From the IMG/VR virus record IMGVR_UViG_3300021364_000017, positions 1 to 64,000 of that record: a stretch of DNA of 64,000 bases; one strand, written 5' to 3'. Under the pieces are notes generated by a model that worked only from the letters and a program-made list of their open reading frames with translations, did not search any database and had not been told where the DNA came from. This document shows positions 1 through 64,000 of this stretch, one piece after another (position 1 is the first letter of the stretch; each line of letters opens with the position of its first letter). Position numbers and translations under genes: made by a program. The DNA comes from a virus.

Positions 1-464
1 GCCAGTATCTTTGATCCATTTTCTAATTCTATATTACCTTTGTTCCATACAAGAATACCCTGTTGCATCCATTTGGGCAAGTTCTCATATGCAGTTGCAA
101 GTCTTGCTAAAAGTTCTCTTGCAGTTGTCGCCTTGTTTGCCAGAATACCAATGTTGACACTATCATTAAAAATTGCATAGTGCAGTAGATATGATACACA
201 AGTAGTTGACTTACCAGTCTGACGAGGCATCTTACAGATATTAAATCTGTTATGATGAAATCTCTCAATAAGTTTTTCTTGAAAGTCGTAAGTCTTAAAT
301 GGTTGAAGGCCATGATCCAGAGTTACAATCTTTACATAATTACGAGCAAAGTATATCGGGTCATTCTTACATTTGATATACTCTTCAATTTGTTCTTGGG
401 TAAACTCAATTGCGGTATTCGCCTTCTTTAATAATGGGTTGCCCAAATAAACATCATTACTCAT
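1..464 (-). CDS. 17: Terminase large subunit (gp17), N-terminal part, cut by window edge
   Basis: This is the packaging motor ATPase/nuclease that fills the prohead with DNA. I translated it directly from the minus strand: it begins MSNDVYLGNPLLKKANTAIE and stays open for 154 codons to base 1, so the nuclease half is outside the window. The Walker A-type loop PRQTGKST and the preceding adenine-binding-like stretch (QPFKTYDFQEKLIERF) are those of T4-type large terminases. The start at 464 is preceded by AGGT about 9 bases upstream, next to the stop of the 451-residue gene, so the two are probably co-transcribed. The family call is secure. The oddity is its place: gene 16 lies 35 kb upstream rather than next door as in T4. 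Confidence 0.95.
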   Translation of the reverse strand, partial: MSNDVYLGNPLLKKANTAIEFTQEQIEEYIKCKNDPIYFARNYVKIVTLDHGLQPFKTYDFQEKLIERFHHNRFNICKMPRQTGKSTTCVSYLLHYAIFNDSVNIGILANKATTARELLARLATAYENLPKWMQQGILVWNKGNIELENGSKIL

Positions 465-474
465 AAAAAATTAC

Positions 475-1830
475 CTATCTAGTTTCTCGCCACTGAATAG
501 TATTAAAGACATCGGTTGTCGTATTAGTATCTAGATTATTCACAATAACAGCAAAAATATTACTATCATTAGAGTCAATATTTTGTGCGATATAAGATCT
601 TCTAGCAGTCGTTGGATTAAATGCAACACTAGCAGATGCTTGTTTACCTGATGGATTGTTTGCAGCAATCAAAGTTGCCTGTCTCAAATCTCCACCAGTT
701 GTTGTAAAAGCAGTTCCTACCGTAACATTGTATTCAACTGCAGAATCAGCATCAGCATCCACCCAAGTTCCACCAGTAATATTACTATTTCCAGGTAATC
801 TCCAAAGTTCAATTCTACAATTTGTAGAATCACTCAAAACTTCAATGTCAGTTAATCTTACTGTTGTTCTATTTGGGATTCCTTTGAATGTATTCTTACA
901 ACGAATTGCCATAACACACTGTCTCGCAGTCGCACCATCAGCATCGGAAAAAGATATTGGACCATCAAAGGCACCAAACTCAACACCAGTCTCAACATAT
1001 CCACCCTCACTCATTACAGTGGAGCAGATTTGTTCCATTGATGTGATGCCTACCGCAGTTCCAGTGTTAGCAACCTCACAACGAATGGGAAGAGATGGGA
1101 GTGACCAATATGCATGTTCTTCAATGTTGGAATGATTAAATTCGTGAAAATAAATTATCTGTCCACCGATGACAAATCCACAACGAACTCTACCAACACC
1201 TAACCACTGAAAGTCTGCTGCAAACAAATGGGTTTTTGTAAAATCTAGTTCAATACCAGAAAGAGTTGTTCCGTCTAACTTATCCAGATTCCAATCAGAT
1301 TGATTGACGACTGTATCACTGGCAATACCTGTATTGTATGATCGTCTTACAACAGAAATAGTTCCGTCTCCCTCCTGTTGAACGAATACTCCGTTTCTAT
1401 CATCAAAATATCCAATCTTCTTCGTGGTATTTTCTCTTACATCAATGAAGTTAAAACTAGTCAGCACAAATTGAGACTTACCAGGCATGTAGTGGTGATA
1501 CATTCTAGACTGGTGAATCACCTTATCTGTTGCACCAGTTCCAACAATTAATGCAATAGATGCTGTATTTGGGTTTACCTCAGTTGTAGATGCTGCACCA
1601 ACAGTCTTTGTAAGAAGTTCTACCTCTTCACCATAAATGTGAGAATAGTCGGCAAGAGTAAAAGTATCAGATACTCGCATCCTTCCAAATGCATCATATC
1701 CTCCACCACCTGCTCCAGTAGAAACTCCGCAGTTACCAATATTTCCATATCTATCTGCACACATGAACACTTCGTGAAGTGTTCTCTCCTGGTTTAGATA
1801 ATCTTGTGTATTCTTATTCCACTGAGCCAT
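475..1830 (-). CDS. Probable virion structural protein, 451 aa
   Basis: The protein begins MAQWNKNTQDYLNQERTLHE, then has a short Gly-rich loop (GAGGGGYDAFGRMRVSD, about residues 40-55). The rest is a long beta-rich body without signal peptide or membrane segment. Similar proteins occur in marine T4-like phages and other tailed phages near structural genes, usually as structural or hypothetical proteins. It lies directly upstream of gene 17, with 10 bases between its stop and the gene 17 start, and follows the 112-codon gene after 3 bases, so it is probably translated from one late message. I see no catalytic motif. The structural role is inferred from context only. Confidence 0.8.
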   Translation of the reverse strand: MAQWNKNTQDYLNQERTLHEVFMCADRYGNIGNCGVSTGAGGGGYDAFGRMRVSDTFTLADYSHIYGEEVELLTKTVGAASTTEVNPNTASIALIVGTGATDKVIHQSRMYHHYMPGKSQFVLTSFNFIDVRENTTKKIGYFDDRNGVFVQQEGDGTISVVRRSYNTGIASDTVVNQSDWNLDKLDGTTLSGIELDFTKTHLFAADFQWLGVGRVRCGFVIGGQIIYFHEFNHSNIEEHAYWSLPSLPIRCEVANTGTAVGITSMEQICSTVMSEGGYVETGVEFGAFDGPISFSDADGATARQCVMAIRCKNTFKGIPNRTTVRLTDIEVLSDSTNCRIELWRLPGNSNITGGTWVDADADSAVEYNVTVGTAFTTTGGDLRQATLIAANNPSGKQASASVAFNPTTARRSYIAQNIDSNDSNIFAVIVNNLDTNTTTDVFNTIQWRETR

Positions 1831-1833
1831 AAT

Positions 1834-2169
1834 TTATACCCAATCTAATTTTCCTGGATGATATCTCTTTATATCGCCAAATTTTACTAATGGTTTTTCT
1901 TCGACGGGATATATTCTTTGAACAATTGCTCCAGGATATTCACCTTGAAGTTGTTCTGCTAACTCTTGATTTGTTGGAAGTCTCACAGAATTTGCTTGTT
2001 CTAACTTCACTCTGTAAATACTTCCCATCCAAACAAAGTCTGCTTGGTATTGATAGTTCTCTTCTACTTGTTGTTCTGGTGAAGCAGAATTACTACTTAC
2101 ATTGAGAGTTCCATTGAAGTCACCGTGAATAGTGACAGACTCTTTTATAAATTCTTTGAAATCTTTCAT
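1834..2169 (-). CDS. Small conserved phage protein, paralogue of a domain in its upstream neighbour
   Basis: I place the start at 2169, giving MKDFKEFIKESVTIHGDFNG. There its ATG overlaps the upstream stop (TGATG), the usual coupling in this operon; the open frame runs four codons further up to MEVL. The protein is 111 residues. Residues about 40-100 (QADFVWMGSIYRVKLEQ ... YPGAIVQRIYPV) match residues about 230-285 of the preceding protein (VYLVGFTWRGKYMMMKIFFP ... YPGSFVKHFYLAPY), so the two share a small domain. The opening MKDFKEFIKES resembles N-termini common to many small T4-like phage proteins. Function is unknown. Confidence 0.8.
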   Translation of the reverse strand: MKDFKEFIKESVTIHGDFNGTLNVSSNSASPEQQVEENYQYQADFVWMGSIYRVKLEQANSVRLPTNQELAEQLQGEYPGAIVQRIYPVEEKPLVKFGDIKRYHPGKLDWV

Positions 2170-3311
2170 CAGCACTTCCAACGACGACGGGCTTTACAGA
2201 TTGCTTTATCTGGTGTCTTTGAACAATCGATGTTGTGCATCTTTTGTTGTCCAGCAGAACGGGAACAATAAGACTTACGTCTCTTTGCATCCTTACTACC
2301 GGGTTTGGGATCACCAGTCACAGCAGTCTTTAGTTTTGAACCAGGATTTTCACGACGGTATGCAGCTACTGCCTTTTTACTCATACCATCAGTTTTATCT
2401 GACTTATTAACTTTCTGCCAATCTTCTTCAATTTCAACTTCTTCTTTGACACCAACATTCAACATTGGTTCACTTGGATCATAAGGAGCAAGATAAAAAT
2501 GTTTTACAAAAGAACCAGGATACACCTTTTCAAGAGCATCTTGAACTTCACTTCTTGCAGGTTTTCTGACTTCTGGGAAGAAAATCTTCATCATCATATA
2601 CTTACCTCTCCATGTAAATCCAACGAGGTATACATTACCATTCTGAGCAGGAACTCTTGTTGCCTCCTCAATTGTTTCTTCTTCTTTTGTTTCTTCACCA
2701 ACTGGAACACAGTTAGGAACCATTTTCTTTCCTTTCTTCTTCATACCCTTTTGGGTATAACCAACCCAACACTTCTCATCAATAACTTCAACTTCAATAC
2801 CAGCCTTCCTCATTGAGTTGATTTGAAGGTCGGTAAATTCTGGAAGAGCCATGAACTCTTCATTCTTTGATTTACCATAGTTTGAAGCACCTTTTTTACG
2901 ACACTGAACTAAACGTCCAGATGCATAAGCAGAAGGCCATACTTTAGCAGATGCCTTGACCTTATGGTAACATGCGTCTTTTTTACCACTACCTTTACCC
3001 TTCTTATCTGCTTCGTTGATTTCCATTTCTTCTTTCATTTTCTTTTTTGGTTTATCAGTTGAAACGTAAGTGGGCTTTGCAGCACCAGTTTTTGACTGTT
3101 GATTTGGATCTGCTGCCTTCTTTCTACGAGCCGCAGACTTTCTTTCTGCAGGTGTCATACTTGCTCTTTTAGAAGATGAAACACACTTTGGTGTACCCTC
3201 TCCAGGTTCATCACTTGCACAGGTACCACCAGTAACTACATTCACCCAACCAGATTTACCATCTTTGGATTTGGATCCCTTGAACCACTTATGTAAATTA
3301 CCTTCCTGCAT
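2169..3311 (-). CDS. Lys- and Cys-rich modular protein, 380 aa, unknown function
   Basis: The protein is strongly basic and built from short modules that recur in phage proteins. Residues 1-80 hold HKWFKGSKSKDGKSGWVNVV followed by a Cys pair. About residues 105-150 hold DACYHKVKASAKVWPSAYAS and QCRKKGASNYGKS. About 180-205 hold KCWVGYTQKGMKKKGKKMVP with NCVP. About 230-285 form a folded domain shared with the next gene. The C-terminus (about 325-380) has YCSRSAGQQKMHNIDCSKTP and a final Cys (RRRWKC). The conserved Cys and Lys/Arg suggest small metal- or nucleic-acid-binding units, but no family function is established. A late promoter (TATAAATA) lies 23 bases upstream of the ATG. Confidence 0.8.
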   Translation of the reverse strand: MQEGNLHKWFKGSKSKDGKSGWVNVVTGGTCASDEPGEGTPKCVSSSKRASMTPAERKSAARRKKAADPNQQSKTGAAKPTYVSTDKPKKKMKEEMEINEADKKGKGSGKKDACYHKVKASAKVWPSAYASGRLVQCRKKGASNYGKSKNEEFMALPEFTDLQINSMRKAGIEVEVIDEKCWVGYTQKGMKKKGKKMVPNCVPVGEETKEEETIEEATRVPAQNGNVYLVGFTWRGKYMMMKIFFPEVRKPARSEVQDALEKVYPGSFVKHFYLAPYDPSEPMLNVGVKEEVEIEEDWQKVNKSDKTDGMSKKAVAAYRRENPGSKLKTAVTGDPKPGSKDAKRRKSYCSRSAGQQKMHNIDCSKTPDKAICKARRRWKC

Positions 3312-3334
3312 TTTAAAGAAGAGTTCTCTTTTTT

Positions 3335-3342
3335 TATTTATA
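3335..3342 (-). promoter_or_regulatory. Late promoter TATAAATA
   Basis: A perfect T4-type late -10 element, 23 bases before the ATG of the Cys-rich protein gene. It follows the end of the 88-codon gene. Confidence 0.7.
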
Positions 3343-3347
3343 TAATA

Positions 3348-3614
3348 TTATGATGCAATGGAAAAGCTACCACCAATAGAAACAGCAGCAACCTGACTAT
3401 GTGTCATTGGTGGTATTTCAACAACAACTTCCCCCATAACATCCATTGTTTCTGATGATACTCCAAGAATGTTATGTGAATTCATAACAGTATCTGCCAC
3501 GGTATAACCGATACCACCACCATGCATCATAGTTTGTGCGTCCATCCATTCAGAAGTAGTGTAAGTCATTACTGCTTCTTCTATGGTTCCAGTGTTTCTA
3601 ATTATAATTACCAT
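3348..3614 (-). CDS. Small hypothetical protein, 88 aa
   Basis: This short ORF lies between the beta-helix fibre gene and the Cys-rich gene. It begins MVIIIRNTGTIEEAVMTYTT and is rich in Met, Gly and Val, with hydrophobic beta-like segments (EVVVEIPPMTHSQVAAVSIG) but no clear membrane helix. AGGA sits a few bases before the ATG at 3614. An internal start at codon 16 (MTYTTSEWMDAQTMMHGG) is possible. The gap to the upstream stop is 39 bases and shows no late promoter, so it is probably read through from the fibre gene. I do not recognise a family. Confidence 0.65.
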   Translation of the reverse strand: MVIIIRNTGTIEEAVMTYTTSEWMDAQTMMHGGGIGYTVADTVMNSHNILGVSSETMDVMGEVVVEIPPMTHSQVAAVSIGGSFSIAS

Positions 3615-3653
3615 TGTTCCTAATAGAATAAGTAAAAAATTGGAAGTGGTTGT

Positions 3654-6600
3654 TTATACAAGATTTGCTCTGATAAATGAACCTGAGTTTCCTGTTGTAT
3701 TTAATGCAGGTGAAGTGGCAGTTCTATTACCGGAAAGAACTGAATTTGAACCGCTAAGATTACTAAAGTCAATATAACCAGCCGATGCTGCAAGTACTCC
3801 TGTATTTCCGTTATTTGTTACAGTGGCACCTCTAATTTGAATAGAACCATTCTCACGGCAGGTAACACCTCTTCTACCATTATTAGTAAAGGTGGAACTA
3901 TTCGCACGAGTTGATGAATTTTCAAGACAGGTCAATCCATCTCTCCCATTATTGGAAATGTAAGACCCTATCAAACGAGATGTTCCATTACGAAGAATGT
4001 TAATACCATCACCATTATTATTGGAAATTGTTATATTATTATTCTGTCCTAAAATAATTCCAGAAGTATTACTACAACCTCCTGCACAGTTGGTGATACT
4101 TACACCATCTAGCACTGCACTTCCACCAAAAACTAGAGCAAGACCTCGACCACGGAAATTATGAATAGAGGCATTATTTAGCTGAATAACACCTCCAAGA
4201 CCTCCTAATAGTCCGTTCTGAACTAGTATTCCATCATTTGGTTGAGAGGGGTTGCTATCCACAAAGTTCCCCCTAATAAGGATATTACTGATATTTAAAG
4301 AAGTTTCTGGACCAACAGTAATGCCAGTGGTGTTATTAAACTGCCATATTGTGTTAAAGTAATTTTTTAATACTGTGTCATTATTTGATTGAGAACTAGA
4401 GGTATATCCTCTAATGGCAGCACCACCATTACCACCATTCAGTGTCGCTCCGAAGGGTCTAGTACCTGTAGGTGTGGCTCCGACATATCTGATTTGAGAG
4501 CCCTGAGGATGGTCCAATCTGATTGAGGAAGTGAATGTATAAGTTCCTGAACCAACCGAAACTGTAACTGTCACATTACTCTTAATACGTCTTTGAGATA
4601 AAAATTCTGCAGCCTTTGTTGGTGTCGCCCAAGGAAAACTTATACTTCCATCACCAGTTGAATCATTACCATTGGTCGTTACATAAAGAGTGAGATTTGA
4701 AGTTATGATTAGAGATGTGGAACCTGCTAATTGCGAATTGGCGATGGTTCCCACAAGAGATGATGCTCTGTAATCAGTAGCATCTTGTAAATTAAATGCT
4801 GGTGTAGGATCCGCTTGGCCGAGACTTAATTCAACACCACCATAAGAAACTTCTGAGTTGGATAACTTACCATTTGAGATAGAACCTGCTAACTGATCAT
4901 TAGTGATGGTTCCGGTTAGATTTGTAGTTGGTAAACTTCCACTAAAAGATGTTGCAGTAATAACACCAGCGAGATTTACATTACCCGTTCCAGTAATATC
5001 ATTATTATTAACATCAAGATTTCCACCTAATTCAGGACTTGTATCACCTACAATGTCAGTACTAACACCAGTCAGTGAACTATATCGATAACCAGTAGCA
5101 TCTATTAAATTAAATGCTGGAGTGTTATCTGTACTACCAAGACTGAGTGGTACACCACCATAAGAAACAGATGAGTTTGCTAACTTATTATTTGCAATAG
5201 AACCTGCCAACTGGTCATTACTGATGGTCCCACTGAAAGATACGGTTACAATTCCTGCAGAAGCTGGAGTTGCTGATAGATTTGATCCAAAATTAATCGT
5301 TCCTGCAGTACCGACAGATACATCATTATCAAGAATAATTACCTCAGCAATATCACTTGCACCACTTGTTATTGTATGCGTGCTAATATCAGTAATTCTG
5401 CCATCAGATACTGTAATTTGCAATATAGAACTTTCACTTCCATATGTTGCATCTGGAGCATCAACAGTACCAGTTAAACCAATACCAGAACCAGTTATAG
5501 AATTACCAGTAGATATAGTTACATCACTCTCAAAATCTCCATTAACAACAAAATCGCCGAAAACAGTTACAGTTGAAACTCCAGTTTCTCCAACTCCATC
5601 TATAAGAAGAGCAGTAGTAATACCCACAAAATTTCCAACTTCTTCAAATGTACCTACTGTGTCGTCATCATTAATCAATTGGAATTCGTGCATTCCAGAC
5701 AAGTACCTGATTCTATCTGTTCCAAATTGACTATGATTATCATTACCTTTATAAAGAAGTAGTTCCGAATCCTCTGGATAATTATAAATTCTTTCACCAA
5801 TATAAGTATGAGTGTATGGTACTCTGGATGCAATTTGTTGAACTCCGGGAGAAATTACCCCATCCCAAAAAGTTCCATGAAACGCAATAAAGTTTGATGT
5901 TGTAGAGATACCAACTCTAACATTTCCATCAGCTTGAAGAGCAATATCTCCTGCAGTACTAATCTCAGCACCTGGAGTTGTATTTTTTGCAATGTGAACT
6001 CTTGCTGTTGGTAGAGTTGTTCCGATTCCAACATCTCCTGGTCCAGTGACAACCAACCTTTGATATAGATTATCATGTGTTGCAGCACCATCAATTGTTC
6101 TAAGATCTTCAGATGGAATTGGATGACTATAAGTATCAATATGAACTTCTGCTGCCGCTAATCTGATTCTATCTGCACCAGGTTCTCTAGTTGGAGGAGT
6201 AAATGGGAACGGGTCATTACCTTTGAAAAGTAGTAATTCAGATTTTTGTCCAACTCTTAAGTTTGGATCTGAACTTGGATTATCGTTTCTATATACGTCA
6301 TCATATACTCTTTCAGCAATAAAACTATGAGTATATAAGTGGAAATTCTTCTCATCAACACCAGGATCAAGAGATCCATCCAAATAAGTTCCATGAAATG
6401 CAATATAGTTGGTTGTTGATGAGAATCCAACTCTTACATTTCCATCAGCTTGAAGAGCAATGTCGTTGTTTTCGTTAGGTCCAATATGTACTTTAGCATT
6501 TGCAGAAGTTGTTCCAATTCCTACATCACCAGAAATATATGTATTCCCTTGAACCTGTAGAATATTATCAGTCCCATTGGCATTTACTTCTATTGAAGAA

Positions 6601-8348
6601 TTTGTAGCACTACTATTATTTGATCCAATTAATATGTTTCCGCCAGTTCCAACAAATAATCTATTATTTACTCTACCTGGAAATCTATCTCTAAGTGCTA
6701 ATCCATTTGGTCCACCATATACATCCCAATATGATGTATTTGTTGTTATAGTAGAATTCCAGGTTTGGAATTCCACAGCAGAGTCTAGTGTTGAACTATC
6801 AGCAATTCTTGCGATTTTGACAGTTGCTGAAGTGTCAATAAAGTTAATAGGTCTAAATGCTTTGATTCCGGTCGTTGCATTAAAATCTAGAAGATTATCA
6901 AAGTTCAAATTTAAATGGTTTCTATTACCAGCAATAATTTTACCCACTAAGGATAAATTACCAATAACTTCTAATCTTTGTGAAGGATCATCTGTACCAA
7001 TACCAATTGAACCAGCAGAACCTACACGAACTCTTTCTGTTCCAGCAGTTTCTATTGTGAAATTATCATTTGATGGAAATCTAATTGAAGTATCTGTATC
7101 ACCTATATGAGTAATTTTATCCGCAATAGAAATATCACCTGAAAAATTAGCAGATGTTGCTGTGAGTACTCCAGTTACAACTAAAGTATCTGTATTGATA
7201 CTGCCAGTATTTGCAACTCCAGTAAGACCAGAACCATCACCAAAGAATGATGTCGCAGTAACTATACCAAGAGTTGATACTCCAGTCACAACTAAAGTAT
7301 CTGCATTAATGTTTCCAGTTTTTGCAACTCCAGTAAGACCAGAACCATCACCAAAGAATGATGTTGCTGTTACAATTCCCGTAAGATTTATATTTCCTGT
7401 TCCAGTAATATTATTATTATTAACATCTAAATTACCACCTAATTGTGGACTAGCATCTCCTACGATATTTGTTGAAATTCCCGTAAGACTATCATAAGGA
7501 TAATTAGTGGCATCACTTAAATCAAATGCAGGAGTGTCATCACTACCTCCTAAAGATAGTTGAACTCCACCATAAGAAACTGTGGAGTTATCTAAAGAAC
7601 TGTTTGGGATATTTGTTAAAGATCCACCAGAACCAGAGAATGTAGTTGCTGTTACAATTCCCGTAAGATTTATATTACCTGTTCCGACAATATCATTATT
7701 ATTAATATCAAGATTACCACCCAATTGAGGGCTAGTATCACCCACAATATCTGTAGTTACTCCGGTAAGACTATTATATGGATAATTAGTAGCATCACTT
7801 AAATCAAATGCTGGAGTGTTATCGGTACTACCAAGACTTAAGGTAACACCACCATAAGTAACACTATCATTTACAAGTTTGTCATTAGAAATATTACCTG
7901 ATAACTGCGAATTATCAATAGTTCCACTCAAGGATACGGTTACAATTCCTGCAGATGCTGGAGTTACTGAAAGATTTGATCCAAAATTAATCGTTCCAGC
8001 AGTACCTACAGATACATCATTATCAAGAATGACTATTTCTGCAATGTCACTTGCACCTGTGGTTAAGGTATGTGTGTTGACATCGGTAATTCTTCCATCA
8101 GTCACAGTAATTTGTAACAGGGCACTTTCGCTTCCATATGTTGCATCTGGAGCATCAACAGTCGCGGTTAGCCCTATACCCGATCCAGAGAAGGATGTGC
8201 CAGTGACAGCTCCAGAAACTTGAACATCCCCATCAACATCCAGTTTAGATGATGGTAGAGTAGATCCTATACCAACACGATCATTAATAATATTGACAGA
8301 TAATATATTATCTGAAACTAAATCACCACTCTCTCTGGTTTTTCCCAT
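3654..8348 (-). CDS. Tail-fibre-like protein with repeat shaft and C-terminal beta-helix, 1564 aa
   Basis: A very likely receptor-binding or fibre protein. The N-terminus (MGKTRESGDLVSDN ... RVGIGSTLPSSKLDV) is shared with the 1996-residue fibre encoded upstream. Residues to about 1180 are marine-phage fibre repeats: 'SPQLGGNLDINNNDI', 'GTGNINLTGIVTATSF', 'GDGSGLTGV' and 'VSYGGVxLSLGxxDxTPAF'. The last 350 residues differ: after YVTTNGNDSTGDGSISFPWA they show a pectate-lyase-like right-handed beta-helix pattern with repeated NNGxxGV/L turns (SYISNNGRDGLTCLENSS, STFTNNGRRGVTCRENGS). There is no S74 chaperone domain, unlike its paralogue. AAGGGAT is the ribosome site, and AATAAATA lies 14 bases before the ATG. 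Enzymatic activity of the helix on a surface glycan is possible but not shown. Confidence 0.9.
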   Translation of the reverse strand: MGKTRESGDLVSDNILSVNIINDRVGIGSTLPSSKLDVDGDVQVSGAVTGTSFSGSGIGLTATVDAPDATYGSESALLQITVTDGRITDVNTHTLTTGASDIAEIVILDNDVSVGTAGTINFGSNLSVTPASAGIVTVSLSGTIDNSQLSGNISNDKLVNDSVTYGGVTLSLGSTDNTPAFDLSDATNYPYNSLTGVTTDIVGDTSPQLGGNLDINNNDIVGTGNINLTGIVTATTFSGSGGSLTNIPNSSLDNSTVSYGGVQLSLGGSDDTPAFDLSDATNYPYDSLTGISTNIVGDASPQLGGNLDVNNNNITGTGNINLTGIVTATSFFGDGSGLTGVAKTGNINADTLVVTGVSTLGIVTATSFFGDGSGLTGVANTGSINTDTLVVTGVLTATSANFSGDISIADKITHIGDTDTSIRFPSNDNFTIETAGTERVRVGSAGSIGIGTDDPSQRLEVIGNLSLVGKIIAGNRNHLNLNFDNLLDFNATTGIKAFRPINFIDTSATVKIARIADSSTLDSAVEFQTWNSTITTNTSYWDVYGGPNGLALRDRFPGRVNNRLFVGTGGNILIGSNNSSATNSSIEVNANGTDNILQVQGNTYISGDVGIGTTSANAKVHIGPNENNDIALQADGNVRVGFSSTTNYIAFHGTYLDGSLDPGVDEKNFHLYTHSFIAERVYDDVYRNDNPSSDPNLRVGQKSELLLFKGNDPFPFTPPTREPGADRIRLAAAEVHIDTYSHPIPSEDLRTIDGAATHDNLYQRLVVTGPGDVGIGTTLPTARVHIAKNTTPGAEISTAGDIALQADGNVRVGISTTSNFIAFHGTFWDGVISPGVQQIASRVPYTHTYIGERIYNYPEDSELLLYKGNDNHSQFGTDRIRYLSGMHEFQLINDDDTVGTFEEVGNFVGITTALLIDGVGETGVSTVTVFGDFVVNGDFESDVTISTGNSITGSGIGLTGTVDAPDATYGSESSILQITVSDGRITDISTHTITSGASDIAEVIILDNDVSVGTAGTINFGSNLSATPASAGIVTVSFSGTISNDQLAGSIANNKLANSSVSYGGVPLSLGSTDNTPAFNLIDATGYRYSSLTGVSTDIVGDTSPELGGNLDVNNNDITGTGNVNLAGVITATSFSGSLPTTNLTGTITNDQLAGSISNGKLSNSEVSYGGVELSLGQADPTPAFNLQDATDYRASSLVGTIANSQLAGSTSLIITSNLTLYVTTNGNDSTGDGSISFPWATPTKAAEFLSQRRIKSNVTVTVSVGSGTYTFTSSIRLDHPQGSQIRYVGATPTGTRPFGATLNGGNGGAAIRGYTSSSQSNNDTVLKNYFNTIWQFNNTTGITVGPETSLNISNILIRGNFVDSNPSQPNDGILVQNGLLGGLGGVIQLNNASIHNFRGRGLALVFGGSAVLDGVSITNCAGGCSNTSGIILGQNNNITISNNNGDGINILRNGTSRLIGSYISNNGRDGLTCLENSSTRANSSTFTNNGRRGVTCRENGSIQIRGATVTNNGNTGVLAASAGYIDFSNLSGSNSVLSGNRTATSPALNTTGNSGSFIRANLV

Positions 8349-8369
8349 ATCCCTTTTCTAACTATTTAT
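8334..8369 (-). repeat. 36-base promoter/start repeat, copy A
   Basis: Late promoter, ribosome site and first codons of the 1564-residue fibre gene are identical for 36 bases to 14469-14504 before the 1996-residue fibre gene. A second exact match of 43 bases (8240-8282 against 14378-14420) lies inside the coding starts. Confidence 0.85.
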
Positions 8370-8370
8370 T
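8363..8370 (-). promoter_or_regulatory. Late promoter AATAAATA
   Basis: Late -10-type element 14 bases before the 1564-residue fibre gene. It lies at the edge of a 36-base exact repeat shared with the promoter region of the 1996-residue fibre gene, which supports its function. Confidence 0.65.
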
Positions 8371-8412
8371 AGAAGTTTGTAAATCAAGACGTTGTTAATA
8401 CCCAATAAGATG

Positions 8413-8493
8413 TCAAGTAAGACCATTATCTCTTTTATTTAATATTCTATATCCTAATGAAAAACCATTATCAAAATTAAATTCGTTATACAT
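8413..8493 (-). pseudogene. 26-codon ORF, apparent remnant of a kelch-type fibre gene
   Basis: This ORF is not a shadow: its ATG overlaps the stop of the S74 fibre gene (TAATG) and it encodes MYNEFNFDNGFSLGYRIL and eight more residues before TGA. It matches the first 21 residues of the 431-residue kelch-like protein (MNNYFDHDNGFSKGYSAL) at 13 positions. That protein follows the other S74 fibre gene with the same kind of stop/start overlap (TGATG). The simplest reading is that a fibre-plus-follower cassette was duplicated and the follower here was truncated after about 25 codons. It could still be translated as a short peptide. The remaining bases up to the next gene show nothing else except a late promoter. 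Confidence 0.6.
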
Positions 8494-11400
8494 TAGTTTC
8501 TCTCCGCTTTGAGGGTTTCTACTTCTGCCTTCAGTTCCTTAATTGATTCAATAAGAAGTCCAACTAAGTTTCCATATGCCACAGTCTTTGTTCCATCCTC
8601 AGTGGTGGTTACAACTTCAGGTAAAACTTTTTCAACTTCTTGTGCAATCACACCAGACTTTCTGGATTTATCCTCCAAGTCCTTACGAGTAAATGTTACA
8701 CCACGAATTTGTGATACTTTATTTAATGCATCAGGAATAACCTCAACATCCTCTTTAAGTGTGATATCAGAGAAAGCAGTAACGTCACCTGTTGCAGTCA
8801 GTGCTCCATAAATTTGTACGCCACCAGAAGTGGTCCTTAACCTTTCTCCATTGTTTTCATAAAGTCTAACATAAGTTCGAGCAGTGTTATACATCTCAAT
8901 TATTGTACTATGATTGGTTCCACTAGTATTCTCGCCTTGGTGATATACAGTACCTTGTGAGTGATTGTAGTTTCTGAAAAAAGTACTTGTACCATCGTGC
9001 CACATTCTATAATCAGAACCAGCTCCAAGTCTCAATGAGTCATTATCACCCAATTTGGTGTAGTTATTACCCCATTCTTGAACCTCAGAACCAGCACAAA
9101 CAACGCGGAACTGGTCAACAGCATGGAACTGAATGTAGTTGTTCGTATCACCATCATGAACTATTGCACTAGGAATAGTAACGTTTCCTGTGAAAGTTGG
9201 TGAAGCAATTGGTGCTAAAGCAGAACCCTGAATACCATCAACAGTATCAGCATCAAGACCAGAACCAGCACCATCGTTACCAGTGTGCCAAACAATATTT
9301 GAACCAGCAGCTCTAACTGTTTGCCCAGTATTTCCGAGATAAATTGTTCTGTTAGAGGCATACCAATTAAAGTAAAGATTTCCGTTTGCTGGAGAATCTA
9401 TATGAAGGTTACCGCTGGATCTAATTCTTGAAATGTCATTGCTGTTAGATGAACTCCAACCACCAAAGTAAATGTATTTGGTAGAGTAAGAAGAACTTCG
9501 TGTTCTAAGAACCTCTGTATTGCTTGCATGACCTGTAATTATAGCACTAAGAGTATCATTAGCATTAGACCTTAGGTAATTGCCATCAGATGCTGTTGCA
9601 GTCACTCCAAGATATGTTCTGATTAAAGCAGTATCATTACAGAAACGAACATAGTTATCATTACTATTGTTAGTTCTAAACGCAAGAGCACCATTAATAT
9701 AACTATTGTTTCCGTAATTTGGTCTTAAAAGACGACAATTAATATCAGCAGATCCATTTCTACTAACTACAGTATTAGCAGTAGCATTGACATCTAGGTT
9801 TTGACCATCAAGGGTATCGGCGTCAAGACCAGAACCTGAACCATCATTACCAGAGTGCCAGACAGTGCCGCTACCAACTGTGAAACCACCATCAGCACGA
9901 ATCATACGTGGAGTGAAGATATTTTTAGCAGTCTCTTGGTTGATTCTTAACCAAGTAGTATCTTCACATCCAATCTCGCCCATTCTTGTAGTTCCGTTAT
10001 AAAACTGAATGTGATCGGAAACGTTATTATCTGCCTTCTTGATGAGTATTCTAGAATTATCGCCACCGTCTCCTACATTGAGGTCACCCTTATACAGACT
10101 AAGGTTACCTGAGTCCGAGAATCCAAAAACTGCATTATCGCCACTGTCTCGAATATACCAGCTATCACCCGCTGTCTGGAAGTCCATGTAGAAATCACTT
10201 CCGTTATAGAAGAAGGAAATGTCATTGTCTGTTCCCATCTGCAGGTTTAGGTTATCATTGAAACGCAAGAAACCGCCTGTCTTATAGTCGTTCTGATCAG
10301 ACCTTACGAAACTTCCAGCGTTAAAACCATCAAGTAAGTCAGCATTTAAGTTAGTTACTACTTGAGTGCTATCAACTGTAAATGGAGAAGTAGAACCAGA
10401 TGTACCACCATTAAATGCAGGTCTATTGGTGAAACTTAATGTACTTCCAGATGCACTACCAAAAATGCAAGTACCAAATGTGATTAGTTCGTTGCTATCA
10501 AATGCCCAACCAATTGATGATGTACCAATTCTTAACCAACCATTTGCAAAAGTTCCACCTGCAATCGTTCCTGGTCCATTAGGAATTTCTATTCCACCAC
10601 CAAAATAACTTGGAACATTATTGTTTATGTAAACACCATAAGCTGTTGTAGGTAAAGTTCCCGAATAGTTACCATAAAGTAAGTAAGATGTATTTGTCTG
10701 TTCGACATTAGTGTTATTATCAATCTCTGCTCGTAATGCATAACAAGGTCCATAGAGATCTGTTGTTCCATTTATTTCTATTTCACTATAGACTCCATAA
10801 GCAGTACCAACTGCTGCTGAGTCTGCGGCACAATATGACTTAAAATATCCTCCATACTGATTATTAGTATCAGAATTACTATTATCTGAATGTGCAAATG
10901 CTTGTACCCCATAAACATTAGATACTGCTCCAGCACCCCCATTATCTTCAGCAAAGAAATAACCACCATAAACACTACTTGTAGTTCCTGTAGTTGGAGT
11001 AGCAGTTGCATTGACATAAAGTCCATTAACCACATCAGCATCACCTGTGCTATCTAAATCAATGTAGATTCCATATGCACGGTGTTCATTGGAAGTATCT
11101 CCACCAGTATTGGTAGAGTTGATATCCATATAGATTCCACCCTGCTCACGATCAGAAGTTGCAACTTGAGATCCTGATAATGTCTGTGAAATTTCTTGAG
11201 CAAAATAAAAGTCGTTATTGGTATCGGTTACAAAGTTTTCAATTCGTAATGCACCATTCTCGTTATTGTCCGAGTCAATAATTAATGGAGCAGTTATCTC
11301 AGAAGCAGTATCAGACCTCAAGAAACTACTTGCTTGTAAACCATCAAGAGTATCAGCATCTAACCCAGACCCAGAACCATCATTACCTGCGTGCCAGATG

Positions 11401-14400
11401 GTATTATATGCTCCACCACTTCTAACAGTAAGTGAATTTAGGTCTGCACCGTTATAACCTGTAATACGAATATTTCCAGAACTTGTTGCAGCGCCTTGAC
11501 CAGTCCCCCCTGCTTGAAACCACAAATAACTGCCAGAAACTACGATTCTCCCTGCTGTCGAGACATCTGACTCGTTCAAGACTATTTGTGGTTCACTATT
11601 TGAAATGGTGAGACCACCACTCATGGTGTCGGAAGTGTCAGACCTTAGGAAACTTGCACTACTAATACCATCAAGAGTATCAGCATCAAGACCAGAACCT
11701 GAACCGTCGTTACCAGCGTGCCAGACTTTGTTGCCAAGTACTTGTAGACCAGCAGTCCTTGTAAGCCTCATTATCTCGCCATAGTTAATATGACTTGATA
11801 GCCAGTACCAACCAGTAGAATCGTTATTTTGTGCATATTCTACGAAAGATGTTTTATTTACAGCAGTAACACTTAATCCACTTTGATTGGCAACGCCTGC
11901 TCTTATTCCAATAAAATGGTTATTGTTGTCGTATCCTTTTATTAATCCGTATGTATTATTACCACCAGTCTGGACAAGAAGTTCTCCGTTTCTAACCTCA
12001 ACATCATTGTCAAAATATGCAGAACCATCTCCTTTGACCCAGAAAGTATCTGCAAGAGTTGTTCCTTTTGCTGCTCTAAAAGCATAACTCGTTGCAGAAG
12101 TGCTATATGCATCATAGTGCATAAATGAAGCAGAAGCTGTCTCGGAACGGTAATCATTCGCATTACGAACCAATACTCCACCTCGCATTGAAGTTGAGTT
12201 AATATCAATCTGAGTTTGAATAGATCTTCCACCGTAAGTTACGTTTGCAGAATATCCTCCTGCAGCAAAGGAATAAAGTCCTGTAGCAGAGTCGTTAGCA
12301 TCAGACCTCAAGAAACTTGCACTACTAATACCATCAAGAGTATCAGCATCAAGACCAGAACCAGCACCATCAACTGTTTTAATTAAAGTTAAAATTTCAG
12401 CAGCAGTTTGATCTGCTGTTGCACCTGACTCAATACCATCCAGTTTACTACCGTCAGACGCAATATCACGACCGTCAACTGTACCTGTAACCGAGATATT
12501 TCCAGTTACGTCAACACCACTTCTCGCGGTGATAAGTCCTATAGAGTCAACATTAGTTACATCTTCATAAGTTAATGTTCCTGCAATACTTACGTTACCG
12601 GAGAATGTTCCACTACCAGTTATATTGATATTACCAGTCCCAGTAATGTCATTACTATTAAGATCTAAATTGCCACCAAGTTGAGGTGTTGTATCATCAA
12701 CAAGATTAACCATTACACCGGATACTTGGGAATGAGTTAATCCGGTTAAGTTGGACCCATCACCATAGAATGATGATGCAGTAATTATACCACTAGTGTT
12801 TACTGAAACTGTTGTTCCAATACCAACTGATGCTTCTTCTTCAATCTCTACAATTTGATTACTATGATTTCTGCGAGTTTTTCGGAAAAAGACCTTACCT
12901 CTTCTTTGCCTAAAAATAACTGGCTCATCATCTTCATCATCAGAATCAAGACGAATCTCATTAAGACCCCGAATTGTTTTTGCATTAGCGTCAAGAACAA
13001 TAGAACTTGTTCCAATACTTAAAATACCAGTTACTCTTGCATTTCCCTGAACAACCAAATCTTCATTATATGTAATACCAGAACCTACAGGATCAACATG
13101 AAGTTTTGATGTAGTAACGACACCAGCAACATTTATATTTCCAGATGCGGCAATTTCACCATCCTCATCTATTCGGAATAACTCAGTACCACTTCCACTG
13201 TCCCCATTTGAAACTACGTTGAATATTTTATCTGTAGAACTATTATTACTATCAATTGCTATTTGTACACTACCTCTACTTACTACAGATAATGTATCAG
13301 ATGAAGAGACATTAAGAATTTTTGGATAACCAGGATCTGATACATTAATTTCAATTCTATCACCAATTGGATCTTCAGTTCCAAATCTAGCAACGGATCC
13401 AGAACCTCTAACATCAAGTCTACGATTTGGATTATTTGTACCAATGCCAATATCTCCATCTTTGGTGATACGCATTTTTTCTGTGGGGACCGTATCACCA
13501 GTTGAAGATCTTGTGTAAAATGCTAGTTCTCCTCTGAAGTCGTCATTATCAAATTCTTGATATGTAATTAAAGCTGCTGGATGTGTATCATCTACATTGG
13601 CAGCAAAACCAATACCAAATTCTTCCTGTGATGATGCACTTCTTGTTTGAGTGGCAATACGAATAACTTCAGTTCCAGGTCCATTAAAGGTAGAAACTCC
13701 AGTTACATTGAGACTTCCGGTATCTATCGTATCACTAACTATATTTGCAGTATTCGCGAGACCTGTAATAGTTACAGAACCTGTGGAACTATCAATAGAA
13801 ATATTATCACCAGCAGTAATTGAAGTTACAAGTCCAGATAAAGTAGAACCATCACCATAATATGAAGTTGCTGATACAATACCAGTAAGGTTAATATTAC
13901 CTGTTCCAGTAATATCATTACCATTGACATCCAAATTTCCACCAAGTTGTGGAGTAGTATCACCCACAATATTAGTAGTGATTCCAGTAAGAGAATCATA
14001 TGGATAATTGGCGGCATCAGAAAGATCAAATGCTGGAGTTGCATCTGAACCACCAAGACTTAATGATACACCACCATAGGATACAGTTGAGTTAGATAAC
14101 TTACTATTTTCGATAGAACCTGCTAATTGAGCATTAGTAATGGTTCCTGTGAGATCAGTTGTTGCTAAACTGCCATCAAATGAAGTTGCTGTCACCACTC
14201 CAACAGCATTAATGCCCCCAGAAGTTACATTGATACCACTTCTCGCGGTGATAAGTCCTATAGAGTCAACATTAGTTACATCTTCATAAGTTAATGTTCC
14301 ACCAATACTTACATTACCTGAAAAGTTTGCAGATGATGCGGTAATGATGCCAGAAATATTTGCATCACCACTTACGTCCAGTTTAGATGATGGTAGAGTA

Positions 14401-14483
14401 GATCCTATACCAACACGATCGTTATCAATATCGGTGGATATTAAATTATCTGAAACTAAATCACCTATTCTGGTTTTTCCCAT
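8493..14483 (-). CDS. Tail fibre with C-terminal S74 self-cleaving chaperone, 1996 aa
   Basis: A long trimeric-fibre-type protein. N-terminus MGKTRIGDLVSDNLISTDID is shared with the 1564-residue fibre. It continues with 'PQLGGNLDVNGND' and 'GTGNINLTG' repeats, then several copies of a module with WHAGNDGSGSGLDADTLDG and FLRSD. The C-terminal 92 residues are an intramolecular chaperone of endosialidase (Peptidase_S74): FSDITLKED carries the expected Ser1905 and Lys1910 (Ser-Lys spacing of five), followed by SGVIAQEVEKVLPEVV and a coiled-coil tail. In this family the chaperone trimerises the fibre and cuts itself off just before the Ser. A TATAAATA promoter sits 14 bases upstream and AAGGGAT is the ribosome site. 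The role as host-recognition fibre is inferred. Confidence 0.92.
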   Translation of the reverse strand: MGKTRIGDLVSDNLISTDIDNDRVGIGSTLPSSKLDVSGDANISGIITASSANFSGNVSIGGTLTYEDVTNVDSIGLITARSGINVTSGGINAVGVVTATSFDGSLATTDLTGTITNAQLAGSIENSKLSNSTVSYGGVSLSLGGSDATPAFDLSDAANYPYDSLTGITTNIVGDTTPQLGGNLDVNGNDITGTGNINLTGIVSATSYYGDGSTLSGLVTSITAGDNISIDSSTGSVTITGLANTANIVSDTIDTGSLNVTGVSTFNGPGTEVIRIATQTRSASSQEEFGIGFAANVDDTHPAALITYQEFDNDDFRGELAFYTRSSTGDTVPTEKMRITKDGDIGIGTNNPNRRLDVRGSGSVARFGTEDPIGDRIEINVSDPGYPKILNVSSSDTLSVVSRGSVQIAIDSNNSSTDKIFNVVSNGDSGSGTELFRIDEDGEIAASGNINVAGVVTTSKLHVDPVGSGITYNEDLVVQGNARVTGILSIGTSSIVLDANAKTIRGLNEIRLDSDDEDDEPVIFRQRRGKVFFRKTRRNHSNQIVEIEEEASVGIGTTVSVNTSGIITASSFYGDGSNLTGLTHSQVSGVMVNLVDDTTPQLGGNLDLNSNDITGTGNINITGSGTFSGNVSIAGTLTYEDVTNVDSIGLITARSGVDVTGNISVTGTVDGRDIASDGSKLDGIESGATADQTAAEILTLIKTVDGAGSGLDADTLDGISSASFLRSDANDSATGLYSFAAGGYSANVTYGGRSIQTQIDINSTSMRGGVLVRNANDYRSETASASFMHYDAYSTSATSYAFRAAKGTTLADTFWVKGDGSAYFDNDVEVRNGELLVQTGGNNTYGLIKGYDNNNHFIGIRAGVANQSGLSVTAVNKTSFVEYAQNNDSTGWYWLSSHINYGEIMRLTRTAGLQVLGNKVWHAGNDGSGSGLDADTLDGISSASFLRSDTSDTMSGGLTISNSEPQIVLNESDVSTAGRIVVSGSYLWFQAGGTGQGAATSSGNIRITGYNGADLNSLTVRSGGAYNTIWHAGNDGSGSGLDADTLDGLQASSFLRSDTASEITAPLIIDSDNNENGALRIENFVTDTNNDFYFAQEISQTLSGSQVATSDREQGGIYMDINSTNTGGDTSNEHRAYGIYIDLDSTGDADVVNGLYVNATATPTTGTTSSVYGGYFFAEDNGGAGAVSNVYGVQAFAHSDNSNSDTNNQYGGYFKSYCAADSAAVGTAYGVYSEIEINGTTDLYGPCYALRAEIDNNTNVEQTNTSYLLYGNYSGTLPTTAYGVYINNNVPSYFGGGIEIPNGPGTIAGGTFANGWLRIGTSSIGWAFDSNELITFGTCIFGSASGSTLSFTNRPAFNGGTSGSTSPFTVDSTQVVTNLNADLLDGFNAGSFVRSDQNDYKTGGFLRFNDNLNLQMGTDNDISFFYNGSDFYMDFQTAGDSWYIRDSGDNAVFGFSDSGNLSLYKGDLNVGDGGDNSRILIKKADNNVSDHIQFYNGTTRMGEIGCEDTTWLRINQETAKNIFTPRMIRADGGFTVGSGTVWHSGNDGSGSGLDADTLDGQNLDVNATANTVVSRNGSADINCRLLRPNYGNNSYINGALAFRTNNSNDNYVRFCNDTALIRTYLGVTATASDGNYLRSNANDTLSAIITGHASNTEVLRTRSSSYSTKYIYFGGWSSSNSNDISRIRSSGNLHIDSPANGNLYFNWYASNRTIYLGNTGQTVRAAGSNIVWHTGNDGAGSGLDADTVDGIQGSALAPIASPTFTGNVTIPSAIVHDGDTNNYIQFHAVDQFRVVCAGSEVQEWGNNYTKLGDNDSLRLGAGSDYRMWHDGTSTFFRNYNHSQGTVYHQGENTSGTNHSTIIEMYNTARTYVRLYENNGERLRTTSGGVQIYGALTATGDVTAFSDITLKEDVEVIPDALNKVSQIRGVTFTRKDLEDKSRKSGVIAQEVEKVLPEVVTTTEDGTKTVAYGNLVGLLIESIKELKAEVETLKAERN
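12516..12581 (-). repeat. 66-base exact repeat within the S74 fibre gene, copy B
   Basis: Partner of the copy at 14235-14300. The two lie 1.7 kb apart in direct orientation, so recombination between them would delete an in-frame shaft segment only if the distance stays a multiple of three; 1719 bases is 573 codons. Confidence 0.85.
14235..14300 (-). repeat. 66-base exact repeat within the S74 fibre gene, copy A
   Basis: This 66-base stretch is identical to 12516-12581 in the same gene and same orientation (coding TYEDVTNVDSIGLITARSG). A diverged third copy lies near 30265-30330 in the giant fibre gene. Confidence 0.85.
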
Positions 14484-14504
14484 ATCCCTTTTCTAACTAT
14501 TTAT
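14469..14504 (-). repeat. 36-base promoter/start repeat, copy B
   Basis: Partner of 8334-8369. Together with the 43-base match at 14378-14420 it marks duplication of the 5' end of a fibre gene. Confidence 0.85.
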
Positions 14505-14505
14505 A
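14498..14505 (-). promoter_or_regulatory. Late promoter TATAAATA, divergent pair
   Basis: Perfect late -10 element 14 bases before the 1996-residue fibre gene. It is separated by only seven bases from the oppositely directed element of the oxygenase gene. Confidence 0.72.
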
Positions 14506-14512
14506 GTTAAGA

Positions 14513-14520
14513 TATAAATA
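14513..14520 (+). promoter_or_regulatory. Late promoter TATAAATA on plus strand
   Basis: The only plus-strand late element tied to a gene, 16 bases before the ATG of the plus-strand oxygenase. It explains how a gene on the minority strand could be expressed late. Confidence 0.65.
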
Positions 14521-14536
14521 TTTAATAATAAATTAT

Positions 14537-15121
14537 ATGATGAAAAATTTGTCTGAATTGGGTTGGCAATATTTACCAAAAATCATTACAAAAGAAGAAG
14601 CAATATCAATAAAATATAAGAATCTTTGTTGGTTTCTTAAAGATTTAGGTTCTCTTGAAGGTCATTGGGATAGAGAAAGGGGAAGAGTATTGACTTGTTA
14701 TGCACCTCCTACATGTGCATATATTATACATAGAGTCAAACCAATACTAGAAGAAGCATTAGGAGAAGAACTCATACCTACTTATTGGTTCTCTACTACT
14801 TATCATAATAAAGGGTGGATGAACTGCCACACCGATAGACCTTCTTGTGAAGTATCTGTCACCATGAATATATGTGGTGATGCCAAATGGCCTATCAAAC
14901 TTAAAGATCTCACCGGAAAAAGAAGAGAAGTTGTAACTCCTGTTGGAGAGGGTCTGGCATATTTAGGTACAATAGTTCCTCATTGGAGAAGTCCATTAAG
15001 AACTCATGATAATGATAGATTTATGCAACTCTTCTTGCATTATGTGAGAAAGAATGGGCAATATGCAGAATATGCATATGATAAAAATCAAAAGTGTTAT
15101 GATTTACTCAATGGATATTAA
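14537..15121 (+). CDS. 2-oxoglutarate/Fe(II)-dependent oxygenase-like protein, plus strand
   Basis: This is the only plus-strand gene I accept. The 194-residue protein has the facial-triad pattern of 2OG/Fe(II) dioxygenases: His98 and Asp100 in NCHTDRP, and His149 in IVPHWRSP, followed by the conserved Q/FLHYV region (RFMQLFLHYVRKNGQYAEYA) where Arg161 probably binds 2-oxoglutarate. Such proteins are frequent in marine T4-like phages; substrates are generally unknown. It has its own plus-strand TATAAATA 16 bases upstream, back to back with the fibre promoter. Its stop overlaps that of the converging oxygenase by four bases. The start may be either of two adjacent ATGs (14537 or 14540), and no clear ribosome site is visible. 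Confidence 0.85.
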   Translation: MMKNLSELGWQYLPKIITKEEAISIKYKNLCWFLKDLGSLEGHWDRERGRVLTCYAPPTCAYIIHRVKPILEEALGEELIPTYWFSTTYHNKGWMNCHTDRPSCEVSVTMNICGDAKWPIKLKDLTGKRREVVTPVGEGLAYLGTIVPHWRSPLRTHDNDRFMQLFLHYVRKNGQYAEYAYDKNQKCYDLLNGY

Positions 15122-15792
15122 TAAATCTTTACACCATACTTCTCTTCAAGTTCTTTATTAACTTGCTCCATTGTTTTCATTCCTTGAATAGTCATCCAAT
15201 TTACCATAGCATAACGAGTTCCCGAAATAACTGGTTCTACTTTATGAAGATAATATTCTGACGATGGAAATGCAATTAATAATCCTGGTTCTGGTCTAAT
15301 ACGAATTCTTAGTTCTGGAAATACAAATTCACCTCCCTCAAAATCATCATTTAAAAATATTACAGTCGATAAATCTCTATCTGCAGACTTTTTCCAAATT
15401 ATAGAACCATCAGGATTCTTCCATTTTGATACACCATCGACATGAGCATTGTAGTGTCCACCTTGCCCATATACAAGTAACTGAGGGATTTCGCTATCAT
15501 TTATTTTAAACCCATAATGAGGATTGATAACATTATCAACAATATTTTGATAAAGGTCTTTTACCTCTTCAAGAATATTTGAAATATCTGCACTTTCTAC
15601 ATCTCTTATGTTTAAATCAATCTTACCTTGACCAGAAGAACTATTGTTTATTTTCTTTTCATTTGCTTTATGTGGATCAAAAACTCCCATTCTTTCTTTT
15701 GTTGTATTCTTTGCATGTTCAATTAAAAAATTAATTCCTTCCTTCGATACAACATTTGGCTGTATCAAAATGTTCATTATTGGGTGATTCAT
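15118..15792 (-). CDS. Prolyl-4-hydroxylase-like 2OG/Fe(II) oxygenase, 224 aa
   Basis: The C-terminal half matches the P4H-like 2OG/Fe(II) oxygenase fold: His117 and Asp119 (YNAHVDG), a jelly-roll core DRDLSTVIFLNDDFEGGEF, distal His183 (YYLHKVEPV) and Arg193 ten residues later (GTRYAMVNWM) for 2-oxoglutarate. All catalytic positions are present, so it is probably active. The substrate is unknown; a phage or host protein side chain is likeliest for a P4H-like enzyme. The start could be 15792 or the internal Met at codon 6 (MNILIQPNVV). It follows the 279-residue gene after 17 bases with no promoter of its own. It converges on, and overlaps by four bases, the plus-strand oxygenase gene. Confidence 0.88.
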   Translation of the reverse strand: MNHPIMNILIQPNVVSKEGINFLIEHAKNTTKERMGVFDPHKANEKKINNSSSGQGKIDLNIRDVESADISNILEEVKDLYQNIVDNVINPHYGFKINDSEIPQLLVYGQGGHYNAHVDGVSKWKNPDGSIIWKKSADRDLSTVIFLNDDFEGGEFVFPELRIRIRPEPGLLIAFPSSEYYLHKVEPVISGTRYAMVNWMTIQGMKTMEQVNKELEEKYGVKIY

Positions 15793-15809
15793 GGTTTATA
15801 ACAATAAAA

Positions 15810-16649
15810 TTACTTTTTAAGTTTCTGATTAAACAATGATTTGACTTCCTTCTTTTTTTCCTCATCAAGACCTGAAAAATATTCACCATACATATCAGTG
15901 ATTTCTGAAATTCCTTCATTTACACTTTTTTGAAGACTATCAAGTAAACCAATGGGATCATTTAAATCACCAAATGAACCTTTGATTTTATTGATACCGT
16001 CCTTTAAAACAGTAGGAGCAATAGACCTTCTCATTGAACGAATATTACCAGAATTAATACCAGTTTTTGATGACAATAAATCGTCGTAAGCCTGACTTGC
16101 TAGTCTACGTTGCCAATAATTAGGTTGATCCTCATCATATTGTTCTTTAGTTATCAACTTACCTCCATTTAATTCTATTAGACGATTAATTATCTTATCA
16201 AAAAAATCAAGTTCATCCACAGCTTCTTTAAAACCTTTATTAAGATCCTGAATCAAAATATTTAAATTGAATTCGTCTATATCATACCAACATAATTCTT
16301 CTCCACCATCACGAGTCTTCCACCATATTGGTTCTGTCTTATCCTTTCCTTCCCACTTATAGTTAAATTCTCTAAAAGCTTTTTTTGCATCTACAATTCT
16401 AAAAAGTAAAGCTTCCGCAACAGATTTTCTATTAACAAGTGCTGATTTGAATGCAGAAGGAATTGTATAGTTATCGTGTATAATAAACTTTTCAATTTGA
16501 AAGTTTGTCCTACCCTGTGCAAGTTCTACTTCACTTTCACTCCAACGATTTATTTCATTTAAAACTTTGAATAAAAATTCATTATTTTCATTCAATACAT
16601 CAGAAGATGATGCTAAAGCTATAGATTTGTAATTTTCATTCATAAACAT
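15810..16649 (-). CDS. Hypothetical protein, 279 aa
   Basis: I do not recognise a family. The protein is soluble, charged and mostly alpha-helical in composition, with a Trp-rich centre (WKTRDGGEELCWYDIDEF), a stretch DQPNYWQRRLASQAYDDLLS and a Lys-rich end (KKKEVKSLFNQKLKK). There is no signal peptide or membrane helix. A TATAAATA late promoter lies 16 bases upstream, so it is expressed with virion genes. It begins a short transcript that continues into the P4H-like gene. The start may be ATG 16649 or the in-frame ATG two codons later (MNENYKSIAL). A structural or assembly role is a guess from position only. Confidence 0.8.
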   Translation of the reverse strand: MFMNENYKSIALASSSDVLNENNEFLFKVLNEINRWSESEVELAQGRTNFQIEKFIIHDNYTIPSAFKSALVNRKSVAEALLFRIVDAKKAFREFNYKWEGKDKTEPIWWKTRDGGEELCWYDIDEFNLNILIQDLNKGFKEAVDELDFFDKIINRLIELNGGKLITKEQYDEDQPNYWQRRLASQAYDDLLSSKTGINSGNIRSMRRSIAPTVLKDGINKIKGSFGDLNDPIGLLDSLQKSVNEGISEITDMYGEYFSGLDEEKKKEVKSLFNQKLKK

Positions 16650-16665
16650 TATCTATTGTTATCAT

Positions 16666-16673
16666 TATTTATA
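16666..16673 (-). promoter_or_regulatory. Late promoter TATAAATA
   Basis: Perfect element 16 bases before the 279-residue gene, in the 28-base gap after the kelch-like gene. Confidence 0.7.
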
Positions 16674-16677
16674 ATTA

Positions 16678-17973
16678 CTATTTTGATAATACTCCCGATG
16701 ACTGCGCACTTGAACCAGGAGGATAACTGGGTTGGTTATTTGCAGCGTTTGAAATTGTTTCGTTTGAAAAATCTATACGTTTTGTCTTGATGGGGGTTGG
16801 ACCTCCTGGTTCAGTATAATATCCATAGTCTTCTGAAGAAATTGAATTACCAGTGCCACTTACATTTGTAGGATTATTATTTCCTGGTGATGATATTGTC
16901 TCATTACATAAATCAAAACGTACAACTGTGTTATGATATACTAAGTTATTATATGGTGGAGCGGGTCCGCCGTCAAATCCACCGATGAAATAACCATAAC
17001 TTTTATTATATACATTAGCAGTATTCGCCTTTGCTGATGGAAGTGTTGCAGGTGAATTTGCCACTGTTTCATTTGCAAAATAAAGACGTTCTATTGTATT
17101 TTGATATGGTGGGTAATAAAACCCACTTGATCCATTAGCAAAATATGCATTATCTGCAGAATTTGAACATTTATGCTGGTATTTACTTAACACCAAATTA
17201 TTTCCTGGTAGAGAACTGGTCTCATTTGAAAAATTAATACGTTGAATAGTTCTAATTGTATTGTTAGGTGTAAAACCACCAGCCCACCAACCATAGTCAG
17301 CATTAAATGCTGTAGCAGTATATGCAATTTTATTACTATTTCCAATAATCATACTACCAGGTGGATTTGACCACGTATTATTTGAATAAGTAATTTTATA
17401 GATTGCGTTCGAATATACTCCATATGCGGGCGCAGATAATCCACCACCAAAGAATCCTTCACCATTACTATCGTCCGATATACCACCTTGATTACGTATT
17501 GGAATGAAGGTTGATGTAGTGGTTGAATAGGTCTCATTTGAAAATGAAAATAGCCTTGTATCTTTTTTAAAACTAGTGGGGTATGGAGCTGTAAAATCAC
17601 CTCCTCCTACTATATAACCAGTGGTTACACTTACTCCTTGAGGATGACCACCACTTGCAGAAGCTCCTTGAAAATCTTGTAAACTAATTGTACCTGAAGC
17701 GGGAATGCCTGAGGCTACACCATAATATTCATTAATTCCAATGGGATTTGTTCCTCCAAAAACATTTTGAACATCGCTAAGTGAAATTGTTCCAGTGGGA
17801 AGAGATCCACTTCCTCCTGTACAATGTGGTGGATTGGGAAGTGGTACTGGAGACGGAGATGGGGTAGGAGATGGGGATGGGCTTCCAATAAAACTCCATA
17901 CACCAATATATCTTTTATCTAATGCACTATATCCTTTTGAAAATCCATTATCGTGGTCAAAATAATTATTCAT
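16678..17973 (-). CDS. Kelch-like beta-propeller adhesin with Ser-Pro linker, 431 aa
   Basis: The N-terminus (MNNYFDHDNGFSKGYSALDK) matches the 26-codon remnant elsewhere in the window. Residues about 31-49 are a Ser-Pro linker (SPSPSPTPSPSPVPLPNPP). Two GTISL modules follow (GTISLSDVQNVFGG and GTISLQDFQG), a motif common in marine phage fibre proteins. From about residue 115 there are six kelch-like repeats of about 55 residues, each with an F/I-x-N-E-T strand (FSFSNET, INFSNET, LYFANET, FDLCNET, IDFSNET) and a YG-x-x-x-GG strand, consistent with a six-bladed beta-propeller. Its ATG overlaps the stop of the S74 fibre gene (TGATG), so the two are translationally coupled and probably work together as a tail appendage. 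Confidence 0.85.
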   Translation of the reverse strand: MNNYFDHDNGFSKGYSALDKRYIGVWSFIGSPSPSPTPSPSPVPLPNPPHCTGGSGSLPTGTISLSDVQNVFGGTNPIGINEYYGVASGIPASGTISLQDFQGASASGGHPQGVSVTTGYIVGGGDFTAPYPTSFKKDTRLFSFSNETYSTTTSTFIPIRNQGGISDDSNGEGFFGGGLSAPAYGVYSNAIYKITYSNNTWSNPPGSMIIGNSNKIAYTATAFNADYGWWAGGFTPNNTIRTIQRINFSNETSSLPGNNLVLSKYQHKCSNSADNAYFANGSSGFYYPPYQNTIERLYFANETVANSPATLPSAKANTANVYNKSYGYFIGGFDGGPAPPYNNLVYHNTVVRFDLCNETISSPGNNNPTNVSGTGNSISSEDYGYYTEPGGPTPIKTKRIDFSNETISNAANNQPSYPPGSSAQSSGVLSK

Positions 17974-20450
17974 CAGTTACCCTCCTCCAATTTTGCTTTT
18001 AAATCATCAATCTGTTTTTGTTGTTCCTTTATTGCTTCAATTAATACTCCAACCATATTTCCATAAGCAACAGTCTTTGTTCCATCTTGAGCAGTTCTTA
18101 CAACTTCTGGAAGGACTGCTTCAACTTCTTGTGCAATCACACCTGACTGCCTAGGTTCATCATCTATATCTATACGATCAAAAGTTACACCACGAATCTG
18201 AGATACTTTATCTAGTGCATTGGGAATAACTTCAATGTTCTTCTTAAGGTTGATATCAGAGAAAGCAGTGACGTTATTTGAAGCAGTAATAGCACCACTA
18301 TTACTAATCCTTACAATATCACTACCGCTTCTACGGAAAACACAAACTTCTGTAGAATTAGCACCAGCAGCAATGTAGAAACGATTGGAGTGGTATTCAA
18401 TCTTACCTATATCATTTCCTGGATTTCCTGACCAAGTTTCATTACCTTCTTCCAGGAAATAAAGGTTTGGGGATGTTCCATCATTTGAATAATAACGAAG
18501 ACCCCACTGATTAGCTGCATTTAGAAATCCAATAGAAGAAGCATTATCTGCATAAAGACTTGCTCTACGAGTCGTTCCATTTGTTTTGAACTCAATTCTT
18601 ATACTGTTGCCAGCGTCTCTTACCGTCCATTGGTCTGTTCCGTCTGAAACAAAATGGCATCCGGTTGCTTCGTTATAAAGTCCTTCTCCCGCATTATAAT
18701 TACGGAACCAATTATCTGCATAAAAGTCGTCAGCACGGACATTCTTACCGGAAGTTGCCCAAGTGTAACCATCAAGATTATCAGCATCAAGACCAGAACC
18801 AGCACCATCTGAAGTGCTAGTCCAAACTTGCTGCCAAGGATACCAACCTCCGTTATTCCAACCTGTTCTTAGAGCTATCTTATTTCCAGTATGTGGGGTA
18901 TAGAGTTGACATAATCCGTTTCCATTTGCCTCAAAAACTGTTAAAACTCCATATCTGTAAATCCCAGGTATTGCAGATTCTGGGTTATTTGTTCCAGTAT
19001 ATGTGGATGAACTAACAACTCCATACATTCCAGGTTCTGTTATATCCCAACTTGTAGAAGCACCTAGCGCACTTCCTCTATCGCAGACGAAAGCAGATTT
19101 TTGCGATCCATCAAGTAAGTCAGCATCAAGACCAGACCCAGCACCATCATTTGCTGCGTTCCATATTTTTGTCCATCCTGCATAACTTCCACTATCATAA
19201 TGACGGTTATACAAATCACCGTTATCATAAAAACTACCAGCAATTTGATGTCCCCAACCATTAGTACTATTTGTATGTCTTATGTTTATAAATGAATACC
19301 AAGTGTTTGTGGGAGCGTTATTAGCAGTTCCAAATACATCAAAGAATCCAGATCTTAAATTCTGTGCTGTATTCGTGTTCGCCGTTGTGCCAAGATTATT
19401 TGATCCGTATGGTATCCTGTCTGCCTGAATGCCGTCAATCGTATCAGCATCAAGACCAGAACCAGCACCATCATTACCTGCGTGCCAGACTGTGCTACCA
19501 CCGGCAGAGAAAGAACCAGCGTAAACAATACTATTGCCACCGTTTTTATAAGTTGTATCAGAGCAGAAGTGCCAAGTGTTAGTCGAATCGTTGTGCCAGA
19601 CATGATCGATATTGCTTCCGGTTCTGGTTGCGAAAGCACCGTCCGCGTCGTTTGCTATAAAAGCACCGTTATTAGAGTAAAAGTCCTTACCATTAGAACT
19701 TACACCGCCACTAAGTGTAATCTGACCAGTAGCAGTACTATTGGCATCAGACCTCAGGAAACTTGAAGCATGAAGTGTATCAACAGTATCAGCATCCATA
19801 CTATTTCCAGCGCCTTCGTCTGCTATAGTAAGAATTCTACTACCATTAACTTTTGCGACTCCATTACTCCCTGGTAGTAAATTAATACCACCAATTAAAG
19901 TTGTTCCACCTTGTCCAAGCGCAAGATCAGCACTAGCGTCCCATTTAAGCAAAGTTCTGATATATCCGTTAGTATATCCAGCAATTCTCTGACCACTTCC
20001 AAATGCAAATGCTACCTCTGTTGCAGTATCAGTTCCAGTGCCACCACCGGGAGGGTCAAATGTTGCAAGTGTGGAGTTACCAACAAATGGTCCACCAAAG
20101 GTAGTTCCTTTTATATCAAGTGCGTAATCGGGATTAGTTTTTCCAATACCAATTAATGGTGTTGTTTCAAATGGTGCAAGTAATATAGTTCCATCTGAAT
20201 TTACATCAATACTTGGAACACCAGATACATCATTAACTGAAAAAATACTACCGCTGGTTAAATTATTCGTGACTGAAAATAATTGTCCAGCACTTCCTTC
20301 AAAAGATAAAGTACCCCCATCAAGGTCGATTGCACTAACAGTGATTGTAGATGAACTGCTAGAAGTTGCACCAGTAAATTCAATTTTAGGGTCATCAGTG
20401 CTTGACCCACTATTAGGAGTTATAAGAATATCTTTATCAGAAAGTGCCAT
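17973..20450 (-). CDS. Tail fibre with S74 chaperone domain, 825 aa
   Basis: A shorter relative of the 1996-residue fibre. The N-terminus (MALSDKDILITPNSGSSTDD) is different. The middle has four copies of the GAGSGLDADTIDG module with WHAGNDGAGSG or FLRSD. The last 95 residues are an S74 intramolecular chaperone with Ser731 and Lys736 in FSDINLKKN, then SGVIAQEVEAVLPEVV and a helical tail; autocleavage before Ser731 is expected from the family. AAGGAAT precedes the ATG, and CTAAATA lies 26 bases upstream, formed in part by the stop of the previous gene. The chaperone is about two-thirds identical by eye to that of the larger fibre, marking recent common origin. Confidence 0.9.
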   Translation of the reverse strand: MALSDKDILITPNSGSSTDDPKIEFTGATSSSSSTITVSAIDLDGGTLSFEGSAGQLFSVTNNLTSGSIFSVNDVSGVPSIDVNSDGTILLAPFETTPLIGIGKTNPDYALDIKGTTFGGPFVGNSTLATFDPPGGGTGTDTATEVAFAFGSGQRIAGYTNGYIRTLLKWDASADLALGQGGTTLIGGINLLPGSNGVAKVNGSRILTIADEGAGNSMDADTVDTLHASSFLRSDANSTATGQITLSGGVSSNGKDFYSNNGAFIANDADGAFATRTGSNIDHVWHNDSTNTWHFCSDTTYKNGGNSIVYAGSFSAGGSTVWHAGNDGAGSGLDADTIDGIQADRIPYGSNNLGTTANTNTAQNLRSGFFDVFGTANNAPTNTWYSFINIRHTNSTNGWGHQIAGSFYDNGDLYNRHYDSGSYAGWTKIWNAANDGAGSGLDADLLDGSQKSAFVCDRGSALGASTSWDITEPGMYGVVSSSTYTGTNNPESAIPGIYRYGVLTVFEANGNGLCQLYTPHTGNKIALRTGWNNGGWYPWQQVWTSTSDGAGSGLDADNLDGYTWATSGKNVRADDFYADNWFRNYNAGEGLYNEATGCHFVSDGTDQWTVRDAGNSIRIEFKTNGTTRRASLYADNASSIGFLNAANQWGLRYYSNDGTSPNLYFLEEGNETWSGNPGNDIGKIEYHSNRFYIAAGANSTEVCVFRRSGSDIVRISNSGAITASNNVTAFSDINLKKNIEVIPNALDKVSQIRGVTFDRIDIDDEPRQSGVIAQEVEAVLPEVVRTAQDGTKTVAYGNMVGVLIEAIKEQQKQIDDLKAKLEEGN

Positions 20451-20476
20451 TTACTTATAAAATTCCTTTTATTATG

Positions 20477-20483
20477 TATTTAG
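20477..20483 (-). promoter_or_regulatory. Late promoter CTAAATA overlapping a stop codon
   Basis: The TAA inside this element is the stop of the LamG copy 3 gene (ATC TAA ATA). It lies 26 bases before the ATG of the 825-residue fibre gene. Confidence 0.6.
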
Positions 20484-21124
20484 ATACCAAATCTTCCTCT
20501 GAGTGCATTAAAGTTTTGTTGAACTTCTGATGCTGTAAGAACTCTATTATAACAAATAAGATTTGCTATTTGACAAGTAGTGACCTGAGTTGGTCTACCG
20601 TTTAAATTCCACCCGTTTGGTCCTGCACTACCATTAGAATTTGTTACTTCATGATCAGCATTGATATAAAGAGAATAACTATCGGAATTTAAATCTCCAG
20701 TTCCTGTAAACATTCTCCACGTTGTATCTGCTGTGGGTGATGAAATATTATTAACCCATCCTTCCGCATAATAATCTCCATAAGTTGTGTCATGATGAGC
20801 CAATAACCAATTATTACTATATGAATTTATGGTTCTTCCAACATCCCCATTGACATTCTTTCTTACGAAAGACATTACAGTATAATTACTAGATGATAAA
20901 TTTAAACTTGTGTTTTGTCCGTATCCATTTAAATCGTCTGGAAAATTTAAAACACCAGCAAATGAATTTACATGAGTAACTGCAGAACCCAGTGTAATAT
21001 TATGTCCATTACCACTTATATCGGTCCAAGTAGTTCCACTACCTGGATATGATTTTGTATTTCCTGCATCAACAAGCATTACTAATCCGTTAGTAACTAT
21101 TCGTGGTGAATGTGCAAGTCCCAT
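20480..21124 (-). CDS. LamG/concanavalin-like domain protein, copy 3, 214 aa
   Basis: A compact lectin-like protein, last of three related genes in a row. It begins MGLAHSPRIVTNGLVMLVDA and has the features of laminin-G/ConA-like jelly rolls: DAGNTKSYPGSGTTW, DISGNGHNITLG, NYTVMSFVRK, then YSLYINADHE and ICYNRVLTASEVQQNFNALR. The family end, RGRFGI, is shared with the next two paralogues. Such modules commonly bind glycans, so attachment or decoration of the capsid or tail is likely but unproven. GAGGGAG is a strong ribosome site, and the gene starts one base after the stop of the 79-codon gene, so both share a promoter. Confidence 0.85.
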   Translation of the reverse strand: MGLAHSPRIVTNGLVMLVDAGNTKSYPGSGTTWTDISGNGHNITLGSAVTHVNSFAGVLNFPDDLNGYGQNTSLNLSSSNYTVMSFVRKNVNGDVGRTINSYSNNWLLAHHDTTYGDYYAEGWVNNISSPTADTTWRMFTGTGDLNSDSYSLYINADHEVTNSNGSAGPNGWNLNGRPTQVTTCQIANLICYNRVLTASEVQQNFNALRGRFGI

Positions 21125-21125
21125 A

Positions 21126-21365
21126 TTAATCTCCCTCAGAAGTCCATTCTTCTGTTTCTAAAATGTCGTTTATTTGTGTTCTGGTATACGGACCTTCTAC
21201 TTCCGAATTGATAACAAACTCGGGTGGCATATCACCCTCCCAATTCACATAAGTCTTTGTTTGATCAACAGATTTACGCAATGTATCTTCAGTAGGATCT
21301 GTTATATAAGTCCAATCAAGGTTAGAAATTTCTGTTGTGGAAATAACGTAATAATTTGCTGACAT
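21126..21365 (-). CDS. Small acidic hypothetical protein, 79 aa
   Basis: The protein begins MSANYYVISTTEISNLDWTY and ends EWTSEGD; it is acidic, with Trp/Tyr-rich strands (KTYVNWEGDMPPEFVINSEV). It has no signal or membrane segment. It is inserted between two LamG-like paralogues and is followed after one base by the third. Similar small ORFs are seen beside fibre genes in marine phages, so a fibre-associated or chaperone role is possible. A CTAAATA late promoter lies 17 bases upstream, overlapping the stop of the previous gene. The small size limits confidence in function, not in the ORF. Confidence 0.75.
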   Translation of the reverse strand: MSANYYVISTTEISNLDWTYITDPTEDTLRKSVDQTKTYVNWEGDMPPEFVINSEVEGPYTRTQINDILETEEWTSEGD

Positions 21366-21382
21366 AATAGAAATATTTTAAA

Positions 21383-21389
21383 TATTTAG
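21383..21389 (-). promoter_or_regulatory. Late promoter CTAAATA overlapping a stop codon
   Basis: Same arrangement as at the end of LamG copy 3: the stop of LamG copy 2 is inside the element (GGT ATC TAA ATA), 17 bases before the 79-codon gene. Confidence 0.6.
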
Positions 21390-22558
21390 ATACCAAATCT
21401 TCCTCTCAGGGCAATGAAGTTTCTTTGAATTTCTGATGCTGTGAGTGCTCTGCTGTATATGGAAAATGTTGCTATCTTACCATTAGTAAATTGATTTGTT
21501 GTGTGTTGAGACCTCATTAAGAACAAATTGGTATTTGCCAAATTAATATCAGTCGTCATAGTAAATGGAGTTCCAGTTAGTGTATTATTAATGTACATAC
21601 TACAAGTTCCACTAAGTCTTTTAAATACGACATTATACCAAACACCAGTACTTGGAGTCCAACTAAATGTCCCTCTCAACGCACCTTCAGCATAAACGTT
21701 AACTCCACTTGCACCTGTTTGATATCTAAACAATAAAGTATCCGACCAAGAACCATTTTCAAATATAGTATCAACATCAGTTGTATCAAAGTTAATCCAA
21801 GTAGAATATGTGAAGTCATTAGTTCTTGGAACTAATCCACTGTTTGATAGAGAAATATAAGTACTATCACTTGTGATATCAAAGTATCCATTAGTAAAAG
21901 TAGGACTTCCATTTACAGTAGCATTCCTTCCATTACCACTTAAATCTAAAGTTCGTTCATTAAAACTACTATCAAGTGTATATTCTTTCGTGAACTCAGT
22001 CGCAGTTGACCCTCTTTCTATTTGTAATCCATCCCACCATACATTTATTCCAGTACCACCAGATTGTGGACCATCAAGTCTCATTTGAAGAAATGCTGTA
22101 TTTGAATTTGAAAATGTTCCGGTGTATGATACTCTCGTCCAAGATGTTGATATATTCACAGTCGTATTAGGAATTTCAACAAATGTCCCACCTGAATTCG
22201 CGCCGAATAGTAAAAGTTCGCCGGTAGTGCTTTGAGATGCCTTGACATATACACTTATTGTCCAAGTTTCTCCAGAGACAGCATTGGCAAGATTCCATAT
22301 TGATGAGTTATAAGAAACGATATGTGGATCATTATTAGTCACTGCCATTTTCAATGGAGTATTTCCTACTGGAGAAGATATTGTATCTCTCGATAAAGTA
22401 CTATTTGATGCGTTGGCATCGCCTCTGGTATCAACATACCATCCATAAATGTCTGTTCCTCTTGGAAAAACATTTGGACTGAATGACTTCTTATTGCCTG
22501 CATCAATTGCTAATACCAATCCATCTTCTTCTGAGTTAGGTCCTGAATATACTCCCAT
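21386..22558 (-). CDS. LamG/concanavalin-like protein, copy 2, 390 aa
   Basis: A two-part lectin-like protein. The N-terminus is the family start (MGVYSGPNSEEDGLVLAIDA). Residues about 45-195 look like a carbohydrate-binding-type beta sandwich (ETWTISVYVKASQSTTGELL ... GINVWWDGLQIERGSTATEF). Residues about 200-385 form a LamG-like domain (DLSGNGRNATVNGSPTFTNG, DFTYSTWINF, CSMYINNTLTG). It ends SEIQRNFIALRGRFGI, as in the next paralogue. The ATG overlaps the previous stop (TAATG). Glycan binding on the host surface is the likely role by family, and the extra sandwich makes it bigger than copy 3. Confidence 0.85.
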   Translation of the reverse strand: MGVYSGPNSEEDGLVLAIDAGNKKSFSPNVFPRGTDIYGWYVDTRGDANASNSTLSRDTISSPVGNTPLKMAVTNNDPHIVSYNSSIWNLANAVSGETWTISVYVKASQSTTGELLLFGANSGGTFVEIPNTTVNISTSWTRVSYTGTFSNSNTAFLQMRLDGPQSGGTGINVWWDGLQIERGSTATEFTKEYTLDSSFNERTLDLSGNGRNATVNGSPTFTNGYFDITSDSTYISLSNSGLVPRTNDFTYSTWINFDTTDVDTIFENGSWSDTLLFRYQTGASGVNVYAEGALRGTFSWTPSTGVWYNVVFKRLSGTCSMYINNTLTGTPFTMTTDINLANTNLFLMRSQHTTNQFTNGKIATFSIYSRALTASEIQRNFIALRGRFGI

Positions 22559-23709
22559 TAGACTCCAAACCTCTCTCTATGTGCATTAAAGTTTTGTTTA
22601 AACTCATCATCAGTCAATATTCTATCGTATAAGAATACTGGACCCATATAAGCGGTATTATTACCAGAAATGTTTATCTTAAATTCATTTATATCCCCAT
22701 AACCCGCAACATCTCTAGTTTGTGTCTGGGTACTCACTAAATCACCTTGAGTATAGTGTTTAAATACTGTATTATTGTGAGAAACTCCAAGACACCACCA
22801 AGTCTGATCATCCCATTGAGATGCACTCATGTGTCCAAATGTAAGCCAACTACTTATACTGTAATCTTTTTGATAACCTAATATATATGAATTAGTCGTT
22901 TGTCTTGTATCAACAGTATAAAAATAATTATGAGAAGAATTGGTGTCATCTAACATTATAACACCTCTATAATCACCGGGAGTTGTTCCAGTACTTCTTA
23001 CCCAATAAATCATAGACCAAACTTCATGATTTAAGTTGGGGGATAGACTTACAACTATTCCAGTTGAATAATTATGATCTAAAACTGTTCCTGCAATTGT
23101 ATCATTTGCGGATACTAAAGTTGTTGGTGTCCCACTTTCAGTTCCAGTTAAACTTAGTAATGATGTTCCTCTTGTTTTGTTTGATGCTACTGTTTGGTTA
23201 TAATCACTGACTGTTGAACCTTTCTCTAATTGTGCTCCCCAAATGTAAAAAGTAGTATTAATATTATTTGGAATACAAGGATACCAACTTGATGTTGTAG
23301 TTACAGTTGCTGTGGTTGAAAATCTTTGCCATGTAGTTGTTGCAGTATGTGTCACAACCCCTTGTCCATTATCTGTTCCGTTATATGTTTGCATAACAAA
23401 ATTTTGACTACCAGATGCGGTTCTTACCCAACAAGATAATGTAAAAGTACCACTCCCACCAGCAAAAGTTTGATATAAGTATTGATTTGTAGCACTTCTA
23501 GATGCTGTATCTGCGGTTAATGTTCCATCTGGTGCTGCAACACTATTTGCAGATACAGTAAATCCATTTTGCTTTACCCAATTTGTTTGAGAAAAATCTT
23601 CACTGTATACTAGTAAATTTTCTTTATTGTCGAGACACTTTACATTTTTTGTATCATAATAAACTCTCAATCCATCAGTAACAATTTTTGGATTATATGC
23701 TATTCCCAT
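22558..23709 (-). CDS. LamG/concanavalin-like protein, copy 1, 383 aa
   Basis: First of the three paralogues. It begins MGIAYNPKIVTDGLRVYYDT. Residues about 25-165 are a CBM-like sandwich (NLLVYSEDFSQTNWVKQNGF ... TFYIWGAQLEKGSTVSDY) resembling that of copy 2. Residues about 180-375 are a LamG-like domain, and the protein ends DDEFKQNFNAHRERFGV. The start overlaps the stop of the giant fibre gene (TGATG), so it is the second gene of that transcript. The shared ends and coupling suggest that fibre and lectins are made in fixed ratio. Function is inferred from fold features only. Confidence 0.85.
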   Translation of the reverse strand: MGIAYNPKIVTDGLRVYYDTKNVKCLDNKENLLVYSEDFSQTNWVKQNGFTVSANSVAAPDGTLTADTASRSATNQYLYQTFAGGSGTFTLSCWVRTASGSQNFVMQTYNGTDNGQGVVTHTATTTWQRFSTTATVTTTSSWYPCIPNNINTTFYIWGAQLEKGSTVSDYNQTVASNKTRGTSLLSLTGTESGTPTTLVSANDTIAGTVLDHNYSTGIVVSLSPNLNHEVWSMIYWVRSTGTTPGDYRGVIMLDDTNSSHNYFYTVDTRQTTNSYILGYQKDYSISSWLTFGHMSASQWDDQTWWCLGVSHNNTVFKHYTQGDLVSTQTQTRDVAGYGDINEFKINISGNNTAYMGPVFLYDRILTDDEFKQNFNAHRERFGV

Positions 23710-26700
23710 CAGTATTCAACCTCAAATCTTTCTACATCTTTTCTTTCACCGAATACTGTATAGAAACAATCAACTATATCATTTGCAGACTCTACTACCA
23801 CAGTATTATCAGCAATATCTACTACACTATGTAGTGGAGCTTTTCTTCCGATTGGTGTGAGGTTAACTGTAATTGTTTCCTCGTCCACCAGACCAGTCCA
23901 GTAATCTGGAAGTTCAATTGTATTATTGTCTTTCAGTCTTCCACGTATATAAACACCATTCTCAGGACCCTCCAATGAACCATGACGGAGTTTCATTCCC
24001 TCCTTAGTTGGGTGGTCAATGACGAATGACTTAGTGGTTGCTGAAAGAAGACCTGTAACATCTACCCCAGTAGAAGTTGTTGCAAGTTTTAATGAGTTGT
24101 TATTGAAAAGTTGTACTGCTCCACCAGCAATAAACTTAACACCTTGCTCAAAAGATCCACCACCTTGTGCTAATTGTATTTCACTTCCTGCTGGAACTTG
24201 TATACTTATATTGCCATTTGTGCTTTCAAAAATGTTATGAGTTCCATTGTGATAAATTTCACAATCATTACCTGTACCAAGTAAAATTTTCTTATTGTCA
24301 TCAAGATCTAAATCACCGGTAAGAGTAATATTACCACTTGAATCAATCCTCATCCTTTCAGCTCCGGCAGTGACGAAATCCAAACTGTCACTATTATGTC
24401 GGTAATTGATCGCACCACGATAATCACCGTCAGTATCTCCGAAACGGATTTGACCAACATTATTGTTTGGGGAAATTAAATGTAATTCTGTATCTCCATT
24501 GTTTTCTATGGTCACTGACGCATTAGCGCGATACGCTGCACCAGAAAGAGAGCTCCTAGTTACATGAAGTTTACTTTGTGGATCTGTCTCATTGATACCA
24601 ACACCACCACTCTCATTAATTCTGAATAACTCAGTACCACTTCCACTATGACCATTTGAAACTACATTGAATGTTTTGGTGGTATCATTATTATTACTAT
24701 CAATTGATACTTGTACACTACCTGTACTTACAATGGATAATGTATCCGCTGATGAAGGATTATATAATTTTGGATATTGAGAATTTGTTATATCAATCCA
24801 AAGAGAATCATTGTTTATATCTGGGTCTCCAAATCGTGCGATTGTACCAGTACCTCTAACATCAAGTTTATATTCTGGATTATTAGTTCCGATGCCAACA
24901 TCACCACCAGATTCAATTACAAATTTAGTATCCAGATATCCAGATCCGATAAAATATCTAATGAGACCTGTATTGTTTCCGTAAGCACCAAATCCACCAA
25001 CATCTGTTCCATTATTAGTTTTAAAACCATAATCCATTGCCCAACCAACTGTATCACCTCTTCTTTGAAGTCTTGTTCCTAGACCCCCACTAGTGAAAAA
25101 GTGTCTATTTCCTGCAGATGTGTCAAATAGAACATCTAGTTTTCCGTCTCCAGGAGTGTCGGTTCCAATTGCAACATTGCCCTTAATGGGAGACAGATAA
25201 GTATCACCAGTTGTTAAACCAACACCAAGTACATCAGTTTCATCTGTTTCTCCTGGGGTTCTACTCTTGACTACAAAACATTCACTGTCAAAAATAGAAC
25301 CTCCTGCTCTTGTATCTAATCTAAATATACCTCCAGCTTTAGTGTTGTCATATCCAGAGTCAATTTGAGGTACGTTGATAGCATAAGATAAAATTTCACC
25401 ATCAACCTCAGTGAATATTGCACCTTTTTTAGTATTATCAAAAAATAATCCAGAGTCTGTACTAGAAGTACCACCAGCAATATCTCCTATTTTTATAACA
25501 CCATCACCACCATCTATCTTCACATTACCACTTACATCTAGTTCAGACGATGGTGCATCAGATCCGATGCCAACTTTACCGTTTTCATCAATGCGAACCG
25601 ACTCTGTTCTTGCGTTGTTCTGGCCTGTAAAGAAAGCCATCCTGAAGGCTGCTAGAACTGATTTGAACTCTCCAGAGCTCTCTGTGTAACCGACTAATCC
25701 TGTTCCTGTATCACCACCACCACCAACAACTCTTAAGTTTCCATTTAGATCTAATTTTGCTGTTGGATTTGCCTCATTGATACCGATGTCGCCGTCGGAT
25801 TTAATTGTCATCCGAGTAATCGGAGCACTTCCACCATCCGGCGTGGTAAAGAATACTAACTTTCCAGGCATATCATTGGTGCTGGTGTTACCGTCTATCA
25901 AGGCCTCAATCTTTGCCGATTCTATAAATTTAAAGTCATCAGATCCTTGAAAACTTATTCTACCAAGTTTCTCCCCATTTAAGACGCGTCCCTGATTGCC
26001 TAATTGCGTACCTCTAACCCTATTAAAGTATAAAACGCTCGAGCCCCCAGTGTTTATGGTGTTTCTTGTCATTGAAATACTTGAGTCATCAACATCATTA
26101 CCTTCAACCTGAAGCGCCGAACTAAGGGCCTCATTGGGTCCAAAAAAATTAGAACGAGCAGTAATGATGCCCACTAACAGTTTGCCGGAGCTGTCAATAC
26201 GAACTCTTTCAGATCCGGCAGTTTCTATTGCAAAAGTATCATTTGATGGAAATCTAATTGCGGTGTCTGTATCACCTATATGAATAATTTTATCTACAAT
26301 ATTAACACTTCCATTAACACTTGCTTGTCCACTAATATCTAATGATGTTGCTGTTAAAGCACCAGAAACATTTACTGTACTTTGTAAATTGAGTAATGTT
26401 GAAGTTTGAGTACTAACAAGAATTCCATTAATTCTGGTTTCTATTGCACCCTTTTCCGCAAGAAGAGTCGGACTTACAATTTTTCCAGTTATAGAAGCAT
26501 ATTCCCTTACCTGTCCACTACTATTTTCTCCAGTAAATCTTAATTGTCCAATTTGATCATCTACTGCAGGTGATGAGCTATCTCTCTTAAGAGTTATTAC
26601 AGGTTCTGCACCACTTCCAGAATCAGTAGAAACTATTGTTAAAAATCTTGATGTGATATCTCCATCAATATTAACATCCCCTCCAAGAGTAGTGATGCCA

Positions 26701-29700
26701 GTTATATTGATATTACCAGTACCAGTAATATCATTACTATTAAGATCTAAATTGCCACCAAGTTGAGGTGTTGTATCATCAACTAAGTCACCCATAGCAC
26801 CCACTTGGGAATGAGTTAATCCAGTTAAGTTGGACCCATCACCAGAGAATGATGATGCAGTAATAATACCTGATGAATTAATATTTCTAACTGCCGTTAA
26901 ATCATCAAAGTTTGCTTCAATATTTCCAACAGCAAACTTAGTTCCTGATGACATTGATGTAGTACCAACACCAAATGCATAGTTTGATATCCAAGCATCA
27001 GTATTCAGACCAGAGAAGGAGTTGGACTTAAACCACATAATTTTCTTATACGTGGTAGGTAAAGTCTCACCTGCTCCAACTAAATTAACGAGTGGACTAC
27101 CTTCAGTCGATGCAAGAGCAATACCACCATGACTTGCAGTACTATCATCTGAAATATCATTCCCATTAACATCTGATCTAAAACCAAGAACAAGATCAGG
27201 GTCAGAAATTCTTAAAGTCTCGGCAAAAATTGTAGCAGAAGTACCACCAATGGTAACTGTTCCATCTACACTTAAATTACGAGTGACTGTTAAATCTCTG
27301 GTGACAGTAAGATCCTGACCAATTGTTACATTACCACCAATAGTTGGATTAGCGACAAAACCAATAGTTGGAGTTGAACCTTCACCAGTTCCACTAGTTA
27401 CTTGAATTTCATTTGCTGTTCCACTAACTGATTCAACATAATCACCAGAGGTGTAAGTTCCTAAGATAATTGAATCTGTGGTAATAGTTGCAGCAAGTGC
27501 TACAGCACTAGTACCATCAAAAGATACTGCTGATGCTGTTACAAAATCTCCAGTAACTGAGAAATTTCTTGCGTTTTCTAATGCAGTCGCAGTTCCTGCA
27601 TTACCATCCAAAGTTCCAGTAAAAGTAGTAGCAGTGATAGCGCCTGAAACATTTACATTATCAAGTTCAGTATGTCCATCTACATCAATACCACCAATAA
27701 ATGTTGAATCGCCATCAACACTTAGTCCTACTCCGTTGATCAGCTGTAACTCATCAGATCTTTGACGACTTACAATTGTGAATGAACCATCACCTTTGAT
27801 TGCTGTTTCAATAAGTCCATCTTCAGTGCCAAGAGTTTCATCAGAAATTTTACCAGTAATTTTTGCATAATTTTCTTCACCACCATTACTATTCTCACCT
27901 TTGAACATTATCTGTCCGAGATAATCTCCAGGAGCAGGTGAAGAACTATTCCTATAAAGAGTAAGTTCGGGTCCTGCAGTACTTCCTGTATCAGTAGAGA
28001 GTATATTTATACCATTAGAAGCAGTTTCAAACTTCTTTACACCATCATAGTAAAGCTCTACTGCTGCGTTCGGCAAAAACTTGGCGTAATCTTCAACTAC
28101 TCCACCTGTAAGTCCACTTTCAGAATAGAATAACATGCTAGAGAGAGATTTAAATCTAATCTGACCAACATTATTGTCTATAAAAGCAGTTCCCCCAGTG
28201 TGATAGATATAAAGATCTTCATCTCCAAAAATAATCTTTTTATTTTCCGCAATACTTACATCATCGCTAAAAGTAGAAACTCCAGTTACATTGAGACTTC
28301 CGGTATCTATCGTATCACTAACTACATTTGCTGTGTTTGCAAGTCCAGTGATAGTTACAGAACCTGTGGTAGTGCTAATAGAAATATTATCACCAGCAGT
28401 AATTGAAGTTACAATTCCAGTTAAGTTAGAACCATCACCAGAGAATGAGGTTGCCGTTGTAATGCCAGTTAAATTGATATTACCTATTCCAGTAATATTA
28501 TTACCATTGACATCGAGATTACCACCTAGTTGAGGACTGGTATCTCCTACGATATTCGTTGAAATTCCAGTAAGAGAATCGTATGGATAATTGGTAGCAT
28601 CTGAAAGATCAAATGCTGGAGTTGCATCTGTACTGCCTAAAGACAGTTGAACTCCACCATAAGAAACTGTAGAACTTGCTAACTGTGCATTAGTGATGGT
28701 TCCTGTGAGATCAGTTGTTGGAAGATTGCCACTAAAAGTCGTAGCAGTAATAACACCAGTCAGATTAACATTACCTGTTCCAGTAATATCATTACCATTA
28801 ACATCCAAATCACCACCTAATTGAGGTGTTTTATCTGTAAAAACAGAAGCAGTGGCTAAACCTACATTAGTAAATGCAACAAGTTCAACAATATCATCAA
28901 TCGAAACACCTGTTGTTAATGTGACCGTTGTGCCATTAGTTGCTGTAAACTCTGTACTATCAAGTCTACCTCCATTTAAATATACATCAACAAAACCAAC
29001 ATCGTAACTCACACTTCCCGATGGAGGGAATAATGTTTGGTTTTGAGTGGCTACATATCTGTTTACTGTCCTAAGAGTAGAACCTTCTGCAATAATACCA
29101 GTTAAATTTGAACCATCACCATAGTAAGTTGCTCCAGTAACTATACCAAGTGTCGTTACTCCAGTCACAACTAAAGTATCTGCATTAATGTTTCCAGTAT
29201 TGGCAACTCCAGTAAGACCCGAACCATCACCATAGTAAGTTGCTCCAGTAACTATACCAAGTGTCGTTACTCCAGTCACAACTAAAGTATCTGCATTGAT
29301 ACTACCAGTATTGGCAACTCCAGTAAGACCCGAACCATCACCAAAGAATGATGTTGCTGTTACACTACCTACAAGATCAATATTACCCAATCCAGTAATA
29401 TCAAAGGTATTAACATCTAAATCGCCACCTAATTGTGGACTAGTGTCATTTATAACTGTAACGTCAGTAAAACTTACATGAGTAAATGCAACAAGTTCAA
29501 TAACATCATCAACAGAAGCACCTGTTGTTAATGTAACTGTCGTTCCATTATTTGCTGCAAATTCTGTACTATCAAGTTTTACTCCATTCAAAAACACATC
29601 AAGGTAACCAACATCATAAGTAACAGTTCCTGTTGCAGGAAATAAAGTCTGTCCTTGAGTAGCTATAAATCTGATTGTTGTTCTTGTGGTAGAACCAGTT

Positions 29701-31067
29701 GGAGCAATTCCAGTTAAATTTGAACCATCACCAAAATAAGTTGCTCCAGTAACTATGCCAAGTGTCGTTACTCCAGATACAACTAATGATGATGCAGATA
29801 CTGCACCAGAAACATTTACATCTGTTACAATATCACCATTTAAATTAATATCACCACCAAGAGTTGTGACACCGGTTACATTAAGAGATGTTGTGTCTAA
29901 TGTATCCGAAACCATCTGAGTGGTATTAGCGGATATTGTTACAATTCCTGAAGATGATGTGACATTTATATTACCACCTGCAACAATTGAATTTACGACA
30001 CCCGATAAAGTAGATCCATCTCCACTAAAATTATTTGCAGTAAGAACACCAGATACTGTTGTATTGGTTGTGATTGCAACTGTACCATTCAGAGAAAGTT
30101 TTGGGGTGCTTCCATTACCAGCAAATAGTTTTATCTGTCCAGCATTCAACTGAATTTTAGTATTTGTACTATTATCAGTTCTTCTTCTGATTATATTTGC
30201 ATAAATGTCATTATTGAATGTAGATACACCTGTTACTGATAAACCTCCATTATCAATTCTGACACCACTCCTTGCAGTGATAAGACCGATCGAGTCAACG
30301 TTAGTGACATCTTCATAAGTAAGAGTTCCTGCAATAGAAACGTTACCAGAGAATGTTGCATCACCCGTTAAATTGATATTACCCGTTCCAGTAATATCAT
30401 TACCATTGACATCTAAATTGCCACCTAATTGTGGTGTGGTATCTCCTACAATTTCTGTAGTGATTCCTGAGATATTTTCAAACGGATAATTAAATGCGTG
30501 AGCAAGATTAAATGCTGGTGTTGGATCCGCTTGTCCAAGAGATAGAGTTACACCACCAAATGAAATACTACTATTATCTAATTTACTATTATTAATAGAA
30601 CCTGCAAGTTGATCATTAGTGATTGTACCTGTCAGATTTGTTGTTGCTAAATTGCCATCAAATGTTGTTGCTGTAACAACACCAGTTACGTTTATTCCAC
30701 CATCTTCAATTGTGGTTGCAGAACCAACGGTAACTATATTATTGGTACCGTCAATAATTACACTATCCGAACCAACTTGAAGAGTTCCAGTTGATCTTAA
30801 ATCTCCGTCTACATCTAATGTAAATTGAGGATTAGTAGTTCCAATGCCGACGGTGCCAATATAATCAATAGTACCAGAACCAAAATGCTCGTTCCATGGG
30901 TTAACGAGTGTAATTGTGGTTCCTATTCCAACACCACTAGTATCCTGTCTAGTGAAAAGTTTACCATCAAATGTATTAAGACCTAGTTCACCTGCATCTA
31001 AATGTACTAATGTGGGTCTTTTTTGATGTACAGATGATCGCTTAAACTTAATCTTCGGGTTAGACAT
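23709..31067 (-). CDS. Giant tail-fibre protein, 2452 aa
   Basis: The largest fibre in the window. The N-terminus (MSNPKIKFKRSSVHQKRPTL ... AGELGLNTFDGKLF) resembles the KFKR/GELGxNxxDxxLF opening of phage fibre proteins with a tropism-determinant-like N-terminal domain. The shaft is made of repeats such as PQLGGNLDVNGNDITGTGN, GDGSGLTGV and VGIGTNNPEYKLDV, with a perfect-length 37-residue tandem duplication. The C-terminus (SFVIDHPTKEGMKLRHGSLE, GPENGVYIRGRLKDNNTIEL, VNLTPIGRKAPLHSVV) is a conserved end of marine T4-like fibres, unlike the S74 ends of the others. CTAAATA lies 47 bases upstream with a palindrome between it and the ATG. It is probably the main long fibre, but this is not proven. 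Confidence 0.9.
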   Translation of the reverse strand: MSNPKIKFKRSSVHQKRPTLVHLDAGELGLNTFDGKLFTRQDTSGVGIGTTITLVNPWNEHFGSGTIDYIGTVGIGTTNPQFTLDVDGDLRSTGTLQVGSDSVIIDGTNNIVTVGSATTIEDGGINVTGVVTATTFDGNLATTNLTGTITNDQLAGSINNSKLDNSSISFGGVTLSLGQADPTPAFNLAHAFNYPFENISGITTEIVGDTTPQLGGNLDVNGNDITGTGNINLTGDATFSGNVSIAGTLTYEDVTNVDSIGLITARSGVRIDNGGLSVTGVSTFNNDIYANIIRRRTDNSTNTKIQLNAGQIKLFAGNGSTPKLSLNGTVAITTNTTVSGVLTANNFSGDGSTLSGVVNSIVAGGNINVTSSSGIVTISANTTQMVSDTLDTTSLNVTGVTTLGGDINLNGDIVTDVNVSGAVSASSLVVSGVTTLGIVTGATYFGDGSNLTGIAPTGSTTRTTIRFIATQGQTLFPATGTVTYDVGYLDVFLNGVKLDSTEFAANNGTTVTLTTGASVDDVIELVAFTHVSFTDVTVINDTSPQLGGDLDVNTFDITGLGNIDLVGSVTATSFFGDGSGLTGVANTGSINADTLVVTGVTTLGIVTGATYYGDGSGLTGVANTGNINADTLVVTGVTTLGIVTGATYYGDGSNLTGIIAEGSTLRTVNRYVATQNQTLFPPSGSVSYDVGFVDVYLNGGRLDSTEFTATNGTTVTLTTGVSIDDIVELVAFTNVGLATASVFTDKTPQLGGDLDVNGNDITGTGNVNLTGVITATTFSGNLPTTDLTGTITNAQLASSTVSYGGVQLSLGSTDATPAFDLSDATNYPYDSLTGISTNIVGDTSPQLGGNLDVNGNNITGIGNINLTGITTATSFSGDGSNLTGIVTSITAGDNISISTTTGSVTITGLANTANVVSDTIDTGSLNVTGVSTFSDDVSIAENKKIIFGDEDLYIYHTGGTAFIDNNVGQIRFKSLSSMLFYSESGLTGGVVEDYAKFLPNAAVELYYDGVKKFETASNGINILSTDTGSTAGPELTLYRNSSSPAPGDYLGQIMFKGENSNGGEENYAKITGKISDETLGTEDGLIETAIKGDGSFTIVSRQRSDELQLINGVGLSVDGDSTFIGGIDVDGHTELDNVNVSGAITATTFTGTLDGNAGTATALENARNFSVTGDFVTASAVSFDGTSAVALAATITTDSIILGTYTSGDYVESVSGTANEIQVTSGTGEGSTPTIGFVANPTIGGNVTIGQDLTVTRDLTVTRNLSVDGTVTIGGTSATIFAETLRISDPDLVLGFRSDVNGNDISDDSTASHGGIALASTEGSPLVNLVGAGETLPTTYKKIMWFKSNSFSGLNTDAWISNYAFGVGTTSMSSGTKFAVGNIEANFDDLTAVRNINSSGIITASSFSGDGSNLTGLTHSQVGAMGDLVDDTTPQLGGNLDLNSNDITGTGNINITGITTLGGDVNIDGDITSRFLTIVSTDSGSGAEPVITLKRDSSSPAVDDQIGQLRFTGENSSGQVREYASITGKIVSPTLLAEKGAIETRINGILVSTQTSTLLNLQSTVNVSGALTATSLDISGQASVNGSVNIVDKIIHIGDTDTAIRFPSNDTFAIETAGSERVRIDSSGKLLVGIITARSNFFGPNEALSSALQVEGNDVDDSSISMTRNTINTGGSSVLYFNRVRGTQLGNQGRVLNGEKLGRISFQGSDDFKFIESAKIEALIDGNTSTNDMPGKLVFFTTPDGGSAPITRMTIKSDGDIGINEANPTAKLDLNGNLRVVGGGGDTGTGLVGYTESSGEFKSVLAAFRMAFFTGQNNARTESVRIDENGKVGIGSDAPSSELDVSGNVKIDGGDGVIKIGDIAGGTSSTDSGLFFDNTKKGAIFTEVDGEILSYAINVPQIDSGYDNTKAGGIFRLDTRAGGSIFDSECFVVKSRTPGETDETDVLGVGLTTGDTYLSPIKGNVAIGTDTPGDGKLDVLFDTSAGNRHFFTSGGLGTRLQRRGDTVGWAMDYGFKTNNGTDVGGFGAYGNNTGLIRYFIGSGYLDTKFVIESGGDVGIGTNNPEYKLDVRGTGTIARFGDPDINNDSLWIDITNSQYPKLYNPSSADTLSIVSTGSVQVSIDSNNNDTTKTFNVVSNGHSGSGTELFRINESGGVGINETDPQSKLHVTRSSLSGAAYRANASVTIENNGDTELHLISPNNNVGQIRFGDTDGDYRGAINYRHNSDSLDFVTAGAERMRIDSSGNITLTGDLDLDDNKKILLGTGNDCEIYHNGTHNIFESTNGNISIQVPAGSEIQLAQGGGSFEQGVKFIAGGAVQLFNNNSLKLATTSTGVDVTGLLSATTKSFVIDHPTKEGMKLRHGSLEGPENGVYIRGRLKDNNTIELPDYWTGLVDEETITVNLTPIGRKAPLHSVVDIADNTVVVESANDIVDCFYTVFGERKDVERFEVEY
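29110..29331 (-). repeat. 111-bp direct tandem repeat, two copies
   Basis: Two adjacent 111-base units (37 codons, GSGLTGVANTG ... GIVTGATYYGD) inside the giant fibre gene differ at only about four positions, all clustered. Related but more diverged units occur just upstream in the same gene and at about 7195-7360 in the 1564-residue fibre gene. Confidence 0.85.
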
Positions 31068-31091
31068 TATATCTTAGTGGTATATACCTGA

Positions 31092-31111
31092 ATACTGTTA
31101 TGTAACAGTAT
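31092..31111 (-). promoter_or_regulatory. 20-base palindrome in the leader of the giant fibre gene
   Basis: ATACTGTTATGTAACAGTAT: perfect 9-bp arms around a 2-base centre. It begins where transcription from the CTAAATA element should start, so it may be a 5' mRNA hairpin or a protein-binding site. There is no T-run, so it is not a terminator. Confidence 0.55.
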
Positions 31112-31114
31112 ATC

Positions 31115-31121
31115 TATTTAG
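31115..31121 (-). promoter_or_regulatory. Late promoter CTAAATA of the giant fibre gene
   Basis: The element includes the stop of the 83-codon gene (TTC TAA ATA). It is 47 bases before the ATG of the 2452-residue gene, the longest leader in the window, which holds a 20-base palindrome. Confidence 0.62.
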
Positions 31122-31369
31122 AAGTCACCACCATCCGATTTATTGTCTGATATTGTTGTTTTTTTACGAGTTGGTTTTGAATTTAAATTTTTAATTTGTT
31201 CCTTATATTCTTCTACCGCTCTATCCAAATCAGAGATTGTTTGGTTCTGTTGAGAAATAATGTCATTTTGATATTGAATTTTTGACTCCAAAATCATACT
31301 TTGGGAGAAATAATCATTCAACTTCTTTTGAATATTTTTTAGATAATAATTAAGTTCAGTTTGTTCCAT
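31118..31369 (-). CDS. Small coiled-coil protein, 83 aa
   Basis: The protein (MEQTELNYYLKNIQKKLNDY ... ending KSDGGDF) is nearly all charged and polar helix. Heptad-like spacing of hydrophobic residues over residues 5-65 predicts a coiled coil, followed by a basic TRKKT patch. There is no enzyme motif. It sits between two fibre genes, so an assembly or bridging role is a reasonable guess. The late promoter AATAAATA overlaps a terminator hairpin upstream, and there is no obvious Shine-Dalgarno sequence after the T-run that ends at its ATG. Confidence 0.75.
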   Translation of the reverse strand: MEQTELNYYLKNIQKKLNDYFSQSMILESKIQYQNDIISQQNQTISDLDRAVEEYKEQIKNLNSKPTRKKTTISDNKSDGGDF

Positions 31370-31400
31370 AAAAAAAGAGGGGACTCCATAAATCCCCTCT
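31370..31400 (-). terminator. Rho-independent-type terminator after the VTGN-repeat fibre gene
   Basis: On the minus strand the arms AGAGGGGA and TCCCCTCT form a perfect 8-bp stem with a 9-base loop, directly followed by a run of T. It is the clearest terminator in the window, 23 bases after the fibre gene stop, and ends against the ATG of the 83-codon gene. Confidence 0.8.
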
Positions 31401-31407
31401 ATTTATT
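31400..31407 (-). promoter_or_regulatory. Late promoter AATAAATA abutting a terminator
   Basis: Element 30 bases before the 83-codon gene. Its last base is the first base of the terminator stem, so transcripts that begin about six bases downstream would lack most of the left stem arm. Confidence 0.6.
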
Positions 31408-31423
31408 AGAAGTTATTTAACTA

Positions 31424-33766
31424 TCAGACGAAAGTACCACCATCAACAATGATATTTGAAAGGAATCTCTCGGTTCCAGTACATTCGATTACTGGTGAAG
31501 TACCCGCACAATCGGTAATAAACAGTGATCTGGCTTCAATGTCAGCAAAATGATTAATAGTTTCAATAGAATCAAAAACACTAGAACCAATAGTAACCTG
31601 ACCAACAGTGACATCAGTTGCAAAGCCAATTCTGAAATCACCACCTTGCTTAACTTTTGCAACAACTGCTGCTACTTTTGCATTATCTGAACTTACGCCT
31701 ACACTATTGTAATACAGTGCAAGACCACTATTGTAAGTAGTTACAAAGGAAGGAGGTTGAGTTGTGTTATCTGGATTTCTCTCAAGACCAAGTTCAATGA
31801 TAGGAGAAGTAACTTTTAAGTCTTCAACATCAATACTAGTGAGAGTTCCATTAACCGTTAAATCGCCGGTGACCGTAAGAGCACCACCAACTGTTGCATT
31901 ATTGGCTATATTGATAGAGTCGCCACTAAATGTGTTGGCAGTTATAATACCAGATGCATTAACGCTGTCACTACTCAATCTATCAATATAACCGTCACCC
32001 CAATTATGTGTAGGTGAACCAATATTTTTTGAACCATCCGTCGTGGATGGGACTAAGTTTGAATCTACTTTTGCAAGGATATTGACAGTATCGGAAACAG
32101 CATCACCAATAGTAGTGATACCTTGGAATATCACGCCATTAGATGCGGTCAGCTGACCATTAATCAGAAAATCAGCACTAGAAGTAACTCTTCCCGTTGA
32201 ATCATCGATAGTGAGAGCTGCAGTTCCATCTGATGCTCTTATTGCTCCAGTATCGACAGTTGGAACGTTAAGTTCAGTTGTAATATTGACTGTATCAGGA
32301 AGACCAATAGTTAATGTATTGGTACTTGCAGCAGTTTCTATCTCAAATGCAGTTCCTTCAATGTTTAATGTATTGCCAGTTGTTACAATACCGGACCCTG
32401 TGTCTCCATCAAGTGCAAAGGTGGCAGCTACACCAATAATGCCATTTTCAAGATCTTGAAGTGCGGTCTTGATAGTTGCGTTATCACTGATAGTAGTACC
32501 AGTGAATGTTCCTAGATCTACAGCATCTCTTGCAACACCAGTCAGAGTAATCAGGTTATCTCCAGCCTCGCCATCATCAAGAATATCTCTACCATCAACA
32601 TTTCCAGTAACAGTAATATCTCCAGTAACACCAAGAATATTATCACCTGGATTATATGTTATACCTGCATCTGTTTTTACTTCCTCATGTGCAGCAACAC
32701 TATTATCACTATCAACAAAGGTTAGGAATCTTACAGCTGCTGTAGAATCTGTTGCAGTATTAACTTTGGTTGCATCTGTTGCTGTCGTCGCAGTACCAGT
32801 AACATCACCAGTAACATTACCAGTAACATTACCTGTCAAATCTCCAGTAACATTACCAGTAACATTACCTGTCAAATTACCAGTAACATCGCCAGTAACA
32901 CCACCTTCTAAATTTCCCGAGAAGGTTGTTGTGGTCAGAATACCGGTACTAGGATTATAAATCAGACCACCGTCAGTTTCTAACCCTTGTCCGCCACTTG
33001 CACCATCTGAAAATACAAGGAAAACAGATTCGTTTTGATTTCCATTATCATTTAAATCTACAGTCGTAGCGGTACTTGCAGTACCTGTCAAATCTCCAGT
33101 TACATTACCAGTTACATTACCTGTCAAATTACCAGTAACATTACCAGTAACATCTCCCGTTAAATCACCAACAAAAGATGTTGCAGTTACAACACCAGAT
33201 GAAATATTAATACCACCATTATTAATGGTAACAGCAGAACCTACTACTACTTCAGTAAATGAAGCAGTATCACCACCTCCACCAATAATATAAGTCTTTA
33301 ATCTTGATGCTGCGGTTTTTCTATTTGTCCCAGTGCCACCATCGTCAATAATGAAGAGGTCATCATCCGCAATATCAGCACCAATATCAGTCCCACCATC
33401 AATATCAATTACGTTTAAATTAACATCTCCAAAACTTAAAACACCACTTGCATCTGTCTGGAGAACTTGATTTGCAGTACCATCAGTACCTGGCAATGTA
33501 AATGAAATATCTGCAGCGAGAGAATCGGGTGATTGAAGTTCTACAAAGTTATTACCATTGTTGGTACCTTCAAATAACTTAACTCCACCACCCTCAGTAG
33601 TTGATTCGAGATTGAAAAACTGATCACCACCAATTAGTCTATTAGTACCACCAGGACTACCAACATAAAGTTGGTAGGTATCAGTAGTAAATCCGGGTTC
33701 ACCAACGGCCAAAGTTGGGAGATTAGCAAGCGCGCCTCTTTTAAACTTTAAGGTGGGAGATGCCAT
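31424..33766 (-). CDS. Tail-fibre or structural protein with VTGN repeats, 780 aa
   Basis: The N-terminus (MASPTLKFKRGALANLPTLA, VGEPGFTTDTYQLYVG) fits the tropism-determinant-like N-terminal domain found at the start of many phage fibres, and is related to the start of the 2452-residue fibre. Residues about 195-340 hold two blocks of a short repeat (TGDVTGNVTGNLTGNVTG). Later come beta-rich segments (DLTVNGTLTSIDVEDLKVTS, then IIELGLERNPDN) and the end IECTGTERFLSNIIVDGGTF. CTAAATA is 31 bases upstream and AAGGAAAT precedes the ATG. A Rho-independent-type terminator follows the stop. No reverse transcriptase or variable repeat was found, so targeted diversification is not indicated. Confidence 0.88.
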   Translation of the reverse strand: MASPTLKFKRGALANLPTLAVGEPGFTTDTYQLYVGSPGGTNRLIGGDQFFNLESTTEGGGVKLFEGTNNGNNFVELQSPDSLAADISFTLPGTDGTANQVLQTDASGVLSFGDVNLNVIDIDGGTDIGADIADDDLFIIDDGGTGTNRKTAASRLKTYIIGGGGDTASFTEVVVGSAVTINNGGINISSGVVTATSFVGDLTGDVTGNVTGNLTGNVTGNVTGDLTGTASTATTVDLNDNGNQNESVFLVFSDGASGGQGLETDGGLIYNPSTGILTTTTFSGNLEGGVTGDVTGNLTGNVTGNVTGDLTGNVTGNVTGDVTGTATTATDATKVNTATDSTAAVRFLTFVDSDNSVAAHEEVKTDAGITYNPGDNILGVTGDITVTGNVDGRDILDDGEAGDNLITLTGVARDAVDLGTFTGTTISDNATIKTALQDLENGIIGVAATFALDGDTGSGIVTTGNTLNIEGTAFEIETAASTNTLTIGLPDTVNITTELNVPTVDTGAIRASDGTAALTIDDSTGRVTSSADFLINGQLTASNGVIFQGITTIGDAVSDTVNILAKVDSNLVPSTTDGSKNIGSPTHNWGDGYIDRLSSDSVNASGIITANTFSGDSINIANNATVGGALTVTGDLTVNGTLTSIDVEDLKVTSPIIELGLERNPDNTTQPPSFVTTYNSGLALYYNSVGVSSDNAKVAAVVAKVKQGGDFRIGFATDVTVGQVTIGSSVFDSIETINHFADIEARSLFITDCAGTSPVIECTGTERFLSNIIVDGGTFV
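32794..33168 (-). repeat. Two blocks of a 12-base VTGN/LTGN-coding repeat
   Basis: Blocks at 32794-32910 and 33081-33168 consist of 12-base units coding VTGN, VTGD or LTGN. The unit spacing is constant and in frame, so this is a protein repeat in the 780-residue fibre rather than an array of spacers. Confidence 0.8.
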
Positions 33767-33797
33767 TTTTTTCTCTTTTTTTATTTCCTTATATAGT

Positions 33798-33804
33798 TAT
33801 TTAG
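33798..33804 (-). promoter_or_regulatory. Late promoter CTAAATA
   Basis: Element 31 bases before the VTGN-repeat fibre gene. Just upstream, at 33811-33824, is the inverted repeat TAGTATGTATACTA. Confidence 0.6.
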
Positions 33805-33821
33805 AAATAGTAGTATGTATA

Positions 33822-34883
33822 CTAGAAAGAACCAAGGTCTGTAGTATTATCAATAGTTCCATCAGAAAGATCCATGATTTGTAGTGGTGACTCATAGATC
33901 CATGTCTCATTTGCAGCATCGAATGATAGAAGATCATGTTGTTCAGGAGTATCGGTTGTTACCGCAAAACCAGCAACAGTTGTAGAAGATACCTCTGAGA
34001 AATCTTTAAATATAAATTTTGATCTTTCAGAGTCGTATGTTAATATTGAATTATCTGCAAGGTTTGAAATATCAACATCCGACAAGTCTCCTAAGTATCC
34101 TGCACCACCTCCTCCTATTGTTGAAGTATACTTTACACTTTCATAGACCATCTTACGAAGTTGATCAATCTCACGTCTTAAAACATTGACTTCGTTATCA
34201 TTTTCATCATCAAGATTTTCTGATGGGTGAATTTTATCTAAGATTTCAATACTCTTACGTATATTTGAAGAGTTGTCAACCTCCACATCAACATCAGCTC
34301 TTATCTTCCTTAAGGTTTCTAATTCCTCAATACTTTCATCTATACCTTCAATTTCAGCAACTGGTTCAGATGGTTTGAGTGGTTCTGGTTTGATAACATC
34401 TTCAGTTTCAATTTCAATTGGTTTATAATCATCTCTCCAATTTGTGGTATCAACTTCTTCTTTTTGTTGTTTTACCCATTCATCAGGTATAATACCATGT
34501 TTATCTTTAAAATCGTGATGTAATTTTGTTGGAGTAATATTATATTCTGCAGAAATACCCCTCATAAGTCTGTCAATTGACTTGTAAGAAGTATTCTTTA
34601 AATTTAATAGTTCTGTCTCAAGAACTTTAATAGCTTCTTTTGCTTTCTTTTCAACTTCTGGAGTTTCAGAGAATAAGAAAGATTCAAATATTTTTGCATC
34701 CTTCTTTATTTTTTCTAATTCTTTCTCTTTCCTAAGTTTTTCCTCTTTTATTTTTTTCTTCTCTTCACTTAAACTTTCAAAAAGACTCCCAAGAGATACG
34801 TCTCCAATAATCTCCTTATTCTTTTCAGTTTTTTTCTTTTTCTCTTCTCCTATGAGAGAAAAGAAATTTCCTAAATCGCTCAT
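33822..34883 (-). CDS. Coiled-coil structural protein with C-terminal DLSDG domain, 353 aa
   Basis: I place the start at 34883 (MSDLGNFFSLIGEEKKKKTE), one base after the previous stop; the open frame extends 44 codons further but over the neighbour's coding region. Residues 15-110 are very Lys/Glu-rich helix, probably coiled coil. Residues about 255-290 have another helix (NVLRREIDQLRKMVYESVKY). After a Gly-rich hinge (TIGGGGAGYLGDLSD) the last 90 residues form a domain ending SPLQIMDLSDGTIDNTTDLG. The same ending occurs in the neighbouring gene. It looks like a virion attachment or scaffold-type protein conserved in marine phages; no function is known. Confidence 0.8.
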   Translation of the reverse strand: MSDLGNFFSLIGEEKKKKTEKNKEIIGDVSLGSLFESLSEEKKKIKEEKLRKEKELEKIKKDAKIFESFLFSETPEVEKKAKEAIKVLETELLNLKNTSYKSIDRLMRGISAEYNITPTKLHHDFKDKHGIIPDEWVKQQKEEVDTTNWRDDYKPIEIETEDVIKPEPLKPSEPVAEIEGIDESIEELETLRKIRADVDVEVDNSSNIRKSIEILDKIHPSENLDDENDNEVNVLRREIDQLRKMVYESVKYTSTIGGGGAGYLGDLSDVDISNLADNSILTYDSERSKFIFKDFSEVSSTTVAGFAVTTDTPEQHDLLSFDAANETWIYESPLQIMDLSDGTIDNTTDLGSF

Positions 34884-34884
34884 T

Positions 34885-35340
34885 TTAGAAGGTTCCATAG
34901 TCTTGACTGTCGTCATCCACTCCATCAGAAAGATCCACAACCTCGAATGGAGAATCGAATACCCATTTTTGTGATCCAGAATCAAAGGTGATAACTGAAT
35001 TATCTGCGGGTTCACCTGGCATTATGTCATATCCACCAATATTTGTAGTGGCAGCACCAATATTATGAGTACTAATGAATTGACCTTGTATACTATCAAA
35101 TACAAGGTAAGTACCATTAACTATTGTGTTTATATCAGTGGCTGCTATTTGAGCAAGAGGACCTAAATCAGTCACGTCTAATACTATCTCGGTTGCAGGT
35201 TTTGATTTAATAATATTTATTGATGGTGAGACACTTATTACCTTACTCACAGTTGAAAAACTTTTTACGTTTTCCAAAGGAGCGGATGAAGCCTTTACGA
35301 CTTTCTTTCCAGATGAACTAGACCTTTTTACAATAGGCAT
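34885..35340 (-). CDS. Small structural-type protein with DLSDG domain, 151 aa
   Basis: I choose the start at 35340 (MPIVKRSSSSGKKVVKASSA), four bases after the upstream stop; the longer frame would overlap that gene. A Ser/Lys-rich N-terminus leads into a beta-rich domain. Its last 55 residues (TTNIGGYDI ... VITFDSGSQKWVFDSP ... VVDLSDG ... DYGTF) parallel the end of the next protein (TTVAGFAV ... LLSFDAANETWIYESP ... IMDLSDG ... DLGSF). The pair is therefore a local duplication. The stop is one base from the next ATG, so the two are translated together. Function unknown. Confidence 0.8.
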   Translation of the reverse strand: MPIVKRSSSSGKKVVKASSAPLENVKSFSTVSKVISVSPSINIIKSKPATEIVLDVTDLGPLAQIAATDINTIVNGTYLVFDSIQGQFISTHNIGAATTNIGGYDIMPGEPADNSVITFDSGSQKWVFDSPFEVVDLSDGVDDDSQDYGTF

Positions 35341-35344
35341 TAGA

Positions 35345-35680
35345 TTACGTGGAAATTCCTGCGGTAACCATAGCAGAACCCTCAACTAGTCTAGACACTC
35401 CACCAGTAGGAGATGTCAATACAATATCATAAAAATATCTTCCAGGTTTAATACTCACAGTCACTGCTGCTGACATTGCAATAGAAACTTCAGATGTTTC
35501 AGAATTAATTCCAACATTAAAACTGAAAGATTTTGGTGAACCTGGATATTTTTTGATCTTTGATACACCAGTGTAATCAGTTATATCTGATAGTGATCCA
35601 TCAGATTCAGTGGAAGTAAATACCTCACCAAAATCAACACCTTGAGGGATAACTATATTAATTGAAGGAGTTGCAGCCAT
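35345..35680 (-). CDS. Small beta-rich structural protein, 111 aa
   Basis: The protein begins MAATPSINIVIPQGVDFGEV and has an immunoglobulin-like strand pattern (SFSFNVGINSETSEVSIAMS, VSIKPGRYFYDIVLTSPTGG, SRLVEGSAMV). Such proteins are common near neck and terminase genes of marine phages and usually prove to be head or tail decorations, though this is inference. It has its own TATAAATA promoter 18 bases upstream, just past the end of gene 16, and GTGAGAG before the ATG. This makes it the first gene of a transcript that includes the two DLSDG proteins. Confidence 0.78.
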   Translation of the reverse strand: MAATPSINIVIPQGVDFGEVFTSTESDGSLSDITDYTGVSKIKKYPGSPKSFSFNVGINSETSEVSIAMSAAVTVSIKPGRYFYDIVLTSPTGGVSRLVEGSAMVTAGIST

Positions 35681-35693
35681 CTCTCACGTCTTT

Positions 35694-36119
35694 TTAAGTA
35701 TTTATATCTTTACTTACATTCTTTAACATCTTTTGAAGATCTGCCGTAGAACCAACAAATAGTGCATTGTTGACAGTAGTAGGTCCTTTTGATTCTTCTT
35801 CCTTATTCACATCCTTCAGTTTTTTCTGAAGGTCCATCAGTTTATCTGTTGCATCAGAGACATTTTTTATCAATTGACCAGCAACTTCATATGCTCTAGG
35901 CATCTCACTCTCTTGTGCAAGTTCAAGAATACCATTTATAGCCTCTTGACCTTTTTCAATAATTGAATAAAGATTACCTCTCGTGTATTCATAATCTTTA
36001 CGAATATCTTCCTGAGAGTTTTCATATTTCTCTATTCTTTTTTCTATCTCGTTCTTTTCTTTTTTTACCTCAATTGGTTCTACGTCAAAAGTTTCGTTAA
36101 GCTTCTCATACTTGTCCAT
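35694..36119 (-). CDS. 16: Terminase small subunit (gp16)
   Basis: This is the DNA-recognition subunit of the packaging machine. The 141-residue helical protein has the gp16 layout: an acidic N-terminus, then DYEYTRGNLYSIIEKGQEAI, ILELAQESEMPRAYEVAGQL and SDATDKLMDLQKKLKDVN, which correspond to the central coiled-coil helices of T4 gp16. The end NNALFVGSTADLQKML is typical of the cyanophage version. A ribosome site GAGGT overlaps the gene 15 stop nine bases upstream. Its partner gene 17 is 35 kb away instead of next to it. Confidence 0.9.
   Translation of the reverse strand: MDKYEKLNETFDVEPIEVKKEKNEIEKRIEKYENSQEDIRKDYEYTRGNLYSIIEKGQEAINGILELAQESEMPRAYEVAGQLIKNVSDATDKLMDLQKKLKDVNKEEESKGPTTVNNALFVGSTADLQKMLKNVSKDINT
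35699..35706 (-). promoter_or_regulatory. Late promoter TATAAATA
   Basis: Perfect element 18 bases before the 111-residue structural gene, close to the gene 16 stop. Confidence 0.7.
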
Positions 36120-36128
36120 AAACTAACC

Positions 36129-37127
36129 TCAGAATACATTACCATCAAAACCAAAGTCGTCTCCGATCTCAATTAGTTTATTGTCCTCATTATTGATATT
36201 GTAAACTTTAGAACCAAGAACATGATTTTGAAGAGGTGTATTATCTTGTGCTCTTCTGACAACCAATTTATTTCCAGTGACTGTTTCTACAAACATTTCT
36301 TCTTGACCAATATAAATGTATGTTCCTTCAGTAATAGATGATGAATCATCAACATCTATTACATTCTCAACCATATCAACATTTTCAGAAAGAAGTGTTA
36401 CAACAACACCATCATAATCCTTGATTGCTCTAGGAGTAACTTGGTAAGTCACATCTCTCTCATACTTACCGGATTTGGAACCAGCAATATAACCAATAGT
36501 GGTCTTCTTAATGATATCTCCAGATACATCCTTGAGTGGACCAAATACGTATGTCTTCGCAGTGAATGTGAAGGTATAAATCAGTGCTCTTCTTGTATCA
36601 AAATTACCTTCATATTCATCTGACATATCGATATTATCTAATACGACAGGTATGTTAATTACTTCTTTGAAATTTCCAAGAAACTTGATGGGAAGTGTGT
36701 AACCTGGTTGGAAATATGGAACAATTTGTTCTACAATCTGCAACATATCATCATTCAGTTTGGTGTAAACTGACAATGTGATAGTCATATTGTATGGTAC
36801 AGGAAGATAAGTCTTTCTCTCTTCTGACCCATCTTCAGACTTAATAACCATCTGTTGTGTTTGAGTTGATTTCCTAGAGGAATCATATGTCAGATTGGTA
36901 AACTCAAATGACATTCTAGGAAGAGTCAACTGAACAGGAGCATTCAGATCAGGACTCTGTTTCAGTCTTGCAAGAAACTTTTGGGTAGGTCCATACGCTA
37001 GAGGAACCTTGATAACACTTACAGTATCATCACTATCATCTTTGTGTTTAATTTGGATCCCATTAAAAAGTGAACCAAATCCAATGATAACAGATCTGAA
37101 AATCTCGTTGTAAAAATACTCAAACAT
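36129..37127 (-). CDS. 15: Tail sheath stabiliser / tail terminator (gp15)
   Basis: This protein caps the tail tube and sheath and joins the tail to the head. The beginning MFEYFYNEIFRSVIIGFGSL with FNGIQIKH, and the core LPRMSFEFTNLTYDSSRK, PVPYNMTITLSVYTKLNDDM and QIVEQIVPYFQPGYTL, are diagnostic of gp15. At 332 residues it is about 60 longer than T4 gp15. The extra C-terminal part (YIYIGQEEMFVETV ... VVRRAQDNTPLQNHVLG) carries the RG...H..G-type module also found in the baseplate proteins of this phage. CTAAATA lies 21 bases upstream and includes the stop codon of gene 14. Confidence 0.93.
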   Translation of the reverse strand: MFEYFYNEIFRSVIIGFGSLFNGIQIKHKDDSDDTVSVIKVPLAYGPTQKFLARLKQSPDLNAPVQLTLPRMSFEFTNLTYDSSRKSTQTQQMVIKSEDGSEERKTYLPVPYNMTITLSVYTKLNDDMLQIVEQIVPYFQPGYTLPIKFLGNFKEVINIPVVLDNIDMSDEYEGNFDTRRALIYTFTFTAKTYVFGPLKDVSGDIIKKTTIGYIAGSKSGKYERDVTYQVTPRAIKDYDGVVVTLLSENVDMVENVIDVDDSSSITEGTYIYIGQEEMFVETVTGNKLVVRRAQDNTPLQNHVLGSKVYNINNEDNKLIEIGDDFGFDGNVF

Positions 37128-37148
37128 TATCTTAAGGTTATATACTTA

Positions 37149-37155
37149 TATTTAG
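37149..37155 (-). promoter_or_regulatory. Late promoter CTAAATA overlapping gene 14 stop
   Basis: CCC TAA ATA: the gene 14 stop is part of the element. It lies 21 bases before gene 15. Confidence 0.6.
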
Positions 37156-38558
37156 GGCATACCGAAAGGATTTGAGGAAGAGAAGTCTATAATTGAATCT
37201 CCCTCAGTTTCAATATTGTCATTATCTGCGAAAGGTGTCACTAAATCGTCGGTATTGACACCACCAATCACATATTTTGCACCAGAATCAGATCCTGTCA
37301 AATATTCACCATTAACAAAGGTACCTGAAATAATTCCGACTTCCATAACATCCGTAACACCATTCCAATCCTTTACTCTTGCTGTAGTACCCGAAGAAGA
37401 GCCTGTGACAACTTCATTGTAAATAAAGGTTCCACCAATAGAAACATTATTTGTACCTGCTGACACTGGGTTTTCGATTGTTACAATAGGACTTGAGCCA
37501 TATCCTGATCCCCCTTCCAAAATGTAAATACCAGTTACAATACCAGAGGAACTTATGGTCGATATCGCAACAGCATTTTGAGTTGGTGCTGGTAATTCAG
37601 AATCAGTTATTGTAACTGAAGGTGCATTAACATATCCAGATCCTCCACTAGTGACTTCTATACTTTGAATAGAACCATTTGTAGATATACCAGTAGTTGC
37701 TGCAAACCCAGAACCTCCACCACCTTGTACTGTAATCATTGGTGCTTCAGTGTATCCACAACCAGTATTTGTAAGAAGAATTGATGCAATTACACCAGAC
37801 TTTCCTTTACAACCAGGATATTCATAAGAAAGTGATGCAATTCCCACTGCAGTCACTCCTCCCGATGGTGCGGATGAAAAACCTACAACAGGTTTAGAAC
37901 TGAAGTTCTTACCCATATTGCTGATAAAAATTTTATTGACAGCACCAGAAGAACAAACTGTTGCAGTTGCTGTTGCGGATGTTCCTGCACCAATCAAATT
38001 AAGAGTTTGAATATATCCAATATCTTCAACTTCATTATCAATATCACTGACACTCGTATCAATAACTTCATCTTCATATCTGAAGAGTTCACATCTCAAC
38101 TCATAAACATAGGTTTTCTTGAGTTGATAAAATGGTTGCTCATGTTCTACAAATTTAATTTCGAACAATCTATCACCTAAGGGAAAATAAATTAAATCTC
38201 CCTCTTTTGGTCTCGTACTTAATTCAATATTAGGAATATCTTTAATTAGTGGTGTTATATAATTCTCATATCTTTCTTTTGAAATGATCAATTGAAGATC
38301 ATCTTTATTTTCAATACCAAATTTAGATAATAATGTACCTTGTCCTGTATATCCCTCGTAGTTATCAAGATAAGCCTCAATAGGATATGCATTATTGAAT
38401 TCTGATTGAATTACTTCCTTAATAACTGTATTAGAAGTAACATATTGTCTAGGAAGATAATAAACTTCAACTCCATACATCATCAATTGTTCGTTGATAA
38501 GACTTTGGATGAGATTTTGCTCACCAGATGAACCGTTTAAAAAGAATGGATTTAACAT
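37152..38558 (-). CDS. 14: Neck protein gp14 with GxGY-repeat extension
   Basis: A head-completion (neck) protein that helps attach the tail. The first 180 residues are gp14-like: MLNPFFLNGSSGEQNLIQSL, VEVYYLPRQYV, EGDLIYFPLGDRLFEIKFVE and TYVYELRCELFRYEDE. Unlike T4 gp14 (256 aa), this one is 468 residues because of an insertion of Gly-rich repeats from about 190 to 365 with TNTGCGYTEAPMITV, TSGGSGYVNAPSVTI and EGGSGYGSSPIVTI. The same repeat is found in gp8, gp7 and the DUF4815 protein. It lies six bases after gene 13 and has GGGTGAT as a ribosome site. Confidence 0.92.
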   Translation of the reverse strand: MLNPFFLNGSSGEQNLIQSLINEQLMMYGVEVYYLPRQYVTSNTVIKEVIQSEFNNAYPIEAYLDNYEGYTGQGTLLSKFGIENKDDLQLIISKERYENYITPLIKDIPNIELSTRPKEGDLIYFPLGDRLFEIKFVEHEQPFYQLKKTYVYELRCELFRYEDEVIDTSVSDIDNEVEDIGYIQTLNLIGAGTSATATATVCSSGAVNKIFISNMGKNFSSKPVVGFSSAPSGGVTAVGIASLSYEYPGCKGKSGVIASILLTNTGCGYTEAPMITVQGGGGSGFAATTGISTNGSIQSIEVTSGGSGYVNAPSVTITDSELPAPTQNAVAISTISSSGIVTGIYILEGGSGYGSSPIVTIENPVSAGTNNVSIGGTFIYNEVVTGSSSGTTARVKDWNGVTDVMEVGIISGTFVNGEYLTGSDSGAKYVIGGVNTDDLVTPFADNDNIETEGDSIIDFSSSNPFGMP

Positions 38559-38564
38559 AAGTTA

Positions 38565-39437
38565 TCACCCGATAAGATCTAGTGGTGGTATCTCGTATGT
38601 ACTTAACATTCTTTCCTGTATTTTATCAAGTTCTGTTTGTGCATCATCGTAAAGTTGTCTTCCATTAAACTCGATACCACCCGGAAGCTTAACTCCTTGA
38701 AACTTAATAAGGTTTTGGCCCCACTGTCTCTTGATGAGAGCAGTCAAGTATGGTTTTAAGAAAGAATCATTATATACTCTGGGATAATCATTAGGATCAT
38801 TCATTGCCCAACAGTCAATGATTATAAATTCTCCTGCCTTAATATCGTGCCAATCAACATCAATATACAACCTATCCGTTCTCTGATTAAATCTTATTTG
38901 TTTGTGTGTATTCAACAAATAATTAACAGTTTCCAAATAAGACATTGTCATTGTATATGACAATAAATCAAATCCACTTGCTCCCCATCCATTTAGACCA
39001 ATAAAATCATTTAACATGTATTGGTATCTTACATTGAACATACCTTGACCATATCCGCTATCAAATTGATAGATTCTATTTACACCAATAATTGATGGAG
39101 GAATTTGAATATAATTACTATTTTGATAATAAGTAAATGTCGTTGCAGTTCCTACAATATTTGTAGAAGCAGATATAGATGAGATACCTGTAGTACCACT
39201 TTCTCTTTGAGGTGCACCAGGAGGTCTTGCTCTTCCTCTATTAATATCGTCTTCGGTTAATTGATACTTGAGATAAACTTGAGTTACCCCATCAAAATGT
39301 CTCTCTTGAAAAAACTGAATGGCATCATCAGTTAGGTCTTCAAGTTGTTCATCAGCAACGTTGATCTCCAAAACAGGAGCACCTAACTGCCTTAAACAAT
39401 AATCAATCAGTTCTTGTCTAGTACTAGGCTGTGCCAT
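38565..39437 (-). CDS. 13: Neck protein gp13
   Basis: Head-completion protein that closes the filled head and forms the neck with gp14. The start MAQPSTRQELIDYCLRQLGA, then LEDLTDDAIQFFQERHFDGV and the end QTELDKIQERMLSTYEIPPL are typical of cyanophage gp13. The central part (YQYMLNDFIGLNGWGASGFD, YIDVDWHDIKAGEFIIIDCW) is also conserved. Its 290 residues are close to the T4 length. The late promoter AATAAATA is 25 bases upstream, overlapping the stop of the 77-codon gene, so genes 13 and 14 form a transcript. Confidence 0.93.
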   Translation of the reverse strand: MAQPSTRQELIDYCLRQLGAPVLEINVADEQLEDLTDDAIQFFQERHFDGVTQVYLKYQLTEDDINRGRARPPGAPQRESGTTGISSISASTNIVGTATTFTYYQNSNYIQIPPSIIGVNRIYQFDSGYGQGMFNVRYQYMLNDFIGLNGWGASGFDLLSYTMTMSYLETVNYLLNTHKQIRFNQRTDRLYIDVDWHDIKAGEFIIIDCWAMNDPNDYPRVYNDSFLKPYLTALIKRQWGQNLIKFQGVKLPGGIEFNGRQLYDDAQTELDKIQERMLSTYEIPPLDLIG

Positions 39438-39461
39438 CTATAATTAGACCTATCTATATTG

Positions 39462-39695
39462 TTATTTATTTAATAAATCCGTGATAGAATTAAGCATAGA
39501 CTTAATTTCATTCATATCAGTTTTTAAATCCGTAACTTCGGATTGAAGTTTTTCGAACTTTTTCTTTTCTTTATTCAGATTTTCCCTATTTTTTATATAG
39601 GTTTGAAATTCAAGATTATTTTTGTTTAATATTGCACCAGAATGAGTATCTCTAAAATACCCATCTTTTCCTTCAACTGGTAAATGATTTTTCAT
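39462..39695 (-). CDS. Small coiled-coil protein, 77 aa
   Basis: A short protein with an N-terminal segment GKDGYFRDTHSGAILNKNNL, a motif seen in small T4-like phage proteins encoded before gene 13, followed by a Lys/Glu-rich helix ENLNKEKKKFEKLQSEVTDL and MNEIKSMLNSITDLLNK, probably a coiled coil. Its start overlaps the end of the DUF4815 gene by one base, so it is translationally coupled to it. Function unknown; a neck or baseplate assembly role is plausible from position. Confidence 0.75.
   Translation of the reverse strand: MKNHLPVEGKDGYFRDTHSGAILNKNNLEFQTYIKNRENLNKEKKKFEKLQSEVTDLKTDMNEIKSMLNSITDLLNK
39463..39470 (-). promoter_or_regulatory. Late promoter AATAAATA overlapping a stop codon
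   Basis: The last codons of the 77-codon gene (AAT AAA TAA) form the element. It lies 25 bases before gene 13. Confidence 0.6.
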
Positions 39696-42600
39696 TATGC
39701 GAATGACAGAACTCTGAGGTTTCTTATTTGAGGTGCATTAGATTGATCAGTTGACGTTCCAATAATCTTAACTCTAAATGACTTAAACGCAACTACATCA
39801 TCAATAGTGAATTTATACTCTCTAAACTGATCTGAAGTAGGTTCAGGCACATATGAATCTACAGTTGGAACTCTCTTATCTGAATTACCATCATTTTGTG
39901 ATATATCAATGATTGAACCATTGGTATCAATATTATTAAATCCTGGGAATGGGGTAAATATTACCTCTTCTACAGGCACATCTTGATTTAATGCATAGAA
40001 TACTCTAATATCATTAAAATTAGATGCATATCCGTCAAGAAGAACTTCTAATGATGTTGCTGGATTTTCAAGAGTAACATTCTTTGAAACATAAATGAAT
40101 CTATTTGGATCTTCTTCAGTATTGTTCACTCTAAAGTCGGAGATATAATCTGTTATAGGTCTATTAACTCTATTCATTGTGAAGACAACAGATGCATTAT
40201 CAAGATCAATTACCGGACTTATTCGTGAATTGTTTGATAACAATGTGAAATTCAATGCGAATGATTTTTTACCAGGTAATATATCACCGTTTAATAAAAG
40301 TTTCTCATTTTCTCGTGATGCAATCATCCTCAAACCATCGAAGTAATTCTTATCATAAAGTGTAGTTTGTTGGAATCCTTTATCTAAGTAAGATTCTTGA
40401 TTTCCTGATACACTAGATGCGGAGATAGTTCTTGATTGAGATAAAATGTTAGTACCAAGAGGTGTAATTGTTGTGACTTTAGGAGTAATTAAATTAAATG
40501 GTAAATTATATGTTCCTTTAACCGATGGACCACCCCCAACTTTATTTTCGTTGAAATATAAAGGAACAAATCCCTCAGAGTTACTAGAAGATCTATTTGA
40601 ACCATTGGTATTTGTTTGAATTTTAATATAATAATAGTCTAAACCAATGGGTTGTTCATTAAGTTCACTTGAGTTTACATTAGAAAGTTCGTGAGTTGTA
40701 TTAATTCTTCTTAATGAAACCCCGTTCAATTCGTATTTAAAGATACTTTCTCCTTTCTCATGGTTTTGTACCACAGTGTTATCAATACCTCTAGTTACAC
40801 CTACTAATGCACTTCCATCAACGCCAGTGTATTCTATAATCTCGTCACCAATTTTTACGTAACCGGGATTAGTACCAGCAACACCAATATTTTCAAATGT
40901 ATTGAAGTGAGTTGGAATATTGTTAGTTACTATAAATGTTGTGGAATCAAAGTTATAATCCTGAGATAATGTAGTTTTTGCAGTGTCACTTTTCACATCA
41001 CTGATGGTCACCGTATTTACATTTGAATATAAACCATGATTTCTTTGGAATACTCTTATATAATTTCCTTGTTCGGTTACGTTTATTGATAAAGGAACAA
41101 CACCACCACCAACTGAAGAATTTAATTCAGTTGTAATTCCTGAATTATTATCATAATAGAGTGGGAAAGATGAATTAGTAGTAAAGTCTCCCTGAACATT
41201 GTCAATAACAAGTGTATTACTACCAAGAATTGCTTGTACTGAAAGTTGAATTCCAGAACCAAGATTTAAATCACCTACAGTGATTGGTGACAAAACATCA
41301 CCTATAACATATCCATTTCCGCCATTATTGATAGTAGCACCTGTAACACTACCATTCTGAATTGTCAAATCTGCTGTTGCGTTTAAACCTTTACCAGTAA
41401 TTGAGGTAAGTGCAACACCAGTATATGTAAAACTACCAGAAGATGGCGTATATCCGATTCCAGAGTTTGTGATAGAAAGATCTGATGTGATTGATCCTGC
41501 AAATGCAACAAGAGTTCCCTCACCCACTCCGTTCAATTGTTTAACTGTATTTCCAATAACAAGTTCAGAATCAGAAACAGTAACACCAAGACCAATTCTG
41601 ATTTTCTTTGAATTAATTTTTAACCCATTAGGATCAATTAATGAGAGATCTGATGGTAAATCTGGATTAAAGAATGTAACTGATCCTTGAGACTTAAATA
41701 TTGCTGCATAAAGTGTGAACTTAAGATCTTCAAATTGAGAAGGTGTCCATACAGAAGCATTTTGTGATTTAAACAATGATCCAAGGAGTGGTTGTTCTGT
41801 AACAAGAATTTGACCAGACTCTTGACCAAGTGTAGAAACATCTGCTTCCCCAAGTCTACTTATCCATACTCTATACTCGGTTGACTTGGAAAGAAGAACT
41901 AATGCGTATTCTCTTCCTGGATTCAAATAAACAGGTGCTTCAAGATTGATAGTTGTTGGAACTGTTCCATCCGAACTAATATTGACATTATCTGGATTTA
42001 CACTGACAGCAGAGAATGGTAAAACTCTTTGCGTTGGAGTTCCAAGATTAGTTTCTCTAATTTCAAACAAAACAGGAACATTTGCATCCTTTGATTGGAA
42101 GAATACATCGACCTTGGTGATGAATACGCCTGTAGGATCGTCAACTATAAATGTTTGTGCAAGAGGGTCAATTCTTCCTCTTCCATTTCCTGGTAGTCGA
42201 GTTGGTATAGGTGCAGGTGGGACTAATACACTCTGACTTGTAGATGTTGTATCTGTGTTAGTATCTGTAGATACAATAGTCGTACTTGCCGATGAGTTAT
42301 CACTCAAAGATCTAGATTGACTTACATCAAATTGTCTTACAGTTGCATTCCTCACAGACAATGTACTCTCTTGAGTTGTATCTAAATCTCCCTGTGAGTA
42401 AAAAATTGATTCACCTGCTGTAGATACGATACCTTCTACTAAACTATTAGTGCTACTGCTTGTAAGTCTGAAATTAGTTCTACCAGTTTCAAATGTGGGA
42501 TTTGCAGGATTAGATGGACTAGGAACAAAATAAGAACATTGAAGAGTTCCTACTCTATCTGAAATCAATCTAACATTGGTAACCTTAGCTTCAGCACCAC

Positions 42601-45600
42601 TAGTGGCACCTGTCAAAATCATAGAAGTTGAAATCCAACCACTGAATTGGGACAATTCTAGTGACTGAAGACTGAAAGTGTCAATATTTAATATTGAAGA
42701 TGATTCAGAATAGTTTGGAGGAATAGTAATTTCTCTATCATATGGATTTGTGTCATAAGTATCTGTTGGATTATTAAATGGTCCATACTTATGATTGGTT
42801 GCAGCAACTCTGAAATTGATTGAGGGAATAGTAGAACTATTGATTATATCAGAACCTCCGTCATTCATTCTGCCCCTTATTGTCTCACCAACAACAAAGG
42901 TTCCATGTAACATTTCAATTTCAATGAGTTTTGGTGTTACATAGTTATTAACATCAACATCGTCAAAGAAGGAATAAAGTCTTGTAAATGGTTTGAATCC
43001 AGTAGCATTTACATCAATATTACGAGATCTCATGAAGTTGATGATTTCTCTCTTTACAACTCTGTTTCCTAGAGACTCGGTATCAATTCTCTCGTTAACA
43101 AAGAATTGATTACCTGTTCTATTTTGCGCTAAAGTTGTAGACGTAGTTGCGGTAATATTATTGGTTGTTATGTTTGTAGTTTCCGTCTGGAATGTTTGTG
43201 TGGTTACTGTCAGACCATTGGAAGTTTGGGTATTTTGACCCGTTTGTCTATTAGAAGAATTGGTCTGAGTAGATTGATTGTTTGATAAAGATGTATTGAC
43301 ATCTACACCAACAGTTTGCCAAGAATTCCAAACTACAGGTGATATACCCGATCTTGAACCATCTGCTCTTGTTGTAATTTCTGCGTTAAGAGCCTCTGCA
43401 ACACCTCTAAAAGATCCCTCTATTAGAACATCATTTACTTCAAGTTCGTTAACATCAATCCAAACATCTACTTCTGGAGTAAGTTCAATACTACCTTGCC
43501 AGAATTGAACGAGGAAAGGTGTTACATTTTCAACTCTAGTTGCATATGGTTGTTGTAACCATGCATCATCCGTATAATCAAGTGTCAGAATTCTATCAGT
43601 CTTTTTAACATTTGTACCTACTACTTTAGCAAAATTAGAATCTTGATTTGTATTTGAAGTGGTACCGATACCAGATATAGCAGTAGTACCAAGTTCAAGA
43701 TTTAATGCAGTGGTATAGTGAGATGGTCTAAGAATACCTCTTTCAGTGTCTATACTATTCCTTACCCCAATAGAAGTATCTTGAGTCTCAAGAGTAGTAA
43801 AGTTATCAACAAAAATACCAGATTTAAATCTATTGTTCCCGTTGGCATCCTCTACGAACAAATTGAGTGTATTTGTTTCCAGTTGATTCAATGAAGTGTA
43901 ATATTCAAGATTTTTAATTCTTTGCTCAAGTTTTGCAATATCACTCATCTGATATCTTTTATTCTCAATGAATTTTACTTCTGCATCAGTCGTATTATAG
44001 AGATATGCTGGTAAGTAAATATTAGCAATGTTCATTACATTGCTTAAACTTTCTGGAAGTCTTGGTTGATCATCTGGAGTACCATAAGAAACTCCAATTG
44101 AACCCTCTCTATCAATATATAATCTATCAGCTCTGGGTAAGTAATATTCATAAGTTACAGTGAGTGATTCATCTGAAGCTATAATATTTTTGGATGATTG
44201 TAAATTGCCACTTGCACCATCAGCAAATACTCTCCCATCAAATTCAAATGGTGATCTTGCGCCTTCGGATAATGAGTAATCAGATAATCTTGGTCGAGCA
44301 TCTATGATATCAGAATTTCTTACATTTCCAATCAATGAAATTTCTTTACCATAATCATATCCAGTGTATGAATTAATTGTTGTTATGTCACCATCATCAC
44401 CTGGGTCATAAGTTGATGATGCATAATAAACTCTCAATTTTCTGGAAGGAATTTGTGCTTCACCCCTTCTAATCAGTCTTGAATAGTCATAGAAAGTATT
44501 TCTTTGACCATTAAAGAACTTAAAATCTGTTGTAATTTCTTTTGAACCTAAATTTACCTCAGAGGAAACCGCATTTACGGTAGATTTTTGGAAATTTATT
44601 ACCTCACCGTTTTTAAAAGTTGATTGATTCAAATACGTAAAGTAGATTGAATTATCGTCAAGTCTCTTTAGATATATTGCTTTTGCACCACTAGTTTTGC
44701 CGATCAAAGTTTCACCAATAATCAAATCATTAGTTGTTCCACTTAATCCATCAAGTTGTAATAATGTCATGAATGGTGATGTTGGATCTTCATTATCCTC
44801 TGACTCAAAAATACCATAGATTTTGTAAACATCTACTGTATTGAGTGATATTATCTCATCTTGAACTCTTGTTCCAAATGGGAAGTTCCCATAAGTAAGA
44901 CCATCATTTAAAGTGGTTGTTCCAATACCTGACGCAGAATTACTAGACTTATTGATAATCAGATCTTGAGATATATTTCTAAGTTTTGTTTTAGAAGTTA
45001 CATTAGTTTTTCTAATAGTTGTAATTAATTGTGTATCAGTATCATTTGAACCAAGACCATTAATTTGAAGTGATTGAGAACCATTGGTAAAATCAAACCT
45101 GTCTTCAGTCAATACTTCTGTACTGCCATCAGATCTAATAAGAGTATATCTTTCTTCATCAAATGGTAAAAATACCTCATTAGTCCCTGCATTAATAACT
45201 GGAGTAGAATTATTGCTAATAGAGGTATTGAATTGTTTTCTTATAATAAGTTCTGATCCTACTAAATCGACGGATGAAATATTTTGTTTTGGAAATTCGC
45301 TGAAAATCGCATTGTTACTCGATGAATTGCCCGAATCAAAAGAACTTGCTCCCTTTGTACTAAGAATTTCAAGATTTGAAATCTCTTCATCTGATTGTGG
45401 TAATCCTCCATCACAAATACCATTTACAGTTGTAACTCCAACTATATTTAATTTTGTTCTACGTACTCTTGAAACCCTTCCAAAACTTACATTTTCGAAA
45501 CCTGGTCTAGAATATTTTACTAAATTGCCGACTGATGCAATTCCTATGAATGAAAATCCAGGATCTGTTGGTAATGTGATAAGAGAAGTTCCAGAACTAT

Positions 45601-47341
45601 TCTCACTCTTAATACCGGCAGAACCAAAACTACGTATTGAAGTTTGTACAGTATCTCCTGTAAAAGTTTTGGAACCACCTACATTACTGAAAACTGACTT
45701 TACGTCGGAGAGTTTATAGTTTGTATCTCCTACAACAAATCTTGAGTTATCTAAAACTCCATTAAAGAGAATTCTTTCACCTGTGAAGAAATCTCCCTCA
45801 ACATTATATGCAGTTATTGTTGTAGCTGATGAAACATTACTCTTAAGATAGCCTTTTGCACCACTTGATTCACCTTTTATAAATGTTGATGTGTTAAGTG
45901 TTACTGGTTCATTTAAAGTAATTTCAGAATAAGTTTGAACATCAAACAATGATAAATCAAAAACGTTTAGATTTGGGAAAGTAGTGTCATAAGAACCACT
46001 CTCCAACGCAAAATCATAAACTCTAGCAATTCCAATTTCCTTACCTGATGATAAAAATGGATCATCACCCACCCTCTCATCTCTTAAACTTAAAGTCAAA
46101 GTGGTATTAACACCAATAGATGCAGAACCATTTACACGATTAAGATTTAAAGTTGGACCAAAACCAAAATTTACTGCTTGATTTTCAAGAGTTTTTGTTG
46201 ATCTTGGTTTTTCAAAATCAATCAAAGATGTTGCAATAGTCTCTACTTCATAACCCTTGACATATGCCTTACCAGGAGAAATTTTGTAAATTCCAAGATC
46301 ATCACTGGGAACATTACCGGATTGTGTAGTTTGATTTGAATTATAGATTCCTCTATTACCCTCATTATCATTAAGACTGTTTTTTACAGTTGTTACAAAC
46401 TCTTTTACATAATAATTACCAGATTCATCAAATGTTCTTCTTGCAAATTCATCTCCAAGAAAGTTAAATTCAGTATTTTTGTTAATTACACGTAAAATTC
46501 CGTCTTTTACCTCAGATAACTGAATAAAATTTGTATCATCAAAACTCCCAAGTGGTTTTTTACTAAGAGATGTAGAAATTTTCAATCTATCTGCACCTGG
46601 AGCAGTAAAATTATTAAATCCACGTGCATTATCATTCAATGATGTATCATCATCTGACGAAATAATCTCCTCAATAACGTCTAAACCAACTCTATAAGAT
46701 GGTGTGTTACTGTATTGATCTAAAATTAATGTTTCCTCATTAACATTAACAAAATATCCTCTTATATAATAAATTCCTCTTGAAATATTAAATGAAGAAC
46801 CAATAATTGCAGCATTTGAGGGTATTGTTAATGCAAATCCTTCGCCTGATGATATAAATGTTGACGCAAAAGATATGTTTTTACCTGCTAAAAGAATTTC
46901 ATTATCTAAAAATGAAATTATTTCTTCATCTGATGTTGGAGAATTCTCATAATTCAGATAAAGAGTGTAAACTCCTCTCTCCGACTCTTGATCAGTGATA
47001 TATGATACTACTTTTGCAGTTATACCTGAGGTTGCTCCTGTGATAGTAGAACCAATGAGTTGATCAAGATAAACTCCGACAGGAATACCAATAAACTCTG
47101 GTTCAATTTGGACACCATAAAAATTTTGGATGTATGTTAAATCACCAGGTATGACTTTTGTACCCTCTTTAAAGATATTATTGCCAAAATTCTCAACCTG
47201 ATTTTGAAGAATTGATTGTAAGCTAGTTAATTCCCTTGCTTGAACAGGAAAACCTGGCTTAAATAAAACCTTGTAAAAATTTGATTGAGGATCAAAGTCG
47301 TCAAAATAAGGTGCGACATTGAGATTAGTTTCCTGTGGCAT
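39695..47341 (-). CDS. Giant DUF4815-type baseplate/virion structural protein, 2548 aa
   Basis: The N-terminal 500 residues match the DUF4815 layout: MPQETNLNVAPYFDDFDPQS, FKPGFPVQARELTSLQSILQ, then GTKVIPGDLTYIQNFYGVQI and SPGKAYVKGYEVETIATSLI. The rest is beta-rich, with a Gln/Asn/Thr-rich linker around residue 1380-1430, a GxGY repeat near 1990-2020 and an RG...H..G module near 2160-2200 (YVKIGDEIIEYTG ... TRGIDNTVVQNHEKG). The C-terminus (IDDVVAFKSFRVKII, PQIRNLRVLSFA) is typical of cyanophage homologues. It occupies the place of T4 genes 9-12 and may replace several of them; this is inference. It starts after gene 8 with GAGAT before the ATG. Confidence 0.88.
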   Translation of the reverse strand: MPQETNLNVAPYFDDFDPQSNFYKVLFKPGFPVQARELTSLQSILQNQVENFGNNIFKEGTKVIPGDLTYIQNFYGVQIEPEFIGIPVGVYLDQLIGSTITGATSGITAKVVSYITDQESERGVYTLYLNYENSPTSDEEIISFLDNEILLAGKNISFASTFISSGEGFALTIPSNAAIIGSSFNISRGIYYIRGYFVNVNEETLILDQYSNTPSYRVGLDVIEEIISSDDDTSLNDNARGFNNFTAPGADRLKISTSLSKKPLGSFDDTNFIQLSEVKDGILRVINKNTEFNFLGDEFARRTFDESGNYYVKEFVTTVKNSLNDNEGNRGIYNSNQTTQSGNVPSDDLGIYKISPGKAYVKGYEVETIATSLIDFEKPRSTKTLENQAVNFGFGPTLNLNRVNGSASIGVNTTLTLSLRDERVGDDPFLSSGKEIGIARVYDFALESGSYDTTFPNLNVFDLSLFDVQTYSEITLNEPVTLNTSTFIKGESSGAKGYLKSNVSSATTITAYNVEGDFFTGERILFNGVLDNSRFVVGDTNYKLSDVKSVFSNVGGSKTFTGDTVQTSIRSFGSAGIKSENSSGTSLITLPTDPGFSFIGIASVGNLVKYSRPGFENVSFGRVSRVRRTKLNIVGVTTVNGICDGGLPQSDEEISNLEILSTKGASSFDSGNSSSNNAIFSEFPKQNISSVDLVGSELIIRKQFNTSISNNSTPVINAGTNEVFLPFDEERYTLIRSDGSTEVLTEDRFDFTNGSQSLQINGLGSNDTDTQLITTIRKTNVTSKTKLRNISQDLIINKSSNSASGIGTTTLNDGLTYGNFPFGTRVQDEIISLNTVDVYKIYGIFESEDNEDPTSPFMTLLQLDGLSGTTNDLIIGETLIGKTSGAKAIYLKRLDDNSIYFTYLNQSTFKNGEVINFQKSTVNAVSSEVNLGSKEITTDFKFFNGQRNTFYDYSRLIRRGEAQIPSRKLRVYYASSTYDPGDDGDITTINSYTGYDYGKEISLIGNVRNSDIIDARPRLSDYSLSEGARSPFEFDGRVFADGASGNLQSSKNIIASDESLTVTYEYYLPRADRLYIDREGSIGVSYGTPDDQPRLPESLSNVMNIANIYLPAYLYNTTDAEVKFIENKRYQMSDIAKLEQRIKNLEYYTSLNQLETNTLNLFVEDANGNNRFKSGIFVDNFTTLETQDTSIGVRNSIDTERGILRPSHYTTALNLELGTTAISGIGTTSNTNQDSNFAKVVGTNVKKTDRILTLDYTDDAWLQQPYATRVENVTPFLVQFWQGSIELTPEVDVWIDVNELEVNDVLIEGSFRGVAEALNAEITTRADGSRSGISPVVWNSWQTVGVDVNTSLSNNQSTQTNSSNRQTGQNTQTSNGLTVTTQTFQTETTNITTNNITATTSTTLAQNRTGNQFFVNERIDTESLGNRVVKREIINFMRSRNIDVNATGFKPFTRLYSFFDDVDVNNYVTPKLIEIEMLHGTFVVGETIRGRMNDGGSDIINSSTIPSINFRVAATNHKYGPFNNPTDTYDTNPYDREITIPPNYSESSSILNIDTFSLQSLELSQFSGWISTSMILTGATSGAEAKVTNVRLISDRVGTLQCSYFVPSPSNPANPTFETGRTNFRLTSSSTNSLVEGIVSTAGESIFYSQGDLDTTQESTLSVRNATVRQFDVSQSRSLSDNSSASTTIVSTDTNTDTTSTSQSVLVPPAPIPTRLPGNGRGRIDPLAQTFIVDDPTGVFITKVDVFFQSKDANVPVLFEIRETNLGTPTQRVLPFSAVSVNPDNVNISSDGTVPTTINLEAPVYLNPGREYALVLLSKSTEYRVWISRLGEADVSTLGQESGQILVTEQPLLGSLFKSQNASVWTPSQFEDLKFTLYAAIFKSQGSVTFFNPDLPSDLSLIDPNGLKINSKKIRIGLGVTVSDSELVIGNTVKQLNGVGEGTLVAFAGSITSDLSITNSGIGYTPSSGSFTYTGVALTSITGKGLNATADLTIQNGSVTGATINNGGNGYVIGDVLSPITVGDLNLGSGIQLSVQAILGSNTLVIDNVQGDFTTNSSFPLYYDNNSGITTELNSSVGGGVVPLSINVTEQGNYIRVFQRNHGLYSNVNTVTISDVKSDTAKTTLSQDYNFDSTTFIVTNNIPTHFNTFENIGVAGTNPGYVKIGDEIIEYTGVDGSALVGVTRGIDNTVVQNHEKGESIFKYELNGVSLRRINTTHELSNVNSSELNEQPIGLDYYYIKIQTNTNGSNRSSSNSEGFVPLYFNENKVGGGPSVKGTYNLPFNLITPKVTTITPLGTNILSQSRTISASSVSGNQESYLDKGFQQTTLYDKNYFDGLRMIASRENEKLLLNGDILPGKKSFALNFTLLSNNSRISPVIDLDNASVVFTMNRVNRPITDYISDFRVNNTEEDPNRFIYVSKNVTLENPATSLEVLLDGYASNFNDIRVFYALNQDVPVEEVIFTPFPGFNNIDTNGSIIDISQNDGNSDKRVPTVDSYVPEPTSDQFREYKFTIDDVVAFKSFRVKIIGTSTDQSNAPQIRNLRVLSFA

Positions 47342-47346
47342 ATCTC

Positions 47347-48933
47347 TTAGAATTGCAAGATAACTTTAACGTCTTCTTTCTGTGAAGATGATCTAGTAAC
47401 AGAGGGTCTGTTGTCAACATAAATGATGTCACCAGAATATTTCTGAGACTCTGGATTAGAAACTCCATTAGTGAATTTCTGACCCAGGAAGTATGTCCTA
47501 TTATTTAGAGTGGTAGACACACCTGTAAAATTCTGGTCAATTGTCAGTTGAGAACCTTCATTTGGTTGTATAATAAGACTTCCTCCTATTGAATCGGGAG
47601 TTGCGGTAAATCTTAATTGTTCAAAACCATATTCTGGATCATTTTGACTGTCGTTAATGTTGTCAAAAGAAGTTTTGAATCCTGCAGTTCTTCTATCCTG
47701 CCAATATTTTAAAACTCCAGTCTGTTTATCATATGAAACGACTTTTCCAACTGCAGTTGAACCAATTCCTGTACTTGTATCTTTGAAAATTGTTTGTGTA
47801 ACAAAACTATCTGCGGTAAATGATGCTTCTCCTATATCTCCTACAAGTTTTAGAGCATAAAGAGCACTTGCTTTATCTTCACTTAAATTGGTTACTGTGT
47901 TAAAACTTTTTGGATTTTTAACAATTCCTACTCTAGCATATTCATTTCCAGTTATAAAATCCGGGTTTTGGGTATCATTCTCAAATCTTGCATACGAAAG
48001 GACATTATAAGCACCCAATTCTCGATAAATGTCTGCACCATGACCACCAGGAGGAGGTATAATTACATTAAAAGATGGATCTTCGGTACCTTTTGGAACA
48101 CCACCACCATTTAAATCGAGTCTTCCAAATGAATATCCACTACCACCCTTCGAAACTGTAACAGACTCTACCTTTGAATCGTTATTTACAACAATTGTTG
48201 CTTCTGCACCCTTTCCATCACCAAGAATTGGAACTGTATATGTTCTATTAGCATCTCCAAGACCAGTTCCCCTATTTCTAATAGTTACTATTTTGATTTG
48301 GCCAGAATTTTTTGCATTTTCTCTGATAGCACTATAAATGGAACTGGTATCCCAATCATTTGGTACAGGAATGTAACTGGTAGATTCAAATTTTACGATT
48401 TGACTAGGATTTATTGTATAAAGATATTTCCAAATATAACCGTCACCACTACTTCCAGCCTCTCTTGGTTCCAAATCTGTAAAATTAGGTTCATCAAGAG
48501 ATGGTCCACCATTAAATGAATTATCAGGATTTGAATTGTTGAAAAGACAAATATAAACCTTAAATTCGCTATTAATTACGTAGAAGTTGGAATCGTAGAT
48601 ATCAAATGCGTTAGATGGTAGAGAAGGATTAGTCCTACTGATATCATTCCTCCACATATCATATGTGGTTCCTGACTGCCATTTAATTTTTTTTACTACC
48701 TGACTTACATCCCCAGAATTTATCTTTTTAAGGGCCAACATTGTGTCCCAATAAAAATTAGATTCATCTAAATTATCTTTAGGTGCGGGAGGATTTGAAT
48801 CCCAATCAATCTGGAATTCTGTCGCATCAGGCAATCCAATCCAAGCATAATATGAATTATTAGAATCTTTAACAGAATCTACAAAATTCTTGGCATTTAA
48901 TATACGAAGTTGATCAGTAATTATCGCAGCCAT
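47347..48933 (-). CDS. 8: Baseplate wedge subunit gp8
   Basis: Wedge protein of the baseplate. Cyanophage-type gp8 signatures are clear: MAAIITDQLRILNAKNFVDS, NNSYYAWIGLPDATEF, WDTMLALKKINSGDVSQVVK, SGTTYDMWRNDISR and EPREAGSSGDGYIWKYLYTI. At 528 residues it is longer than T4 gp8 (334). The extra middle part includes one GxGY repeat (TVSKGGSGYSFGRLDLNGGG). The late promoter TATAAATA is 21 bases upstream. Genes 8 and the DUF4815 gene are separated by five bases and probably form one message. Confidence 0.92.
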   Translation of the reverse strand: MAAIITDQLRILNAKNFVDSVKDSNNSYYAWIGLPDATEFQIDWDSNPPAPKDNLDESNFYWDTMLALKKINSGDVSQVVKKIKWQSGTTYDMWRNDISRTNPSLPSNAFDIYDSNFYVINSEFKVYICLFNNSNPDNSFNGGPSLDEPNFTDLEPREAGSSGDGYIWKYLYTINPSQIVKFESTSYIPVPNDWDTSSIYSAIRENAKNSGQIKIVTIRNRGTGLGDANRTYTVPILGDGKGAEATIVVNNDSKVESVTVSKGGSGYSFGRLDLNGGGVPKGTEDPSFNVIIPPPGGHGADIYRELGAYNVLSYARFENDTQNPDFITGNEYARVGIVKNPKSFNTVTNLSEDKASALYALKLVGDIGEASFTADSFVTQTIFKDTSTGIGSTAVGKVVSYDKQTGVLKYWQDRRTAGFKTSFDNINDSQNDPEYGFEQLRFTATPDSIGGSLIIQPNEGSQLTIDQNFTGVSTTLNNRTYFLGQKFTNGVSNPESQKYSGDIIYVDNRPSVTRSSSQKEDVKVILQF

Positions 48934-48954
48934 TTTTTATGGAACTTTTTTTTC

Positions 48955-48962
48955 TATTTATA
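48955..48962 (-). promoter_or_regulatory. Late promoter TATAAATA
   Basis: Perfect element 21 bases before gene 8, in the 43-base gap after the gp7-position gene. Confidence 0.72.
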
Positions 48963-48976
48963 GGTATATTGAATGT

Positions 48977-51900
48977 TTATAATATATAATTATCAAATTT
49001 TAGGGGATTGAACCTCTGAACAATTGGTGATGTTGTTATACCTGCATATGGTTGTGGAGAAAATTCCAGTGCAGTGGAACTTACCCTATTAATAAACTCA
49101 ATTTTACCATAAGAATATTCACCATATATTCTAGCATTATTAAAAGATCCATTACCGCTTGAGCCAGAAACCAAAAATTCTACTCTTCTAATAGTTGTTG
49201 TTCCAAGTCCCACATTTGATAGATCCTTTTCGAAATCATAAGCCTTTGTTGCTCTGTAAATTCCATCAGCAGTATCATTACTCAACAATGAAAAATTTGA
49301 ACGATTGATGACAAATACATCGTTCTCCTCTATTTGACTTATTGTAATTGCAGTACCAACATTATTAGCACTTCTTACAAATGAATCCTGAGGTATGTAA
49401 AGTTCAATTGTAAGAAGATCATTTGCAGATTTTGCAAATCCTACAATCTGTCCTTGATCACCACGATATGAGTTCACTTCAATAGTCTCTCTTCTTAATG
49501 ATGGTTGTTCAACTATGATCAATGGATCTTGAGTATAACCAGCACCTACATTATCAATTGATATTGAAAATAATTGATTACCAACAACTGTTGCTGAGGC
49601 AGTTGCACGTGTTCCACCTACTTTATCATCGGGCTCACTTATAGAAACAGATGGTGAAATAAGGTTGGAATATCCAATTCCATTATTTGTAATAGAAATT
49701 GCTGCAACTTCTGAACCTGCAATACTTACATTAGCAGTTGCAGGAACAATTTCGGATTGGTCAGTAATATTAATCTTATCCTGATAATCGATGAGTATTG
49801 TCTCTCGATTAAAATTAAACAATGGTCTTAACGTATCAACATATACAAAATTACTAGATAAACCAACAAAAGAAGTAATATAAGCCGAAGGGAAAATAGA
49901 TGGCTCTTGAGAGACTCTATCTTTGGTTACAAATTTTCCATCAATAGATATGTCAGTAGTTTGTTTACACCAAGTTACAGGTCTAACAATGGTTTGATCA
50001 GTTGTAACTCCAGGATTAATATATGGGAATGTATTAGTAGTATCTAATGTTGTAATTCCAGTAACAGTTCTTGGATCTTGTGACAATGCAATTGATTGCC
50101 CTCTCTCAATATCATTATTAAGTTGTAGAGAATCCCCTGGCTTAACTGTTTCTAAAACATCAACAAGAACAACGTCAACATTTGGAGTTCCTTTATAGAA
50201 AAGAATTTTTGAAGTATCACCTTCTTTTGGTGGTTCAGTAAATTCTATGTCACCACCACCTGTAAATTTATATGCCTCTCCAGGTACTTGTAAAATATCA
50301 TTAATAGTGACAATAAGATTTTGGGAAAGAACAATACCTGAACCTTTTACCGCAACAATTGCAAATGGCTTACCTGCAATCGTAAGTGGAAACTTCCTTT
50401 CAATTCCGTCAAATTTGTTATTTAATTTGTCAAATACCTCAATTTCTCCTAATGTCCACCCATTGAATGTATCACGATAGACATCTGATACTGTAATTTC
50501 AAAATTATTATCTGAAAAATCAGAAGTAGTTGGAATTCCGTTTGGACCACCAGTTTCAATTGTTAATCTTTCCCCAATCCCATATGCAAAACCTCCACTG
50601 ATCAGATCGAAATCTATAACACTGGAACCCTGACCAACTGTGATATCAACTCTTGCCCCAGTTCCAACTCCAGTTTGACCTTCGGAATATATTAAAGGAA
50701 TGTTAGAATATGGTATTGGTGCATCAATGACAATTGATGGTGGGTCACTTCGCTTTAAACCTGATCCTCTATTGTCTATATTAATTGCAACTATGTTACC
50801 ATTTTGTACAGTTGCTGTACCTATGTTGAAAATTGATGTTATTCCTGTATTCGGATTGACATAACCAACATTTACTACAGTCTGAATTCCAACTCTATAA
50901 CCGGAACCACTGTTCCCAATTGAGACACTTTCGATTCTTCCAAATCTCACAGTGCAAGTTGCACCGGCTTGTATTAATGGTTGATAGCCTAATCCATTAG
51001 TAGATCCTAAAGATATAATTGTTCCACCTCTTGGAACATCAGATTTATTTGGATCATCTTCTGAGGACAAATTGTCTCCAGTGTAGACGATACTTGTAAT
51101 TCCAACCGACTCCACTAATCTGAAATCCCCAATAGTTTCTTGTGTTCCTTTTGGTTCTTGAATAATATTGGAGTTAATAATAATAGCTTGTTGAGTTGAA
51201 AACCCAGTTACAGTATTTCCATTACTTAATAATGTAAAGTTTCTCTCTTGACCATTGAATTGACTCTGTATGTTATCAAAAGTATAATTTGTGAAGTAAG
51301 TATCAAATGTTTCATTTTCAATGCCACTTCTTAGGAATGTTCTTCCCTGAAAAGATGAATTTGTAGTAATTCCAATATAATCCCTATCATCAGGACTTCC
51401 CGTAGTAGTTCCAATTGGAGTTTTACCAAATGGTGCCGAAGTGAAATGGATTATATTGCCTAAAATATTATAATCTCCACCCATCAGTTCAATATTTGCT
51501 CCGTTACTATGAGTTTCAACTTTAGTGCCCAATTGTCCCCTAAGAACTCTAAATGAATTTGTACTTTCAACACCTATGTCTTGAATTAGCATAAATTCAT
51601 CATCAATTTTAATTAAATCGTTGGCCTTAAATGATTGTACACCTACAACATTAAATATATTATCAAATATTATGTTCTCATCCAATGTTGTCGAAACATT
51701 TACCTCTGTTAAAGGTGCCTGGATTAAATTGTCAATCGCCACCAACGATTTTGTATTTTGTTTTTGGGAAGTAATTTTATGATCTGTTCCAATACCAACT
51801 GATGTGATGTCGATTAAATTGGGTGAACTGAATAGAGCATCTGTAGCACTTACAGCAAACCCAATCTTAGAATCACTAATCTTGACTATAAAGACTTCTG

Positions 51901-54900
51901 TTGGTAATTTATCGGTAGTAACTCCAGATATGTTTGTCGGTGCAATGTTAATTGCATTGGCACTTGAAGACTCAGAATTCTCATAACTATAATTTACTTT
52001 TTCGCCAGTTACAAAGTAGTGATTATTAATAGTAACTTGATTTGATGTTGTATTAACAACTGAAGAATCACTTCCATTAAATATTCTTTCGAATATTGGG
52101 AAATTATTATTCTTCAATTCAAATGCAGTCTTCTTATCAAATTCTGTACCTGTATAATTTCCATAATCTGAAAAGAGAATATTATTATTTAAATCACTAA
52201 TCGAATTAATTCCAACAATATTATCATAATTCTTAAGTGTTATACCAAAAGTTATGACATTAACTGATGTATTTGGATTCGGTGTAAATTCTAAATTAAC
52301 TTGAGAACCACTTACCGATGCACCAACAGTACCTAAACCACAGCAATTCGATAATACTTGACCATATTTTACGATATTAAGAGTGTCTGAATCAACAAGA
52401 TGACACTCAAACATTTCATATTCGTCGTTTGTTACATCTTCGATAGTAACCAAGAAGTAACCTGAGGAAAATGGATCTGAATAAGAAGCAATTGTTTGTG
52501 CTACAGGATTGCTGTGTTGGAATATTGACAAATAATATGATTCCAGATTGGAAACTTCCAAACTTTGTGAACCTACATTATTATTTTGGTTATGAACTTC
52601 AATTACAAGGACATTTGCAGTTATTGCAGTCCCAACGATAGGAGTAAATTTGACATCAATATTACTTCCTACAGTATTTGCACCAAATGTTCCAAATCCT
52701 GAAGTTACACCAGGAGCAGTATTAATGTCACCATACTGAAGAAGTTCGACTTTACCCGAATCATCATGAAGAATATTTAATTCTGTGTAGAAGTAATTAT
52801 TCTCAGCATCTTCAAGTTGAATATGTACTTTTGCGGATCTATGTGCAGAATCAATTTGTACAAGTGTAGTTTCAGTATTAACTGGAACAACCAATGAAGA
52901 TGATCCTATTGATATAATGTCTCCTAATGTGGTATTACCTACTCCTGTAACACTTTCTACACCACTGAAAGAGAAGTATGATATATCGTAATTATTAAAT
53001 TTGAAATTGTTTGGGAAGAAAGTAAGATCCCATTGATCATCATTTTGTCTATCATAATCAAATGAACCAAGTGCGATGTTTGATTCTATTGAACCATATT
53101 CATTTACGTAACCATTTGATCCATCTTGGATTACAGTTACAGCACTGAATTGTTTTCTGTTTCTAAGTTCACTATCTTGAACTAATGTGAATATTTTGTT
53201 CCAAGCATATTTGTTATCAAAAGTATCTACTACAGAGAATTTTGTTTCTCGAGCATTTGAATTAAATTCTTCACTAAAATCATCAATTTTTAAAACTCTG
53301 TTTCCTCTTGATTCAAAAAAGTCAATTAGAATTTTATTTTCTAATACTATATTTGTTGATACTATTTTTCCATCTGATATATTTGAAGTTCTTTCTGTTG
53401 CACCATCAAAATCATAGAAACAATAAAGTGACTCTTCACCAATTACACTGACAACCGACACAACATCAATTTCAGCAACTGTAACAATACCAACTGCGGT
53501 ATTTTCAACCACTAAATCACCAAATTTTTCAAAACCAGAAATGTGACTCAGCGAACTAACAGGATCATCCCACCTATCATAGGATATTTTAGATTTAAGA
53601 GAATATGAAAAGTTTTGATAATATTCATTATTAGGTATGACCTGTAAACTATCATTTAAGAATCCAGAATTTTTCTGCCACCCAGAAATAAAAGTTGCTC
53701 CAACTCCAAGTTTAATTGTTGAATTAAAATCAATTAAATCCTTAACAACACCAGCATTTCCCGATCCTTGAGAAATAATAGTTGATCCTTTTTCGAAATC
53801 TTTATCAGACTGAACATATAAAAATCCACTTATTGGATCAAATCTTTCAATAATACCAACACCGCTTGGATTAGTTACTATCTCCCCTTTAAAGAATGGA
53901 GAGGTTTTAATAGAAGCTTCAAAAATAGGAAAGAATCTTTCTGGAACAACCGTACCAGATTCAAAAGTGGTTACATTTCCAGGAATTTCCCCATTTTCTA
54001 AGAAAGTTGTCAAATCGTATTCAATGTAAGCTCCATTACCCCCAAGATTTGGGTCAAGTGACTTAATTTCAAACAATGAATATTCATAATCCTCTGAGTT
54101 ATAACCTTTGCCAGTAGTACCTAATCCAATTGCAATATTTTCAACCAATACAGATTCACCAACAACAAAAGGCCAATCACTTTCCTTGCTAAATTGATTC
54201 TTAAATCCTAACCTTACAATTTTTGTGTTTTCATCATAACTTACAGAACTTATACTAAATCCATTTGTATTATTGGTAGGTATAAAAGTTGGGGGAGTTA
54301 AATTAAGTGAATTTGTGTTCTTAATGATTCTAACTTGATCATCTCCTAGATTATAATCTAAATCAACATCAATCTGTTCATTAGTCAGTCCATCCAAAAC
54401 TATTAAATTTGGTGCTTGACTGTAGTTAATGCCTGCGGAATTTACACCAATTGAATCAAATTTCCCTAATGGAGTAACTAAGAGTACTTGTGGAAGATTT
54501 GCAATTACATTTAGTGTTTTATCTGATGGGTAGCCAAAACCAATATTATTAAACTTTGTAGATAAAACTTTTCCGATCGTGTTGGATGATGGTCTTAGTA
54601 AAGCACCACTACCGGTTTCACTCATTACTGAAGAAAATCCTGGAAGTGATTTAAATCCAATTCCCTTGTTAAACCCATTCAGTTTACTTATTGGTCCTGT
54701 AGTATTTTTAGATACTGTAGTATATGTGACATTTTTATTAAATGAATTATTATTATCAGGATTAAATGGAATATTGTAATCAAACGTATTGTTAGTTATA
54801 TTAGAGATAGTATATGTACCATCAAATTTATTATGCACTAAATTTATAGAATTGTTATTAGGTACATCCACATCTTCATATATTTTAAGTTTTTTATCAG

Positions 54901-57900
54901 GAATATTGTCCAAATTAATTGGATTAAAGGAATAATATAATTTTTGAGGTATATTTTCCCCAACAGAAAGTGATAGTGATGCATTTTCTGTCAGACCAAC
55001 ACTCCCAGATCTTATAACTTCAAAATTGGATGTTGTTTTAGTGGTTACAAATTCATTATTCTTTTCAGGATCGGTAAACAATAATAATTCATATGCTGAA
55101 AAATCAAACCCTCCTTTTCTGAATGACAATGAACTATCTGACAAATCAAATTTTAAAGTTTGATTTTTTTGTATGTCAATTGGTGGATTTATTCTTGATA
55201 GAGTGGCTGTTTTTGCAGAACCAACATTTACAAATGTGGGATTTTCTTTTGTAAGTTCGAATTTATTTTCGACTAATTTAATAGTATCATTTCTTAAGAC
55301 ATAGACATAATACAAACCAGAATCAATTAGATTTTCTGATGGTCTATTATTTGGAGTATTATAGATTATTTTGTCGCCTGTCTTATACTTATTCTCAGGA
55401 ACTTTAAATGTATCGTTTACAATATCGACATTTGATTCACTAATTTCATCAGGATCAAAAACAATCCTTCTATTTCTATCATTATATTTTACAAAAATTG
55501 TGACCGTATTAGTTGGATCTACGTTTACTTTAACTCTGTCACCATTTTGTAATCCGTGTGTTTGTGCAGTCGAAACTGTTACGACATTTCTTGAAGTCCT
55601 TCCTTTTAAAGTTGTTGGAATGTTTGTAGTAAAACTATGATAATTACTAAGACCTGATTTTGATTGGAAAGATAAAAGACCGCCAGATTGTGAATTACTA
55701 CCCACATAACTTCCAACAGAATTAACACCTACTCTTTGAGACGATATACCAATAATATCTTTAGAAAGTGGAACTGCGAATAAGCTTTCATTATCAGACA
55801 AATTGTAAATTGAAGAACCTTGTATCCCACTAAATGCTCTAATCGACGCACCTTCGTTAGTTTTATATAATAATGGCGTATTTAAACTTAATCTATGATC
55901 TGGAATATAAATTTCTTTTTCATTCAATTGAATTTGAGTTTTTCCAACTCCAGGATTTGAAAATGTTATTGTAGTAATAGCTCCACTATTTTGAGTTCCA
56001 ATACCGAGTGATTCGTTTGGATCAAAATATAATTCTCTATTAAAAATTAAATTTTCTTTTGTTGAAATATTAGAAGATGTAAATTTAATTTTTCTTGGAT
56101 CGTCCCTTACAATTGTACCAGCAGGGTGTGATACAACCAATGAGTTATCAATACCTCTCAATATCCTAATTCTACCTGATATTTTATCAACATTTAGAAC
56201 TTTTACTCGTTCCTCCTCAATATTGAGAATGTCGTTGGATCTTATAACTCTTTCATCTAATGGACCTGAAAGATATGTATATGTTACAATACCAGTTACA
56301 GTATCTGTCCCAAGACCAACTGACAAATACCATCTCTCACTGGTTACTCCTACAACATATGAACCTTCAAAATTCTTGTAGTATGATGAAAGATCATCAA
56401 TAAAAATAGTATCTAAAGATTTGTAATTATGCGGTGTAGAAGTTAGACCAACAAATCCATTTTTTGAGTCAATTGTTGAAAATTCGACCTTTTCAATTGT
56501 TGTAGATGTAAGACTGATATTATCTACATTTTTGCCTGATAACTCAGTCACTCTGTAATCAAGATTTCTTCCTCCAGTAAATGTAGTATCAAACTTTACC
56601 TTATCATTTATTGAATAATTTTCTCCAGAGTCTAATATTTCAATATTATCTACGGAACCAGATGAAACTGCAGTAATATCAATTAATTGATTTCTCTCTT
56701 TATCTGAATTGAAAATATAATCATAACCACTATTTGAATTGTTTGTATAATAAAAAGATGTATTTCTAAAATATGATTCTTCTACTAAATTAAAATCTGT
56801 TTGGTTAGATGATGATTTAAAATTAAATTCTTCAGGTTTAGAATAGTATTCATTTCCTATAACATAAGGAAATACGGGTCTCCTACTATTTTTAAATGGT
56901 CCTGAGCCATCTTTATTATTAGAGATAGAAACGAAGTATGCATATACACCATTTGGATAATCGGGAGTTACACAGAACCTCCCATTTGATTTGTCCAAAT
57001 CTCCACTTCCTGTGAAAATATAATCATTTACAAAAATGCCTGTGGGAAAATCGTCAGAAGAGGGTCTATTATCAGGACTATTATTAATCTCATACCCAGA
57101 TTTTAATCTCACTATCCTACCACTACCATTTCTAAACTTAAATCCATACGGCCCATATATGGGATTTCCATCATATGCCCAGCCTAAAATTGGTGAATGA
57201 AAATTGATATTTCCATCATCTTGTGACAAGTCTGATATACCGAATTTTATATTATTTTCATCGAAACCAGACAAAACATTTAATGAATCTCTGAGAGAAC
57301 GTGGTGCGTAAAGTGATGCAAATTGAAGTGAAGAATTATCAATACTTTCACTTATAGTACAGTCGTCCTGCTGTAAATTTGCAAAATTCTTTTCAAACAA
57401 ATTAATATTCCATGCCTTTATACTTGCCTGAACTCTTGCACCAGAACCAGAATTTATTACATTGATAGTAGTTTTACCCGATTCATAACCTACACCACCC
57501 TTGTTTATAAAAACACTTTCTATTTTTCCATCTTTTAGTATGGGTACCAATACAGCAAAATTACCAGTGTCAGATATAATTTCAAGATCTGGGGGAGAAT
57601 TATAACCAGAACCACCTGAATTAATAACTACTTCTTTAATTTCACCATTATTAATTACTGGAGTGAGTTTTGCTTCTTTGCCAGATTCAAATGTTGTCTC
57701 TGGTTGTCTTGCAAAATCTATTATTGTAGAAGCTCCATATCCAACACCACCATCTGTAATATCAATTGATTCAATAGAACCTCTGAACACTGGTTGAACT
57801 TCTGCCTGATACAAGAACACATTTCCGATAAATGGATCCTCAGAAATTAACCAATTAGATCCATTTTGTACCCATACATAATAATCTGTCGGTGTAATTT

Positions 57901-60900
57901 CATCTACTAGAATCTCAGCCTCATCTTGAGTAAATGCTAAAACATTTGTTGGTGTAATGATATTTTTATCAACTGGAGATTCGATCAAGAACAGGTCATT
58001 GAAATTTTCTACAAAATCTTTATCATAAAGTGCAGGAAGTCCCTGAACCTCAACTTTAATTGGTGGATAGTTAAAAGATCCTGTTCCTTGATTAGTAAAA
58101 TTAATTAAAATATTATTATCATAATAAAAATCTCTTGCAGTAGAACCTAAACCAACCTCACTAAGAGAAAATGCGTCATTACTTATTTTCTTTACAAAAT
58201 ACTCATTATCTTCATTAAGTCCATTAATAGTAACACCAGAACCAACAGTATATTTTATTACTTCTTTTGATTGGTATCCATGATTTATAATTTCTATCTG
58301 ATTCGATGCAGTATTTACACCGTCGGCAGGTATTGTTCTTCTCTTATTTTCATAACCTGTTCCCGGATTTGTCACAATTACATCAGACACAACCAATTTT
58401 AGTTCTGAAGCAGCAATTACTTGTGGTCCACTACCAAAATCTTGTAGTTGAATAGTATTAATACCCAACATCCCTTCAGACATTGTTCTATGTAAAGTTA
58501 TAGCCTTTTGAGTTTTAACGAAGGCATAATATTCTGCATCTGTAGATAATCCCGAAATTATCTTTTTCTTTCCTGGTTCGTATATAACTCTTTCACCATC
58601 TTGAAATTTGTGGTCGTCATCAAATATAATTTCGTTTGTCGTTATATTTACATTAGATGAAAAATCTGCTAAAAAAGAATTCTCAAGTCTAATTCTCTTC
58701 ATTCTTGGTTCTGCAGTAGCACCCTTTCCATTTCCACCAGTAATTGAAATGAAAGGGGCCTCAGTATATCCTAAACCGGTATTTGTAACATCAATTCTTT
58801 CTAATTTGCCCAGTACATTACATACACCTGTAGCTCCTACACCAACTTCATCTCTTACATTTAAAATAGGAGGGTTTATAATATCATATCCTGATCCACC
58901 TGATTTTATAACGAATTCTTGAATATCACCATAATATACACTTTCAGAAGACTTATAATTGAGCAATTCTAAACCATTATTAAAAATACCAATTTTTCCT
59001 GGTCTAGTCAATTCTGTTTTATTTCTTTTTTCTGGACTGAGAACCTTCCTATAAATTGCTTGAGGTTTTATATCTTTATTGTAAAAATCAAGTAAAGTTA
59101 TTTTTGAGTTTTCAAAAGTACCGCCAATGGATACGTAAGTATTTCTGAACAAATCTGACTTACTTTTTGAAAGTTTGAAACTGGATGCATCAACCCTAAA
59201 TGCGAAATAGGTGCCGGTGATTATTCCTGTGATGCCATTTCCTTTTGGCTCAACATATAAAGAATCTCCTGTATAAAATCCGTGATCTGATAAAGAACTT
59301 GAGTCATTAGTAAAATTGTCTATACTAATTGTATCTGAGATAGATAATTCATTAGAAAATGTTATACTTTTGCCATACGTATCAATTTCCTGGTCGATAT
59401 ATCTCGGTATAGAGTTTGATGCAATAATAGTACTTCCATCAAACTTAGAGTAAATGTTTTGAACGTTGCTTACAAAATCTCCAATAGAATACTTTGAAGA
59501 TTTTCCTTTTAATAATTGATTTTCAAGAAAAAATATACCATTCGTATCAATATTTTCATTAAACCTTACTACAACATCTTTTAGAGATGAAACTGTAATT
59601 ACTTCTCCAAGAACAGAATATGAAAAATCTTCATTTTGATATATTACTTCATAACCTTCTTTAAAGAATGTATCATCATATAAAGAAAAACTATAAGTAT
59701 TATTACCAAGATTTTTTGTATCTAAAATTTTAAATTTTGTTTTGATGTTGAAGATATAATTATTATTTTTCTTGCCTGGTGCTTCATATCCAAGCGATTT
59801 TATTTCAATAGTATCATCCTTTTCAAAATAAAAAGTTGGATCATCTTGTACAAAATCCTTAAGAGTAGATGTAAATCTTACTCTTATTTCTTGTGAGGTA
59901 TCAATACCAACAAATGCATAAGAATATGAGTCTAGATTTACATTTGTAGTCTTCTTTAATACATTTGTAACACCCACAACATTAAAGAATTGATTTATAG
60001 TTTTCCCACTATATGCAATTCCAATCTCCTGTCCATCAATATCGTCAACGACTATATTTCCAAATTCTGGAAAATCAATAGTAGAATCAACACTGATGAC
60101 AGTATCTCCAATACCGACATCCTCTAAAAGTTTAGTAAGAGGGTTTGGTCTAAATTCTCCAAATATAGATCCATTAACATCAGAGTCTCTCTGAAATCCG
60201 CTATCAATACTGATTTGATAATATTGAAAATTACTATATGGAATTTTTTCTACATTTGTGACAGAACCCCGGGCATTAGTACCCTTTTGGAAAATGGTAA
60301 GATTCTGTAATTGTAATGGATCACCCTGAAGTTTTTCTACAACAAAATCCTTTGTTACCTTATAATCCGCATTTGATGGGGTAAGAAGAAATTGTGATGG
60401 ACGAATAACTTCTACATCCTCACCATATAATGCTCTGAAGAGAATTTCATATGATTGATCTGTACCTTTTGAGGTATAAAAACTATCTGCACCATAAATG
60501 AAATTTCTCTGATCAAGATCACCAAATAAATTCCTTTCTGTAAATCCTGGTGTAACCTGTCTTTTTAACTTTTTGAAAAACTCTTGAAGAAATAATACGT
60601 TTAAATTTTCGACAGTCGTTCCGTTAGAGTGTTCGTCTATCTCTGATTTTGTAAATGTAAGTTCATCAGGTTTACCGGTGGTGATATATGTGGTGATACC
60701 ACTAAAACCCCTTTTACAATTTAAAAATTTTATTTTTGACTTTGTCTCGTAAAAAATTATTTCATCATCAATTTTTATAATACCATTATTTTCAGCAAAA
60801 CCCTCAGTAGATTCAACTCTTATATTAGTTTCAGTATAATCTAAATTTTCAGATAGAGTAGTAGAGTTTACAATATTGAAAAGTTCATCAACTTTTACAT

Positions 60901-61060
60901 ACTTGTCAATATTGTTGACAATATCGATAGGACCACTTTGAGATTCCTGAGATACGTAATATTGCTCTAAAAAATCTGTCAGAAGAGGAAAGTCCTCTCT
61001 AACGTATCTTGGAAGTTGACTAGCAACAATTTCTTGAAACTTGACTCTATCTATTGCCAT
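48977..61060 (-). CDS. 7: Giant baseplate wedge protein in the gp7 position, 4027 aa
   Basis: One 12-kb gene between genes 6 and 8, so the positional counterpart of T4 gene 7 (about 1030 aa). It begins MAIDRVKFQEIVASQLPRYV, then REDFPLLTDFLEQYYVSQES, as in other cyanophage proteins at this locus. It contains at least three RG...H..G-type modules, about ten GxGY repeats (for example NSGGSGYNSPPDLEI and TNTGLGYTEAPFISI), and a YHYH domain at about residues 1285-1400 (ILGWAYDGNPIYGPYGF ... LDKSNGRFCVTPDYPNGVYA ... FPYVIGNEYY). Residue equivalence to T4 gp7 cannot be judged by eye, so the symbol rests on order. No frameshift interrupts the frame, and no late promoter is obvious before it. Confidence 0.82.
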   Translation of the reverse strand: MAIDRVKFQEIVASQLPRYVREDFPLLTDFLEQYYVSQESQSGPIDIVNNIDKYVKVDELFNIVNSTTLSENLDYTETNIRVESTEGFAENNGIIKIDDEIIFYETKSKIKFLNCKRGFSGITTYITTGKPDELTFTKSEIDEHSNGTTVENLNVLFLQEFFKKLKRQVTPGFTERNLFGDLDQRNFIYGADSFYTSKGTDQSYEILFRALYGEDVEVIRPSQFLLTPSNADYKVTKDFVVEKLQGDPLQLQNLTIFQKGTNARGSVTNVEKIPYSNFQYYQISIDSGFQRDSDVNGSIFGEFRPNPLTKLLEDVGIGDTVISVDSTIDFPEFGNIVVDDIDGQEIGIAYSGKTINQFFNVVGVTNVLKKTTNVNLDSYSYAFVGIDTSQEIRVRFTSTLKDFVQDDPTFYFEKDDTIEIKSLGYEAPGKKNNNYIFNIKTKFKILDTKNLGNNTYSFSLYDDTFFKEGYEVIYQNEDFSYSVLGEVITVSSLKDVVVRFNENIDTNGIFFLENQLLKGKSSKYSIGDFVSNVQNIYSKFDGSTIIASNSIPRYIDQEIDTYGKSITFSNELSISDTISIDNFTNDSSSLSDHGFYTGDSLYVEPKGNGITGIITGTYFAFRVDASSFKLSKSKSDLFRNTYVSIGGTFENSKITLLDFYNKDIKPQAIYRKVLSPEKRNKTELTRPGKIGIFNNGLELLNYKSSESVYYGDIQEFVIKSGGSGYDIINPPILNVRDEVGVGATGVCNVLGKLERIDVTNTGLGYTEAPFISITGGNGKGATAEPRMKRIRLENSFLADFSSNVNITTNEIIFDDDHKFQDGERVIYEPGKKKIISGLSTDAEYYAFVKTQKAITLHRTMSEGMLGINTIQLQDFGSGPQVIAASELKLVVSDVIVTNPGTGYENKRRTIPADGVNTASNQIEIINHGYQSKEVIKYTVGSGVTINGLNEDNEYFVKKISNDAFSLSEVGLGSTARDFYYDNNILINFTNQGTGSFNYPPIKVEVQGLPALYDKDFVENFNDLFLIESPVDKNIITPTNVLAFTQDEAEILVDEITPTDYYVWVQNGSNWLISEDPFIGNVFLYQAEVQPVFRGSIESIDITDGGVGYGASTIIDFARQPETTFESGKEAKLTPVINNGEIKEVVINSGGSGYNSPPDLEIISDTGNFAVLVPILKDGKIESVFINKGGVGYESGKTTINVINSGSGARVQASIKAWNINLFEKNFANLQQDDCTISESIDNSSLQFASLYAPRSLRDSLNVLSGFDENNIKFGISDLSQDDGNINFHSPILGWAYDGNPIYGPYGFKFRNGSGRIVRLKSGYEINNSPDNRPSSDDFPTGIFVNDYIFTGSGDLDKSNGRFCVTPDYPNGVYAYFVSISNNKDGSGPFKNSRRPVFPYVIGNEYYSKPEEFNFKSSSNQTDFNLVEESYFRNTSFYYTNNSNSGYDYIFNSDKERNQLIDITAVSSGSVDNIEILDSGENYSINDKVKFDTTFTGGRNLDYRVTELSGKNVDNISLTSTTIEKVEFSTIDSKNGFVGLTSTPHNYKSLDTIFIDDLSSYYKNFEGSYVVGVTSERWYLSVGLGTDTVTGIVTYTYLSGPLDERVIRSNDILNIEEERVKVLNVDKISGRIRILRGIDNSLVVSHPAGTIVRDDPRKIKFTSSNISTKENLIFNRELYFDPNESLGIGTQNSGAITTITFSNPGVGKTQIQLNEKEIYIPDHRLSLNTPLLYKTNEGASIRAFSGIQGSSIYNLSDNESLFAVPLSKDIIGISSQRVGVNSVGSYVGSNSQSGGLLSFQSKSGLSNYHSFTTNIPTTLKGRTSRNVVTVSTAQTHGLQNGDRVKVNVDPTNTVTIFVKYNDRNRRIVFDPDEISESNVDIVNDTFKVPENKYKTGDKIIYNTPNNRPSENLIDSGLYYVYVLRNDTIKLVENKFELTKENPTFVNVGSAKTATLSRINPPIDIQKNQTLKFDLSDSSLSFRKGGFDFSAYELLLFTDPEKNNEFVTTKTTSNFEVIRSGSVGLTENASLSLSVGENIPQKLYYSFNPINLDNIPDKKLKIYEDVDVPNNNSINLVHNKFDGTYTISNITNNTFDYNIPFNPDNNNSFNKNVTYTTVSKNTTGPISKLNGFNKGIGFKSLPGFSSVMSETGSGALLRPSSNTIGKVLSTKFNNIGFGYPSDKTLNVIANLPQVLLVTPLGKFDSIGVNSAGINYSQAPNLIVLDGLTNEQIDVDLDYNLGDDQVRIIKNTNSLNLTPPTFIPTNNTNGFSISSVSYDENTKIVRLGFKNQFSKESDWPFVVGESVLVENIAIGLGTTGKGYNSEDYEYSLFEIKSLDPNLGGNGAYIEYDLTTFLENGEIPGNVTTFESGTVVPERFFPIFEASIKTSPFFKGEIVTNPSGVGIIERFDPISGFLYVQSDKDFEKGSTIISQGSGNAGVVKDLIDFNSTIKLGVGATFISGWQKNSGFLNDSLQVIPNNEYYQNFSYSLKSKISYDRWDDPVSSLSHISGFEKFGDLVVENTAVGIVTVAEIDVVSVVSVIGEESLYCFYDFDGATERTSNISDGKIVSTNIVLENKILIDFFESRGNRVLKIDDFSEEFNSNARETKFSVVDTFDNKYAWNKIFTLVQDSELRNRKQFSAVTVIQDGSNGYVNEYGSIESNIALGSFDYDRQNDDQWDLTFFPNNFKFNNYDISYFSFSGVESVTGVGNTTLGDIISIGSSSLVVPVNTETTLVQIDSAHRSAKVHIQLEDAENNYFYTELNILHDDSGKVELLQYGDINTAPGVTSGFGTFGANTVGSNIDVKFTPIVGTAITANVLVIEVHNQNNNVGSQSLEVSNLESYYLSIFQHSNPVAQTIASYSDPFSSGYFLVTIEDVTNDEYEMFECHLVDSDTLNIVKYGQVLSNCCGLGTVGASVSGSQVNLEFTPNPNTSVNVITFGITLKNYDNIVGINSISDLNNNILFSDYGNYTGTEFDKKTAFELKNNNFPIFERIFNGSDSSVVNTTSNQVTINNHYFVTGEKVNYSYENSESSSANAINIAPTNISGVTTDKLPTEVFIVKISDSKIGFAVSATDALFSSPNLIDITSVGIGTDHKITSQKQNTKSLVAIDNLIQAPLTEVNVSTTLDENIIFDNIFNVVGVQSFKANDLIKIDDEFMLIQDIGVESTNSFRVLRGQLGTKVETHSNGANIELMGGDYNILGNIIHFTSAPFGKTPIGTTTGSPDDRDYIGITTNSSFQGRTFLRSGIENETFDTYFTNYTFDNIQSQFNGQERNFTLLSNGNTVTGFSTQQAIIINSNIIQEPKGTQETIGDFRLVESVGITSIVYTGDNLSSEDDPNKSDVPRGGTIISLGSTNGLGYQPLIQAGATCTVRFGRIESVSIGNSGSGYRVGIQTVVNVGYVNPNTGITSIFNIGTATVQNGNIVAINIDNRGSGLKRSDPPSIVIDAPIPYSNIPLIYSEGQTGVGTGARVDITVGQGSSVIDFDLISGGFAYGIGERLTIETGGPNGIPTTSDFSDNNFEITVSDVYRDTFNGWTLGEIEVFDKLNNKFDGIERKFPLTIAGKPFAIVAVKGSGIVLSQNLIVTINDILQVPGEAYKFTGGGDIEFTEPPKEGDTSKILFYKGTPNVDVVLVDVLETVKPGDSLQLNNDIERGQSIALSQDPRTVTGITTLDTTNTFPYINPGVTTDQTIVRPVTWCKQTTDISIDGKFVTKDRVSQEPSIFPSAYITSFVGLSSNFVYVDTLRPLFNFNRETILIDYQDKINITDQSEIVPATANVSIAGSEVAAISITNNGIGYSNLISPSVSISEPDDKVGGTRATASATVVGNQLFSISIDNVGAGYTQDPLIIVEQPSLRRETIEVNSYRGDQGQIVGFAKSANDLLTIELYIPQDSFVRSANNVGTAITISQIEENDVFVINRSNFSLLSNDTADGIYRATKAYDFEKDLSNVGLGTTTIRRVEFLVSGSSGNGSFNNARIYGEYSYGKIEFINRVSSTALEFSPQPYAGITTSPIVQRFNPLKFDNYIL

Positions 61061-61106
61061 TTTAATTCTTAATTGTGAGATAATCTACTGACGATCTGTT
61101 ATTAGA

Positions 61107-63053
61107 CTAGGTTGAAGTTGTTTCAACTTGAGCAGAGGTAATTGGATTACCTCTTACCAATTTGTTTGATCCATAACTTGAAGAAACAATGTAATTTGTT
61201 CCTGAGATATCATTTCCAGAGGAAATGTTGTCGGCAATAACATCAACTGTTGTATTATTTACATCAAGTTGAAGATAGAGATCTTGAAGACCGATTACGT
61301 CATTTGAAAGAGGAATTGCTGATATTTCTACAATGGAGCTATTTTGACTTACGACGGTGGAAATTATATTAATAGGATTCAACTTAATTTCACCTTTCAT
61401 ATAATCTATAGTTCCAACATTCTGTTTTACAATGAATGGTTCAGATGGAGAATTTAATCTAAACAGAAATACCGATCCTTTTTTGAGATCTGCATTTGGT
61501 TTGTCTCCCAGATAGACAGTTCCACTTATACCACTTACAACGAACCCAGAAGACTTTATATTATACCCAAGACTCTTCACAAATAAATGATTACCAAAAC
61601 ATAACTCATATTCAGCAAACTGATTGAGTTGTGCAACTAAATCACGTCTCATACTAATATTCGTAATATTTGATGTAATAGATTCATTACTATTATCAAT
61701 CACTCTCTGGAACTGTGAATATTTGAACCTTCCACCAAATTGATTCAACTCTGATGAATCGGAATAATTTGTAATATTTTGAGTGACAAGATTTTGAACG
61801 AAGGAAGCAGAAGATGCTAAATTTGTATTGTAATAAACTTCACAATCTGCCTCAATATATAAGAATTTTAAGTCAATGATTTCAGGTCTAATACCTGCAA
61901 CGGAGAATTTCTTGATTTGTTGTTGAATATTCTGCTTGACACCACTTGAAAGGAATACACCATTAAATGGTTTAATACTAATGAATACCTTTCCAAATTG
62001 TGGAGGTGTTAAATCTTCACCACCAAATGCTGAAACTGATTGTGCCTCTGGATAAATCTGTGGGATCAATCCTTCATAATCTGCTGCAGTAACTGCTCTG
62101 TTCTGAGATGCATAGATCTGTGGTGCATACTTCTTAATTGATTCAACAGATTCAATTGCCTTACCACCACCAGATGCTGACTCTGTCGATATCACAGATA
62201 CACCAGAACTTATTGTCTGACCATTATTTCCAACTAAATTTCCGATAAACTGGAAATTGGAAATATTATTTGCTTCTTCACCATTCGATGTGATATAACT
62301 TGCTTCAATGAAATTCTGATCTTCTAACTTAACTCCAAAAATTCCATCACCAAATAATAACTCATATCTTTCTTGCTCAATCTCTTGTATGAAATATGCT
62401 CTGGTCGAACTCGTGACCTCAAACAAACTTGCAAACAATTCAAATTTTCTTGATACAGTTGAAGATTCAGTGTCCTTCACAATCACTGAAATTAAATCTG
62501 TATCAATACCTGAGTTTGGTAAAATAAATTTTTGATTTGGATTACTTCCATCTACAGTAAACTTTTGATTGATATAAGTTCCTTCGTATACAGAAATACT
62601 ATCAAATGTTGCAGTTCCAGTTGAATCTACAGGAACTGTAATATCATTTGGAATTGAGAATACAAAAGTCTTTGTCTTATTTGAAGACGTTGATCTTGAT
62701 GATAATACTGCTCCGGCCTTCAGTGTGACAGAAACCGCTGTTGTATTACTTAAATCTACACTAAAGGAAACAATTGACTTCGATGATTTCCTTGATCTTG
62801 GTACATACCCGATATTACGCGCGAGAGATACTACATTCTCTCTCAGAGTTGCACTATCAATGAATACCTCATTTGATACCATATTGGCATTGTATGAAGT
62901 AATATAAGTGTTATAAGCTAAAGTGTCGATGATTGTAGATAGATTAGATCCCTCAAAATCATAATCCGTGAAATTTGAATTAGCACGGAGATAATCCTTT
63001 ATCGATTCCTTGATCTGATCAAAATCTAAGTTGCTAAAATTAACTAAAGGCAT
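61107..63053 (-). CDS. 6: Baseplate wedge subunit gp6
   Basis: Core wedge protein of the baseplate inner ring. The sequence MPLVNFSNLDFDQIKESIKD, YDFEGSNLSTIIDTLAYNTY, ANMVSNEVFIDSATLRENVV and LARNIGYVPRSRKS is typical gp6/baseplate-J-like. Further on, SVESIKKYAPQIYASQNRAV and TAADYEGLIPQIYPEAQSVS show the conserved J-like core. The 648 residues equal T4 gp6 (660) closely. It starts on the base next to the gene 25 stop, so the two are coupled. A 46-base gap without an obvious promoter separates it from the gp7 gene. Confidence 0.94.
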   Translation of the reverse strand: MPLVNFSNLDFDQIKESIKDYLRANSNFTDYDFEGSNLSTIIDTLAYNTYITSYNANMVSNEVFIDSATLRENVVSLARNIGYVPRSRKSSKSIVSFSVDLSNTTAVSVTLKAGAVLSSRSTSSNKTKTFVFSIPNDITVPVDSTGTATFDSISVYEGTYINQKFTVDGSNPNQKFILPNSGIDTDLISVIVKDTESSTVSRKFELFASLFEVTSSTRAYFIQEIEQERYELLFGDGIFGVKLEDQNFIEASYITSNGEEANNISNFQFIGNLVGNNGQTISSGVSVISTESASGGGKAIESVESIKKYAPQIYASQNRAVTAADYEGLIPQIYPEAQSVSAFGGEDLTPPQFGKVFISIKPFNGVFLSSGVKQNIQQQIKKFSVAGIRPEIIDLKFLYIEADCEVYYNTNLASSASFVQNLVTQNITNYSDSSELNQFGGRFKYSQFQRVIDNSNESITSNITNISMRRDLVAQLNQFAEYELCFGNHLFVKSLGYNIKSSGFVVSGISGTVYLGDKPNADLKKGSVFLFRLNSPSEPFIVKQNVGTIDYMKGEIKLNPINIISTVVSQNSSIVEISAIPLSNDVIGLQDLYLQLDVNNTTVDVIADNISSGNDISGTNYIVSSSYGSNKLVRGNPITSAQVETTST

Positions 63054-63455
63054 TTACCTAGTGGGTAGTAACACGAACTCTAATTGTTGTGCTTGAGCAT
63101 CTATTCCTATAATTTCGTATTCGATATTACAGTTGAATTCATTATCATCAAAATTAGGAGTGACAATGACATTTAATAAGTTCACTCTTGGTTCAAATGA
63201 ATTGATTGTGTTTTCAATCTCAGATTGAATTGCACTTGCAGTCAAAGTATCTAAATTCTCAAAAAGAAGTTGAGTTACCCTTGATCCAAGTGTTGGTTCA
63301 AATGGTTTCTCACCAGGCACAGTAAATACTAAATTACGAATTGAACGAGCAATTGCATTTGCATTCTTTATCACAATGATGTCATTGTTAATAGGATTAA
63401 TCTTAAAGGTCGCACTTACGTCCTTAAACCCCTGACTTACTCTTTGAGCGGGCAC
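63054..63455 (-). CDS. 25: Baseplate wedge protein gp25 (gpW/gp25 family), GTG start
   Basis: A small wedge component related to the lysozyme-like tail protein family. The 133-residue protein has the gp25 pattern: QGFKDVSATFKINPINNDII, NANAIARSIRNLVFTVPGEK, PFEPTLGSRVTQLLFENLD and INSFEPRVNLLNVIV. The start is GTG at 63455 (MPAQRVSQGF); in-frame codons upstream reach TAG after a few triplets without any ATG, which fixes the choice. I see no clear Shine-Dalgarno sequence. AATAAATA lies 25 bases upstream, so the transcript of genes 25 and 6 starts here. Confidence 0.93.
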   Translation of the reverse strand: MPAQRVSQGFKDVSATFKINPINNDIIVIKNANAIARSIRNLVFTVPGEKPFEPTLGSRVTQLLFENLDTLTASAIQSEIENTINSFEPRVNLLNVIVTPNFDDNEFNCNIEYEIIGIDAQAQQLEFVLLPTR

Positions 63456-63480
63456 TGTGATAATACAACAATTCTAAAGT

Positions 63481-63488
63481 TATTTATT
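63481..63488 (-). promoter_or_regulatory. Late promoter AATAAATA
   Basis: Element 25 bases before the GTG start of gene 25, after the stop of the 51-codon ORF. Confidence 0.62.
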
Positions 63489-63504
63489 ACCAATAATTAA
63501 TTTT

Positions 63505-63660
63505 TTACTCGGTTAAAAGATCAGGTTGATTATCCTCATTCTCCCAAAAATCTTTATAATCTACCTCACTTGCTTCATAAAAACCATCTTCTCTTACCTT
63601 CTTCTTATTCTTTGGTGTCTTCTGATCGTGATTGATTTCTCTGAGAAAATTCTTATCCAT
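63505..63660 (-). CDS. Small acidic ORF, 51 aa
   Basis: Translated by hand from the minus strand: MDKNFLREINHDQKTPKNKK, then KVREDGFYEASEVDYKDFWE, ending in an acidic tail before TAA. Its ATG lies inside the end of the preceding gene (8-base overlap), which is typical of real coupled phage genes. GGTTGGGA lies about 11 bases upstream. The base composition of the third positions fits the neighbours. There is no recognisable domain. It occupies most of the 200-base gap before gene 25. Confidence 0.6.
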   Translation of the reverse strand: MDKNFLREINHDQKTPKNKKKVREDGFYEASEVDYKDFWENEDNQPDLLTE

Positions 63661-63994
63661 CTATTATAAATCCCAACCTAAGGTAATCATTGTCTTTTAT
63701 ATATGTCTCGACTTTATCCCCTTCCCATATTGGAATGACTGAATTGTTATTATAACGGAAATCTGAATTGGCTCTTAGATGTATCTCAATTAGATTTCCA
63801 TCAATATACTCACAATTGATCCAATCGTATCTCTCACTTATTTCTTTAAAAACTTTTGGTAATGGTATGTCTCTTTCTACCTTATACCACTTCTTCCACT
63901 TGTACAACGGATCCTGAGGGTCTCTCTCACCCTTTACAGTGAGTTCCTGTTGCCCCTGATAATAGTCAACTGATATATGCTCACCTTCAAACAT
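63653..63994 (-). CDS. Hypothetical protein, probably cut at the window edge
   Basis: The frame is open to the window edge (two codons before the ATG at 63994), so the true start may lie outside; no ribosome site is visible before this ATG. The 113 visible residues read like the end of a larger protein: QDPLYKWKKWYKVERDIPLP, SERYDWINCEYIDGNLIEIH, LRANSDFRYNN and YLRLGFIIDG. The stretch with INCEYIDG...IEIHLRANSDF recalls the last metal-binding strand of ATP-grasp enzymes, but this is a weak resemblance. It precedes baseplate genes. Confidence 0.65.
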   Translation of the reverse strand: MFEGEHISVDYYQGQQELTVKGERDPQDPLYKWKKWYKVERDIPLPKVFKEISERYDWINCEYIDGNLIEIHLRANSDFRYNNNSVIPIWEGDKVETYIKDNDYLRLGFIIDG

Positions 63995-64000
63995 CTCACA

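Follow-up and report, generated by a model that had tools for sequence, protein, structure and literature searches.

A predicted beta-barrel module in the gp15, DUF4815 and gp7-position tail proteins of a T4-like marine phage

A segment of ~75-80 residues (about 78) recurs in three tail proteins of a T4-like marine phage, namely the tail terminator gp15, a DUF4815 protein and a giant baseplate protein at the position of gp7. Sequence profiles indicate that these segments are one homologous domain, and on the same basis the DUF4815 copy and copies B and C of the gp7-position protein are assigned to the module family. This module is very probably a homologous barrel domain. The explanation that fits the observations best is probably that tail proteins are decorated by a rigid barrel, which would serve as a brace or a docking knob.

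The module and its host proteins

The window, i.e., the whole stretch of 64,000 nucleotides that was analysed, is the tail-gene block of the phage and belongs to an IMG/VR record of 67,130 bases. The order on the minus strand is gp25, gp6, the gp7-position protein, gp8, the DUF4815 protein, gp13, gp14 and gp15, where gp25 and gp13 are presumed from their gene position. The same order, small genes aside, is annotated in Prochlorococcus phage P-SSM2. The features are listed in Table 1. Residues 4-244 of gp15 form the PF16724 T4-gp15_tss core (Pfam, E 7.9e-84, 281 bits, cut-off 25). The closest isolate to the window gp15 among the matches listed is Synechococcus phage RN05-S (86% over gp15), and coverage of this protein reaches 80% or more in 58 of 2079 phage records. 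Within the gp7-position protein, residues 1288-1379 (window 56924-57199) correspond to a YHYH domain (E 3.6e-23). Between gp8 and gp7, RN05-S carries a gene (186537-187868) with the annotation 'baseplate wedge tail fiber connector', of which the gp8-gp7 junction of the window (48933-48977) has no counterpart.

Table 1. Host proteins and module copies in the window
Feature	Position	Strand	Extent	Remarks
gp15	36129..37127	-	332 aa	tail terminator / sheath stabiliser
Module in gp15	36177..36413	-	residues about 239-316	leave-out HMM iE 4.3e-12
DUF4815 protein	39695..47341	-	2548 aa	PF16075 E 4.4e-55; phrog_358
Module in DUF4815 protein	40718..40987	-	residues about 2119-2208	leave-out HMM iE 1.5e-13
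gp7-position baseplate protein	48977..61060	-	4027 aa	between gp8 and gp6, as annotated in P-SSM2
gp7 copy C	51467..51703	-	residues about 3120-3199	leave-out HMM iE 1e-11
gp7 copy B	56087..56320	-	residues about 1581-1658	weakest of five; leave-out HMM iE 0.0024
gp7 copy A2	59924..60148	-	residues about 305-379	sixth, degenerate; E 0.014; predicted barrel
gp7 copy A	60587..60874	-	residues about 63-158	leave-out HMM iE 1.1e-9

An earlier sequence-only reading had described a ~40-residue unit with the motif RG...T...H..G in these three proteins. All strings that it quoted are present in the minus-strand translations and the unit is real, but its length is about 78 residues rather than ~40. The module starts at TLxxx...(T)xIxV and ends just past HxxGxxV. 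In gp15, the motif reads R-A instead of R-G. In addition, gp15 was said to end with the module, which indeed lies near the C-terminus but is followed by a conserved DDFGF tail. In an alignment of 20 module rows, a Glu and an Arg are invariant, while T, L, T and G are nearly so. A regular expression for E...RG..T..H..G, composed post hoc with the motif already known, gives five matches in the window proteins, whereas 300 shuffles average 0.10 and never exceed 1. In gp7 copy A, an insertion of ~16 residues separates RGFSG from HSNG. Copy A2 has kept the first half of the module and lost RG..T..H..G; it scores iE 0.0011-0.18 with the leave-one-out HMMs and was returned by the window profile search at 59987-60136. 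The number of copies may also vary between phages, as one relative of the DUF4815 protein (among loci L081-L126) has three module matches in a single reading frame.

The relationship between the copies was assessed with IMG/VR relatives fetched for each site (80 loci for gp15, 46 for DUF4815, and 80, 17 and 80 for gp7 copies C, B and A). After dereplication, 43, 20, 37, 8 and 35 rows remained respectively, including the window sequence, and these groups were compared by hhalign. The strongest pairs are gp15-C (96.6%, E 6.8e-10), DUF4815-A (94.5%) and gp15-DUF4815 (90.4%), followed by gp15-B (81%), DUF4815-C (71%) and C-B (71%). Weaker pairs are C-A (38%), DUF4815-B (33%) and gp15-A (25%), and reversed-profile controls reached 0.1-2.9%. 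The sole failing pair of the ten consists of gp7 copies B and A (0.42%), for which hhalign gives no direct link and which are connected via the other copies only. Moreover, an HMM made from four of the groups recovers the fifth for all five sites when run against the 27 window proteins, copy B being found weakly. In the window, a profile that itself includes the gp15 and DUF4815 copies found these at E 4.9e-35 and 6.7e-26 respectively. The window search with a 20-row profile returned gp15, C, A, DUF4815 and A2; copy B, which is absent from the 20 profile rows, was not returned. The claim of a module common to all three proteins is borne out by the five recovered sites and the nine matching pairs. 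A chance motif is rejected on the basis of hhalign, the leave-one-out HMMs and the shuffle control.

In a module tree of 65 rows and 84 columns, the copies cluster by host gene with 5 changes, which is the minimum possible; the gp15 group has a support of 65/63 and the gp7 C group, if counted by itself, needs 2 changes. Because the copies cluster in this way they appear to be old, and a recent shuffling of modules between genes inside one phage is rejected on the same ground.

Predicted fold and comparison with known barrels

AlphaFold2 models were made for gp15 (45 rows, mean pLDDT 62.3) and for residues 1-385 of the gp7-position protein (26 rows, mean pLDDT 62.4). Both have a pTM of about 0.4 and are only locally confident. 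The gp15 module has a pLDDT of about 85-91 over most of its length and forms six strands between residues 242 and 311. For gp7 copy A the pLDDT is about 72-85, with the inserted loop below 50, and for A2 it is about 83-90 over most of the copy. Where the sequence-only reading could have been contradicted by differing folds, the same small beta-barrel is predicted for all three of the six copies that were modelled (gp15, A and A2), aligning to the tail hubs JBD30 gp53 and Chi gp30.

The agreement between the gp15 and gp7 copies was judged via their common matches to solved hubs in VIA-align 2, which warns that Z under 8 may reflect a common arrangement, and the module matches (Z 7.8-9.6) are near that level. 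The gp15 module matches JBD30 gp53 (Z 9.2, rmsd 2.1, 77 residues), residues 61-150 of VP1 9in6_M (Z 9.6, rmsd 2.7, 79 residues) and Chi gp30 (Z 8.7, rmsd 2.7, 88 residues). Its match to the tail-tube protein of phage Mystique has a Z of 9.0 but an rmsd of 4.5. Copy A aligns to the JBD30 hub at 478-560 (Z 7.8, rmsd 2.4, 77 residues). For copy A2, close matches are the Chi hub at 488-580 (Z 7.8, rmsd 2.1), lambda gpJ at 489-567 (Z 8.0, rmsd 2.5, 73 residues) and K1 lyase at 140-230 (Z 8.3, rmsd 2.2), and looser ones are Mystique (Z 9.3, rmsd 4.0), GP4 8jov (Z 8.9, rmsd 4.2) and VP1 (Z 8.5, rmsd 4.7). The topology of the siphophage hub barrel, a small beta-barrel of ~75-90 residues, is thus found in gp15 and both gp7 copies, which align to 8rk3 and 8vjh, and in the case of A2 also to 8k35, with an rmsd of 2.1-2.7. 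A Foldseek search of the PDB with the gp7 model gave no match at E ≤ 0.001, while 75 structural matches at E up to 0.001 were obtained in BFVD, gp7 homologues among them. The P22 coat protein is absent from the fold lists, among the matches listed.

The fold matches rise above the level of a common arrangement because the sequence HMM marks the same segments of JBD30 and Chi. In a test on six sequences, the module HMM finds JBD30 gp53 at 506-553 (iE 3e-6) and Chi gp30 at 493-569 (iE 5.5e-6) and 942-984 (iE 1e-5), and three reversed controls of this test yielded nothing below E 0.33. JBD30 506-553 and Chi 493-569 lie within the structurally aligned segments; the second Chi site was detected from sequence alone. 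A profile search of the PDB also ranked Chi first (E 5.5e-8) with weak domain i-Evalues of 0.18 and 0.20, and gave JBD30 a whole-sequence E of 0.12.

The hub barrels of JBD30 gp53 and Chi gp30 resemble the module in both fold and sequence signature within the same segment, that of JBD30 carrying VDDEIVRVDAV...LARGCADTVPAKHLAGARVW. They differ by their low identity in the fold alignments (12-20%) and by their siphophage hub hosts. In JBD30, hub domain VI is a small six-stranded β-barrel that touches domain VII and stabilises the baseplate (PMC11445458). Residues 478-560 presumably correspond to this domain. In lambda gpJ, an additional domain (483-569) is placed between two strands of HDIV (PMC10721106), and this extra domain is the adorned OB domain of PMC11101478. 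Its fold matches gp7 A2, whereas neither the module HMM nor a whole-genome profile search matches the gpJ sequence, so that the link is one of fold. The hosts differ as well, gpJ being a trimeric tail-tip hub and not a terminator or wedge protein. None of the hosts in the window has the module as an insertion in a hub domain IV; these hosts are gp15 (PF16724), the DUF4815 protein and the gp7-position protein.

The tailspike of phage LKA1 offers a further comparison. In its gp49, residues 284-370 form an inserted six-stranded barrel, for which the authors point to a likeness with both the I-domain of the P22 coat and the N-terminus of V-ATPase (PMC5701251). The LKA1 barrel is likewise an insertion and matches gp7 A2 (Z 7.8, rmsd 3.6, 80 residues), but its neighbour is an enzyme and the gp15 module superposes poorly on it (rmsd 9.6). 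The N-terminal barrels of F1-ATPase match gp7 A2 only (Z about 6.2-6.5, rmsd 2.1-3.0), within the range of a common arrangement.

The module as an optional part of gp15 and its possible role

The presence of the module in gp15 was surveyed in non-random sets, for which four queries were chosen and their nearest relatives collected. The survey comprised 322 usable loci out of 326, after three that are open at the 3' end and one with an incomplete core were dropped. The module is present in all window-type (77/77) and Syn19-type (80/80) loci, i.e., 157/157, and absent from all P-SSM2-type (79/79) and S-RIM8-type (80/80) loci, i.e., 159/159. Six named phages are divided equally, three with and three without. 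In the gp15 alignment the absence is clean, lying between YxVxP and DDFGF with conserved flanks, and pairs with and without the module have core identities of up to 86%. T4 gp15 (PF16724) is alike in the core (4huh, Z 13.9, rmsd 4.2, 168 aligned residues) and, as the sequence-only reading stated, has no module, no match being found in its 272 aa.

The gp15 module is an optional insertion. A tree of 57 gp15 cores requires 4 changes (4-5 in bootstrap replicates), 2 of which are forced by well-supported branches, and it is compatible with gain as well as with loss. The module tree, with its 84 columns and the support of 65/63 for the gp15 group, is compatible with a single gain as well as with several. 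The mean identity is lower for the module than for the core (57 versus 73% and 56 versus 81%), with the module below the core in 2843/2926 and 2862/3160 gp15 pairs. E276, R292 and D315 are 100% conserved (to two decimals) in gp15 modules, and the positions conserved in at least 90% are G240, T244, V259, I271, E276, V290, R292, H302, G305 and D315. A module that evolves faster than the gp15 core while E276 and R292 stay fixed is what is expected of a decoration whose core is constant and whose surface varies.

The preferred mechanism starts from a motif that very probably marks a compact beta-barrel of ~78 residues, homologous to the siphophage tail-hub barrel. The hub counterpart would be the extra barrel that lambda gpJ carries within its hub domain IV, with a fold common to tailspike insertion domains. 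On all three host proteins alike, the barrel may form a rigid knob on the surface. Its core, with the invariant Glu and Arg, would maintain the fold, and its variable surface could brace neighbours or dock a partner. As T4 gp15 is a hexamer (PMC3004832), six barrels may ring the neck-sheath junction, and in the baseplate proteins the barrels could space the wedge parts and provide contacts among them. Such a brace or docking role seems reasonably plausible.

The fold and the rate of divergence would also suit an adhesin, in which an OB-like sugar-binding barrel binds host polysaccharides weakly and reversibly from many points of the tail. The lambda counterpart has been named an OB domain (PMC11101478), OB and Ig-like decorations of T5 are proposed to bind cell-surface carbohydrates (PMC10038345), the LKA1 barrel adjoins the active site of the tailspike (PMC5701251), and the rapid divergence of the module relative to the gp15 core is as compatible with a host-glycan adhesin as with a decoration. 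However, gp15 sits at the top of the tail, distant from the host surface, no aromatic residue is found among the at least 90% conserved positions of its module, and the JBD30 barrel is described as stabilising the architecture (PMC11445458). An adhesin role is considered less likely, but it is a live alternative. The same holds, with about equal probability, for a more specific docking function. The gp15 barrel would then hold a tail-fibre or whisker-like protein, and it would be missing where a phage has no fibres of this kind. This agrees with the contact between a fibritin loop and gp15 in T4 (PMC3004832) and with the presence or absence of the barrel among gp15s with cores up to 86% identical, but it accounts for the gp15 copies only.

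Convergence would make the segments unrelated beta-rich stretches, alike in a beta-hairpin and an RG-turn by chance or structural need. Small beta-barrels are indeed recurrent, as illustrated by the weak fold matches that extend to the F1-ATPase N-terminal barrels. Nevertheless, this explanation is very improbable, given profile matches that run collinearly along most of the unit (reversed controls of at most 3%), the detection of sites by leave-one-out HMMs, the common and similarly spaced E, R, T, H and G, and the coincidence of the sequence-located and structure-located segments in JBD30 and Chi. For the decoration barrel, a wider proposal is more doubtful than the role in bracing or docking itself. 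It would be a single unnamed family definable by sequence, moved among tailed phages by insertion and deletion at surface loops. Common descent would then link the T4-type tail terminator and giant baseplate proteins with the inserts of siphophage hubs and with tailspikes, and an optional six-knob ring of gp15 at the neck would determine the kind of accessory protein that fits the tail top.

Spread of the module and relation to earlier work

The module is found in a range of phage proteins. A comparison of 20 module sequences to PHROG reaches 14 families (E up to 0.01), with annotations of tail, tail fibre, baseplate wedge, virion structural and unknown. Together with the solved hubs and the tailspike structures, this supports the earlier suggestion of a general phage-structural building block. 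The same suggestion called the finding unexpected, which has to be tempered: the barrel fold and its decorating of phage tail proteins are already known, decoration barrels of the same fold having been described in hubs and tailspikes (PMC10721106, PMC5701251, PMC11445458). No description of the sequence family, of its occurrence in gp15, DUF4815 and gp7-type proteins or of its gain and loss in gp15 was encountered in the passages of open-licence literature searched, with queries other than the motif itself. The 'extra structural module' of the LSH1 paper is an unrelated matter. As a known Pfam or NCBIfam domain the module is rejected, since the best E in single-sequence hmmscan was 0.009, with unrelated names that each occur in 1 of the 20 sequences.

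A sequence signature is now available for a domain that is unmodelled in the family libraries searched. It allows baseplate proteins of T4-like marine phages, which are very large and lack annotation, to be parsed in part, and a single building block connects the top of the tail with the baseplate and with the tail tip of siphophages. Pairs of gp15 of which one member has the barrel and the other lacks it amount to a natural deletion experiment on the decoration function.

Searches of genome contigs with the Chi and JBD30 hubs as queries (36 and 167 stretches) gave no relatives, and a module profile search of these contigs gave no conserved stretch. In whole genomes, the module profile has 6 matches in RN05-S, 5 in P-SSM2, 6 in Syn19, 4 in S-RIM8 and 3 in P-HM1, and none in the genomes of T4 and lambda. 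Some copies lie beyond the tail block, at 45458-45688 in RN05-S (E 1.2e-13) and at 32749-32928 in P-SSM2 (E 2.3e-10), in long open frames of 1639 and 1911 aa. In the Pelagibacter phages Skadi-1, -2 and -4, the first half of the module resembles a protein with the annotation 'tail tube B' (E 1e-4, about 48% over 52 residues).
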